From: Rhynochetos jubatus
Taxonomy: Eukaryota; Chordata; Aves; Eurypygiformes; Rhynochetidae
DNA length: 64,000 nt
Direction of reading: 5' to 3'
Assembly: GCA_027574665.1 (NCBI GenBank)
Contig: CM050672.1
Span: 11,392,001-11,456,000 of the forward strand
Under the pieces are notes generated by a model. That model worked only from the letters and a program-made list of their open reading frames with translations, ran no database searches and was not told the DNA's origin. Shown piece by piece: positions 1 through 64,000 of this stretch. Position numbers and translations under genes: made by a program. The stretch's first letter is position 1; each line of letters opens with the position of its first letter.

Positions 1-92
1 GCCAGGCCTCAAACCACGAGAAGCTCCAGCCCAAGATTCACCCAGAATGCAGCCCACATCCGGGAGAATCTCAAGAGCAGGGGGTGGAGCAA
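1..92 (+). repeat. First 92-bp unit, used as phase reference
   Basis: This unit fixes the numbering used here. It differs from the array consensus at positions 33-46, where it reads AAGATTCACCCAGAAT instead of the usual AAAAGGCAGCCAAAAT form; the same variant recurs near 4,990, 7,105, 10,150 and 28,735. Consensus landmarks are an AGGCCT palindrome at 4-9, CpG at 17-18 and 61-62, A4 tracts at 33-36 and 44-47, and G5 at 80-84. Positions 27-38, 39-49 and 50-60 form three imperfect 11-12-bp copies of a CAGCC(C)A-rich element. Positions 18-29 and 64-75 match at 10 of 12 bases, exactly 46 bp (half a unit) apart. Confidence 0.9.
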
Positions 93-3000
93 GGCAGGCC
101 TCAAACCACGAGAAGCTCCAGCCCAAAAGGCAGCCAAAATCCAGCCCACATCCGGGAGAATATCAAGAGTAGGAGGTGGAGCAAGCCAGGCCTCAAACCA
201 CGAGAAGCTCCAGCCCAAAAATCAGCCAAAATGCAGCCCACATCCAGGAGAATATCAAGAGCAGTGGGTGGAGCAAGCCAGGCCTCAAACCACGAGAAGC
301 TCCAGCCCAAAAGGCAGCCAAAATGCAGCCCACATCCGGGAGAATCTCAAGAGCAGGGGGTGGAGCAAGCCAGGCCTCAAACCACGAGAAGCTCCAGCCC
401 AAAAGGCAGCCAAAATCCAGCCCACCTCCGGGAGAATCTCAAGAGCAGGGGTTGGAGCAAGCCAGGCCTCAAACCACGAGAAGCTCCAGCCCAAAATGTA
501 GCCAAAATCCAGCCCACATCCGGGAGAATCTCAAGAGCAGGGGGTGGAGCAAGCCAGGCCTCAAACCACGAGAAGCTCCAGCCCAAAAGGCAGCCAAAAT
601 GCAGCCCACATCCGGGAGAATATCAAGAGCAGGGGGTGGAGCAAGCCAGGCCTCAAACCACGAGAAGCTCCAGCCCTAAAGGCAGCCAAAATGCAGCCCA
701 CATCCGGGAGAATCTCAAGAGCAGGGGGTGGAGCAAGCCAGGCCTCAAACCACGAGAAGCTCCAGCCCAAAAGGCAGCCAAAATCCAGCCCACATCCAGG
801 ACAATTTCAAGAGCAGGGGGTGGAGCAAGACAGGCCTCAAACCACGAGAAGCTCCAGCCCAAATGGCATCCAAAATCCAGCCCACATCCAGGAGAATTTC
901 AAGAGCAGGGGGTGGAGCAAGCCAGGCCTCAAACCACGAGAAGCTCCAGCCCTAAAGGCAGCCAAAATGCAGCCCACATCCGGAAGATTCTCAAGAGCAG
1001 GGGGTGGAGCAAGCCAGGCCTCAAACCTCGAGAAGCTCCAGCCCAAAATGCAGCCAAAATGCAGCCCACATCCGGGTGAATCTCAAGAGTAGGGGGTGGA
1101 GCAAGCCAGGACTCAAACCACGAGAAGCTCCAGCCCAAAAGGCAGCCAAAATCCAGCCCACATCTGGGAGAATCTCAAGAGCAGGGGGTGCAGTAAGCCA
1201 GGCCTCAAACCTCGAGAAGCTCCAGCCCAAAAGGCAGCCAAAATGCAGCCCACATCCGGGAGAATCTCAAGAGCAGGGGGTGGAGCAAGCCAGGCCTCAA
1301 ACCACGAGAAGCTCCAGCCCAAAATGTAGCCAAAATCCAGCCCACATCCGGGAGAATCTCAAGAGCAGGGGGTGGAGCAAGCCAGGCCTCAAACCTCGAG
1401 AAGCTCCAGCCCAAAATGTAGCCAAAATCCAGCCCACATCCGGGAGAATCTCAAGAGCAGGGGGTGGAGCAAGCCAGGCCTCAAACCACGAGAAGCTCCA
1501 GCCCAAAAGGCAGCCAAAATGCAGCCCACATCCGGGAGAATCTCAAGAGCAGGGGGTGGAGCAAGCCAGGCCTCAAACCACGAGAAGCTCCAGCCCTAAA
1601 GGCAGCCAAAATGCAGCCCACATCCGGGAGAATCTCAAGAGCAGGGGCTGGAGCAAGCCAGGCCTCAAACCACGAGAAGCTCCAGCCCAAAAGGCAGCCA
1701 AAATCCAGCCCACATCCGGGACAATTTCAAGAGCAGGGGGTGGAGCAAGCCAGGCCCCAAACCACGAGAATCTCCAGCCCAAAATGCAGCCAAAATCCAG
1801 CCCACATCCGGCAGAATCTCAAGAGCAGTGGTTGGAGCAAGCCAGGCCTCAAACCTCGAGAAGCTCCAGCCCAAAATGCAGCCAAAATCCAGCCCACATC
1901 CGGGAGAATATCAAGAGCAGGGGGTGGAGCAAGCCAGGCCTCAAACCTCGAGAAGCTCCAGCCCAAAAGGCAGCCAAAATGCAGCCCACATCCGGGAGAA
2001 TCTCAAGAGCAGGGGGTGGAGCAAGCCAGGCCTCAAACCACGAGAAGCTCCAGCCCAAAATGTAGCCAAAATGCAGCCCACATCCGGGAGAATCTCAAGA
2101 GCAGGGGGTGGAGCAAGCCAGGCCTCAAACCACGAGAAGCTCCAGACCAAAAGGCAGCCAAAATGCAGCCCACATCCGGGAGAATCTCAAGAGCAGGGGG
2201 TGGAGCAAGCCAGGCCTCAAACCACGAGAAGCTCCAGCCCAAAAGGCAGCCAAAATGCAGCCCACATCCGGGAGAATCTCAAGAGCAGGGGGTGGAGCAA
2301 GCCAGGCCTCAAACCACGAGAAGCTCCAGCCCTAAAGGCAGCCAAAATGCAGCCCACATCCGGGAGAATCTCAAGAGCAGGGGGTGGAGCAAGCCAGGCC
2401 TCAAACCACGAGAAGCTCCAGCCAAAGAATCACTCAGAATGCAGGCCACATCCGAGAGAATCTCAAGAGCAGGGGGTGGAGCAAGGCAGGCCTCAAACCA
2501 CGAGAAGCTCCGGCCCAAAAGGCAGCCAAAATCCAGGCCACATCCAGGAGAATTTCAAGAGCAGGGGGTGGAGCAAGCCAGGCCTCAAACCTCGAGAAGC
2601 TCCAGCCCAAAAGGCAGCCAAAATGCAGCCCACCTCTGGGAGAATCTCAAGAGCAGGGGGTGGAGCAAGCCAGGCCTCAAACCACGAGAAGCTCCAGCCC
2701 AAAATGTAGCCAAAATGCAGCCCACATCCGGGAGATTCTCAAGAGCAGGGGGTGGAGCAAGCCAGGCCTCAAACCACGAGAAGCTCCAGCCCAAAATGCA
2801 GCCAAAATGCAGCCCACATCCGGGAGAATCTCAAGAGCAGGGTGTGGAGCAAGCCAGGCCTCAAACCACGAGAAGCTCCAGCCCAAAAGGCAGCCAAATT
2901 CCAGCCCACATCCGGGACAATTTCAAGAGCACGGGGTGGAGCAAGCCAGGCCTCAAACCACGAGAAGCTCCAGCCCAAAATGCAGCGAATATCTAGCCCA

Positions 3001-3947
3001 CATCCGGGAGAATCTCAAGAGCAGGGGGTCGAGCAAGGCAGGCCTCAAACCACGAGAAGCTCCAGCCCAAAAGGCAGCCAAAATCCAGCCCACATCCGGG
3101 AGAATCTCAAGAGCAGGGGGTGGAAAAAGCCAGGCCTCAAACCTCGAGAAGCTCCAGCCCAAAAGGCAGCCAAAATGCAGCCCACATCCGGGAGAATATC
3201 AAGAGCGGGGGGTGGAGCAAGCCAGGCCTCAAACCACGCGAAGCTCCAGCCCAAAAGGCAGCCAAAATGCAGCCCACATCCGGGAGAATCTCAAGAGCAG
3301 AGGGTGGAGCAAGCCAGGCCTCAAACCTAGAAAAGCTCCACCCCAAAATGCAGCCAAAATGCAGCCCACATCCAGGAGAATCTCAAGAGCAGGGGGTGGA
3401 GCAAGCCAGGCCTCAAACCACGAGAAGCTCCAGCCCAAAAGGCAGCCAAAATCTAGCCCACATCCGGGAGAATCTCAAGAGCAGGGGGTGGAGCAAGCCA
3501 GGCCTCAAACCACGAGAAGCTCCAGCCCAAAAGGCAGCCAAAATCCAGCCCACATCCGGGAGAATCTCAAGAGCAGGGGGTGGAGCAAGCCAGGCCTCAA
3601 ACCACGAGAAGCTCCAGCCCAAAAGGCAGCCAAAATGCAGGCCACATCCGGGAGAATATCAAGAGCAGGGGGTGGAGCAAGCCAGGCCTCAAACCACGAG
3701 AAGCTCCAGCCCAAAAGGCAGCCAAAATCCAGCCCACATCCGGGAGAATCTCAAGAGCAGGGGGTGGAGCAAGCCAGGCCTCAAACCACGAGAAGCTCCA
3801 GCCCAAAAGGCAGCCAAAATGCAGCCCACATCTGGGAGAATCTCAAGAGCAGGGAGTGCAGCAAGCCAGGCCTCAAACCACGAGAAGCTCCAGCCCTAAA
3901 GGCAGCCAAAATCCAGCCCACATCCGGGAGAATATCAAGAGTAGGGG
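1..3947 (+). repeat. Array segment with mixed unit types, no clear higher-order period
   Basis: About 43 units in perfect 92-bp register. Unit types are intermingled: the AAAATGTAGCC variant (near 495, 1,325, 1,415, 2,060 and 2,705), the CCTAAAGGCAG variant, and the CTCGAG variant at unit positions 15-20. I did not find a block here that repeats at a fixed multiple of 92 bp in the way the next segment does. No gene, RNA gene or foreign insertion is visible. Confidence 0.85.
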
Positions 3948-6900
3948 GTGGAGCAAGCCAGGCCTCAAACCATGAGAAGCTCCAGCCCAAAAGGCAGCCA
4001 AAATGCAGCCCACATCCGTGAGAATCTCAAGAGCAGTGGGTGGAGCAAGCCAGGCCTCAAACCACGAGAAGTTCCAGCCCAAAAGGCAGCCAAAATGCAG
4101 CCCACATCCGGGAGAATCTCAAGAGCAGGGGGTGGAGCAAGCCAGGCCTCAAACCACGAGAAGCTCCAGCCCAAAAGGCAGCCAAAATCCAGCCCACATC
4201 CGGGAGAATCTCAAGAGCAGGGGGTGGAGCAACCCAGGCCTCAAACCTCGAGAAGCTCCAGCCCAAAATGCAGCCAAAATCCAGCGTACATCCGGGAGAT
4301 TCTCAAGAGCAGGGGCTGGAGCAAGCCAGGCCTCAAACCTCGAGAAGCTCCAGCCCAAAAGGCAGCCAAAATGCAGCCCACATCCGGGAGAATCTCAAGA
4401 GCAGGGGGTGGAGCAAGCCAGGCCTCAAACCACGAGAAGCTCCAGCCCAAAATGTAGCCAAAATTCAGCCCACATCCGGGAGAATCTCAAGAGCAGGGGG
4501 TGGAGCAAGCCAGGCCTCAAACCACGAGAAGCTCCAGCCCAAAATGTAGCCAAAATGCAGCCCACATCCGGGAGAATCTCAAGAGCAGGGGGTGGAGCAA
4601 GGCAGGCTTCAAACCACGAGAAGCTCCAGCCCAAAATGCAGCCAAAATGCAGCCCACCTCCGGGAGAATCTCAAGAGCAGGGGGTGGAGCAAGCCAGGCC
4701 TCAAACCACGAGAAGCTCCAGCCCAAAAGGCAGCCAAAATGCAGCCCACATCCGGGAGAATCTCAAGAGCAGGGGGTGGAGCAAGCCAGGCCTCAAACCA
4801 CGAGAAGCTCCAGCCCAAAAAGCAGCCAAAATACAGCCCACATCCAAAAGAATATGAAGAGCAGGGGGTGGAGCAATCCAGGCCTCAAACCACGAGAAGC
4901 TCCAGCCCAAAAGGCAGCCAAAATGCAGGCCACATCCGGGAGAATATCAAGAGCAGGGGGTGGAGCAAGCCAGGCCTCAAACCACGAGAAGCTCCAGCCC
5001 AAGATTCACCCAGAATGCAGGCCACATCCGGGAGAATATCAAGAGTAGGGGGTGGAGCAAGCCAGGCCTCAAACCATGAGAAGCTCCAGCCCAAAAGGCA
5101 GCCAAAATGCAGCCCACATCCGGGAGAATCTCAAGAGCAGTGGGTGGAGCAAGCCAGGCCTCAAACCACGAGAAGTTCCAGCCCAAAAGGCAGCCAAAAT
5201 GCAGCCCACATCCGGGAGAATCTCAAGAGCAGGGGGTGGAGCAAGCCAGGCCTCAAACCACGAGAAGCTCCAGCCCAAAAGGCAGCCAAAATGCAGCCCA
5301 CATCCGGGAGATTCTCAAGAGCAGGGGGTGGAGCAAGCCAGGCCTCAAACCTCGAGAAGCTCCAGCCCAAAATGCAGCCAAAATCCAGCGTACATCCGGG
5401 AGATTCTCAAGAGCAGGGGCTGGAGCAAGCCAGGCCTCAAACCTCGAGAAGCTCCAGCCCAAAAGGCAGCCAAAATGCAGCCCACATCCGGGAGAATATC
5501 AAGAGCAGGGGGTGGAGCAAGCCAGGCCTCAAACCACGAGAAGCTCCAGCCCAAAATGTAGCCAAAATTCAGCCCACATCCGGGAGAATCTCAAGAGCAG
5601 GGGGTGGAGCAAGCCAGGCCTCAAACCACGAGAAGCTCCAGCCCAAAATGTAGCCAAAATGCAGCCCACATCCGGGAGAATCTCAAGAGCAGGGGGTGGA
5701 GCAAGGCAGGCTTCAAACCACGAGAAGCTCCAGCCCAAAATGCAGCCAAAATCCAGCCCACCTCCGGGAGAATCTCAAGAGCAGGGGGTGGAGCAAGCCA
5801 GGCCTCAAACCACGAGAAGCTCCAGCCCAAAAGGCAGCCAAAATGCAGCCCACCTCCGGGAGAATCTCAAGAGCAGGGGGTGGAGCAAGCCAGGCCTCAA
5901 ACCACGAGAAGCTCCAGCCCAAAAGGCAGCCAAAATCCAGCCCACCTCCGGGAGAATCTCAAGAGCAGGGTGTGGAGGAAGCCAGGCCTCAAACCACGAG
6001 AAGCTCCAGCCCCAAATGCAGCCAAAATGAAGCCCACATCCGGGAGAATATCAAGAGCAGGGGGTGGAGCAAGCCAGGCCTCAAACCATGAGAAGCTCCA
6101 GCCCAAAAGGCAGCCAAAATGCAGCCCACATCCGGGAGAATCTCAAGAGCAGTGGGTGGAGCAAGCCAGGCCTCAAACCACGAGAAGTTCCAGCCCAAAA
6201 GGCAGCCAAAATGCAGCCCACATCCGGGAGAATCTCAAGAGCAGGGGGTGGAGCAAGCCAGGCCTCAAACCACGAGAAGCTCCAGCCCAAAAGGCAGCCA
6301 AAATCCAGCCCACATCCGGGAGAATCTCAAGAGCAGGGGGTGGAGCAACCCAGGCCTCAAACCTCGAGAAGCTCCAGCCCAAAATGCAGCCAAAATCCAG
6401 CGTACATCCGGGAGATTCTCAAGAGCAGGGGCTGGAGCAAGCCAGGCCTCAAACCTCGAGAAGCTCCAGCCCAAAAGGCAGCCAAAATGCAGCCCACATC
6501 CGGGAGAATCTCAAGAGCAGGGGGTGGAGCAAGCCAGGCCTCAAACCACGAGAAGCTCCAGCCCAAAATGTAGCCAAAATTCAGCCCACATCCGGGAGAA
6601 TCTCAAGAGCAGGGGGTGGAGCAAGCCAGGCCTCAAACCACGAGAAGCTCCAGCCCAAAATGTAGCCAAAATGCAGCCCACATCCGGGAGAATCTCAAGA
6701 GCAGGGGGTGGAGCAAGGCAGGCTTCAAACCACGAGAAGCTCCAGCCCAAAATGCAGCCAAAATGCAGCCCACCTCCGGGAGAATCTCAAGAGCAGGGGG
6801 TGGAGCAAGCCAGGCCTCAAACCACGAGAAGCTCCAGCCCAAAAGGCAGCCAAAATGCAGCCCACATCCGGGAGAATCTCAAGAGCAGGGGGTGGAGCAA

Positions 6901-8731
6901 GCCAGGCCTCAAACCACGAGAAGCTCCAGCCCAAAAAGCAGCCAAAATACAGCCCACATCCAAAAGAATATGAAGAGCAGGGGGTGGAGCAATCCAGGCC
7001 TCAAACCACGAGAAGCTCCAGCCCAAAAGGCAGCCAAAATGCAGGCCACATCCGGGAGAATATCAAGAGCAGGTGGTGGAGCAAGCCAGGCCTCAAACCA
7101 CGAGAAGCTCCAGCCCAAGATTCACCCAGAATGCAGGCCACATCCGGGAGAATATCAAGAGTAGGGGGTGCAGCAAGCCAGGCCTCAAACCATGAGAAGC
7201 TCCAGCCCAAAAGGCAGCCAAAATGCAGCCCACATCCGGGACAATCTCAAGAGCAGGAGGTGGAGCAAGCCAGGCCTCAAACCACGAGAAGTTCCAGCCC
7301 AAAAGGCAGCCAAAATGCAGGCCACATCCAGGACAATCTCAAGAGCAGGGGGTGGTGCAAGCCAGGCCTCAAACCACGAGAAGCTCCAGCCCAAAAGGCA
7401 GCCAAAATGCAGCCCACATCCGGGAGAATCTCAAGAGCAGGGGGTGGAGCAAGCCAGGCCTCAAACCTCGAGAAGCTACAGCTCAAAAGGCAGCCAAAAT
7501 GCAGCCCACATCCAGGAGAATCTCAAGAGCAGGGGGTGGAGCAAGCCAGGCCTCAAACCACGAGAAGCTCCAGCCCAAAAGGCAGCCAAAATGCAGCCCA
7601 CATCCGGGAGAATCTCAAGAGCAGGGGGTGGAGCAAGCCAGGCCTCAAACCACGAGAAGCTCCAGCCCTAAAGGCAGCCAAAATCCAGCCCACATCCGGG
7701 AGAATATCAAGAGTAGGGGGTGGAGCAAGCCAGGCCTCAAACCATGAGAAGCTCCAGACCAAAAGGCAGCCAAAATGCAGCCCACATCCGGGAGAATCTC
7801 AAGAGGAGGGGGTGGAGCAAGCCAGGCCTCAAACCACGAGAAGTTCCAGCCCAAAAGGCAGCCAAAATGCAGCCCACATCCGGGAGAATCTCAAGAGCAG
7901 GGGGTGGAGCAAGCCAGGCCTCAAACCACGAGAAGCTCCAGCCCAAAAGGCAGCCAAAATGCAGCCCACATCCGGGAGATTCTCAAGAGCAGGGGGTGGA
8001 GCAAGCCAGGCCTCAAACCTCGAGAAGCTCCAGCCCAAAATGCAGCCAAAATCCAGCGTACATCCGGGAGATTCTCAAGAGCAGGGGCTGGAGCAAGCCA
8101 GGCCTCAAACCTCGAGAAGCTCCAGCCCAAAAGGCAGCCAAAATGCAGCCCACATCCGGGAGAATATCAAGAGCAGGGGGTGGAGCAAGCCAGGCCTCAA
8201 ACCACGAGAAGCTCCAGCCCAAAATGTAGCCAAAATTCAGCCCACATCCGGGAGAATCTCAAGAGCAGGGGGTGGAGCAAGCCAGGCCTCAAACCACGAG
8301 AAGCTCCAGCCCAAAATGTAGCCAAAATGCAGCCCACATCCGGGAGAATCTCAAGAGCAGGGGGTGGAGCAAGGCAGGCTTCAAACCACGAGAAGCTCCA
8401 GCCCAAAATGCAGCCAAAATCCAGCCCACCTCCGGGAGAATCTCAAGAGCAGGGGGTGGAGCAAGCCAGGCCTCAAACCACGAGAAGCTCCAGCCCAAAA
8501 GGCAGCCAAAATGCAGCCCACCTCCGGGAGAATCTCAAGAGCAGGGGGTGGAGCAAGCCAGGCCTCAAACCACGAGAAGCTCCAGCCCAAAAGGCAGCCA
8601 AAATGCAGCCCACCTCCGGGAGAATCTCAAGAGCAGGGTGTGGAGGAAGCCAGGCCTCAAACCACGAGAAGCTCCAGCCCCAAATGCAGCCAAAATGAAG
8701 CCCACATCCGGGAGAATATCAAGAGCAGGGG
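3948..8731 (+). repeat. Higher-order repeat zone A: alternating 12-mer and 11-mer blocks
   Basis: A marker unit with CCATGAG in place of CCACGAG, followed by a unit with AGCAGTGGGTGG or a related form, recurs near 3,968, 5,072, 6,084, 7,188 and 7,740. Spacings are 1,104, 1,012, 1,104 and 552 bp (12, 11, 12 and 6 units). The block at about 4,020-5,060 matches about 6,136-7,176 at 2,116 bp (23 units), including a distinctive CATCCAAAAGAATATG unit at 4,841 and 6,957. The block at about 5,120-6,040 matches about 7,788-8,708 at 2,668 bp (29 units). Adjacent pairs of AAAATGTAGCC units at 4,450/4,542, 5,554/5,646, 6,568/6,660 and 8,224/8,316 confirm the alignment. No length change occurs in the zone. 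Confidence 0.88.
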
Positions 8732-10770
8732 GTTTAGCAAGCCAGGCCTCAAACCTCGAGAAGCTCCAGCCCAAAATGCAGCCAAAATCCAGCGTACATC
8801 CGGGAGATTCTCAAGAGCAGGGGGTGGAGCAAGCCAGGCCTCAAACCTCGAGAAGCTCCAGCCCAAAAGGCAGCCAAAATGCAGCCCACATCCGGGAGAA
8901 TCTCAAGAGCAGGGGGTGGAGCAAGCCAGGCCTCAAACCACGAGAAGCTCCAGCCCAAAATGTAGCCAAAATGCAGCCCACATCCGGGAGAATCTCAAGA
9001 GCAGGGGGTGGAGCAAGGCAGGCTTCAAACCACGAGAAGCTCCAGCCCAAAATGCAGCCAAAATCCAGCCCACCTCCGGGAGAATCTCAAGAGCAGGGGG
9101 TGGAGCAAGCCAGGCCTCAAACCACGAGAAGCTCCAGCCCAAAAGGCAGCCAAAATCCAGCCCACATCCGGGAGAATCTCAAGAGCAGGGGGTGGAGCAA
9201 GCCAGGCCTCAAACCACGAGAAGCTCCAGCCCAAAAAGCAGCCAAAATGCAGCCCACATCCAAAAGAATATGAAGAGCAGGGGGTGGAGCAATCCAGGCC
9301 TCAAACCACGAGAAGCTCCAGCCCAAAATGCAGCCAAAATGCAGCCCACCTCCGTGAGAATCTCAAGAGCAGGGGGTGGAGCAAGCCAGGCCTCAAACCA
9401 CGAGAAGCTCCAGCCCAAAAGGCAGCCAAAATGCAGCCCACATCCGGGAGAATCTCAAGAGTAGGGGGTGGAGCAAGCCAGGCCTCAAACCACGAGAAGC
9501 TCCAGCCCAAAAGGCAGCCAAAATCCAGCCCACATCCGGGAGAATCTCAAGAGCAGGGGGTGGAGGAAGCCAGGCCTCAAACCACAAGAAGCTCCAGCCC
9601 AAAATGCAGCCAAAATGAAGCCCACATCCGGGAGAATCTCAAGAGCAGGGGGTGGAGCAAGCCAGGCCTCAAACCACGAGAAGCTCCAGCCCAAAAGGCA
9701 GCCAAAATGCAGGACACATCCGGGAGAATCTCACGAGTAGGGGGTCGAGCAAGCCAGGCCTCAAACCACGAGAAGCTCCAGCCCAAAAAGCAGCCAAAAT
9801 TCAGACCACATCCAAAAGAATATGAAGAGGAGGGGGTGGAGCACGCCAGGCCTCAAACCACGAGAAGCTCCAGCCCAAAATGCAGCCAAAATCTAGCCCA
9901 CATCCGGGAGAATCTCAAGAGCAGGGGGTGGAGCAAGCCAGGCCTCAAACCACGAGAAGCTCCAGCCCAAAAGGCAGCCAAAATCCAGCCCACATCCAGG
10001 ACAATTTCAAGAGCAGGGGGTGGAGCAAGGCAGGCCTCAAACCACGAGAAGCTCCAGCCCAAATGGCAGCCAAAATCCAGCCCACATCCAGGAGAATTTC
10101 AAGAGCAGGGGGTGGAGCAAGCCAGGCCTCAAACCACGAGAAGCTCCAGCCCAAGATTCACCCAGAATGCAGCCCACATCCAGGAGAATCTCAAGAGCAG
10201 GGGGTGGAGCAAGCCAGGCCTCAAACCACGAGAAGCTCCAGGCCAAGTATCAGCCAAAATGCAGCCCACATCCGGGAGAATCTCAAGAGCAGTGGGTGGA
10301 GCAAGCCAGGCCTCAAACCACGAGAAGTTCCAGCCCAAAAGGCAGCCAAAATGCAGCCCACATCCGGGAGAATCTCAAGAGCAGGGGGTGGAGCAAGCCA
10401 GGCCTCAAACCACGAGAAGCTCCAGCCCAAAAGGCAGCCAAAATCCAGCCCACATCCGGGAGAATCTCAAGAGCAGGGGGTGGAGCAACCCAGGCCTCAA
10501 ACCTCGAGAAGCTCCAGCCCAAAATGCAGCCAAAATCCAGCGTACATCCGGGAGATTCTCAAGAGCAGGGGCTGGAGCAAGCCAGGCCTCAAACCTCGAG
10601 AAGCTCCAGCCCAAAAGGCAGCCAAAATGCAGCCCACATCCGGGAGAATCTCAAGAGCAGGGGGTGGAGCAAGCCAGGCCTCAAACCACGAGAAGCTCCA
10701 GCCCAAAATGTAGCCAAAATTCAGCCCACATCCGGGAGAATCTCAAGAGCAGGGGGTAGAGCAAGCCAGG
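8732..10770 (+). repeat. Array segment with a displaced copy of zone A
   Basis: About 22 units in register. CATCCAAAAG-type units occur at 9,257 and 9,809, and a few units carry GGAGGAAGCC. From about 10,251 to 10,757 the sequence matches about 6,111-6,617 at 4,140 bp (45 units) across every diagnostic position I compared. It then diverges at a unit reading GGGGGTAGAGC and CCCCAAAAAGCTGAAGC (10,755-10,795), one of the more altered units of the array. No gene or other element is visible. Confidence 0.83.
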
Positions 10771-13700
10771 CCTCAAACCCCAAAAAGCTGAAGCCCAAAA
10801 TGCAGCCAAAATGCAGCCCACATCCGGGAGAATCTCAAGAGCAGGGGGTGGAGCAAGCCAGGCCTCAAACCACGAGAAGCTCCAGCCCAAAAGGCAGCCA
10901 AAATGCAGCCCACATCCGGGAGAATCTCAAGAGCAGGGGGTGGAGCAAGCCAGGCCTCAAACCACGAGAAGCTCCAGCCCTAAAGGCAGCCAAAATCCAG
11001 CCCACATCCGGGAGAATATCAAGAGTAGGGGGTGGAGCAAGCCAGGCCTCAAACCATGAGAAGCTCCAGCCCAAAAGGCAGCCAAAATGCAGGCCACATC
11101 CGGGAGAATCTCAAGAGCAGGGGGTGGAGCAAACCAGGCTTCAAACCACGAGAAGCTCCAGCCCAAAATGCAGCCAAAATCCAGCCCACATCCGGGAGAT
11201 TCTCAAGAGCAGGGGGTGGAGCAAGCCAGGCCTCAAACCTCGAGAAGCTCCAGCCCAAAATTCAGCCAAAATCCAGCCCACCTCCGGGAGAATCTCAAGA
11301 GCAGGGGGTGGAGCAAGCCAGGCCTCAAACCACGAGAAGCTCCAGCCCAAAAGGCAGCCAAAATCCCGCCCACATCCGGGAGAATCTCAAGAGCAGGGGG
11401 TGGAGCAAGCCAGGCCTCAAACCACGAGAAGCTCCAGCCCAAAAGGCAGCCAAAATCCAGCCCACCTCCGGGAGAATCTCAAGAGCAGGGGGTGGAGCAA
11501 GCCAGGCCTCAAACCACGAGAAGCTCCAGCCCAAAAGGCAGCCAAAATGCAGCCCACATCCAAAAGAATATGAAGAGCAGGGGGTGGAGCACGACAGGCC
11601 TCAAGCCACGAGAAGCTCCAGCCCAAAAGGCAGCCAAAATGCAGCCCACATCCGGGAGAATCTCAAGAGCAGGGGGTGGAGCAAGCCAGGCCTCAAACCA
11701 CGAGCAGCTCCAGCCCAAAAGGCAGCCAAAATGCAGCCCACATGTGGGAGAATCTCAAGAGCAGGGGGTGGAGCAAGCCAGGCCTCAAACCACGAGAAGC
11801 TCCAGCCCAAAAGGCAGCCAAAATCCAGCCCACATCCGGGAGAATCTCAAGAGCAGGGGGTGGAGCAAGCCAGGCCTCAAACCACGAGAAGCTCCAGCCC
11901 TAAAGGCAGCCAAAATCCAGCCCACATCCGGGAGAATATCAAGAGTAGGGGGTGGAGCAAGCCAGGCCTCAAACCATGAGAAGCTCCAGCCCAAAAGGCA
12001 GCCAAAATGCAGGCCACATCCGGGAGAATCTCAAGAGCAGGGGGTGGAGCAAACCAGGCTTCAAACCACGAGAAGCTCCAGCCCAAAATGCAGCCAAAAT
12101 CCAGCCCACATCCGGGAGATTCTCAAGAGCAGGGGGTGGAGCAAGCCAGGCCTCAAACCTCGAGAAGCTCCAGCCCAAAAGGCAGCCAAAATCCAGCCCA
12201 CATCCGGGAGAATCTCAAGAGCAGGGGGTGGAGCAAGCCAGGCCTCAAACCACGAGAAGCTCCAGCCCAAAAGGCAGCCAAAATCCAGCCCACATCCGGG
12301 AGAATCTCAAGAGCAGGGGGTGGAGCAAGCCAGGACTCAAACCACGAGAAGCTCCAGCCCAAAAGGCAGCCAAAATGCAGCCCACATCCAAAAGAATATG
12401 AAGAGCAGGGGGTGGAGCACGACAGGCCTCAAGCCACGAGAAGCTCCAGCCCAAAAGGCAGCCAAAATGCAGCCCATATCCGGGAGAATCTCAAGAGCAG
12501 GGGGTGGAGCAAGCCAGGCCTCAAACCACGAGCAGCTCCAGCCCAAAAGTCAGCCAAAATGCAGCCCACATCCGGGAGAATCTCAAGAGCAGGGGGTGGA
12601 GCAAGCCAGGCCCCAAACCACGAGAATCTCCAGCCCAAGTGTCAGTCAAAATGCAGCCCACATCCGGGAGAATCTCAAGAGCAGGGGGTGGAGCAAGGCA
12701 GGCCTCAAACCACGAGAAGCTCCAGCCCAAAAGGCAGCCAAAATCCAGCCCACATCCGGGAGAATCTCAAGAGCAGGGGGTGGAGCAAGCCAGGCCTCAA
12801 ACCACGAGAAGCTCCAGCCCAAGTATCAGCCAAAATGCAGCCCACATCCAGGAGCATATGAAGAGCAGGGTGTGGAGCAAGGCAGGCCTCAAACCACGAG
12901 AAGCTCAAGCCCAAGTATCAGCCAAAATCCAGCCCACATCCGGGAGATTCTCAAGAGCAGGGGGTGGAGCAAGCCAGGCCTCAAACCTCGAGAAGCTCCA
13001 GTCCAAAATGCAGCCAAAATCCAGCCCACATCCGGGAGATTCTCAAGAGCAGGGGGTGGAGCAAGCCAGGCCTCAAACCACGAGAAGCTCCAGCCCAAAA
13101 GGCAGCCAAAATCCAGCCCACATCCGGGAGAATCTCAAGAACAGGGGGTGGAGCAAGCCAGGCCTCAAACCACGAGAAGCTCCAGCCCAAAAGGCAGCCA
13201 AAATGCAGCCCACATCCAAAAGAATATGAAGAGCAGGGGGTGGAGCACGACAGGCCTCAAGCCACGAGAAGCTCCAGCCCAAAAGGCAGCCAAAATGCAG
13301 CCCACATCCGGGAGAATCTCAAGAGCAGGGGGTGGAGCAAGCCAGGCCTCAAACCACGAGGAGCTCCAGCCCAAAAGGCAGCCAAAATGCAGCCCACATC
13401 CGGGAGAATCTCAAGAGCAGGGGGTGGAGCAAGCCAGGCCCCAAACCACGAGAATCTCCAGCCCAAGTGTCAGTCAAAATGCAGCCCACATCCGGGAGAA
13501 TCTCAAGAGCAGGGGGTGGAGCAAGCCAGGCCTCAAACCACGAGAAGCTCCAGCCCAAAAGGCAGCCAAAATCCAGCCCACATCCGGGAGAATCTCAAGG
13601 GCAGGGGGTGCAGCAAGCCAGGCCTCAAACCACGAGAAGCTCCAGCCCAAGTATCAGCCAAAATGCAGCCCACATCCAGGAGCATATGAAGAGCAGGGTG

Positions 13701-16591
13701 TGGAGCAAGGCAGGCCTCAAACCACGAGAAGCTCAAGCCCAAGTATCAGCCAAAATCCAGCCCACATCCGGGAGATTCTCAAGAGCAGGGGGTGGAGCAA
13801 GCCAGGCCTCAAACCTCGAGAAGCTCCAGTCCAAAATGCAGCCAAAATCCAGCCCACATCCGGGAGATTCTCAAGAGCAGGGGGTGGAGCAAGCCAGGCC
13901 TCAAACCTCGAGAAGCTCCAGCCCAAAAGGCAGCCAAAATGCAGCCCACATCCGGGAGAATCTCAAGAGCAGGGGGTGGAGCAAGCCAGGCCTCAAACCA
14001 CGAGAAGCTCCAGCCCAAAAGGCAGCCAAAATGCAGACCAGATCCAGGAGAATATCAAGAGCAGGGGGTGGAGGAAGCCAGGCCTCAAACCACGAGAAGC
14101 TCCAGCCCTAAAGGCAGCCAAAATGCAGCCCACATCCGGGACAATCTCAAGAGCAGGGGGTGGAGCAAGCCAGGCCTCAAACCACGAGAAGCTCCAGCCC
14201 TAAAGGCAGCCAAAATCCAGCCCACATCCGGGAGAATATCAAGAGTAGGGGGTGGAGCAAGCCAGGCCTCAAACCATGAGAAGCTCCAGCCCAAAAGGCA
14301 GCCAAAATGCAGGCCACATCCGGGAGAATCTCAAGAGCAGGGGGTGGAGCAAACCAGGCTTCAAACCACGAGAAGCTCCAGCCCAAAATGCAGCCAAAAT
14401 GCAGCCCACATCCGGGAGATTCTCAAGAGCAGGGGGTGGAGCAAGCCAGGCCTCAAACCTCGAGAAGCTCCAGCCCAAAAGGCAGCCAAAATCCAGCCCA
14501 CATCCGGGAGAATCTCAAGAGCAGGGGGTGGAGCAAGCCAGGCCTCAAACCACGAGAAGCTCCAGCCCAAAAGGCAGCCAAAATCCAGCCCACATCCGGG
14601 AGAATCTCAAGAGCAGGGGGTGGAGCAAGCCAGGACTCAAACCACGAGAAGCTCCAGCCCAAAAGGCAGCCAAAATGCAGCCCACATCCAAAAGAATATG
14701 AAGAGCAGGGGGTGGAGCACGACAGGCCTCAAGCCACGAGAAGCTCCAGCCCAAAAGGCAGCCAAAATGCAGCCCACATCCGGGAGAATCTCAAGAGCAG
14801 GGGGTGGAGCAAGCCAGGCCTCAAACCACGAGCAGCTCCAGCCCAAAAGGCAGCCAAAATGCAGCCCACATCCGGGAGAATCTCAAGAGCAGGGGGTGGA
14901 GCAAGCCAGGCCCCAAACCACGAGAATCTCCAGCCCAAGTGTCAGTCAAAATGCAGCCCACATCCGGGAGAATCTCAAGAGCAGGGGGTGGAGCAAGGCA
15001 GGCCTCAAACCACGAGAAACTCCAGCCCAAAAGGCAGCCAAAATCCAGCCCACATCCGGGAGAATCTCAAGAGCAGGGGGTGCAGCAAGCCAGGCCTCAA
15101 ACCACGAGAAGCTCCAGCCCAAGTATCAGCCAAAATGCAGCCCACATCCAGGAGCATATGAAGAGCAGGGTGTGGAGCAAGGCAGGCCTCAAACCACGAG
15201 AAGCTCAAGCCCAAGTATCAGCCAAAATCCAGCCCACATCCGGGAGATTCTCAAGAGCAGGGGGTGGAGCAAGCCAGGCCTCAAACCTCGAGAAGCTCCA
15301 GTCCAAAATGCAGCCAAAATCCAGCCCACATCCGGGAGATTCTCAAGAGCAGGGGGTGGAGCAAGCCAGGCCTCAAACCACGAGAAGCTCCAGCCCAAAA
15401 GGCAGCCAAAATCCAGCCCACATCCGGGAGAATCTCAAGAGCAGGGGGTGGAGCAAGCCAGGACTCAAACCACGAGAAGCTCCAGCCCAAAAGGCAGCCA
15501 AAATCCAGCCCACCTCCGCGAGAATCTCAAGAGCAGGGGGTGGAGCAAGCCAGGCCTCAAACCACGAGAAGCTCCAGCCCAAAAGGCAGCCAAAATGCAG
15601 CCCACATCCAAAAGAATATGAAGAGCAGGGGGTGGAGCACGACAGGCCTCAAGCCACGAGAAGCTCCAGCCCAAAAGGCAGCCAAAATGCAGCCCACATC
15701 CGGGAGAATCTCAAGAGCAGGGGGTGGAGCAAGCCAGGCCTCAAACCACGAGCAGCTCCAGCCCAAAAGGCAGCCAAAATGCAGCCCACATCCGGGAGAA
15801 TCTCAAGAGCAGGGGGTGGAGCAAGCCAGGCCCCAAACCACGAGAATCTCCAGCCCAAGTGTCAGTCAAAATGCAGCCCACATCCGGGAGAATCTCAAGA
15901 GCAGGGGGTGGAGCAAGGCAGGCCTCAAACCACGAGAAGCTCCAGCCCAAAAGGCAGCCAAAATCCAGCCCACATCCGGGAGAATCTCAAGAGCAGGGGG
16001 TGCAGCAAGCCAGGCCTCAAACCACGAGAAGCTCCAGCCCAAGTATCAGCCAAAATGCAGCCCACATCCAGGAGCATATGAAGAGCAGGGTGTGGAGCAA
16101 GGCAGGCCTCAAACCACGAGAAGCTCAAGCCCAAGTATCAGCCAAAATCCAGCCCACATCCGGGAGATTCTCAAGAGCAGGGGGTGGAGCAAGCCAGGCC
16201 TCAAACCTCGAGAAGCTCCAGTCCAAAATGCAGCCAAAATCCAGCCCACATCCGGGAGATTCTCAAGAGCAGGGGGTGGAGCAAGCCAGGCCTCAAACCT
16301 CGAGAAGCTCCAGCCCAAAAGGCAGCCAAAATGCAGCCCACATCCGGGAGAATCTCAAGAGCAGGGGGTGGAGCAAGCCAGGCCTCAAACCACGAGAAGC
16401 TCCAGCCCAAAAGGCAGCCAAAATGCAGACCAGATCCAGGAGAATATCAAGAGCAGGGGGTGGAGGAAGCCAGGCCTCAAACCACGAGAAGTTCCAGCCC
16501 TAAAGGCAGCCAAAATGCAGCCCACATCCGGGACAATCTCAAGAGCAGGGGGTGGAGCAAGCCAGGCCTCAAACCACGAGAAGCTCCAGCC
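10771..16591 (+). repeat. Higher-order repeat zone B: 9/10-mer blocks in a 25/26-unit composite
   Basis: The unit CATCCAAAAGAATATG followed by GGAGCACGACAGG recurs at about 11,557, 12,385, 13,213, 14,685 and 15,605, with spacings of 828, 828, 1,472 and 920 bp (9, 9, 16 and 10 units). A second marker, CATCCAGGAGCATATG, follows the same rhythm at 12,845, 13,673, 15,145 and 16,065. At larger scale about 11,842-14,200 is repeated as about 14,142-16,591. The offset is 2,300 bp (25 units) on the left and 2,392 bp (26 units) on the right, so one extra unit lies in the second copy at about 15,365-15,460. A shorter related block precedes it (10,771-11,760). There are no length slips. Confidence 0.88.
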
Positions 16592-19500
16592 CAAGAATCA
16601 CCCAGAATGCAGCCCACATCCAGGAGAATCTCAAGAGCAGGGGGTGGAGCAAGCCAGGCTTCAAACCTTGAGAAGCTCCAGCCCAAAAGGCAGCCAAAAT
16701 CCAGCCCACATCCGGGAGATTCTCAAGAGTAGGAGGTGGAGCAAGCCAGGCCTCAAACCTCGAGAAGCTCCAGCCCAAAATTCAGCCAAAATGCAGCCCA
16801 CATCCGGGAGATTCTCAAGAGTAGGAGGTGGAGCAAGCCAGGCCTCAAACCTCGAGAAGCTCCAGCCCAAAATGCAGCCAAAATCTAGCCCACATCCGGG
16901 AGAATCTCAAGAGCAGGGGGTGGAGCAAGCCAGGCCTCAAACCACGAGCAGCTCCAGCCCAAAAGGCAGCCAAAATGCAGCGCACATCCTGGAGAATCTC
17001 AAGAGCAGGGGGTGGAGCAAGCCAGGCCTCAAACCACGAGAAGCTCCAGCCCAAAAGGCAGCCAAAATGCAGCCCACATCCAGGACAATTTCAAGAGCAG
17101 GGGGTGGAGCAAGCCAGGCCTCAAACCGGGAGAAGCTCCAGCCCAAAATGCAGCCAAAATCTAGCCCACATCCGGGAGAATCTCAAGAGCAGGGGTTGGA
17201 GCAAGCCAGGCCTCAAACCACGAGAAGCTCCAGCCCAAAAGGCAGCCAAAATCCAGCCCACCTCCTGGAGAATCTCAAGAGCAGGGGGTGGAGCAAGCCA
17301 GGCCTCAAACCACGAGAAGCTCCAGCCCAAAAGGCAGCCAAAATGCAGCCCACATCCGGGAGAATCTCAAGAGCAGGGGGTGGAGCAAGCCAGGCCTCAA
17401 ACCACGAGAAGCTCCAGCCCAAAAGGCAGCCAAAATCCAGCCCACATCCGGGAGAATCTCAAGAGCAGGGGGTGGAGCAAGCCAGGCCTCAAACCACGAG
17501 AAGCTCCAGCCTTAAAGGCAGCCAAAATGCAGCCCACATCCGGGAGAATCTCAAGAGCAGGGGGTGGAGCAAGCCAGGCCTCAAACCACGAGAAGCTCCA
17601 GCCCAAAAGGCAGCCAAAATGCAGGCCACATCCGGGAGAATCTCAAGAGCAGGGGGTGGAGCAAACCAGGCTTCAAACCACGAGAAGCTCCAGCCCAAAA
17701 TGCAGCCAAAATGCAGCCCACATCCGGGAGATTCTCAAGAGCAGGGGGTGGAGCAAGCCAGGCCTCAAACCTCGAGAAGCTCCAGCCCAAAATTCAGCCA
17801 AAATCCAGCCCACATCCGGGAGATTCTCAAGAGCAGGGGGTGGAGCAAGCCAGGCCTCAAACCTCGAGAAACTCCAGCCCAAAAGGCAGCCAAAATGCAG
17901 CCCACATCCGGGAGAATCTCAAGAGCAGGGGGTGGAGCAAGCCAGGCCTCAAACCACGAGAAGCTCCAGCCCAAAATGTAGCCAAAATGCAGCCCACATC
18001 CAGGAGAATCTCAAGAGCAGGGGGTGGAGCAAGCCAGGCCTCAAACCACGAGAAGCTCCAGCCCAAAATGTAGCCAAAATGCAGCCCACATCCGGGACAA
18101 TTTCAAGAGCAGGGGGTGGAGCAAGCCAGGCCCCAAACCACGACAAATCTCCAGCCCAAGTATCAGCCAAAATGCAGCCCACATTTAGGAGAATATCAAG
18201 AGCAGGGGGTGGAGCAAGCCAGGCCTCAAACCTCGAGAAGCTCCAGCCCAAAATGCAGCCAAAATCCAGCCCACCTCCGGGAGAATCTCAAGAGCAGGGG
18301 GTGGAGCAAGCCAGGCCTCAAACCCCGAGAAGCTCCAGCCCAAAAGGCAGCCAAAATCCAGCCCACATCCGGGAGAATCTCAAGAGCAGTGGGTGGAGCA
18401 AGCCAGGACTCAAACCACGAGAAGCTCCAGCCCAAAAGGCAGCCAAAATCCAGCCCACATCCGGGAGAATCTCAAGAGCAGGGGGTGGAGCAAGCCAGGC
18501 CTCAAACCACGAGAAGCTCCAGCCCAAAAGGCAGCCAAAATGCAGCCCACATCCAAAAGAATATGAAGAGCAGGGGGTGGAGCACGACAGGCCTCAAGCC
18601 ACGAGAAGCTCCAGCCCAAAATGCAGCCAAAATCTAGCCCACATCCGGGAGAATCTCAAGAGCAGGGGGTGGAGCAAGCCAGGCCTCAAACCACGAGCAG
18701 CTCCAGCCCAAAAGGCAGCCAAAATGCAGCCCACATCCGGGAGAATCTCAAGAGCAGGGAGTGGAGCAAGCCAGGCCCCAAACCACGAGAATCTCCAGCC
18801 CAAGTATCAGTCAAAATGCAGCCCACATCCGGGAGAATCTCAAGAGCAGGGGGTGGAGCAAGCCAGGCCTCAAACCACGAGAAGCTCCAGCCCAAAAGGC
18901 AGCCAAAATCCAGCCCACATCCGGGAGAATCTCAAGAGCAGGGGGTGCAGCAAGCCAGGCCTCAAACCACGAGAAGCTCCAGCCCAAGTATCAGCCAAAA
19001 TGCAGCCCACATCCAGGAGCATATGAAGAGCAGGGTGTGGAGCAAGCCAGGCCTCAAACCACGAGAAGCTCCAGCCCAAAAGGCAGCCAAAATGCAGCCC
19101 ACATCCGGGAGAATCTCAAGAGCAGGGGGTGGAGCAAGGCAGGCCTCAAACCACGAGAAGCTCCAGCCCAAAAGGCAGCCAAAATCCAGCCCAAATCCAG
19201 GAGAATTTCAAGAGTAGGGGGTGGAGCAAGCCAGGCCTCAAACCACGAGAAGCTCCAGCCCAAGTATCAGCCAAAATGCAGCCCACATCCAGGAGCATAT
19301 GAAGAGCAGGGTGTGGAGCAAGGCAGGCCTCAAACCACGAGAAGCCCCAGCCCAAGTATCAGCCAAATCCAGCCCACATCCGGGAGATTCTCAAGAGCAG
19401 GGGGTGGAGCAAGCCAGGCCTCAAACCTCGAGAAGCTCCAGTCCAAAATGCAGCCAAAATCCAGCCCACATCCGGGAGATTCTCAAGAGCAGGGGGTGGA

Positions 19501-20838
19501 GCAAGCCAGGCCTCAAACCTCGAGAAGCTCCAGCCCAAAAGGCAGCCAAAATGCAGCCCACATCCGGGAGAATCTCAAGTGCAGGGGGTGGAGCAAGCCA
19601 GGCCTCAAACCACGAGAAGCTCCAGCCCTAAAGGCAGCCAAAATGCAGCCCACATCCGGGACAATTTCAAGAGCAGGGGGTGGAGCAAGCCAGGCCTCAA
19701 ACCACGAGAAGCTCCAGCCCAAGAATCACCCAGAATGCAGCCCACATCCAGGAGAATCTCAAGAGCAGGGGGTGGAGCAAGCCAGGCTTCAAACCATGAG
19801 AAGCTCCAGCCCAAAAGGCAGCCAAAAAGCAGCCCACATCCGGGAGAATCTCAAGAGCAGGGTATGGAGCAAGCCAGGCCTCAAACCTCGAGAAGCTCCA
19901 GCCCAAAATGCAGCCAAAATCCAGCCCACATCCGGGAGATTCTCAAGAGTAGGAGGTGGAGCAAGCCAGGACTCAAACCTCGAGAAGCTCCAGCCCAAAA
20001 GGCAGCCAAAATCCAGCCCACATCCGGGAGATTCTCAAGAGTAGGAGGTGGAGCAAGCCAGGCCTCAAACCTCGAGAAGCTCCAGCCCAAATGGCAGCCA
20101 AAATGCAGCCCACATATGGGAGAATCTCAAGAGCAGGGGGTGGAGCAAGCCAGGCCTCAAACCACGAGAAGCTGCAGCCCAAAAGGCAGCCAAAATGCAG
20201 GCCACATCCGGGAGAATCTCAAGAGAAGGGGGTCGAGCAAGCCAGGCCTCAAACCACGAGAAGCTCCAGCCCAAAAGGCAGCCAAAATGCAGCCCACATC
20301 CGGGAGAATCTCAAGAGCAGGGGGTGGAGCAAGCCAGGCCTCAAACCTCGAGAAGCTCCAGCCCAAAATGCAGCCAAAATCCAGCGTACATCCGGGAGAT
20401 TCTCAAGAGCAGGGGGTGGAGCAAGCCAGGCCACAAACCACGAGAAGCTCCAGCCCAAAAGGCAGCCAAAATGCAGCCCACATCCGGGAGAATCTCAAGA
20501 GCAGGGGGTGGAGCAAGCCAGGCCTCAAACCACGAGAAGCTCCAGCCCAAAAGGCAGCCAAAATCCAGCCCACATCAGGGAGAATATCAAGAGTAGGGGG
20601 TGGAGTAAGCCAGGCCACAAACCACGAGAAGCTCCAGCCCAAAAGGCAGCCAAAATGCAGCCCACATCCGGGAGAATCTCAAGAGCGGTGGGTGGAGCAA
20701 GCCAGGCCTTAAACCACGAGAAGCTCCAGCCCAAAAGGCAGCCAAAATGCAGCCCACATCCGGGAGAATCTCAAGAGCAGGGGGTGGAGCAAGCCAGGCC
20801 TCAAACCACGAGAAGCTCCAGCCCATGAAACACCCAGA
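16592..20838 (+). repeat. Array segment with partial B-type copies and the first phase slips
   Basis: About 46 units. The stretch 18,226-19,030 is a further B-type copy, aligning with about 15,281-16,085 at 2,945 bp (32 units plus 1). The extra base comes from a one-base gain at 18,141-18,150 (CGACAAATCT). A one-base loss follows at 19,361-19,370 (AGCCAAATCC), restoring the register. About 16,500-16,900 resembles 19,630-20,030 at 3,128 bp (34 units), sharing a CAAGAATCACCCAGAATG unit. About 17,560-17,790 resembles the 14,252 region. No gene is visible. Confidence 0.83.
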
Positions 20839-23800
20839 ATGCAGCCCACATCCGGGAGAATCTCAAGAGCAGGGGGTGCAGCAAGCCAGGCCTCAAACCA
20901 CAAGAAGCTCCAGCCCAAAAGGCAGCCAAAATGCAGCCCACATCCGGGAGAATCTCAAGAGCAGGGGGTGGAGCAAGCCAGGCCTAAAACCACGAGAAGC
21001 TCCAGCCCAAAAGGCAGCCAAAATCCAGCCCACATCCAGGAGAATCTCAAGAGCAGGGGGTGGAGCAAGCCAGGCTTCAAACCACGAGAATCTCCAGCCC
21101 AAAAGGCAGCCAAAATGCAGGCCCACCTCCGGAAGAATCTCAAGAGCAGGGTGTGGAGCAAGCCAGGCCTCAAACCTCGAGAAGTTCCAGCCCAAAAGGC
21201 AGCCAAAATCCAGCCGACATCCGGGAGAATCTCAAGAGTAGGAGGTGGAGCAAGCCAGGCCTCAAACCTCGAGAAGCTCCAGCCCAAAATGCAGCCAAAA
21301 TCCAGCCCACCTCCGGGAGAATCTCAAGAGCAGGGTATGGAGCAAGCCAGGCCTCAAACCTCGAGAACCTCCAGCCCAAAAGGCAGCCAAAATACAACCC
21401 ACATCCGGGAGAATATCAAGAGTAGGAGGTGGAGCAAGCCAGGCCTCAAACCTCGAGAAGCTCCAGCCCAAAAGGCAGCCAAAATCCAGCCCACATCCGG
21501 GAGATTCTCAAGAGCAAGGGGTGGAGCAAGCCAGGACTCAAACCTCGAGAAGCTCCAGCCCAAAAGGCAGCCAAAATGCAGGCCACATCCGGGAGAATCT
21601 CAAGAGCAGGGTGTGGAGCAAGCCAGGCCTCAAACCTCGAGAAGTTCCAGCCCAAAAGGCAGCCAAAATCCAGCCCACATCCGGGAGAATATCAAGAGTA
21701 GGAGGTGGAGCAAGCCAGGCCTCAAACCTCGAGAAGCTCCAGCCCAAAATGCAGCCAAAATCCAGCCCACATCCATGAGATTCTCAAGAGCAGGGGGTGG
21801 AGCAAGCCAGGCCTCAAACCTCGAGAAGCTCCAGCCCAAAAGGCAGCCAAAATGCAGCCCACATCCGGGAGAATATCAAGAGCAGGGGGTGGAGCAAGGC
21901 AGGCCTCAAACCTCGAGAAGCTCCAGCCCAAGTATCAGCCAAAATGCAGCCCACATCCAGGAGCATATGAAGAGCAGGGTGTGGAGCAAGCCAGGCCTCA
22001 AACCACGAGAAGCTCCAGCCCAAAAGGCAGCCAAAATCCACCCACATCCGGGAGAATCTCAAGAGCAGGGGGTGGAGCAAGCCAGGCTTCAAACCACGAG
22101 AAGCTCCAGCCCAAAAGGCAGCCAAAAAGCAGCCCACCTCCGGGAGAATCTCAAGAGCAGGGTATGGAGCAAGCCAGGCCTCAAACCTCGAGAAGCTCCA
22201 GCCCAAAAGGCAGCCAAAAAGCAGCCCACCTCCGGGAGAATCTCAAGAGCAGGGTATGGAGCAAGCCAGGCCTCAAACCTCGAGAAGCTCCAGCCCAAAA
22301 GGCAGCCAAAATGCAGCCCACATCCGGGAGAATATCAAGAGTAGGAGGTGGAGCAAGCCAGGCCTCAAACCTCGAGAAGCTCCAGCCCAAAAGGCAGCCA
22401 AAATCCAGCCCACATCCGGGAGATTCTCAAGAGCAAGGGGTGGAGCAAGCCAGGCCTCAAACCTCGAGAAGCTCCAGCCCAAAAGGCAGCCAAAATGCAG
22501 GCCACATCCGGGAGAATCTCAAGAGCAGGGGGTGGAGCAAGCCAGGCCTCAAACCACGAGAAGATCCAGCCCAAAAAGCCACCAAAATGCAGCCCACATC
22601 CGGGACAATTTCAAGAGCAGGGGGTGGAGCAAGCCAGGCCCCAAACCACGAGAATCTCCAGCCCAAGTATCAGTCAAAATGCAGCCCACATCCGGGAGAA
22701 TCTCAAGAGCAGGGGGTGGAGCAAGGCAGGCCTCAAACCACAAGAAGCTCCAGCCCAAAAGGCAGCCAAAATCCAGCCCACATCCAGGAGAATTTCAAGA
22801 GCAAGGGGTAGAGCAAGCCAGGCCTCAAATCACGAGAAGCTCCAGCCCAAGTATCAGCCAAAATGCAGCCCACATCCAGGAGCATATGAAGAGCAGGGTG
22901 TGGAGCAAGCCAGGCCTCAAACCACGAGAAGCTCCAGCCCAAAATGCAGCGAAAATCCAGCCCACATCCGGGAGATTCTCAACAGCAGGGGGTGGAGCAA
23001 GCCAGGCCTCAAACCTCGAGAAGCTCCAGTCCAAAATGCAGCCAAAATCCAGCCCACATCCGGGAGATTCTCAAGAGCAGGGGGTGGAGCAAGCCAGGCC
23101 TCAAACCTCGAGAAGCTCCAGCCCAAAAGGCAGCCAAAATGCAGCCCACATCCGGGAGAATCTCAAGAGCAGGGGGTGGAGCAAGCCAGGCCTCAAACCA
23201 CGAGAAGCTCCAGCCCAAAAGGCAGCCAAAATGCAGCCCACATCCGGGAGAATCTCAACAGCAGGGGGTGGAGCAAGCCAGGCCTCAAACCACGAGAATC
23301 TCCAGCCCAAAAGGCAGCCAAAATGCAGCCCACATCCGGGAGAATCTCAACAGCAGGGGGTGGAGCAAGCCGGGCCTCAAACCACGAGAAGCTCCAGCCC
23401 AAAATGTAGCCAAAATGCAGCCCACATCCGGGAGAATCTCAAGAGCAGGGGGTGGAGCAAGCCAGGCCTCAAACCACGAGAAGCTCCAGCCCAAAATGCA
23501 GCCAACATCCAGCCCACATCCGGGAGATTCTCAAGAGCAGGGGGTGGAGCAAGCCAGGCCTCAAACCTCTAGAAGCTCCAGCCCAAAAGGCAGCCAAAAT
23601 GCAGCCCACATCCGGGAGAATCTCAAGAGCAGTGGGTGGAGCAAGCCAGGCCTCAAACCACGAGAAGCTCCAGCCCAAAATGCAGCCAAAATGCAGGCCA
23701 CATCCGGGAGAATATCAAGAGTAGGAAGTGGACCAAGCCAGGCCTCAAACCACGAGAAGCTCCAGCCCAAAAGGCAGCCAAAATGCAGCCCACATCCGGG

Positions 23801-26800
23801 AGAATCTCAAGAGCAGTGGGTGGAGAAAGCCAGGCCTCAAACCACGAGAAGCTCCAGCCCAAAAGGCAGCCAAAATGCAGGACACATCCGGGAGAATCTC
23901 AAGAGGAGGGGGTGGAGCACGCCAGGCCTCAAACCACGAGAAGCTCCAGCCCAAGATTCAGCCAGGATGCAGCCCACATCCGGGAGAATCTCAAGAGCAG
24001 GGGGTGGAGCAAGGCAGGCCTCAAACCACGAGAAGCTCCAGCTCAAAATGTAGCCAAAATCCAGCCCACCTCCGGGAGAATATCAAGAGCAGGGGGTGGA
24101 GCAAGCCAGGCCTCAAACCACGGGAAGCTCCAGCCCAAGTATCAGCCAAAATGCAGCCCACATCCGGGAGAATATCAAGAGCAGGGGGTGGTGCAAGCCA
24201 GGCCTCAAACCACGAGAAGCTCCAGCCCAAAATGCAGACAAAATCCAGCCCACATCCGGGAGATTCTCAAGAGCAGGGGTTGGAGCAAGCCAGGCCTCAA
24301 ACCTCGAGAAGCTCCAGCCCAAAATGCAGCCAAAATCCAGCCCACATCTGGGAGATTCTCAAGAGCAGGGAGTGGAGCAAGCCAGGCCTCAAACCACGAG
24401 AAGCTCCAGGCCAAAAGGCAGCCAAATGCAGCCCACATCCGGGAGAATCTCAAGAGCAGGGGGTGGAGCAAGCCAGGCCTCAAACCACGAGAAGCTCCAG
24501 CCCAAAATGCAGCGAAAATCCAGCCCACATCGGGGAGAATCTCAAGAGCAGGGGGTGGAGCAAGGCAGGCCTCAAACCACGAGAAGCTCCAGCCCAAAAG
24601 GCAGCCAAAATGCAGCCCACATCCGGGAGAATCTCAAGAGCAGGGGGTGGAACAAGCCAGGCCTCAAACCTCGAGAAGCTCCAGCCCAAAAGGCAGCAAA
24701 AATGCAGCCCACATCCGGTAGAATCTCATGAGCAGGGGTTGGAGCAAGCCAGGCCTCAAACCACGAGAAGCTCCAGCCCAAAAGACAGCCAAAATGCAGC
24801 CCACATCCGGGACAATTTCAAGAGCAGGGGGTGGAGCAAGCCAGGCCCCAAACCACGAGAATCTCCAGCCCAAGTATGAGCCAAAATGCAGCCCACATTC
24901 GGGAGAATCTCAAGAGCAGGGGGTGGAGCAAGCCAGGCTTCAAACCACGAGAATCTCCAGCCCAAAAGGCAGCCAAAATGCAGGCCCACCTCCGGAAGAC
25001 TCTCAAGAGCAGGGTGTGGAGCAAGCCAGGCCTCAAACCTCGAGAAGTTCCAGCCCAAAAGGCAGCCAAAATCCAGCCCACATCCGGGAGAATATCAAGA
25101 GTAGGAGGTGGAGCAAGCCAGGCCTCAAACCTCGAGAAGCTCCAGCCCAAAATGCAGCCAAAATCCAGCCCACATCCATGAGATTCTCAAGAGCAGGGGG
25201 TGGAGCAAGCCAGGCCTCAAACCTCGAGAAGCTCCAGCCCAAAAGGCAGCCAAAATGCAGCCCACATCCGGGAGAATATCAAGAGCAGGGGGTGGAGCAA
25301 GGCAGGCCTCAAACCTCGAGAAGCTCCAGCCCAAGTATCAGCCAAAATGCAGCCCACATCCAGGAGCATATGAAGAGCAGGGTGTGGAGCAAGCCAGGCC
25401 TCAAACCACGAGAAGCTCCAGCCCAAAAGGCAGCCAAAATCCACCCACATCCGGGAGAATCTCAAGAGCAGGGGGTGGAGCAAGCCAGGCTTCAAACCAC
25501 GAGAAGCTCCAGCCCAAAAGGCAGCCAAAAAGCAGCCCACCTCCGGGAGAATCTCAAGAGCAGGGGGTGGAGCAAGCCAGGCCTCAAACCTCGAGAAGCT
25601 CCAGCCCAAAAGGCAGCCAAAAAGCAGCCCACATCCGGGAGAATCTCAAGAGCAGTGTATGGAGCAAGCCAGGCCTCAAACCTCGAGAAGCTCCAGCCCA
25701 AAAGGCAGCCAAAATGCAGCCCACATCCGGGAGAATATCAAGAGTAGGAGGTGGAGCAAGCCAGGCCTCAAACCTCGAGAAGCTCCAGCCCAAGTATCAG
25801 CCAAAACGCAGCCCACATCCAGGAGCATATGAAGAGCAGGGTGTGGAGCAAGCCAGGCCTCAAACCACGAGAAGCTCCAGCCCAAAATGCAGCGAAAATC
25901 CAGCCCACATCCGGGAGATTCTCAACAGCAGGGGGTGGAGCAAGCCAGGCCTCAAACCTCGAGAAGCTCCAGTCCAAAATGCAGCCAAAATCCAGCCCAC
26001 ATCCGGGAGATTCTCAAGAGCAGGGGGTGGAGCAAGCCAGGCCTCAAACCTCGAGAAGCTCAAGCCCAAAAGGCAGCCAAAATGCAGCCCACATCCGGGA
26101 GAATCTCAAGAGCAGGGGGTGGAGCAAGCCAGGCCTCAAACCACGAGAAGCTCCAGCCCAAAAGGCAGCCAAAATGCAGCCCACATCCGGGAGAATCTCA
26201 ACAGCAGGGGGTGGAGCAAGCCGGGCCTCAAACCACGAGAATCTCCAGCCCAAAAGGCAGCCAAAATGCAGCCCACATCCGGGAGAATCTCAACAGCAGG
26301 GGGTGGAGCAAGCCGGGCCTCAAACCACGAGAAGCTCCAGTCCAAAATGTAGCCAAAATGCAGCCCACATCCGGGAGAATCTCAAGAGCAGGGGGTCGAG
26401 CAAGCCAGGCCTCAAACCATGAAAAGCTCCAGCCCAAAATGCAGCCAACATCCAGCCCACATCCGGGAGATTCTCAAGAGCAGGGGGTGGAGCAAGCCAG
26501 GCCTCAAAGCATGAGAAGCTCCAGCCCAAAAGGCAGCCAAAATGCAGGACACATCCGGGAGAATCTCAAGAGGAGGGAGTGGAGCACGCCAGGCCTCAAA
26601 CCACGAGAAGCTCCAGCCCAAGATTCAGCCAGGATGCAGCCCACATCCGGGAGAATCTCAAGAGCAGGGGCTGGAGCAAGGCAGGCCTCAAACCACGAGA
26701 AGCTCCAGCTCAAAATGTAGCCAAAATCCAGCCCACATCCGGGAGAATATCAAGAGCAGGGGGTGGAGCAAGCCAGGCCTCAAACCACGAGAAGCTCCAG

Positions 26801-29800
26801 CCCAAGTATCAGCCAAAATGCAGCCCACATCCGGGAGAATATCAAGAGCAGGGGGTGGTGCAAGCCAGGCCTCAAACCACGAGAACCTCCAGCCCAAAAG
26901 GCAGACAAAATCCAGCCCACATCCGGGAGATTCTCAAGAGCAGGGGTTGGAGCAAGCCAGGCCTCAAACCTCGAGAAGCTCCAGCCCAAAATGCAGCCAA
27001 AATCCAGCCCACATCTGGGAGATTTTCAAGAGCAGGGGGTGGAGCAAGCCAGGCCTCAAACCACGAGAAGCTCCAGGCCAAAAGGCAGCCAAATGCAGCC
27101 CACATCCGGGAGAATCTCAAGAGAAGGGGGTGGAGCAAGCCAGGCCTCAAACCACGAGAAGCTCCAGCCCAAAAGACAGCCAAAATGCAGCCCACATCCG
27201 GGACAATTTCAAGAGCAGGGGGTGGAGCAAGCCAGGCCCCAAACCACGAGAATCTCCAGCCCAAGTATGAGCCAAAATACAGCCCACATTCGGGAGAATC
27301 TCAAGAGCAGGGGGTGGAGCAAGCCAGGCCTCAAACCATGAGAAGCTCCAGCCCAAAATGCAGCCAAAATGCAGCCCACATCCGGGAGAATATCAAGAGC
27401 AGGGGGTGGAGCAAGCCAGGCCCTAAACCACGAGAATCTCCAGCCCAAGTATCAGTCAAAATGCAGCCGACATCCGGGAGAATCTCAAGAGCAAGGGGTG
27501 GAGCAGGGCAGGCCTCAAACCTCGAGAAGCTCCAGCCCAAGTATCAGCCAAAATGCAGCCCACATCCAGGAGCATATGAAGATCAGGGTGTGGAGCAAGC
27601 CAGGCCTCAAACCACGAGAAGCTCCAGCCCAAAAGGCAGCCAAAATGCAGCCCACATCCGGGAGAATCTCAAGAGCAGGGGGTGGAGCAAGCCAGGCTTC
27701 AAACCATGAGAAGCTCCAGCCCAAAAGGCAGCCAAAAAGCAGCCCACCTCCGGGAGAATCTCAAGAGCAGGGGGTGGAGCAAGCCAGGCCTCAAACCTCG
27801 AGAAGCTCCAGCCCAAAAGGCAGCCAAAAAGCAGCCCACATCCGGGAGATTCTCAAGAGCAAGGGCTGGAGCAAGCCAGGCCTCAAACCACGAGAAGCTC
27901 CAGCCCAAAAGGCAGCCAAAATGCAGCCCACATCCGGGAGAATCTCAAGAGCAGGGGGTGGAGCAAGCCAGGCCTCAAACCACGAGAAGATCCAGCCCAA
28001 AAAGCCACCAAAATGCAGCCCACATCCGGGACAATTTCAAGAGCAGGGGGTGGAGCAAGCCAGGCCCCAAACCACGAGAATCTCCAGCCCAAGTATCAGT
28101 CAAAATGCAGCCCACATCCGGGAGAATCTCAAGAGCAGGGGGTGGAGCAAGGCAGGCCTCAAACCACGAGAAGCTCCAGCCCTAAAGGCAGCCAAAATCC
28201 AGCCCACATCCAGGAGAATTTCAAGAGCAAGTGGTGGAGCAAGCCAGGCCTCAAATCACAAGAAGCTCCAGACCAAGTATCAGCCAAAATGCAGCCCACA
28301 TCCAGGAGCATATGAAGAGCAGGATGTGGAGCAAGCCAGGCCTCAAACCACGAGAAGCTCCAGCCCAAAATGCAGCGAAAATCCAGCCCACATCCGGGAG
28401 ATTCTCAACAGCAGGGGGTGGAGCAAGCCAGGCCTCAAACCTCGAGAAGCTCCAGTCCAAAATGCAGCCAAAATCCAGCCCACATCCGGGAGAATATCAA
28501 GAGCAGGGGGTGGAGCAAGCCAGGCCTCAAACCTCGAGAAGCTCCAGCCCAAAAGGCAGCCAAAATGCAGCCCACATCCGGGAGAATCTCAAGAGCAGGG
28601 GGTGGAGCAAGCCAGGCCTCAAACCACGAGAAGCTCCAGCCCAAAAGGCAGCCAAAATGCAGCCCACATCCAAAAGAATATGAAGAGGAGGGGTTGGAGC
28701 ACGCCAGGCCTCAAACCACGAGAAGCTCCAGCCCAAGATTCACCCAGAATGCAGCCCACATCCGGGAGATTCTCAAGAGCAGGGGGTGGAGCAAGCCAGG
28801 CCTCAAACCACGAGAAGCTCCAGCCCAAAAGGCAGCCAAAATGCAGCCCACATCCGGGAGAATCTCAACAGCAGGGGGTGGAGCAAGCCGGGCCTCAAAC
28901 CTCGAGAATCTCCAGCCCAAAAGGCAGCCAAAATCCAGGCCACATCCAAAAGAATATGAAGAGGAGGGGGTGGAGCACGCCAGGCCTCAAACCACGAGAA
29001 GCTCCAGCCCAAGATTCACCCAGAATGCAGCCCACATCCGGGAGAATCTCAAGAGCAGGGGGTGGAGCAAGCCAGGCCTCAAACCACGAGAAGCTCCAGC
29101 TCAAAATGTAGCCAAAATCCAGCCCACATTCGGGAGAATCTCAAGAGTAGGGGGTGGAGCAAGCCAGGCCTCAAACCACGAGAATCTCCAGCCCAAGTAT
29201 CAGCCAAAATGCAGCCCACATCCGGGAGAATATCAAGAGCAGGGGGTGGTGCAAGCCAGGCCTCAAACCACGAGAAGCTCCAGCCCAAAATGCAGACAAA
29301 ATCCAGCCCACATCCGGTAGATTCTCAAGAGCAGGGGGTGGAGAAAGCCAGGCCTCAAACCTCGAGAAGCTCCAGCCCAAAATGCAGCCAAAATCCAGCC
29401 CACATCTGGGAGATTCTCAAGAGCAGGGGGTGGAGCAAGCCAGGCCTCAAACCACGAGAAGCTCCAGCCCAAAAGGCAGCCAAAATCCAGCCCACCTCCG
29501 GGAGAATCTCAAGAGCAGGGGGTGGAGCAAGCCAGGCCTCAAACCATGAGAAGCTCCAGCCCAAAAGGCAGCCAAAATGCAGCCCACATCCGGGACAATT
29601 TCAAGAGCAGGGGGTGGAGCAAGCCAGGCCTCAAACCACGAGAATCTCCAGCCCAAGTATCAGCCAAAATGCAGCCCACATCCGGGAGAATATCAAGAGC
29701 AGGGGGTGGTGCAAGCCAGGCCTCAAACCACGAGAAGCTCCAGCCCAAAATGCAGACAAAATCCAGCCCACATCCGGGAGATTCTCAAGAGCAGGGGGTG

Positions 29801-30320
29801 GAGCAAGCCAGGCCTTCAACCTCGAGAAGCTCCAGCCCAAAATGCAGCCAAAATCCAGCCCACATCTGGGAGATTCTCAAGAGCAGGGGGTGGAGCAAGC
29901 CAGGCCTCAAACCACGAGAAGCTCCACGCCAAAAGGCAGCCAAATGCAGCCCACATCCGGGAGAATCTCAAGAGCAGGGGGTGGAGCAAGCCAGGCCTCA
30001 AACCACGAGAAGCTCCAGCCCAAAATGCAGCGAAAATCCAGCCCACATCCGGGAGAATCTCAAGAGCCGGGGGTCGAGCAAGGCAGGCCTCAAACCACGA
30101 GAAGCTCCAGCCCAAAAGGCAGCCAAAATGCAGCCCACATCCGGGAGAATCTCAAGAGCAGGGGGTGGAACAAGCCAGGCCTCAAACCTCGAGAAGCTCC
30201 AGCCCAAAAGGCAGCCAAAATGCAGCCCACATCCGGGAGAATCTCATGAGCAGGGGGTGGAGCAAGCCAGGCCCCAAACCACGAGAATCTCCAGCCCAAG
30301 TATGAGCCAAAATGCAGCCC
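20839..30320 (+). repeat. Higher-order repeat zone C: three related blocks of about 2.4-3.9 kb
   Basis: Three diverged copies can be aligned by shared rare variants. A GCAGCGAAAATCC unit followed by CTCAACAGCAG occurs at about 22,944, 25,887 and 28,370 (offsets 2,943 and 2,483). A one-base loss giving GCCAAATGCAG occurs at 24,421, 27,088 and 29,940. A GTATGAGCC unit lies at about 24,875, 27,265 and 30,299 and marks the block ends. Two further length changes are shared only by the first two blocks: a gain in GCAGGCCCACCTCC (21,117 and 24,981) and a loss in AATCCACCCACATCC (22,035 and 25,438). The matching offset falls from 3,863 to 3,403 between these, a five-unit difference between copies. 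No coding or mobile element is visible. Confidence 0.85.
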
Positions 30321-33309
30321 ACATCCGGGAGAATCTCAAGAGCAGGGGGTGGAGCAAGCCAGGCCTCAAACCACGAGAAGCTCCAGCACAAAAGGCAGCC
30401 AAAATCCAGCCCACCTCCGGGAGAATCTCAAGAGCAGGGGGTGGAGCAAGCCAGGCCTCAAACCACAAGAAGCTCCAGCCCAAGAATCACCCAGAATGCA
30501 GCCCACATCCGGGAGAATCTCAAGAGCAGGGGGTGCAGCAAGCCAGGCCTCAAACCTCGAGAAGCTCCACCCCAAAAGGCAGCCAAAATGCAGCCCACAT
30601 CTGGGAGAATCTCAAGAGCAGGGGGTGGAGCAAGCCAGGCCTCAAACCACGAGTAGCTCCAGCCCAAAAATCCACCAAAATGCAGCCCACATCCGGGACA
30701 ATTTCAAGAGCAGGGGGTGGAGCAAGCCAGGCCTCAAACCACGAGAATCTCCAGCCCAAGTATCAGTCAAAATGCAGCCGACATCCGGGAGAATCTCAAG
30801 AGCAGGGGGTGGAGCAAGCCAGGCCTCAAACCACGAGAAGCTCCAGCCCTAAAGGCAGCCAAAATCCAGCCCACATCCGGGTGAATCTCAAAAGCAGGGG
30901 GTGCAGCAAGCCAGGCCTCAAACCACGAGAAGCTCCAGCCCAAAAGGCAGCCAAAATCCAGCCCACATCCGGGAGAATATCAAGAGTAGGGGGTGGATTA
31001 AGCCAGGCCATAAACCATGAGAAGCTCCAGCCCAAAAGGCAGCCAAAATGCAGCCCACATCCAGGAGAATCTCAAGAGCAGGGGGTGGAGCAAGCCAGGC
31101 CTCAAACCACGAGAAGCTCCAGCCCAAGTATCAGTCAAAATGCAGCCGACATCCGGGAGAATCTCAAGAGCAGGGGGTGCAGCAAGCCAGGCCTCAAACC
31201 ACGAGAAGCTCCAGCCCAAAAGGCAGCCAAAATGCAGCCCAAATCCGGGAGAATATCAAGAGCAGGGGGTGGAGCAAGCCAGGCCTCAAACCACGAGAAG
31301 CTCCAGCCCAAAAGGGAGCCAAAATGCAGCCCACATCCGGGAGAATCTCAAGAGCAGGGGGTGGAGCAAGCCAGGCTTCAAACCACGAGAAGCTCCAGCC
31401 CAAAAGGCAGCCAAAATGCAGCCCACCTGCGGAAGAATCTCAAGAGCAGGGTGTGGAGCAAGCCAGGCCTCAAACCTCGAGAAGCTCCAGCCCAAAATGC
31501 AGCCAAAATCCAGCCCACATCCGGGAGAATATCAAGAGTAGGAGGTGGAGCCAGCCAGGCCTCAAACCACGAGAAGCTCCAGCCCAAAATGCAGCCAAAA
31601 TCCAGCCCACATCCGGGAGATTCTCAAGAGCAGGGGGTGGAGCAAGCCAGGCCTCAAACCTCGAGAAGCTCCAGCCCAAAAGGCAGCCAAAATGCAGCCC
31701 ACATCCGGGAGAATCTCAAGAGCAGGGGGTGGAGCAAGCCAGGCCTCAAACCACGAGAAGCTCCAGCCCAAAAAGCCACCAAAATGCAGCCCACATCCGG
31801 GACAATTTCAAGAGCAGGGGGTGGAGCAAGCCAGGCCTCAAACCTCGAGAAGCTCCAGCCCAAGTATCAGCCAAAATGCAGCCCACATCCGCGAGCATAT
31901 GAAGAGCAGGGTGTGGAGCAAGCCAGGCCTCAAACCACGAGAATCTCCAGCCCAAAATGCAGCCAAAATCCAGCCCACATCCGGGAGATTCTCAAGAGCA
32001 GAGGGTGGAGCAAGGCAGGCCTCAAACCACGAGAAGCTCCAACCCAAAATGCAGCCAAAATCCAGCCCACATCCGGGACAATTTCAAGAGCAGGGGGTGG
32101 AGCAATCCAGGCCTCAAACCATGAGAAGCTCCAGCCCAAAAGGCAGCCAAAATCCAGCCCACATCCGGGAGAATCTCAAGAGCAGGGGGTGGAGCAAGCC
32201 AGGCCTCAAACCAAGAGAAGCTCCAGCCCAAAAGGCAGCCAAAATGCAGCCCACATCCGGGAGAATCTCAAGAGCAGGGGGTGGAGCAAGCCAGGCCTCA
32301 AACCACGAGAAGCTCCAGCCCAAAAGGCAGCCAAAAGCCAGCCCACATCCGGGAGAATCTCAAGAGCAGGGGGTGGAGGAAGCCAGGCCTCAAACCACGA
32401 GAAGCTCCAGCCCAAGTATCAGCCAAAATGCAGCCCACCTCCAGGAGCATATGAAGAGCAGGGTGTGGAGCAAGCCAGGCCTCAAACCACGAGAAGCTCC
32501 AGCCCAAAATGCAGCCAAAATCCAGCCTACATCCGGGAGATTCTCAAGAGCAGGGGGTGGAGCAAGCCAGGCCTCAAACCTCGAGAAGCTCCAGCCCAAA
32601 ATGCAGCCAAAATCCAGCCCACATCCGGGAGATTCTCAAGAGCAGGGGGTGGAGCAAGCCAGGCCTCAAACCTCGAGAAGCTCCAGCCCAAAAGGCAGCC
32701 AAAATGCAGCCCACATCCGGGAGAATCTCAAGAGCAGGGGTTCGAGCAAGCCAGGCCTCAAACCACGAGAAGCTCCAGCCCAAAAGGCAGCCAAAATGCA
32801 GCCCACCTCCGGGAGAATCTCAAGAGCAGGGGGTGGAGCACGCCAGGCCTCAAACCACGAGAAGCTCCAGCCCAAAATGCAGCCAAAATCTAGCCCACAT
32901 CCGGGAGAATCTCAAGAGCAGGGAGTGGAGCAAGCCAGGCCTCAAACCACGAGAAGCTCCAGCCCAAAAGGCAGCCAAAATCCAGCCCAAATCCAGGAGA
33001 ATTTCAAGAGCAGGGGGTGGAGGAAGCCAGGCCTCAAACCACGAGAAGCTCCAGCCCAAAATGCAGCCAAAATGCAGCCCACATCCGGGAGAATCTCAAG
33101 AGCAGGGGGTGGAGCAAGCCAGGCCTCAAACCACGAGAAGCTCCAGCCCAAAAGACAGCCAAAATCCAGCCCACATCCGGGAGAATCTCAAGAGCAGGGG
33201 GTGGAGCAAGCCAGGCCTCAAACCACGAGAAGCTCCAGCCCAAAATTCAGCCAAAATCCAGCCCACATCCGGGAGATTCTCAAGAGCAGGGGGTGGAGCA
33301 AGCCAGGCC
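30321..33309 (+). repeat. Array segment of mixed units without length changes
   Basis: About 32 units in constant register. Variants include units with CATGAG (near 31,015), CACCTGCGGAAGAATC (near 31,425) and AAAAAGCCACCAAAATG (near 31,770). The last is shared with zone C (22,570 and 27,995) and suggests the segment derives from C-type units. I did not find a clean higher-order period. Nothing other than satellite is visible. Confidence 0.8.
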
Positions 33310-36300
33310 TCAAACCACGAGAAGCTCCAGCCCAAAATGCAGCCAAAATGCAGCCCACATGCGGGACAATTTAAAGAGCAGGGGGTGGATCAAGCCAGGC
33401 CCCATACCACGAGAATCTCCAGCCCAAGTATCAGCCAAAATGCTGCCCACATCCGGGAGAATCTCAAGAGCAGGGGGTGGAGCAAGCCAGGCCTCAAAAT
33501 ACGAGAAGCTCCAGCCCAAAAGGCAGCCAAAATCCAGCCCACATCCGGGAGAATATCAAGAGTAGGAGGTGGAGCAAGCCAGGCCTCAAACCACGAGAAG
33601 CTCCAGCCCAAAATGCAGCCAAAATCCAGCCCACCTCCGGGAGAATCTCAAGAGCAGGGGGTGGAGCAAGCCAGGCCTCAAACCACGAGAAGCTCCAGCC
33701 CAAAATGCAGCCAAAATGCAGGCCACCTCCGGGAGAATCTCAAGAGCAGGGGGTGGAGCAAGCCAGGCCTCAAACCACGAGAAGCTCCAGCCCAAAAGGC
33801 AGCCAAAATGCAGCCCACATTTAAAAGAATATGAAGAGCAGGGGGTGGAGCACGCCAGGCCTCAAACCACGAGAAGCTCCAGCCCAAAAGGCAGCCAAAA
33901 TGCAGCCCACATCCCGGAGAATCTCAAGAGCAGGGGGTGGAGCAAGCCAGGCCTCAAACCACGAGAAGCTCCAGCCCAAAATGTAGCCAAAATGCAGCCC
34001 ACATCCGGGAGAATCTCAAGAGCAGGGGGTGGAGCAAGGCAGGCCTCAAACCTCGAGAAGCTCCAGCCCAAAAGGCAGCCAAAATGCAGCCCACATCCGG
34101 GAGAATCTCAAGAGCGGTGGGTGGAGCAAGCCAGGCCTCAAACCACGAGAAGCTCCAGCCCAAAAGGCAGCCAAAATGCAGGCCACATCCGGGAGAATCT
34201 CAAGAGTAGGGGGTCGAGCAAGCCAGGCCTCAAACCACGAGAAGCTCCAGCCCAAAAGGCAGCCAAAATGCAGCCCACATCCAAAGGAATATGAAGAGGA
34301 GGGGGTGGAGCACGCCAGGCCTCAAACCACGAGAAGCTCCAGCCCAAAATTCAGCCAAAATCCAGCCCACATCCGGGAGATTCTCAAGAGCAGGGGGTGG
34401 AGCAAGCCAGGCCTCAAACCACGAGAAGCTCCAGCCCAAAATGCAGCCAAAATGCAGCCCACATCCGGGACAATTTAAAGAGCAGGGGGTGGATCAAGCC
34501 AGGCCCCAAACCACGAGAATCTCCAGCCCAAGTATCAGCCAAAATGCTGCCCACATCCGGGAGAATATCAAGAGCAGGGGGTGGAGCAAGCCAGGCCTCA
34601 AACCACGAGAAGCTCCAGCCCAAAAGGCAGCCAAAATCTAGTCCACATCCGGGAGAATCTCAAGAGCAGGGGGTGGAGCAAGCCAGGCCTCAAACCTCGA
34701 GAAACTCCAGCCCAAAATGCAGCCAAAATCCAGCCCACATCCGGGAGAATCTCAAGAGTAGGAGGTGGAGCAAGCCAGGCCTCAAACCACGAGAAGCTCC
34801 AGCCCAAAAGGCAGCCAAAATGCAGGCCACATTCGGGAGAATCTCAAGAGTAGGGGGTCGAGCAAGGCAGGCCTCAAACCACGAGAAGCTCCAGCCCAAA
34901 AGGCAGCCAAAATCCAGCCCACATTTAAAAGAATATGAAGAGCAGGGGGTGGAGCAAGCCAGCCCTCAAACCACGAGAAGCTCCAGCATAAAAAGTAGCC
35001 AAAATGCAGCCCACATCCGGGAGAATATCAAGAGCAGGGGGTGCAGCACGCCAGGCCTCAAACCACAAGAAGCTCCAGCCCAAAATGCAGCGAAAATCCA
35101 GCCCACATCCGGGAGAATCTCAAGAGCAGGGGGTCGAGCAAGGCAGGCCTCAAACCACGAGAAGCTCCAGCCCAAAAGGCAGCAAAAATGCAGCCCACAT
35201 CCGGGAGAATCTCAAGAGCAGGGGTTGGAGCAAGCCAGGCCTCAAACCTCGAGAAGCTCCAGCCCAAAAGGCAGCCAAAATGCAGGCCACATCCGGGAGA
35301 ATCTCAACAGCAGGGGGTCGAGCAAGCCAGGCCTCAAACCACGAGAAGCTCCAGCCCTAAAGGCAGCCAAAATCCAGCCCACCTCCGGGAGAATCTCAAG
35401 AGCAGGGGGTGGAGCAAGCCAGGCCTCAAACCTCGAGAAGCTCCAGCCCAAAAGGCAGCTAAAATCCAGCCCACATCCGGGAGAATATCAAGAGCAGGGG
35501 GTGGAGCAAGCCAGGCCTCAAACCACGAGAAGCTCCAGCCCAAGTATCAGCCAAAATGCAGCCCACATCCAGGAGCATATGAAAAGCAGGGGGTGGAGCA
35601 AGCCAGGCCTCAAACCACGAGAAGCTCAAGCCCAAAAGGCAGCCAAAATGCAGGCCACATCCGGGAGAATCTCAAGAGTAGGGGGTCGAGCAAGCCAGGC
35701 CTCAAACCACGAGAAGCTCCAGCCCAAAAGGCAGCCAAAATGCAGCCCACATCCGGGAGAATCTCAAGAGCAGGGGGTGGAGCAAGCCAGGCCTCAAACC
35801 ACGAGAAGCTCCAGCCCAAAATGTAGCCAAAATGCAGCCCACATCCGGGAGAATCTCAAGAGCAGGGGGTGGAGCAAGGCAGGCCTCAAACCTCGAGAAG
35901 CTCCAGCCCAAAAGGCAGCCAAAATGCAGCCCACATCCGGGAGAATCTCAAGAGCGGTGGGTGGAGCAAGCCAGGCCTCAAACCACGAGAACCTCCAGAC
36001 CAAAAGGCAGCCAAAATGCAGGCCACATCCGGGAGAATCTCAAGAGTAGGGGGTCGAGCAAGCCAGGCCTCAAACCACGAGAAGCTCCAGCCCAAAAGGC
36101 AGCCAAAATGCAGCCCACGTCCAAAGGAATATGAAGAGGAGGGGGTGGAGCACGCCAGGCCTCAAACCACGAGAAGCTCCAGCCCAAAATTCAGCCAAAA
36201 TCCAGCCCACATCCGGGAGATTCTCAAGAGCAGGGGGTGGAGCAAGCCAGGCCTCAAACCACGAGAAGCTCCAGCCCAAAATGCAGCCAAAATGCAGCCC

Positions 36301-38300
36301 ACATCCGGGACAATTTAAAGAGCAGGGGGTGGATCAAGCCAGGCCCCAAACCACGAGAAGCTCCAGCCCAAGTATCAGCCAAAATGCTGCCCACATCCGG
36401 GAGAATATCAAGAGCAGGGGGTGGAGCAAGCCAGGCCTCAAAATACGAGAAGCTCCAGCCCAAAAGGCAGCCAAAATCCAGCCCACATCCGGGAGAATAT
36501 CAAGAGTAGGAGGTGGAGCAAGCCAGGCCTCAAACCACGAGAAGCTCCAGCCCAAAAGGCAGCCAAAATGCAGGCCACCTCCGGGAGAATCTCAAGAGCA
36601 GGGGGTGGAGGAAGCCAGGCCTCAAACCACGAGAAGCTCCAGCCCAAAAGGCAGCCAAAATGCAGCCCACATTTAAAAGAATATGAAGAGCAGGGGGTGG
36701 AGCACGCCAGGCCTCAAACCACGAGAAGCTCCAGCCCAAAAGGCAGCCAAAATCTAGCCCACATCCGGGAGAATCTCAAGAGCAGGGGGTGGAGCAAGCC
36801 AGGCCTCAAACCTCGAGAAACTCCAGCCCAAAATGCAGCCAAAATCCAGCCCACATCCGGGAGAATCTCAAGAGTAGGAGGTGGAGCAAGCCAGGCCTCA
36901 AACCACGAGAAGCTCCAGCCCAAAAGGCAGCCAAAATGCAGGCCACATTCGGGAGAATCTCAAGAGTAGGGGGTCGAGCAAGCCAGGCCTCAAACCTCGA
37001 GAAGCTCCAGCCCAAAAGGCAGCCAAAATGCAGCCCACATCTGGGAGAATCTCAAGAGCAGGGGGTGGAGCAAGCCAGGCCTCAAACCACGAGAAGCTCC
37101 AGCCGAAAAGGCAGCCAAATTGCAGCCCACATCCAGGAGAAACTCAAGAGCAGGGGGTGGAGCAAGCCAGGCCTCAAACCACGAGAAGCTCCAGCCCAAA
37201 AGGCAGCCAAAATCCAGCCCACATTTAAAAGAATATGAAGAGCAGGGGGTGGAGCAAGCCAGGCCTCAAACCACGAGAAGCTCCAGCATAAAATGTAGCC
37301 AAAATGCAGCCCACATCCGGGAGAATATCAAGAGCAGGGGGTGCAGCACGCCAGGCCTCAAACCACAAGAAGCTCCAGCCCAAAAGGCAGCCAAAATGCA
37401 GCAGACGTCCGGGAGAATCTCAAGAGCAGGGGGTGGAGCAAGCCAGGCCTCAAACCACGAGAAGCTCCAGCCCAAAAGGCAGCCAAAATGCAGCCCACCT
37501 CCGGGAGAATCTCAAGAGCAGGGGGTGGAGCAAGCCAGGCCTCAAACCACGAAAAGCTCCAGCCCAAAAGGCAGCCAAAATGCAGCTCACATCGGGGAGA
37601 ATCTCAAGAGCAGGGGGTGGAGCAAGCCAGGTCTCAAACCACGAGAAGCTCCAGCCCAAAAGGCAGCCAAAATCCAGCCCTACATCTGGGAGAATCTCAA
37701 GAGCAGGGGGTGGAGCAAGCCAGGCCTCAAACCACGAGAAGCTCCAGCCCAAAATGCAGCGAAAATCCAGCCCACATCCGGGAGAATCTCAAGAGCAGGG
37801 GGTCGAGCAAGGCAGGCCTCAAACCACGAGAAGCTCCAGCCCAAAAGGCAGCAAAAATGCAGCCCACATCCGGGAGAATCTCAAGAGCAGGGGTTGGAGC
37901 AAGCCAGGCCTCAAACCTCGAGAAGCTCCAGCCCAAAAGGCAGCCAAAATGCAGGCCACATCCGGGAGAATCTCAACAGCAGGGGGTCGAGCAAGCCAGG
38001 CCTCAAACCACGAGAAGCTCCAGCCCAAAAGGCAGCCAAAATCCAGCCCACCTCCGGGAGAATCTCAAGAGCAGGGGGTGGAGCAAGCCAGGCCTCAAAC
38101 CTCGAGAAGCTCCAGCCCAAAAGGCAGCTAAAATCCAGCCCACATCCATGAGATTATCAAGAGCAGGGGGTGGAGCAAGCCAGGCCTCAAACCACGAGAA
38201 GCTCCAGCCCAAGTATCAGCCAAAATGCAGCCCACATCCAGGAGCATATGAAAAGCAGGGGGTGGAGCAAGCCAGGCCTCAAACCACGAGAAGCTCCAGC
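33310..38300 (+). repeat. Higher-order repeat zone D: overlapping 20-32-unit duplications
   Basis: Several block matches interlock. About 33,862-34,520 matches 35,702-36,360 at 1,840 bp (20 units), including the CCAAAGGAATATG unit at 34,280 and 36,120. About 33,310-33,600 matches 36,254-36,540 at 2,944 bp (32 units), sharing CAATTTAAAGAGC and GGATCAAGCC. About 34,598-34,900 matches 36,714-37,010 at 2,116 bp (23 units). About 35,058-35,450 matches 37,727-38,120 at 2,669 bp (29 units plus the one-base gain at 37,679-37,682). Units with CATTTAAAAGAATATG at 33,818, 34,922, 36,670 and 37,223 are private to this zone in my reading. The result is a mosaic rather than a simple HOR. Confidence 0.82.
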
Positions 38301-41300
38301 CCAAAATGCAGCCAAAATCCAGCGCACATCCGGGAGAATATCAAGAGCGGTGGGTGGAGCAAGCCAGGCCTCAAACCACGAGAAGCTCCAGCCCAAAAGG
38401 CAGCCAAAATGCAGGCCACATCCGGGAGAATCTCAAGAGCAGGGGGTGGAGCAAGCCAGGCCTCAAACCACGAGAAGCTCCAGCCCAAGAATCACCCAGA
38501 ATGCAGCCCACATCCGGGAGAATCTCAAGAGCAGGGGGTGGAGCAAGCCAGGCCCCATACCACGAGAATCTCCAGCCCAAGTATCAGCCAAAATGCTGCC
38601 CACATCCGGGAGAATATCAAGAGCAGGGGGTGGAGCAAGCCAGGCCTCAAACCTCGAGAAACTCCAGCCCAAAATGCAGCCAAATTCCAGCCCACATCCG
38701 GGAGATTCTCAAGAGCAGGGGGTGGAGCAAGCCAGGCCTCAAACCTCGAGAAGCTTCAGGCCAAAATGCAGCCAAAATGCAGCCCACATCCGGGACAATT
38801 TCAAGAGCAGGGGGTGGAGCAAGCCAGGCCTCAAACCACGAGAAGCTCCAGCCCAAAAGGCAGCCAAAATGCAGCCCACCTCCGGGAGAATCTCCGAGGC
38901 AGAGTTTGGAGAAAGCCAGGCCTCAAACCACGAGAAGCTTCAGCCCAAAAGTCAGCCAAAATCCAGCCCACATCCGGGAGAATATCAAGAGCAGTGGGTG
39001 GAGCAAGCCAGGCCTCAAACCACAAGAAGCTCCAGCCCAAAAGGCAGCCAAAATGCAGCCCACATCCGGGAGAATATCAAGAGCAGTGGGTGGAGCAAGC
39101 CAGGCCTCAAACCACGAGAAGCTCCAGCCCAAAATGCAGCCAAAATGCAGCCCACATCCGGGAGAATCTCAAGAGCAGGGGGTGGAGCAAGCCAGGCCTC
39201 AAACCACGAGAAGCTCCAGCCCAAAATGTAGCCAAAATGCAGCCCACATCCGGGAGAATCTCAAGAGCAGGGGGTGGAGCAAGCCAGGCCTCAAACCACG
39301 AGAAGCTCCAGCCCAAAAGGCAGCCAAAATGCAGCCCACCTCCAGGAGAATCTCCGAGGTAGAGTTTGGAGAAAGCCAGGCCTCAAACCACGAGAAGCTC
39401 CAGCCCAAAAGGCAGCCAAAATCCAGCCCACATCCAGGAGAATATCAAGAGCAAGGGGTGCAGCAAGCCAGGCCTCAAACCACAAGAAGCTCCAGCCCAA
39501 AAGGCAGCCAAAATGCAGCCCACATCCGGGAGAATATCAAGAGCAGGGGGTGGAGCAAGCCAGGCCTCAAACCACGAGAAGCTCCAGCCCAAAAGGCAGC
39601 CAAAATGCAGCCCACCTCCGGGAGAATCTCCGAGGCAGAGTTTGGAGCAAGCCAGGCCTCAAACCACGAGAAGCTCCAGCCCAAAAGGCAGCCAAAATGC
39701 AGCCCAAATCCGGGAGAATATCAAGAGCAGTGGGTGGAGCAAGCCAGGCCTCAAACCACAAGAAGCTCCAGCCCAAAAGGCAGCCAAAATGCAGCCCACA
39801 TCCGGGAGAATATCAAGAGCAGTGGGTGGAGCAAGCCAGGCCTCAAACCACGAGAAGCTCCAGCCCAAAATGTAGCCAAAATGCAGCCCACATCCAGGAG
39901 AATCTCAAGAGCAGGGGGTGGAGCAAGCCAGGCCTCAAACCACGAGAAGCTCCAGCCCAAAAGGCAGCCAAAATGCAGCCCACCTCCGGGAGAATCTCCG
40001 AGGTAGAGTTTGGAGAAAGCCAGGCCTCAAACCACGAGAAGCTCCAGCCCAAAAGGCAGCCAAAATCCAGCCCACATCCAGGAGAATATCAAGAGCAGGG
40101 GGTGCAGCAAGCCAGGCCTCAAACCACAAGAAGCTCCAGCCCAAAAGGCAGCCAAAATCCAGCCCACATCCGGGAGAATCTCAAGAGCAGGGGGTGGAGC
40201 AAGCCAGGCTTCAAACCACGAGAAGCTCCAGCCCAAAAGTCAGCCAAAATGCAGCCCACATCCGGGAGAATCTCAAGAGCAGGGGGTGGAGCAAGCCAGG
40301 CCTCAAACCACGAGAAGCTCCAGCCCAAAATTCAGCCAAAATGCAGCCCACATCGGGGAGAATCTCAAGAGCAGGGGGTGGAGCAAGCCAGGTCTCAAAC
40401 CACGAGAAGCTCCAGCCCAAAAGGCAGCCAAATGCAGCCCACATCCGGGAGAATCTCAAGAGCAGGGGGTGGAGCAAGCCAGGCCTCAAACCACGAGAAG
40501 CTCCAGCCCAAGTATAAGCCAAAATGCAGCCCATATCCGGGAGAATCTCAAGAGCAGGGGCTGGAGCAAGCAAGGCCTCAAACCACGAGAAGCTCAAGCC
40601 CAAAAGGCAGCCAAATTCCAGCCCACATCCGGGAGAATCTCAAGAGCAGGGGGTGGAGCAAGCCAGGCCTCAAACCACGAGAAGCTCCAGCCCAAAATGC
40701 AGCGAAAATGCAGCCCACATCCGGGAGAATCTCAAGAGCAGGGGGTGGAACAAGCCAGGCCTCAAACCTCGAGAAGCTCCAGCCCAAAAGGCAGCAAAAA
40801 TGCAGCCCACATCCGGGAGAATCTCATGAGTAGGGTGTGGAGCAAGCCAGGCCTCAAACCTTGAGAAGCTCCAGCCCAAAAGGCAGCCAAAATGCAGCCC
40901 ACATCCAGGAGAATATCAGGAGCAGGGGGTGGAGCAAGCCAGGCCTCAAACCACGAGAAGCTCCAGCACAAAATGCAGCGAAAATCCAGCCCACATCCGG
41001 AAGAATCTCAAGAGCAGGGGGTGGAGCAAGCCAGGCCTCAAACCACGAGAAGCTCCAGCCCAAAAGGCAGCCAAAATGCAGCCCACATCCGGGAGAATCT
41101 CCGAGGCAGAGTTTGGAGAAAGCCAGGCCTCAAACCACGAGAAGCTCCAGCCCAAAAGGCAGCCAAAATCCAGCCCACATCCAGGAGAATATCAAGAGCA
41201 GGGGGTGCAGCAAGCCAGGCCTCAAACCTTGAGAAGCTCCAGCCCAAAAGGCAGCCAAAATGCAGCCCACATCCAGGAGAATATCAGGAGCAGGGGGTGG

Positions 41301-43000
41301 AGCAAGCCAGGCCTCAAACCACGAGAAGCTCCAGCCCAAAATGCAGCGAAAATCCAGCCCACATCCGGAAGAATCTCAAGAGCAGGGGGTGGAGCAAGCC
41401 AGGCCTCAAACCACGAGAAGCTCCAGCCCAAAAGGCAGCCAAAATGCAGCCCACATCCGGGAGAATCTCCGAGGCAGAGTTTGGAGAAAGCCAGGCCTCA
41501 AACCACGAGAAGCTCCAGCCCAAAAGGCAGCCAAAATGCAGCCCACATCCGGGAGAATATCAAGAGCAGGGGGTGGAGCAAGCCAGGCCTCAAACCATGA
41601 GAAGCTCCAGCCCAAAAGGCAGCCAAAATGCAGCCCACATCCAGGAGAATCTCAAGAGCAGGGGGTGGAGCAAGCCAGGCCTCAAACCACGAGAAGCTGC
41701 AGGCCAAAATGCAGCCAAAATGCAGCCCCCATCCGGGAGAATCTCAAGAGCAGGGTGTGGAGCAAGCCAGGCCTCAAACCACTAGAAGCTCCAGCCCAAA
41801 AGGCAGCAAAAATGCAGCCCACATCCGGGAGAATCTCAAGAGCAGGGGGTGGAGCAAGCCAGGCCTCAAACCTCGAGAAGCTCCAGCCCAAAAGGCAGCC
41901 AAAATGCAGCCCATATCCAGGAGAATCTCAAGAGCAGGGGGTGGAGCAAGCCAGGCCTCAAACCTCGAGAAGCTCCAGCCCAAAATGCAGCGAAAATCCA
42001 GCCCACATCCGTAAGAATCTCAAGAGCAGGGGGTCAAGCAAGGCAGGCCTCAAAGCACGAGAAGCTCCAGCCCAAAATGCAGCCAAAATGCAGCCCACAT
42101 CTGGGAGAATCTCAAGAGCAGGGGGTGGAACAAGCCAGGCCTCAAACCTCGAGAAGCTCCAGCCCAAAAAGCAGCCAAAATGCAGCCCACATCCAGGAGA
42201 ATATCAAGAGCAGGGGGTGGAGAAAGCCAGGCCTCAAACCACGAGAAGCTCCAGCCCAAAATGCAGCCAAAATGCAGCCCACATCCAGGAGAAACTCAAG
42301 AGCAGGGGGTGGAACAAGCCAGGCCTCAAACCACGAGAAGCTCCAGCCCAAAATGCAGCAAATATGCAGCCCACATCCGGGAGAATCTCAAGAGCAGGGG
42401 GTGGAACAAGCCAGGCCTCAAACCACGAGAAGCTCCAGCCCAAAAGGCAGCCAAAATGCAGCCCACATTGGGGAGAATCTCAAGAGCAGGGGTTGGAGCA
42501 AGCCAGGCCTCAAACCATGAGAAGCTCCAGCCCAAAAGGCAGCCAAAATGCAGCCCACATCCGGAAGAATCTAAAGAGCAGGGGGTCGAGCAAGGCAGGC
42601 CTCAAACCACGAGAAGCTCCAGCCCAAAATGCAGCCAAAATGCAGCCCACATCCGGAAGAATCTAAAGAGCAGGGGTTCGAGCAAGGCAGGCCTCAAACC
42701 ACGAGAAGCTCCAGCCCAAAATGCAGCCAAAATGCAGCCCACATCCGGGAAAATCTCAAGAGCAGGAGGTGGAGCATACCAGGCCTCAAACCACAAGAAG
42801 CTCCAGCCCAAAAGGCAGCCAAAATGCATCCCACATCCGGGAGAATCTCAAGAGCAGGGGGTGGAGCAAGCCAGGCCTCAAACCACGAGAAGCTCCAGCC
42901 CAAAAGGGAGCCAAAATGCAGCCCACATCCGGGAGAAACTCAAGAGCAGGGGCTGGAGCAAGCCAGGCCTCAAACCACGAGAAGCTCCAGCCCAAAATGC
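38301..43000 (+). repeat. Array zone E with the divergent CCGAGG/GAGTTTGG subfamily
   Basis: Six units have unit positions about 72-86 replaced, reading CCGAGGCAGAGTTTGG or a one-base variant instead of CAAGAGCAGGGGGTGG. They start at 38,894, 39,354, 39,630, 39,998, 41,101 and 41,469. Spacings are 460, 276, 368, 1,103 and 368 bp, all multiples of 92 except 1,103, which is 12 units minus the one-base loss at 40,431. The unit length is unchanged by the replacement. The 368-bp spacing at 41.1-41.5 kb reflects a four-unit tandem duplication. Otherwise the units are ordinary and no other element is visible. Confidence 0.87.
40845..41610 (+). repeat. Four-unit (368-bp) tandem duplication
   Basis: The block starting about 40,845 recurs at about 41,213, exactly four units later. 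Both copies have, in order, an AACCTTGAGAAGC unit, an AATATCAGGAGCAG unit, a GCAGCGAAAATCC unit with CATCCGGAAGAATC, and a unit with CCGAGGCAGAGTTTGG. The copies differ at few positions (for example CCAGCACAAAATGC against CCAGCCCAAAATGC), so the duplication is recent relative to most of the array. Confidence 0.85.
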
Positions 43001-45690
43001 AGCGAAAATGCAGCCCACATCCGGGAGAATATCAAGAGCAGGGGGTGGAGCAAGCCAGGCCTCAAACCACGAGAAGCTCCAGCCCAAAAGGCAGCCAAAA
43101 TGCAGCCCACATCCAGGAGAATCTCAAGAGCAGGGGGTGGAACAAGCCAGGCCTCAAACCTCGAGAAGCTCCAGCCCAAAAGGCAGCCAAAATGCAGCCC
43201 ACATCCAGGAGAATATCAAGGGCAGGGGGTGGAGCAAGCCAGGCCTCAAACCTCGAGAAGCTCCAGGCCAAAAGGCAGCCAAAATGCAGCCCACCTCCGG
43301 GAGAATCTCAAAGGCAGAGTTTGGAGAAATCCAGGCCTCAAACCACGAGAAGCTCCAGCCCAAAAGGCAGCCAAAATGCAGCCCACATCCAGGAGAATAT
43401 CAAGAGCAGGGGGTGGAGCAAGCCAGGCCTCAAACCACGAGAAGCTCCAGCCCAAAACGCAGCCAAAATGCAGCCCACATCCGGGAGAATCTCAAGAGCA
43501 GGGGGTGGAGGAAGCCAGGCCTCAAACCATGAGAATCTCCAGCCCAAAATGCAGCCAAAATCCAGCCCACATCCGGGAGAATCTCAAGAGCAGGAGGTGG
43601 AGCATACCAGGCCTCAAACCACGAGAAGCTCCAGCCCAAAAGGCAGCCAAAATGCAGCCCACATCCGGGAGAATCTCAAGAGCAGGGGGTGGAGCAAGCC
43701 AGTCCTCAGACCACGAGAAGCTCCAGCCCAAAAGGCAGCCAAAATGCAGCCCACATGTGGGAGAATACCAAGAGCAGGGGGTGGAGCAAGCCAGGCCTCA
43801 AACCATGAGAAGCTCCAGCCCAAGAATCAGCCAAAATGCAGCCCACATCCGGGAGAATATCAAGAGCAGGGGGTGGAGCAAGCCAGGCCTCAAACCACGA
43901 GAAGCTCCAGCCCAAGAATCAGCCAAAATGCAGCCCACATCCGGGAGAATCTCAAGAGCAGGGGGTGGAGCAAGCCAGGCCTCAAACCACGAGAAGCTCC
44001 AGCCCAAAAGGCAGCCAAAATGCAGCCCACATCCAGGAGAATATCAAGAGCAGGGGGTGGAGAAAGCCAGGCCTCAAATCACGAGAAGCTCCAGCCCAAA
44101 AGGCAGCCAAAATGCAGCCCACATCCGGGAGAATATTACGTGCAGGGGGTGGAGCAAGCCAGGCCTCAAAGCATGAGAAGCTCCAGCCCAAAAGGCAGCC
44201 AAAATGCAGCCCACATCCGGGACAATTTCAAGAGCAGGGGGTGGAGCAAGCCAGGCCTCAAACCACGAGAAGCTCCAGCCCAAAGGCAGCCAAAATGCAG
44301 CCCACCTCCGGGAGAATCTCAAAGGCAGAGTTTGGAGAAATCCAGGCCTCAAACCACGAGAAGCTCCAGCCCAAAAGGCAGCCAAAATGCAGCCCACATC
44401 CAGGAGAATATCAAGAGCAGGGGGTGGAGCAAGCCAGGCCTCAAACCACGAGAAGCTCCAGCCCAAAAGGCAGCCAAAATGCAGCCCACATCCGGGAGAA
44501 TATCAAGAGCAGGTGCTGGAGCAAGCCAGGCCTCAAATCACGAGAAGCTCCAGCCCAAAAGGCAGCCAAAATGCAGCCCACATCCGGGACAATCTCAAGA
44601 GCAGGGGGTGGAGCAAGGCAGGCCTCAAACCACGAGAAGCTCCAGCCCAAAAGGCAGCCAAAATGCAGCCCACATCCAGGAGAATCTCAAGAGCAGGGGG
44701 TGGAGCAAGCCAGGCCTCAAACCACGAGAAGCTCCAGCCCAAAAGGCAGCCAAAATGCAGCCCACATCCAGGAGAATATCAAGAGCAGGGGGTGGAGAAA
44801 GCCAGGCCTCAAATCACGAGAAGCTCCAGCCCAAAAGGCAGCCAAAATGCAGCCCACATCCAGGAGAATATCAAGAGCAGGGGGTGGAGAAAGCCAGGCC
44901 TCAAATCACGAGAAGCTCCAGCCCAAAAGGCAGCCAAAATGCAGCCCACATCCGGGAGAATATTACGTGCAGGGGGTGGAGCAAGCCAGGCCTCAAAGCA
45001 TGAGAAGCTCCAGCCCAAAAGGCAGCCAAAATGCATCCCACATCCGGGAGAATCTCAAGAGCAGGGGGTGGAGCAAGCCAGGCCACAAACCACGAGAAGC
45101 TCCAGCCCAAAAGGCAGCCAAAATCCAGCCCACATCCGGGAGTATATCAAGAGCAGGGGGTGGAGCAAGCCAGGCCTCAAACCACGAGAAGCTCCAGCCC
45201 AAAAATGCAGCCAAAATCCAGCCCACATCCGGGACAATTTCAAGAGCAGGGGGTGGAGCAAGCCAGGCCTCAAACCACGAGAAGCTCCAGCCCAAAGGCA
45301 GCCAAAATGCAGCCCACCTCCGGGAGAATCTCAAAGGCAGAGTTTGGAGAAATCCAGGCCTCAAACCACGAGAAGCTCCAGCCCAAAAGGCAGCCAAAAT
45401 GCAGCCCACATCCAGGAGAATATCAAGAGCAGGGGGTGGAGCAAGCCAGGCCTCAAACCACGAGAAGCTCCAGCCCAAAAGGCAGCCAAAATGCAGGCCA
45501 CATCCGGGAGAATATCAAGAGCAGGGGCTGGAGCAAGCCAGGCCTCAAATCACGAGAAGCTCCAGCCCAAAATGCAGCCAAAATGCAGCCCACATCCGGG
45601 AGAATATCAAGAGCAGGGGGTGGAGCAAGGCAGGCCTCAAACCACGAGAAGCTCCAGCCCAAAATGCAGCCAAAATGCAGCCCACATCCA

Positions 45691-46671
45691 GGAGAATCTC
45701 AAGAGCAGGGGGTGGAGCAAGCCAGGCCTCAAACCACGAGAAGCTCCAGCCATAAAGGCAGCCAAAATCCAGCCCACATCCGGGAGAATCTCAAGAGCAG
45801 GGGGTGGAGCAAGCCAGGCCTCAAACCATGAGAAGCTCCAGCCCAAAAATCAGACAATATGCAGCCCACAACCGGGAGAATATCAAGAGCAGGGGGTGGA
45901 GCAAGCCAGGCCTCAAACCACAAGAAGCTCCAGCCCAAATGGCAGCCAAAATGCAGCCCACATATGGGAGAATCTCAAGAGCAGGGGGTGGAGCAATCCA
46001 GGCCTCAAACCACGAGAAGCTCCAGCCCAAAAGGCAGCCAAAATGCAGCCCACATCCGGGAGAATCTCAAGAGCAGGGGGTGGAGCAAGCCAGGCCTCAA
46101 ACCTCGAGAAGCTCCAGCCCAAAATTCAGCCAAAATGCAGCCCACATCCGGGAGAATCTCAAGAGCAGGGGGTGGAGCAAGCCAGGCCTCAAACCACGAG
46201 AAGCTCCAGCCATAAAGGCAGCCAAAATCCAGCCCACATCCGGGAGAATCTCAAGAGCAGGGGGTGGAGCAAGCCAGGCCTCAAACCATGAGAAGCTCCA
46301 GCCCAAAAATCAGACAATATGCAGCCCACAACCGGGAGAATATCAAGAGCAGGGGGTGGAGCAAGCCAGGCCTCAAACCACAAGAAGCTCCAGCCCAAAT
46401 GGCAGCCAAAATGCAGCCCACATATGGGAGAATCTCAAGAGCAGGGGGTGGAGCAATCCAGGCCTCAAACCACGAGAAGCTCCAGCCCAAAAGGCAGCCA
46501 AAATGCAGCCCACATCCGGGAGAATCTCAAGAGCAGGGGGTGGAGCAAGCCAGGCCTCAAACCTCGAGAAGCTCCAGCCCAAAATTCAGCCAAAATGCAG
46601 CCCACATCCGGGAGAATCTCAAGAGCAGGGGGTGGAGCAAGCCAGGCCTCAAACCACGAGAAGCTCCAGCC
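45691..46671 (+). repeat. Five-unit (460-bp) near-perfect tandem duplication
   Basis: The sequence 45,691-46,211 matches 46,151-46,671 at a 460-bp offset at every position I compared; the match breaks at 45,690/46,150 on the left and 46,212/46,672 on the right. Markers inside are CCATAAAGGCAG, AATCAGACAATATGC, CACAACCGGGAG and CACATATGGGAG. A third, slightly different copy of the same marker series lies at about 47,310-47,600. The near identity indicates one of the youngest events in the window. Confidence 0.88.
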
Positions 46672-47699
46672 CAAAAGGCAGCCAAAATGCAGCCCACATC
46701 CGGGAGAATCTCAAGAGCAGGGGGTGGAGCAAGCCAGGTCTCAAACCACGAGAAGCTCCAGCCCAAGAATCAGCCAAAATGCAGCCCACATCCGGGAGAA
46801 TCTCAAGAGCAGGGGGTGGAGCAAGCCAGGCCTCAAACCACGAGAAGCTCCAGCCCAAAAAGCAGCCAAAATGCAGCCCACATCCGGGAGAATCTCAAGA
46901 GCAGGGGGTGGAGCAAGCCAGGCCTCAAACCTCGAGAAGCTCCAGCCCAAGAATCAGTCAAAATGCAGCCCACATCCGGGAGAATCTCAAGAGCAGGGGG
47001 TGGAGCAAGCCAGGCCTCAAACCACGAGAAGCTCCAGCCCAAAAGGCAGCCAAAATGCAGCCCACATCCAGGAGAATCTCAAGAGCAGGGGGTGGAGCAA
47101 GCCAGGCCTCAAACCACGAGAAGCTCCAGCCCAAACGCAGCCAAAATGCAGCCCACATCCGGGAGAATATCAAGAGCAGGGGGTGGAGCAAGCCAGGCCT
47201 CAAACCACGAGAAGCTCCAGCCCAAAAGGCAGCCAAAATGCAGCCCACATCCAGGAGAATCTCAAGAGCAGGGCGGTGGAGCAAGCCAGGACCCAAACCA
47301 CGAGAAGCTCCAGCCATAAAGGCAGCCAAAATCCAGCCCACATCCGGGAGAATCTCAAGAGCAGGGGGTGGAGCAAGCCAGGCCTCAAACCATGAGAAGC
47401 TCCAGCCCAAGAATCAGACAATATGCAGCCCACAACCGGGAGAATATCAAGAGCAGGGGGTGGAGCAAGCCAGGCCTCAAACCACAAGAAGCTCCAGCCC
47501 AAATGGCAGCCAAAATGCAGCCCACATATGGGAGAATCTCAAGAGCAGGGGGTGGAGCAATCCAGGCCTCAAACCACGAGAAGCTCCAGCCCAAAAGGCA
47601 GCCAAAATGCAGCCCACCTCCGGGAGAATCTCAAGAGCAGGGGGTGGAGCAAGCCAGGCCTCAAACCATGAGAAGCTCCAGCCCAAAATTCAGCCAAAA

Positions 47700-48800
47700 T
47701 GCAGCCCACATCCGGGAGAATCTCAAGAGCAGGGGGTGGAGCAAGCCAGGCCTCAAACCACGAGAAGCTCCAGCCCAAAAGGCAGCCAAAATGCAGCCCA
47801 CATCCGGGAGAATCTCAAGAGCAGGGGGTGGAGCAAGCCAGGCCTCAAACCTCGAGAAGCTCCAGCCCAAGAATCAGACAAAATGCAGCCCACATCCAGG
47901 AGAATCTCAAGAGCAGGGGGTGGAGCAAGCCAGGCCTCAAACCACGAGAAGCTCCAGCCCAAACGCAGCCAAAATGCAGCCCACCTCCGGGAGAATCTCA
48001 AAGGCAGAGTTTGGAGAAATCCAGGCCTCAAACCACGAGAAGCTCAAGCCCTAAAGGCAGCCAAAATGCAGCCCACATCCAGGAGAATATCAAGAGCAGG
48101 GGGTGGAGCAAGCCAGGCCTCAAACCACGAGAAGCTCCAGCCCAAAAGGCAGCCAAAATGCAGCCCACATCCGGGAGAATATCAAGAGCAGGGGCTGGAG
48201 CAAGCCAGGCCTCAAATCACGAGAAGCTCCAGCCCAAAAGGCAGCCAAAATGCAGCCCACATCCGGGACAATCTCAAGAGCAGGGGGTGGAGCAATGCAG
48301 GCCTCAAACCACGAGAAGCTCCAGCCCAAAAGGCAGCCAAAATGCAGCCCACATCCGGGAGAATCTCAAGAGCAGGGGGTGGAGCAAGCCAGGCCTCAAA
48401 CCTCGAGAAGCTCCAGCCCAAGAATCAGACAAAATGCAGCCCACATCCAGGAGAATCTCAAGAGCAGGGGGTGGAGCAAGCCAGGCCTCAAACCACGAGA
48501 AGCTCCAGCCCAAACGCAGCCAAAATGCAGCCCACCTCCGGGAGAATCTCAAATGCAGAGTTTGGAGAAATCCAGGCCTCAAACCACGAGAAGCTCAAGC
48601 CCTAAAGGCAGCCAAAATGCAGCCCACATCCAGGAGAATATCAAGAGCAGGGGGTGGAGCAAGCCAGGCCTCAAACCACGAGAAGCTCCAGCCCAAAAGG
48701 CAGCCAAAATGCAGCCCACATCCGGGAGAATATCAAGAGCAGGGGCTGGAGCAAGCCAGGCCTCAAATCACGAGAAGCTCCAGCCCAAAAGGCAGCCAAA
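47700..48800 (+). repeat. Six-unit (551-bp) tandem duplication carrying a one-base loss
   Basis: The block from about 47,700 recurs at about 48,250, offset 551 bp (six units minus one base). Both copies contain a CCCAAACGCAGCC unit with a one-base loss (47,958 and 48,511), a GAGTTTGG unit (47,999 and 48,550) and a CAAGCCCTAAAGGC unit. The shared loss shows the indel predates the duplication. An older CCCAAACGCAGCC unit at 47,130 may be the source. Confidence 0.83.
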
Positions 48801-51800
48801 ATGCAGCCCACATCCGGGACAATCTCAAGAGCAGGGGGTGGAGCAAGGCAGGCCTCAAACCACGAGAAGCTCCAGCCCAAAAGGCAGCCAAAATGCAGCC
48901 CACATCCAGGAGAATCTCAAGAGCAGGGGGTGGAGCAAGCCAGGCCTCAAACCATGAGAAGCTCCAGCCCAAGAATCAGACAATATGCAGCCCACAACCG
49001 GGAGAATCTCAAGAGCAGGGGGTGGAGCAAGCCAGGCCTCAAACCACGAGAAGCTCCAGCCCAAAATGCAGCCAAAATAAAGCCCACATCCGGGAGAATC
49101 TCAAGAGCAGGGGGTGGAGCAAGCCAGGCCTCAAACCTCGAGAAGCTCCAGCCCAAGAATCAGTCAAAATGCAGCCCACATCCGGGAGAATCTCAAGAGC
49201 AGGGGGTGGAGCAAGGCAGGCCTCAAACCACGAGAAGCTCCAGCCCAAAAGGCAGCCAAAATGCAGCCCACATCCGTGAGAATCTCAAGAGCAGGGGGTG
49301 GAGCAAGCCAGGCCTCAAACCACGAGAATCTCCAGCCCAAAATGCAGCCAAAATGCAGCCCACATCCGGGAGAATATCAAGAGCAGGGGGTGGAGCAAGC
49401 CAGGCCTCAAACCACGAGAAGCTCCAGCCCAAAAAGCAGCCAAAATGCAGCCCACATCCGGGAGAATCTCAAGAGCAGGGGGTGGAGCAAGCCAGGCCTC
49501 AAACCATGAGAAGCTCCAGCCCAAAATTCAGCCAAAATGCAGCCCACATCCGGGAGAATCTCAAGAGCAGGGGGTGGAACAAGCCAGGCCTCAAACCACG
49601 AGAAGCTCCAGCCCTAAAGGCGGCCAAAATCCAGCCCACATCCGGGAGAATCTCAACAGCAGGGGGTGGAGCAAGCCAGGCCTCAAACCACGAGAAGCTC
49701 CAGCCCAAAAGGCAGCCAAAATGCAGCCCACATCCGGGAGAATCTCAAGAGCAGGGGGTGGAGCAAGCCAGGCCTCAAACCATGAGAAGCTCCAGCCCAA
49801 AATTCAGCCAAAATGCAGCCCACATCCGGGAGAATCTCAAGAGCAGGGGGTGGAGCAAGCCAGGCCTCAAACCACGAGAAGCTCCAGCCCAAGTATCAGC
49901 CAAAATGCAGCCCACATCCGGGAGAATATCAAGAGCAGGGGGTGGAGCAAGCCAGGCCTCAAACCACGAGAAGCTCCAGCCCAAAAAGCAGCCAAAATGC
50001 AGCCCACATCCGGGAGAATCTCAAGAGCAGGGGGTGGAGCAAGCCAGGTCTCAAACCACGAGAAGCTCCAGCCCAAGAATCAGCCAAAATGCAGCCCACA
50101 TCCGGGAGAATCTCAAGAGCAGGGGGTGGAGCAAGCCAGGCCTCAAACCACGAGAAGCTCCAGCCCAAAAAGCAGCCAAAATGCAGCCCACATCCGGGAG
50201 AATCTCAAGAGCAGGGGGTGGAGCAAGCCAGGCCTCAAACCACGAGAAGCTCCAGCCCAAAAGGCAGCCAAAATGCAGCCCACATCCGGGAGAATATCAA
50301 GAGCAGGGGGTGGAGCAAGCCAGGCCTCAAACCACGAGAAGCTCCAGCCCAAAAAGCAGCCAAAATGCAGCCCACATCCGGGAGAATCTCAAGAGCAGGG
50401 GGTGGAGCAAGCCAGGCCTCAAACCACGAGAAGCTCCAGCCCAAAAGGGAGCCAAAATGCAGCCCACATCGGGCAGAATCTCAAGAGCAGGGGGTGGAGC
50501 AAGCCAGGCCTCAAACCACGAGAAGCTCCAGCCCAAGAATCACTCAAAATGCAGCCCACATCCGGGAGAATCTCAAGAGCAGGGGTTGGAGCAAGCCAGG
50601 CCTCAAACCACGAGAAGCTCCAGCCCAAAAGGCAGCCAAAATGCAGCCCACATCTGGGAGAATCTCAAGAGCAGGGGGTGGAGCAAGCCAGGCCTCAAAC
50701 CACGAGAAGCTCCAGCCCAAAAGGCAGCCAAAATCCAGCCCACATCCGGGAGAATCTCAAGAGCAGGGGGTGGAGCAAGCCAGGCCTCAAACCACGAGAA
50801 GCTCCAGCCCAAGAATCAGTCAATATGCAGCCCACATCCGGGAGAATCTCAAGAGCAGGGGGTGGAGCAAGCCAGGCCTCAAACCTCGAGAAGCTCCAGC
50901 CCAAAAGGCAGCCAAAATGCAGCCCACCTCCGGGAGAATCTCAAGAGCAGGGGGTGGAGCAAGCCAGGCCTCAAACCACGAGAAGCTCCAGCCCTTAAGT
51001 GCAGCCAAAATGCAGCCCACATCCGGGAGAATCTCAATAGCAGGGTGTGGAGCAAGGCAGGCTTCAAACCTCGAGAAGCTCCAGCCCAAAAGGCAGCCAA
51101 AATGCAGCCCACCTCCGGGAGAATCTCAAGAGCAGGGGGTGGAGCAAGCCAGGCCTCAAACCACGAGAAGCTCCAGACCAAAAGGCAGCCAAAATGCAGC
51201 CCACATCCGGGAGAATATCAAGAGCAGGGAGTGGAGCAAGCCAGGCCTCAAACCACGAGAAGCTCCAGCCCAAAAGGCAGCCAAAATGCAGCCCATATCC
51301 GGGAGAATCTCAAGAGCAGGGGGTGGAGCAAGCCAGGCCTCAAACCTCGAGAAGCTCCAGCCCAAAAGGCAGCCAAAATGCAGCCCACCTCCGGGAGAAT
51401 CTCAAGAGCAGGGAGTGGAGCAAGCCAGGCCTCAAACCACGAGAAGCTCCAGCCCAAAAGGCAGCCAAAATGCAGCCCATATCCGGGAGAATCTCAAGAG
51501 CAGGGGGTGGAGCAAGCCAGGCCTCAAACCACGAGAAGCTCCAGCCCAAAAGGCAGCCAAAATGCAGCCCACATCCGGGAGAATCTCAAGAGCAGGGGGT
51601 GGAGCAAGCCAGGCCTCCAACCACGAGAAGCTCCAGCCCAAAATGCAGCCAAAATCCAGCCCACATCCGGGAGAATCTCAAGAGCAGGGGCTCGAGCAAG
51701 CCAGGCCTCAAACCACGAGAAGCTCCAGCCCAAAAGGAAGACAAAATGCAGCCCATATCCGGGAGAATCTCAAGAGCAGGGGCTGGAGCAAGCCAGGCCT

Positions 51801-54800
51801 CAAACCACGAGAAGCTCCAGCCCAAAAGGCAGCCAAAATGCAGCCCACATCCGGGAGAATCTCAAGAGCAGGGGGTGGAGCAAGCCAGGCCTCAAACCAC
51901 GAGAAGCTCCAGCCCAAAAGGCAGCCAAAATGCAGCCCACATCCGGGAGAATATCAAGAGCAGGGCGTGGAGCAAGCCAGGCCTCAAACCACGAGAAGCT
52001 CCAGCCCAAAAGGCAGCCAAAATCCAGCCCACATCCGGGAGAATCTCAAGAGCAGGGGGTCGAGCAAGCCAGGCCTCAAACCACGAGAATCTCCAGCCCA
52101 AAATGCAGTCAAAATGCAGCCCACATCCGGGAGAATCTCAAGAGCAGGGGGTGGAGCAAGCCAGGCCTCAAACCTCGAGAAGCTCCAGCCCAAAAGTCAG
52201 CCAAAATGCAGCCCACCTCCGGGAGAATCTCAAGAGCAGGGGGTGGAGCAAGCCAGGCCTCAAACCACGAGAAGCTCCAGCCCAAAAGGCAGCCAAAATG
52301 CAGCCCACATCCGGGAGAATATCAAGAGCAGGGGCTCGAGCAAGACAGGCCTCAAACCACGAGAAGCTCCAGCCCAAAAGGCAGCCAAAATGCAGCCCAC
52401 ATCCGGGAGAATTTCAAGAGCAGGGAGTGGAGCAAGCCAGGCCTCAAACCACGAGAAGCTCCAGCCCAAAAGGCAGCCAAAATGCAGCCCACATCCGGGA
52501 GAATATCAAGAGCAGGGGGTGGAGCAAGCCAGGCCTCAAACCACGAGAAGCTCCAGCCCAAAATGCAGCCAAAATCCAGCCCACATCCGGGAGAATCTCA
52601 AGAGCAGGGGCTCGAGCAAGGCAGGCCTCAAACCACGAGAAGCTCCAGCCCAAAAGGCAGCCAAAATGCAGCCCACATCCGGGAGAATATCAAGAGCAGG
52701 GCGTGGAGCAAGCCAGGCCTCAAACCACGAGAAGCTCCAGCCCAAAATGCAGCCAAAATCCAGCCCACATCCGGGAGAATCTCAAGAGCAGGGGCTCGAG
52801 CAAGGCAGGCCTCAAACCACGAGAAGCTCCAGCCCAAAAGGCAGCAAATATGCAGCCCACATCCGGGAGAATCTCAAGAGCAGGGAGTGGAGCAAGCCAG
52901 GCCTCAAACCACGAGAAGCTCCAGCCCAAAAGGAAGACAAAATGCAGCCCATATCCGGGAGAATCTCAAGAGCAGGGGGTGGAGCAAGGCAGGCCTCAAA
53001 CCACGAGAAGCTCCAGCCCAAAATGCAGCCAAAATGCAGCCCACATCCAGGAGAAACTCAAGAGCAGGGGGTGGAGCAAGGCAGGCCTTAAACCACGAGA
53101 AGCTCCAGCCCAAAATTCAGCCAAAATGCAGCCCACATCCGGGAGAATCTCAAGAGCAGGGGGTGGAGCACACCAGGCCTCAAACCACGAGAAGCTCCAG
53201 CCCAAAAGGCAGCCAAAATGCAGCCCACCTCCGGGAGAATCTCAACAGCAGGGGGTGGAGCAAGCCAGGCCTCAAACCACGAGAAGCTCCAGCCCAAGAA
53301 TCAGCCAAAATGCAGACCACATCAGGGAGAATCTCAGGAGCAGGGGATGGAGCAAGCCAGGCCTCAAACCACGAGAAGCTCCAGCCCAAGAATCGGCCAA
53401 TATGCAGCCCACATCCGGGAGAATCTCAAGAGCAGGGGGTGGAGCAAGCCAGGTCTCAAACCACGAGAAGCTCCAGCCCAAAATTCAGCCAAAATGCAGC
53501 CCACATCGGGCAGAATCTCAAGAGCAGGGGGTGGAGCAAGCCAGGCCTCAAACCACGAGAAGCTCCAGCCCAAGAATCACTCAAAATGCAGCCCACATCC
53601 GGGAGAATCTCAAGAGCAGGGTGTGGAGCAAGGCAGGCTTCAAACCTCGAGAAGCTCCAGCCCAAAAGGCAGCCAAAATGCAGCCCACCTCCGGGAGAAT
53701 CTCAAGAGCAGGGGGTGGAGCAAGCCAGGCCTCAAACCACGAGAAGCTCCAGACCAAAAGGCAGCCAAAATGCAGCCCACATCCGGGAGAATCTCAAGAG
53801 CAGGGGGTGGAGCAAGCCAGGCCTCAAACCACGAGAAGCTCCAGGCCAAAAGACAGCCAAAATGCAGCCCATATCCGGGAGAATCTCAAGAGCAGGGGGG
53901 GGAGCAAGCCAGGCCTCAAACCTCGAGAAGCTCCAGCCCAAAAGGCAGCCAAAATGCAGCCCACCTCCGGGAGAATCTCAAGAGCAGGGGGTGGAGCAAG
54001 CCAGGCCTCCAACCACGAGAAGCTCCAGCCCAAAATGCAGCCAAAATCCAGCCCACATCCGGGAGAATCTCAAGAGCAGGGGCTCGAGCAAGCCAGGCCT
54101 CAAACCACGAGAAGCTCCAGCCCAAAAGGAAGATAAAATGCAGCCCATATCCGGGAGAATCTCAAGAGCAGGGGCTGGAGCAAGCCAGGCCTCAAACCAC
54201 GAGAAGCTCCAGCCCAAGAATCACTCAAAATGCAGCCCACATCCGGGAGAATCTCAAGAGCAGGGGGTGGAGCAAGCCAGGCCTCAAACCACGAGAAGCT
54301 CCAGCCCAAAAGGCAGCCAAAATGCAGCCCACATCTGGGAGAATCTCAAGAGCAGGGGGTGGAGCAAGCCAGGCCTCAAACCACGAGAAGCTCCAGCCCA
54401 AAAGGCAGCCAAAATCCAGCCCACATCCGGGAGAATCTCAAGAGCAGGGGGTGGAGCAAGCCAGGCCTCAAACCATGAGAAGTTCCAGCCCAAAATTCAG
54501 CCAAAATGCAGCCCACATCCGGGAGAATCTCAAGAGCAGGGGGTGGAGCAAGCCAGGCCTCAAACCACGAGAAGCTCCAGCCCAAGAATCAGTCAATATG
54601 CAGCCCACATCCGGGAGAATCTCAAGAGCAGGGGGTGGAGCAAGCCAGGCCTCAAACCTCGAGAAGCTCCAGCCCAAAAGGCAGCCAAAATGCAGCCCAC
54701 ATCCGGGAGAATCTCAAGAGCAGGGGGTGGAGCAAGCCAGGCCTCAAACCACGAGAAGCTCCAGCCCAAAAGGCAGCCAAAATGCAGCCCACATCCGGGA

Positions 54801-54812
54801 GAATCTCAATAG
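48654..54812 (+). other. Longest stop-free stretch; not considered a gene
   Basis: One forward frame stays open for about 2,052 codons. It translates as tandem copies of a basic 92-residue peptide (short motifs include KPGLKPREAP, RISRAGGG and ARPQTTRSSSP), because three 92-bp units equal 92 codons. Against a gene: the two other forward frames are also open for over 1,000 codons within it (49,813-53,091 and 51,047-54,136); the same property exists across the array; single-base indels are tolerated; and there is no distinctive start context, signal peptide or non-repeat domain. It shows that stop-creating variants (TAG in GTAGCC or GAGTAGG, TAA in CCTTAAACC) are scarce in this part of the array. 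Confidence 0.85.
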
Positions 54813-57313
54813 CAGGGTGTGGAGCAAGGCAGGCTTCAAACCTCGAGAAGCTCCAGCCCAAAAGGCAGCCAAAATGCAGCCCACCTCCGGGAGAATCTCA
54901 AGAGCAGGGGGTGGAGCAAGCCAGGCCTCAAACCACGAGAAGCTCCAGACCAAAAGGCAGCCAAAATGCAGCCCACATCCGGGAGAATATCAAGAGCAGG
55001 GGGTGGAGCAAGCCAGGCCTCAAACCACGAGAAGCTCCAGCCCAAAAGACAGCCAAAATGCAGCCCATATCCGGGAGAATCTCAAGAGCAGGGGGTGGAG
55101 CAAGCCAGGCCTCAAACCTCGAGAAGCTCCAGCCCAAATGGCAGCCAAAATGCAGCCCACCTCTGGGAGAATCTCAAGAGCAGGGGGTGGAGCAAGCCAG
55201 GCCTCCAACCACGAGAAGCTCCAGCCCAAAATGCAGCCAAAATCCAGCCCACATCCGGGAGAATCTCAAGAGCAGGGGCTCGAGCAAGCCAGGCCTCAAA
55301 CCACGAGAAGCTCCAGCCCAAAAGGAAGATAAAATGCAGCCCACATCCGGGAGAATCTCAAGAGCAGGGGGTGGAGCAAGCCAGGCCTCAAACCACGAGA
55401 AGCTCCAGCCCAAAAGGCAGCCAAAATGCAGCCCACATCCGGGAGAATATCAAGAGCAGGGCGTGGAGCAAGCCAGGCCTCAAACCACGAGAAGCTCCAG
55501 CCCAAAAGGCAGCCAAAATCCAGCCCACATCCGGGAGAATCTCAAGAGCAGGGGGTCGAGCAAGCCAGGCCTCAAACCACGAGAATCTCCAGCCCAAAAT
55601 GCAGTCAAAATGCAGCCCACATCCGGGAGAATCTCAAGAGCAGGGGGTGGAGCAAGCCAGGCCTCAAACCTCGAGAAGCTCCAGCCCAAAAGGCAGCCAA
55701 AATGCAGCCCACATGTGGGAGAATCTCAAGAGCAGGGGCTCGAGCAAGACAGGCCTCAAACCACGAGAAGCTCCAGCCCAAAAGGCAGCCAAAATGCAGC
55801 CCACATCCGGGAGAATTTCAAGAGCAGGGAGTGGAGCAAGCCAGGCCTCAAACCACGAGAAGCTCCAGCCCAAAAGGAAGACAAAATGCAGCCCATATCC
55901 GGGAGAATATCAAGAGCAGGGGCTGGAGCAAGCCAGGCCTCAAACCACGAGAAGCTCCAGCCCAAAAGGCAGCCAAAATGCAGCCCACATCCGGGAGAAT
56001 CTCAAGAGCAGGGGGTGGAGCAAGCCAGGCCTCAAACCACGAGAAGCTCCAGCCCAAAATGCAGCCAAAATCCAGCCCACATCCGGGAGAATCTCAAGAG
56101 CAGGGGCTCGAGCAAGGCAGGCCTCAAACCACGAGAAGCTCCAGCCCAAAAGGCAGCCAAAATGCAGCCCACATCCGGGAGAATATCAAGAGCAGGGGGT
56201 GGAGCAAGCCAGGCCTCAAACCACGAGAAGCTCCAGCCCAAAATGCAGCCAAAATCCAGCCCACATCCGGGAGAATCTCAAGAGCAGGGGCTCGAACAAG
56301 GCAGGCCTCAAACCACGAGAAGCTCCAGCCCAAAAGGCAGCAAATATGCAGCCCACATCCGGGAGAATCTCAAGAGCAGGGAGTGGAGCAAGCCAGGCCT
56401 CAAACCACGAGAAGCTCCAGCCCAAAAGGAAGACAAAATGCAGCCAACCTGCGGGAGAATCTCAAGAGCAGGGGGTGGAGCAAGCCAGGCCTCAAACCAC
56501 TAGAAGCTCCAGCCCAAATGGCAGCCAAAATGCAGCCCACATCCGGGAGAATCTCAAGAGCAGGGGGTGGAGCAAGCCAGGCCTCAAACCACGAGAAGCT
56601 CCAGCCCAAAATGCAGTCAAAATGCAGCCCACATCCGGGAGAATCTCAAGAGCAGGGGGTGGAGCAAGCCAGGCCTAAAACCTCGAGAAGCTCCAGCCCA
56701 AAAGGCAGCCAAAATGCAGCCCACATCCGGGAGAATCTCAAGAGCAGGGGTTGGAGCAAGCCAGGCCTCAAACCACGAGAAGCTCCAGACCAAAATGCAG
56801 CCAAAATCCAGCCCACATCCCGGAAAATTTCAAGAGCAGGGGGTGGAGCAAGCCAGGCCTCAAACCACGAGAAGCTCCAGCCCAAAAGGAAGACAAATTG
56901 CAGCCCACATCCGGGAGAATCTCAAGAGCAGGGGGTGGAGCAAGCCAGGCCTCAAACCACGAGAAGCTCCAGCCCAAAAGGCAGCCAAAATCCAGCCCAC
57001 ATCCAGTACAGTATCAAGAGCAGGGGGTGGAGCAAGCCAGGCCTCAAACCACGAGAAGCTCCAGCCCAAAAGGCAGCCAAAATCCAGCCCACATCCAGTA
57101 CAGTATCAAGAGCAGGGGGTGGAGCAAGCCAGGCCTCAAACCTCGAGAAGCTCCAGCCCAAAAAGCAGCCAAAATCCAGCCCACCTCCGGGAGAATCTCA
57201 AGAGCAGGGGGTGGAGCAAGGCAGGCCTCAAACCACGAGAACCTCCAGCCCAAAATGCAGCCAAAATGCAGCCCACCTCCGGGAGTATATCAAGAGCAGG
57301 GGGTGGAGCAAGG
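48958..57313 (+). repeat. Array zone G: relatively homogeneous units with 13-41-unit block copies
   Basis: Units here are closer to consensus than at 20-40 kb. Block copies include about 50,600-52,200 against 54,280-55,700 (offset falling from 3,681 to 3,496 bp), about 53,640-54,220 against 54,836-55,420 (1,196 bp, 13 units), and about 51,524-51,830 against 53,916-54,220 (2,392 bp, 26 units). Shared markers are CAACCACGAGAAG, AAAGGAAGACAAAATG (or GATAAAATG) and GGGGCTCGAGC. The only length change is a one-base gain at 50,993 (CCCTTAAGTGCAGCC). Units at 57,000 and 57,092 both carry CATCCAGTACAGTATC, a single-unit duplication. No gene is visible. Confidence 0.83.
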
Positions 57314-58483
57314 CAGGCCTCAAACCACGAGAAGCTCCAGCCCAAAATGCAGCCAAAATGCAGCCCACATCCAGGAGAAACTCAAGAGCAGGGGGTGGAG
57401 CAAGGCAGGCCTTAAACCACGAGAAGCTCCAGCCCAAAATTCAGCCAAAATGCAGCCCACATCCGGGAGAATCTCAAGAGCAGGGGGTGGAGCACACCAG
57501 GCCTCAAACCACGAGAAGCTCCAGCCCAAAAGGCAGCCAAAAGTTTGCCCACATCCGGGAGAATCTCAAGAGCGGTGGGTGGAGCAAGCCAGGCCTCAAA
57601 CCACGAGAAGCTCCAGCCCAAAAGGCAGCCAAAATGCAGCCCACCTCCGGGAGAATCTCAACAGCAGGGGGTGGAGCAAGCCAGGCCTCAAACCTCGAGA
57701 AGCTCCAGCCCAAAAGGCAGCCAAAATCCAGCCCACATCCGGGAGAATCTCAAGAGCAGGGGCTCGAGCAAGGCAGGCCTCAAACCACGAGAAGCTCCAG
57801 CCCAAAAGGCAGCCAAAATGCAGCCCACATCCAGGAGAATCTCAAGAGCAGGGGTGGAGTAAGGCAGGCCTCAAACCACGAGAACCTCCAGCCAAAAATG
57901 CAGCCAAAATGCAGCCCACATCCAGGAGAAACTCAAGAGCAGGGGGTGGAGCAAGGCAGGCCTTAAACCACGAGAAGCTCCAGCCCAAAAGGCAGCCAAA
58001 ATGCAGCCCACATCCGGGAGAATATCAATAGCAGGGGGTGGAGCAAGCCAGGCCTCAAACCACGAGAAGCTCCAGCCCAAAAAGGCAGCCAAAATGCAGC
58101 CCACATCCGGGAGAATCTCAAGAGCAGGGGGTGGAGCAAGCCAGGCCTCAAACCACGAGAAGCTCCAGCCCAAGAATCGGCCAATATGCAGCCCACATCC
58201 GGGAGAATCTCAAGAGCAGGGGGTGGAGCAAGCCAGGCCTCAAACCGCGAGAAGCTCCAGCCCAAGAATCAGCCAATATGCAGCCCACATCCGGGAGAAT
58301 CTCAAGAGCAGGGGGTGGAGCAAGCCAGGCCTCAAACCATGAGAAGTTCCAGCCCAAAAGGCAGCCAAAATGCAGCCCACATCTGGGAGAATCTCAAGAG
58401 CAGGGGGTGGAGCAAGCCAGGCCTCAAACCACGAGAAGTTCCAGCCCAAAACCAGCGAAAATGCAGCCCACATCCGGGAGAAT
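57314..58483 (+). repeat. First copy of a 1,170-bp duplication
   Basis: This stretch matches 59,061-60,230 at a 1,747-bp offset at all positions I compared; the pair diverges at 57,313/59,060 and 58,484/60,231. It carries three length changes: a loss at 57,851 (GAGCAGGGGTGGAG), a gain at 58,078-58,084 (CCCAAAAAGGCAGCC) and a loss at 58,445-58,455 (CCCAAAACCAGCG). Other private markers are AAAAGTTTGCCC and CCTTAAACC. An older relative of its left part lies at about 53,030-53,300. Confidence 0.9.
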
Positions 58484-59060
58484 CTCAAGAGCAGGGGGTG
58501 GAGCAAGCCAGGCCTCAAACCACGAGAAGCTCCAGCCCAAGAATCAGCCAAAATGCAGACCACATCAGGGAGAATCTCAGGAGCAGGGGATGGAGCAAGC
58601 CAGGCCTCAAACCACGAGAAGCTCCAGCCCAAGAATCGGCCAATATGCAGCCCACATCCGGGAGAATCTCAAGAGCAGGGGGTGGAGCAAGCCAGGTCTC
58701 AAACCACGAGAAGCTCCAGCCCAAGTATCACCCAAAATGCAGCCCACATCTGGGAGAATCTCAAGAGTAGGGGGTGGAGCAAGCCAGGCCTCAAACCACG
58801 AGAAGCTCCAGCCCAAAAGGCAGCCAAAATGCAGCCCACATCCGGGAGAATCTCAAGAGCAGGGGGTGGAGCAAGCCAGGTCTCAAACCACGAGAAGCTC
58901 CAGCCCAAAAGGCAGCCAAAATGCAGCCAACCTGCGGGAGAATCTCAAGAGCAGGGGGTGGAGCAAGCCAGGCCTCAAACCACGAGAAGCTCCAGCCCAA
59001 AAGGCAGCCAAAATGCAGCCCACATCCGGGAGAATCTCAAGAGCAGGGGGTGGAGCAAGC
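58484..59060 (+). repeat. Satellite units between the two 1,170-bp copies
   Basis: About six ordinary units. One carries CAGACCACATCAGGG followed by CTCAGGAGCAGGGGATGG (near 58,557), shared with units near 53,320 and 60,487. Another carries CCAACCTGCGGGAG (near 58,927), shared with 56,447. No other element. Confidence 0.85.
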
Positions 59061-60230
59061 CAGGCCTCAAACCACGAGAAGCTCCAGCCCAAAATGCAGC
59101 CAAAATGCAGCCCACATCCAGGAGAAACTCAAGAGCAGGGGGTGGAGCAAGGCAGGCCTTAAACCACGAGAAGCTCCAGCCCAAAATTCAGCCAAAATGC
59201 AGCCCACATCCGGGAGAATCTCAAGAGCAGGGGGTGGAGCACACCAGGCCTCAAACCACGAGAAGCTCCAGCCCAAAAGGCAGCCAAAAGTTTGCCCACA
59301 TCCGGGAGAATCTCAAGAGCGGTGGGTGGAGCAAGCCAGGCCTCAAACCACGAGAAGCTCCAGCCCAAAAGGCAGCCAAAATGCAGCCCACCTCCGGGAG
59401 AATCTCAACAGCAGGGGGTGGAGCAAGCCAGGCCTCAAACCTCGAGAAGCTCCAGCCCAAAAGGCAGCCAAAATCCAGCCCACATCCGGGAGAATCTCAA
59501 GAGCAGGGGCTCGAGCAAGGCAGGCCTCAAACCACGAGAAGCTCCAGCCCAAAAGGCAGCCAAAATGCAGCCCACATCCAGGAGAATCTCAAGAGCAGGG
59601 GTGGAGTAAGGCAGGCCTCAAACCACGAGAACCTCCAGCCAAAAATGCAGCCAAAATGCAGCCCACATCCAGGAGAAACTCAAGAGCAGGGGGTGGAGCA
59701 AGGCAGGCCTTAAACCACGAGAAGCTCCAGCCCAAAAGGCAGCCAAAATGCAGCCCACATCCGGGAGAATATCAATAGCAGGGGGTGGAGCAAGCCAGGC
59801 CTCAAACCACGAGAAGCTCCAGCCCAAAAAGGCAGCCAAAATGCAGCCCACATCCGGGAGAATCTCAAGAGCAGGGGGTGGAGCAAGCCAGGCCTCAAAC
59901 CACGAGAAGCTCCAGCCCAAGAATCGGCCAATATGCAGCCCACATCCGGGAGAATCTCAAGAGCAGGGGGTGGAGCAAGCCAGGCCTCAAACCGCGAGAA
60001 GCTCCAGCCCAAGAATCAGCCAATATGCAGCCCACATCCGGGAGAATCTCAAGAGCAGGGGGTGGAGCAAGCCAGGCCTCAAACCATGAGAAGTTCCAGC
60101 CCAAAAGGCAGCCAAAATGCAGCCCACATCTGGGAGAATCTCAAGAGCAGGGGGTGGAGCAAGCCAGGCCTCAAACCACGAGAAGTTCCAGCCCAAAACC
60201 AGCGAAAATGCAGCCCACATCCGGGAGAAT
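59061..60230 (+). repeat. Second copy of the 1,170-bp duplication
   Basis: Copy of 57,314-58,483, repeating the same three one-base length changes at 59,598-59,602, about 59,825 and about 60,192. The offset of 1,747 bp is 19 units minus one base, the missing base being the third indel of the first copy. A fragment with the third indel recurs once more at about 61,018. Confidence 0.9.
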
Positions 60231-63200
60231 ATCAAGAGCAGGGGGTGGAGCAAGCCAGGCCTCAAACCTCGAGAAGCTCCAGCCCAAAAGGGAGCCAAAA
60301 TGCAGCCCACATCCGGGAGAATCTCAAGAGCAGGGGGTGGAGCAAGCCAGGCCTCAAACCACGAGAAGCTCCAGCCCAAAAGGCAGCCAAAATGCAGCCC
60401 ACATCCGGGAGAATCTCAAGAGCAGGGGGTGGAGCAAGCCAGGCCACAAACCTCGAGAAGCTCCAGCCCAAAATACAGCCAAAATGCAGACCACATCAGG
60501 GAGAATCTCAGGAGCAGGGAATGGAGCAAGCCAGGCCTCAAACCACGAGAAGCTCCAGCCCAAGAATCGGCCAAAATGCAGCCCACATCCGGGAGAATCT
60601 CAAGAGCAGGGGGTGGAGCAAGCCAGGCCTCAAACCACGAGAAGCTCCAGCCCAAAAGGCAGCCAAAATGCAGCCCACATCCAGGAGAATATCAAGAGCA
60701 GGGGGTGGAGCAAGCCAGGCCTCAAACCACGAGAAGCTCCAGCCCAAGAATCGGCCAATATGCAGCCCACATCCGGGAGAATCTCAAGAGCAGGGGGTGG
60801 AGCAAGCCAGGCCTCAAACCGCGAGAAGCTCCAGCCCAAGAATCAGCCAATATGCAGCCCACATCCGGGAGAATCTCAAGAGCAGGGGGTGGAGCAAGGC
60901 AGGCCTCAAACCACGAGCAGCTCCAGCCCAAAAGGCAGCCAAAATGCAGCCCACATCCGGGAGAATCTCAAGAGCAGGGGGTGGAGCAAGCCAGGCCTCA
61001 AACCACGAGAAGTTCCAGCCCAAAACCAGCGAAAATGCAGCCCACATCCGGGAGAATATCAAGAGCAGGGGGTGGAGCAAGCCAGGCCTCAAACCACGAG
61101 AAGCTCCAGCCCAAGAATCAGCCAATATTCAGCCCACATCCGGGAGAATCTCAAGAGCAGGGGGTGGAGCAAGCCAGGCCTCAAACCACGAGAAGTTCCA
61201 GCCCAAAAGGCAGCCAAAATGCAGCCCACATCCGGGAGAATCTCAAGAGCAGGGGCTGGAGAAAGCCAGGCCTCAAACCATGAGAAGCTCCAGCCCAAAA
61301 TGTAGCCAAAATGCAGCCCACATCCAGGAGAATATCAAGAGCAGGGGGTGGAGCAAGCCAGGCCTCAAACCTCGAGAAGCTCCAGCCCAAAAGGGAGCCA
61401 AAATGCAGCCCACATCCGGGAGAATCTCAAGAGCAGGGGCTGGAGCAAGCCAGGCCTCAAACCACGAGAAGCTCCAGCCCAAAAGGCAGCCAAAATCCAG
61501 CCCACCTCCGGGAGAATCTCAAGAGCAGGGGGTGGAGCAAGCCAGGCCTCAAACCACGAGAAGCTCCAGCCCAAAATGCAGCCAAAATGCAGCCCACCTC
61601 CGGGAGAATCTCAAGAGTAGGGGGTGGAGCAAGCCAGGCCTCAAACCACGAGAAGCTCCAGCCCAAAATGCAGCCAAAATGCAGCCCACATCCGGGAGAA
61701 TCTCAAGAGCAGGGGGTTGAGCAAGCCAGGCCTCAAACCACGAGAAGCTCCAGCCCAAAATGCAGCCAAAATGCAGCCCACGTCCAGGAGAATCTCAAGA
61801 GCAGGGGGTGGAGCAAGCCAGGCCTCAAACCACGAGAAGCTCCAGCCCAAAAGGCAGCCAAAATGCAGCCCACATCCGGGAGAATCTCAAGAGCAGGGGG
61901 TGGAGCAAGCCAGGCCTCAAACCACGAGAAGCTCCAGCACAAAATGCAGCCAAAATGCAGCCCACATCCAGGAGAATATCAAGAGCAGGGGGTGGAGCAA
62001 GCCAGGCCTCAAACCATGAGAAGCTCCAGCCCCAAAGGCAGCCAAAATGCAGCCCACATCCGGGAGAATCTCAAGAGCAGGGGGTGGAGCAAGCCAGGCC
62101 TCAAACCACGAGAAGCTCCAGCCCAAAAGGCAGCCAAAATGCAGCCCACCTCCGGGAGAATCTCAAGAGCAGGGGGTGGAGCAAGCCAGGCCTCAAACCA
62201 CGAGAAGCTCCAGCCCAAAAGGCAGCCAAAATCCAGCCCACCTCCGGGAGAATCTCAAGAGCAGGGGGTGGAGCAAGCCAGGCCTCAAACCACGAGAAGC
62301 TCCAGCCCAAAATGCAGCCAAAATCCAGCCCACCTCCGGGAGAATCTCAAGGGCAGGGGGTGGAGCAAGCCAGGCCTCAAACCACGAGAAGCTCCAGCCC
62401 AAAATTCAGCCAAAATGCAGCCCACATCCAGGAGAATATCAAGAGCAGGGGGTGGAGCAAGCCAGGCCTCAAACCACGAGAAGCTCCAGCCCAAAAGGGA
62501 GCCAAAAGACAGCCCACATCCGGGAGAATCTCAAGAGCAGGGGCTGGAGCAAGCCAGGCCTCAAACCACGAGAAGCTCCAGCCCAAATGGCAGCCAAAAT
62601 GCAGCCCACATCCGGGAGAATATCAAGAGCAGGGGTTGGAGCGAGCCAGGCCTCAAACCACGAGAAGCTCCAGCCCAAAATGCAGCCAAAATGCAGCCCA
62701 CCTCCGGGAAAATCTCAAGAGCAGGGGGTGGAGCAAGCCAGGCCTCAAACCACGGGAAGCTCCAGGGCAAGAATCAGCCAAAATGCATCCCACATCCGGG
62801 AGAATCTCAAGAGCAGGGGCTGGAGCAAGCCAGGCCTCAAACCACGAGAAGCTCCAGCCCAAAAGGCAGCCAAAATCCATCCCACCTCCGGGAGAATCTC
62901 AAGAGCAGGGGGTGGAGCAAGCCAGGCCTCAAACCACGAGAAGCTCCAGCCCAAAATGCAGCCAAAATGCAGCCCACCTCCGGGAGAATCTCAAGGGCAG
63001 GGGGTGGAGCAAGCCAGGCCTCAAACCACGAGAAGCTCCAGCCCAAAATGCAGCCAAAATGCAGCCCACATCCGGGAGAATCTCAAGAGCAGGGGGTTGA
63101 GCAAGCCAGGCCTCAAACCACGAGAAGCTCCAGCCCAAAATGCAGCCAAAATGCAGCCCACGTCCAGGAGAATCTCAAGAGCAGGGGGTGGAGCAAGCCA

Positions 63201-64000
63201 GGCCTCAAACCACGGGAAGCTCCAGCCCAAAAGGCAGCCAAAATGCAGCCCACATCCAGGAGAATCTCAAGAGCAGGGGGTGGAGCAAGCCAGGCCTCAA
63301 ACCACGAGAAGCTCCAGCCCAAGAATCAGCCAAAATGCAGCCCACATCCGGGAGAATCTCAAGAGCAGGGGGTGGAGCAAGCCAGGCCTCAAACCACGAG
63401 AAGCTCCAGCACAAAAGGCAGCCAAAATCCAGCCCAACTCCGGGAGAATCTCAAGAGCAGGGGGTGGAGCAAGCCAGGCCTCAAACCACAAGAAGCTCCA
63501 GCCCAAAAGGCAGCCAAAATGCAGCCCACATCCGGGAGAATCTCAAGAGCAGGGGGTGGAGCAAGCCGGGCCTCAAACCACGAGAAGCTCCAGCCCAAAA
63601 GGCAGCCAAAATACAGCCCACATGCGGGAGAATCTCAAGAGCAGGGGGTGGAGCAAGCCAGGCCCCAAACCACGAGAAGCTCCAGCCCAAAAGACAGCCA
63701 AAATGCAGCCCACATCCGGGAGAATCTCAAGAGCAGGGGGTTGAGCAAGCCAGGCCTCAAACCACGAGAAACTGTAGCCCAAAGGGCAGCCAAAATGCAG
63801 CCCACATCCGGGAGAATCTCAAGAGCAGGGGGTGGAGCAAGGCAGGCCTCAAACCACGAGAAGCTCCAGCCCAAAAGGCAGCCAAAATGCAGCCCACATC
63901 CGGGAGAACCTCAAGAGCAGGGGGTGGAGCAAGGCAGGCCTCAAACCACGAGAAGCTCCAGCCCAAAAGGCAGCCAAAATGCAGCCCACATCCGGGAGAA
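60231..64000 (+). repeat. Final array segment, close to consensus
   Basis: About 41 units to the cut end. The CCCAAAACCAGCG unit with a one-base loss lies at 61,018. About 61,549-61,850 matches 62,929-63,230 at 1,380 bp (15 units), sharing GGGGGTTGAGC and CACGTCCAGGAG. Units with AAAAGGGAGCC recur near 60,288, 61,390 and 62,494. The last complete unit ends at 63,932 and the window stops 68 bp into the next, so the array continues beyond it. Confidence 0.86.

Follow-up and report, generated by a model that had tools for sequence, protein, structure and literature searches.

The window, i.e. the whole stretch of 64,000 nt that was analysed, covers positions 11,392,001-11,456,000 of contig C27 (11,634,699 bases in total), in an assembly of 1,331,379,947 bases and 148 contigs. 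It is filled from end to end by a tandem array of a 92-bp unit, which is far above chance. TRF analysis of the 64,000 nt gave one array at 1-64000, with a period of 92, 695.7 copies, 92% matches and 0% indels. Cyclic dynamic-programming segmentation cut the same stretch into 696 units; among the 695 full ones, 669 measure 92 bp, 17 measure 91 bp and 9 measure 93 bp. The first-pass annotation, which had counted 695 full units in a single orientation, was therefore exact. The features of the window, all on the plus strand, are the following.

1..64000, plus strand: array of the 92-bp satellite with 695 full units plus one partial unit, all in one orientation (TRF, segmentation)
1..92, plus strand: first unit of the array as segmented here; the consensus is GCCAGGCCTCAAACCACGAGAAGCTCCAGCCCAAAAGGCAGCCAAAATGCAGCCCACATCCGGGAGAATCTCAAGAGCAGGGGGTGGAGCAA; internal periodicity of 46, 23 and 11.5 bp
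46..1076 (from C27:11392046), plus strand: tract of 1031 nt that recurs on C53 and C141 with 99.5-99.6% identity
18402..41397, plus strand: more divergent centre, where pairs of units have a mean identity of 0.909-0.915 (per 50 units)
54176..55205, plus strand: tract of 1030 nt, 99.1% identical in a coordinate-chosen probe of contig C34 (L078)
57314..58483, plus strand: longest exact repeat, first copy, 1170 bp
59061..60230, plus strand: longest exact repeat, second copy, 1747 bp (19 units) downstream
63933..64000, plus strand: partial unit of 68 nt, ended by the window edge; the array goes on in the adjoining locus L033

Mean identity to the consensus over the 696 units is 95.65% (the 68-nt partial being scored over 92 columns), and the units are on average about 92% identical to one another. 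Altogether 471 of the 696 unit sequences are distinct and 26 copies are identical to the consensus; insertions consist of single bases in every case. Base composition and strand skew are even from one end of the window to the other, and thus no strand switch takes place within it. The ends of the window (first 100 and last 45 units) are more uniform than its centre, with a pairwise identity of 0.938-0.942. Common variants are mostly scattered over the whole window, and some are limited to its left or middle part. The motif CCCTAA is present 19 times in the window, where the unit variant A33T occurs in 23 copies; we read these motifs as the A33T variant and not as telomere.

CpG is depleted (observed/expected 0.26). 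At the four CpG positions of the unit, transitions were counted in a mean of 46.8 copies, as compared to 10.4 at CHG and 10.6 at CHH positions (p 0.0026; these figures count copies and not mutation events), and no CHG excess, as expected from plant-type decay, was observed. The excess of CpG transitions fits CG methylation as it occurs in animals. The genome is that of a bird: avian keratin (PF02422) gave at least 150 matches (150 of 197 candidates scored), on C1, C15, C28, C32 and C35, and none in 14 control genomes. The contig sizes agree with this, C1, C2 and C3 having 149, 136 and 126 Mb and 11 of 20 further contigs (C2 and C3 counted among the 20) having 2.3 to 18.3 Mb. Being a long array of one uniform, non-coding unit repeated head to tail, with concerted evolution among its copies, the 92-bp repeat is an avian satellite and so belongs to a known class of sequence.

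The extent of the satellite was determined with C27 probes picked by coordinate, each scored for its repeat content. The 92-bp repeat was found in 32 of 39 C27 probes between 9.352 and 11.612 Mb, where it makes up at least 99.7% of each probe's length; 12 of these 32 probes are in minus and 20 in plus orientation. The remaining seven, two of which overlap, contain a 22-bp satellite, a 23-bp-type composite, GC-rich tandem repeats and spacer. According to the probes, the satellite zone measures about 2.26 Mb, lies near the contig end and consists of oppositely oriented blocks, whose switch positions are bracketed by probes only. The layout is given below.

C27 8.89-9.31 Mb: 176/177-bp repeat, unit with TTAGGG runs, 93-97% pure in four probes
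C27 9.35-9.49 Mb, minus strand: 92-bp block (probes)
C27 9.69 Mb, plus strand: 92-bp block (probe)
C27 9.89 Mb: 22-bp satellite (probe)
C27 10.04-10.24 Mb, minus strand: 92-bp block (probes)
C27 10.29-10.87 Mb, plus strand: 92-bp block (probes)
C27 10.880-10.905 Mb: other repeats (probes)
C27 10.92-11.04 Mb, minus strand: 92-bp block (probes)
C27 11.09-11.61 Mb, plus strand: 92-bp block that holds the window (probes)
C27 11.618 Mb: composite (probe)
C27, final 10 kb of the contig: spacer (probe)

The first-pass annotation had deduced an array longer than the window, and in fact the flanking 10 kb on each side and all 14 plus-strand probes at 11.09-11.61 Mb consist of the 92-bp repeat. Its statement that transposons, inversions and unique DNA are absent holds inside the window, but not elsewhere on C27, where orientation changes and other repeats interrupt the satellite: the window is one block of the larger, interrupted zone of alternating orientation. 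On the arm side, the 92-bp repeat was not found in any of six C27 probes (6.0 and 8.39-8.79 Mb), and the TTAGGG-bearing 176/177-bp repeat sits between the arm and the 92-bp zone. In a probe at 9.33 Mb the periodicity is 23/46 bp, yet a 17-mer taken from the 23-bp motif (see below) is not matched there.

Of the plus/minus boundaries on C27, one was examined in detail; it consists of a spacer containing a palindrome. One palindrome has arms that are 100% identical over 2781 nt, and two palindrome copies differ from each other by about 1.4%, with inverted arms in both. Spacer is also found at the start or end of contigs C27, C62 and C116, and the palindromic spacers are candidate causes of the contig breaks at those places. 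Spacer as a coding element was rejected: of the 25 open frames in spacer locus L043 that reach 120 aa, 8 were scanned and gave no Pfam match at E 0.01. Contig C34 is similar, with plus and minus satellite probes at 4.5-5.3 Mb and an end made of composite, 22-bp satellite and GC-rich tandem repeats. Possibly, though we rather doubt it, the chromosome ends are megabase mirror structures, in which a palindrome, a mix of GC-rich tandem repeats and 22-bp satellite, the 23-bp minisatellite and the 92-bp array follow one another up to an orientation switch, after which the layers are reversed. Conversion between their arms would repair the palindromes, and these would serve as hubs of recombination which, if this were true, would give non-homologous chromosomes one common satellite pool.

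Within the window, unit identity is flat (0.922-0.927) at lags of 1-60 units, therefore no window-wide higher-order repeat is present; this candidate was rejected, since identity shows no peaks at fixed unit multiples and only local blocks recur. Recurring blocks of at least 4 consecutive units (at most 1 mismatch per unit) number 28 and take in 209 of the 695 units, at offsets of 5-68 units (median 25). When the order of the units was shuffled (20 shuffles, lags 1-59), the maximum was 3 blocks. The 1170-bp exact pair listed above is a recent duplication through register shift. All four combinations were observed for 275 of 816 variant pairs (variants at the 4 CpG columns excluded), and mean linkage r2 within the unit is 0.077 for variants 1-2 bp apart and 0.004 for those 36-48 bp apart. 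This points only weakly to short-tract conversion, because the medians are flat though the means fall. The array probably turns over through slippage or unequal exchange, and its register would be displaced by as much as the block offsets indicate, i.e. 0.5-6 kb.

Matches to the satellite are present on at least 15 contigs (C24, C25, C27, C34, C53, C56, C61, C62, C116, C117, C120, C124, C133, C141 and C147). Of 2512 candidates 40 were scored, so that this list is a lower bound, also as regards macrochromosomes. Most of the matched contigs are small, and C53 and C141 are perhaps two versions of one locus; for this reason, 15 contigs do not equal 15 chromosomes. Differentiation was calculated between the window and coordinate-chosen probes of C34, C116, C117, C56, C61, C141 (without its first 10 units, which form the array edge) and C27. 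The 28 pairwise Fst values range from -0.009 to 0.070, with a median of 0.019 and the highest value between the window and C141. The contigs compared show almost no differentiation. Groups including loci picked by similarity, which are biased, gave the same picture (Fst 0.022). Letter-identical counterparts among the window units exist for 82 of 601 outside units, and for 0 of 36 on C141. Plus and minus arrays differ in sequence. The first-pass annotation had proposed active homogenisation, and both the excess of near-identical blocks over shuffled orders and the near-zero differentiation between contigs bear this out.

Loci were also compared with the window by a diagonal scan, in which the tract edges depend on the scoring. 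The tract beginning at base 46 of the window recurs in four C53/C141 loci, over 1022-1031 nt with 99.5-99.6% identity, and on C34, over 1277 nt with 98.8% identity; these five, out of seven loci picked by similarity, have its left edge in common. Among 22 coordinate-chosen probes, one on C34 carries the 1030-nt tract listed above, while the longest tracts in the remaining 21 measure 162-542 nt. Ectopic conversion or insertion probably moves tracts of about 1 kb between contigs. Alternatively, the copies may have spread mainly by extrachromosomal circles or inserted amplified segments, and not by unequal exchange or conversion in place. The sharp edges of the roughly 1.03-kb tracts, which lie at unrelated places of other contigs, and the presence of both array orientations on one contig would agree with such a spread. 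However, nested duplications at many different offsets within one window fit local register shifts, the tract edges shift with the scoring, and similarity had been the reason for choosing five of the first seven loci, so that we consider this alternative rather unlikely. The duplicated blocks together with the tracts common to other contigs support unequal exchange plus ectopic transfer. We propose that turnover and tract transfer would in this way maintain one variant pool across contigs, with no chromosome-specific higher-order repeat. The near-identity of the arrays and their common tracts make exchange between non-homologous bird chromosomes measurable.

The consensus itself is periodic. 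Its self-similarity peaks at lags 46, 23, 12, 40, 29, 11 and 17, near multiples of 5.75 bp, and 5.75 bp (k=16) is the strongest harmonic (p 0.0002 with mononucleotide and 0.005 with dinucleotide shuffles). Lag 46 gave p 0.001 and 0.003, respectively; when all harmonics are taken jointly, the periodicity is weaker (p 0.024 and 0.064). The flanks were read only after this measurement, and the 23-bp motif was chosen with the flanks already known. A degenerate 23-bp minisatellite, GCCCAAGTCCAGGAGAAATTCCA, borders 92-bp arrays at the C34 end, at the beginning of C53, C124, C141 and C24, and on C27 at two edges of arrays, in part as composites of 57, 126, 218 and 310 bp. The 92-bp consensus aligned to the cyclic 23-mer with a score of 85 (24 on the reverse strand), as compared to maxima of 62 in 500 unit shuffles and 66 in 500 motif shuffles. 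The 92-bp unit thus matches 4 x 23 bp gap-free and above the shuffled controls, as is expected of derivation from the local minisatellite. Its alignment to the 310-bp composite is ungapped over 102 columns, and the best flank copies are 79-80% identical over 115-131 bases in loci L055, L060, L075 and L094, and 73% over 107 bases in L087.

We read the 92-bp unit as four 23-bp units that were fixed and then amplified. The minisatellite, which has roughly two halves of 11-12 bp, would have drifted, and one 4 x 23-bp stretch would have become the 92-bp unit before amplification. The direction from 23 to 92 bp is suggested by the 23-bp zone, as this is more divergent and contains mixed composites. 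The first-pass annotation is to be amended in this sense: on the basis of the alignments, the 92-bp unit probably derives from the nearby 23-bp minisatellite. Satellites are mostly described without an ancestor. Here a 23-bp minisatellite, composites about 79% similar to the 92-bp unit and homogenised arrays adjoin on several contigs, and since they lie side by side, the birth and spread of a satellite become datable and testable in one genome and its relatives.

Taken together, the window is likely part of a non-coding satellite that forms putative heterochromatin close to one end of a bird microchromosome, probably in its short arm or pericentromere; the satellite is present on other contigs, would have its origin in the 23-bp repeat and would turn over by unequal exchange or slippage and by ectopic tracts. 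In such an arrangement the array is presumably heterochromatic, the 92-bp zone would lie in the short arm, the neighbouring 177-bp repeat with embedded TTAGGG may mark the centromere, and the role of the 92-bp satellite would be purely structural.

The 92-bp array could instead be the functional centromere repeat, with putative CENP-A chromatin on the array and homogenisation through centromere drive. The megabase arrays near one end of C27 and the single unit common to many contigs are consistent with this possibility, and two units span 184 bp, which is near a nucleosome repeat. The mammalian CENP-B box is absent from the 92-bp repeat (3 of the 9 core bases differ in the consensus on the plus strand and 4 on the minus strand, with 0 exact cores in the window), although birds may not need one. 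Against a centromeric array, the 92-bp zone has orientation switches and spacers, and it is the 176/177-bp repeat with its TTAGGG runs that lies between this zone and the arm, and the chicken CENP-A core often includes TTAGGG (PMC9974502, in excerpt). We therefore judge a centromeric function of the 92-bp array unlikely, and favour the structural reading.

The length of the array, its orientation switches or the palindromes might be assembly errors (collapse, expansion or fold-back), as the contigs that start or end in spacer and the palindrome with fully identical arms could suggest. We consider this quite unlikely, since the unit sequences are diverse, the two palindrome copies have diverged while both keep inverted arms, and the plus and minus arrays are different sequences.

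The 92-bp satellite is not coding. That the T-poor plus strand is the gene of a giant repeat protein can practically be dismissed. In its favour, the cyclic consensus has 0 stops in all three plus-strand frames, the window has 77 stop-to-stop frames that reach 300 aa, all of them on the plus strand (the longest of 2068 aa), and changes that create a stop show an overall depletion (p 0.024 without CpG sites). Against it, 6.5% of shuffled consensi are equally stop-free, no substitution class is significantly depleted alone (lowest p 0.17), C-to-T stops show no depletion, 244 stops occur on the plus strand of the window, 26 full units shift the frame (length other than 92 bp), and the 3 of 77 frames scanned against Pfam gave no single passing stretch and no convincing domain. 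Pfam matches to SspN and DUF6401 were rejected, as they are summed over repeats with no single passing stretch. An RNA gene was rejected on sub-threshold Rfam scores: matches to SNORD23 and mir-557 in window 1-4000 are far under the gathering scores, and five other loci gave 0 matches at the gathering score. One unit plus 32 nt does not fold better than dinucleotide shuffles (z -0.48), and the inverted self-match gave p 0.37. A prokaryotic, phage or plasmid source was also rejected, window 1-2000 having no match in phages or plasmids. A 17-mer of the repeat matched 6 loci in viral contigs and 11 in genome contigs; each of these 17 resembles the repeat at best over one stretch of 17-22 bases, so these matches are due to chance. 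Three 20-21-mers of the repeat had 0 matches in viral contigs.

Words of the 92-bp unit and its relatives were found in no satellite paper of the open-access literature, so that the unit, apparently unnamed according to the first-pass annotation, has no named match there; PMC11804790, an unrelated paper, has only a single 14-mer. No avian satellite of 92 bp was found in the open-access literature. Among the closest systems in description is chicken CNM, a 41-bp repeat, together with the short arms of acrocentric chromosomes; CNM forms higher-order repeats of 26-98 copies, and the centromeres measure 0.2-0.8 Mb (PMC9974502, in excerpt). Both are tandem satellites of bird microchromosomes, near one chromosome end and associated with TTAGGG-containing sequence. 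However, the C27 zone is larger (about 2.26 Mb), its unit is of 92 bp (4 x 23) instead of 41, no higher-order repeat extends over the window, and the alternating orientation with palindromic spacer seen on C27 is not mentioned for CNM in the same excerpt (PMC9974502). The 41-42-bp period of the avian CNM family is not found here, where the period is 92 with internal 46/23/11.5, a comparison made by period. Duck APL-HaeIII, a centromeric satellite of 190 bp on many chromosomes (PMC11745021, in excerpt), is, like the 92-bp repeat, common to many chromosomes of one bird and differs in unit length; it was compared by description only. Satellites of 92 bp have also been described, and were likewise compared by description only, in Hordeum chilense (PMC11447152) and a Leptodactylus frog (PMC12638755), whereas a Harttia repeat measures 920 bp and not 92 (PMC11955569; all in excerpt). 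Soybean CentGm-1 is a centromeric satellite of 92 bp (PMC8496230, in excerpt), alike in unit length, of a plant and again compared by description only. This match in length is most likely a coincidence, because the host here is a bird. The mouse major satellite grew by multiplication of a short motif, and its long unit keeps the periodicity of the shorter ancestor. The 92-bp satellite resembles it in this kept ancestral periodicity, with the difference that here the degenerate short repeat and the composites adjoin the arrays.

Within the window, four changes in adjacent columns of the 92-bp unit, A35G (87 copies), A36T (53), G37A (94) and G38T (112), were found to be linked, and together they define a cluster of 83 units that is present in 13 of the 14 bins of 50 units each. 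The change at columns 35-38 looks as if it had originated in a single multi-base event.

The following features were read from the contig that carries the window (C27) and from other contigs of the same genome.

C27, 8.89-9.31 Mb: 176/177-bp satellite (probes L066, L067, L068 and L095)
C27:10,888,001-10,898,000 (L050): spacer with inverted arms forming a palindrome
C27 end (L043): spacer with inverted arms forming a palindrome
C62 start (L076): spacer copy, by sequence similarity to L043
C116 start (L059): spacer copy, by sequence similarity to the other copies

The palindrome arms measure 2781 nt in L050 and 3113 nt in L043 (100% and 99.6% identical, respectively), with a loop of about 2.16 kb. 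L043 differs from L050 by about 1.4% and is 99.5-99.9% identical to L076, while L059 shares 98.3-98.9% identity with the other copies. Neither L076 nor L059 showed an inverted pair of its own in the 5 kb covered of each. The palindrome may reflect either arm-to-arm conversion or a fold-back error. The spacer gave no match in Pfam (8 of the 25 open frames of at least 120 aa in L043, E 0.01) or in Rfam at the gathering score.

The opposite end of C27 (L037, positions 1-5000) opens with a tandem repeat of 472-bp units; its purity is 98% across the 5 kb covered, in which no telomere array was found. A 2.5-kb stretch of telomere repeat opens C147 (L062), where it is followed by a run of N, and C148 (L063); the first 5 kb of C25 (L058) are N throughout. 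A GC-rich 22-bp satellite, 97-100% pure, with the unit CCCGCCCCCTCGCCCCTTTAGC and its variants (L045, L055, L060, L061, L075 and L090), occurs on C27 and on other contigs, at the end in C34 and at the start in C120, C124 and C24.

The 176/177-bp satellite, whose purity is 93-97% across its four probes, contains TTAGGG runs inside its unit and lies on C27 with the chromosome arm on one side and the 92-bp zone on the other. We regard it as a candidate centromere repeat.
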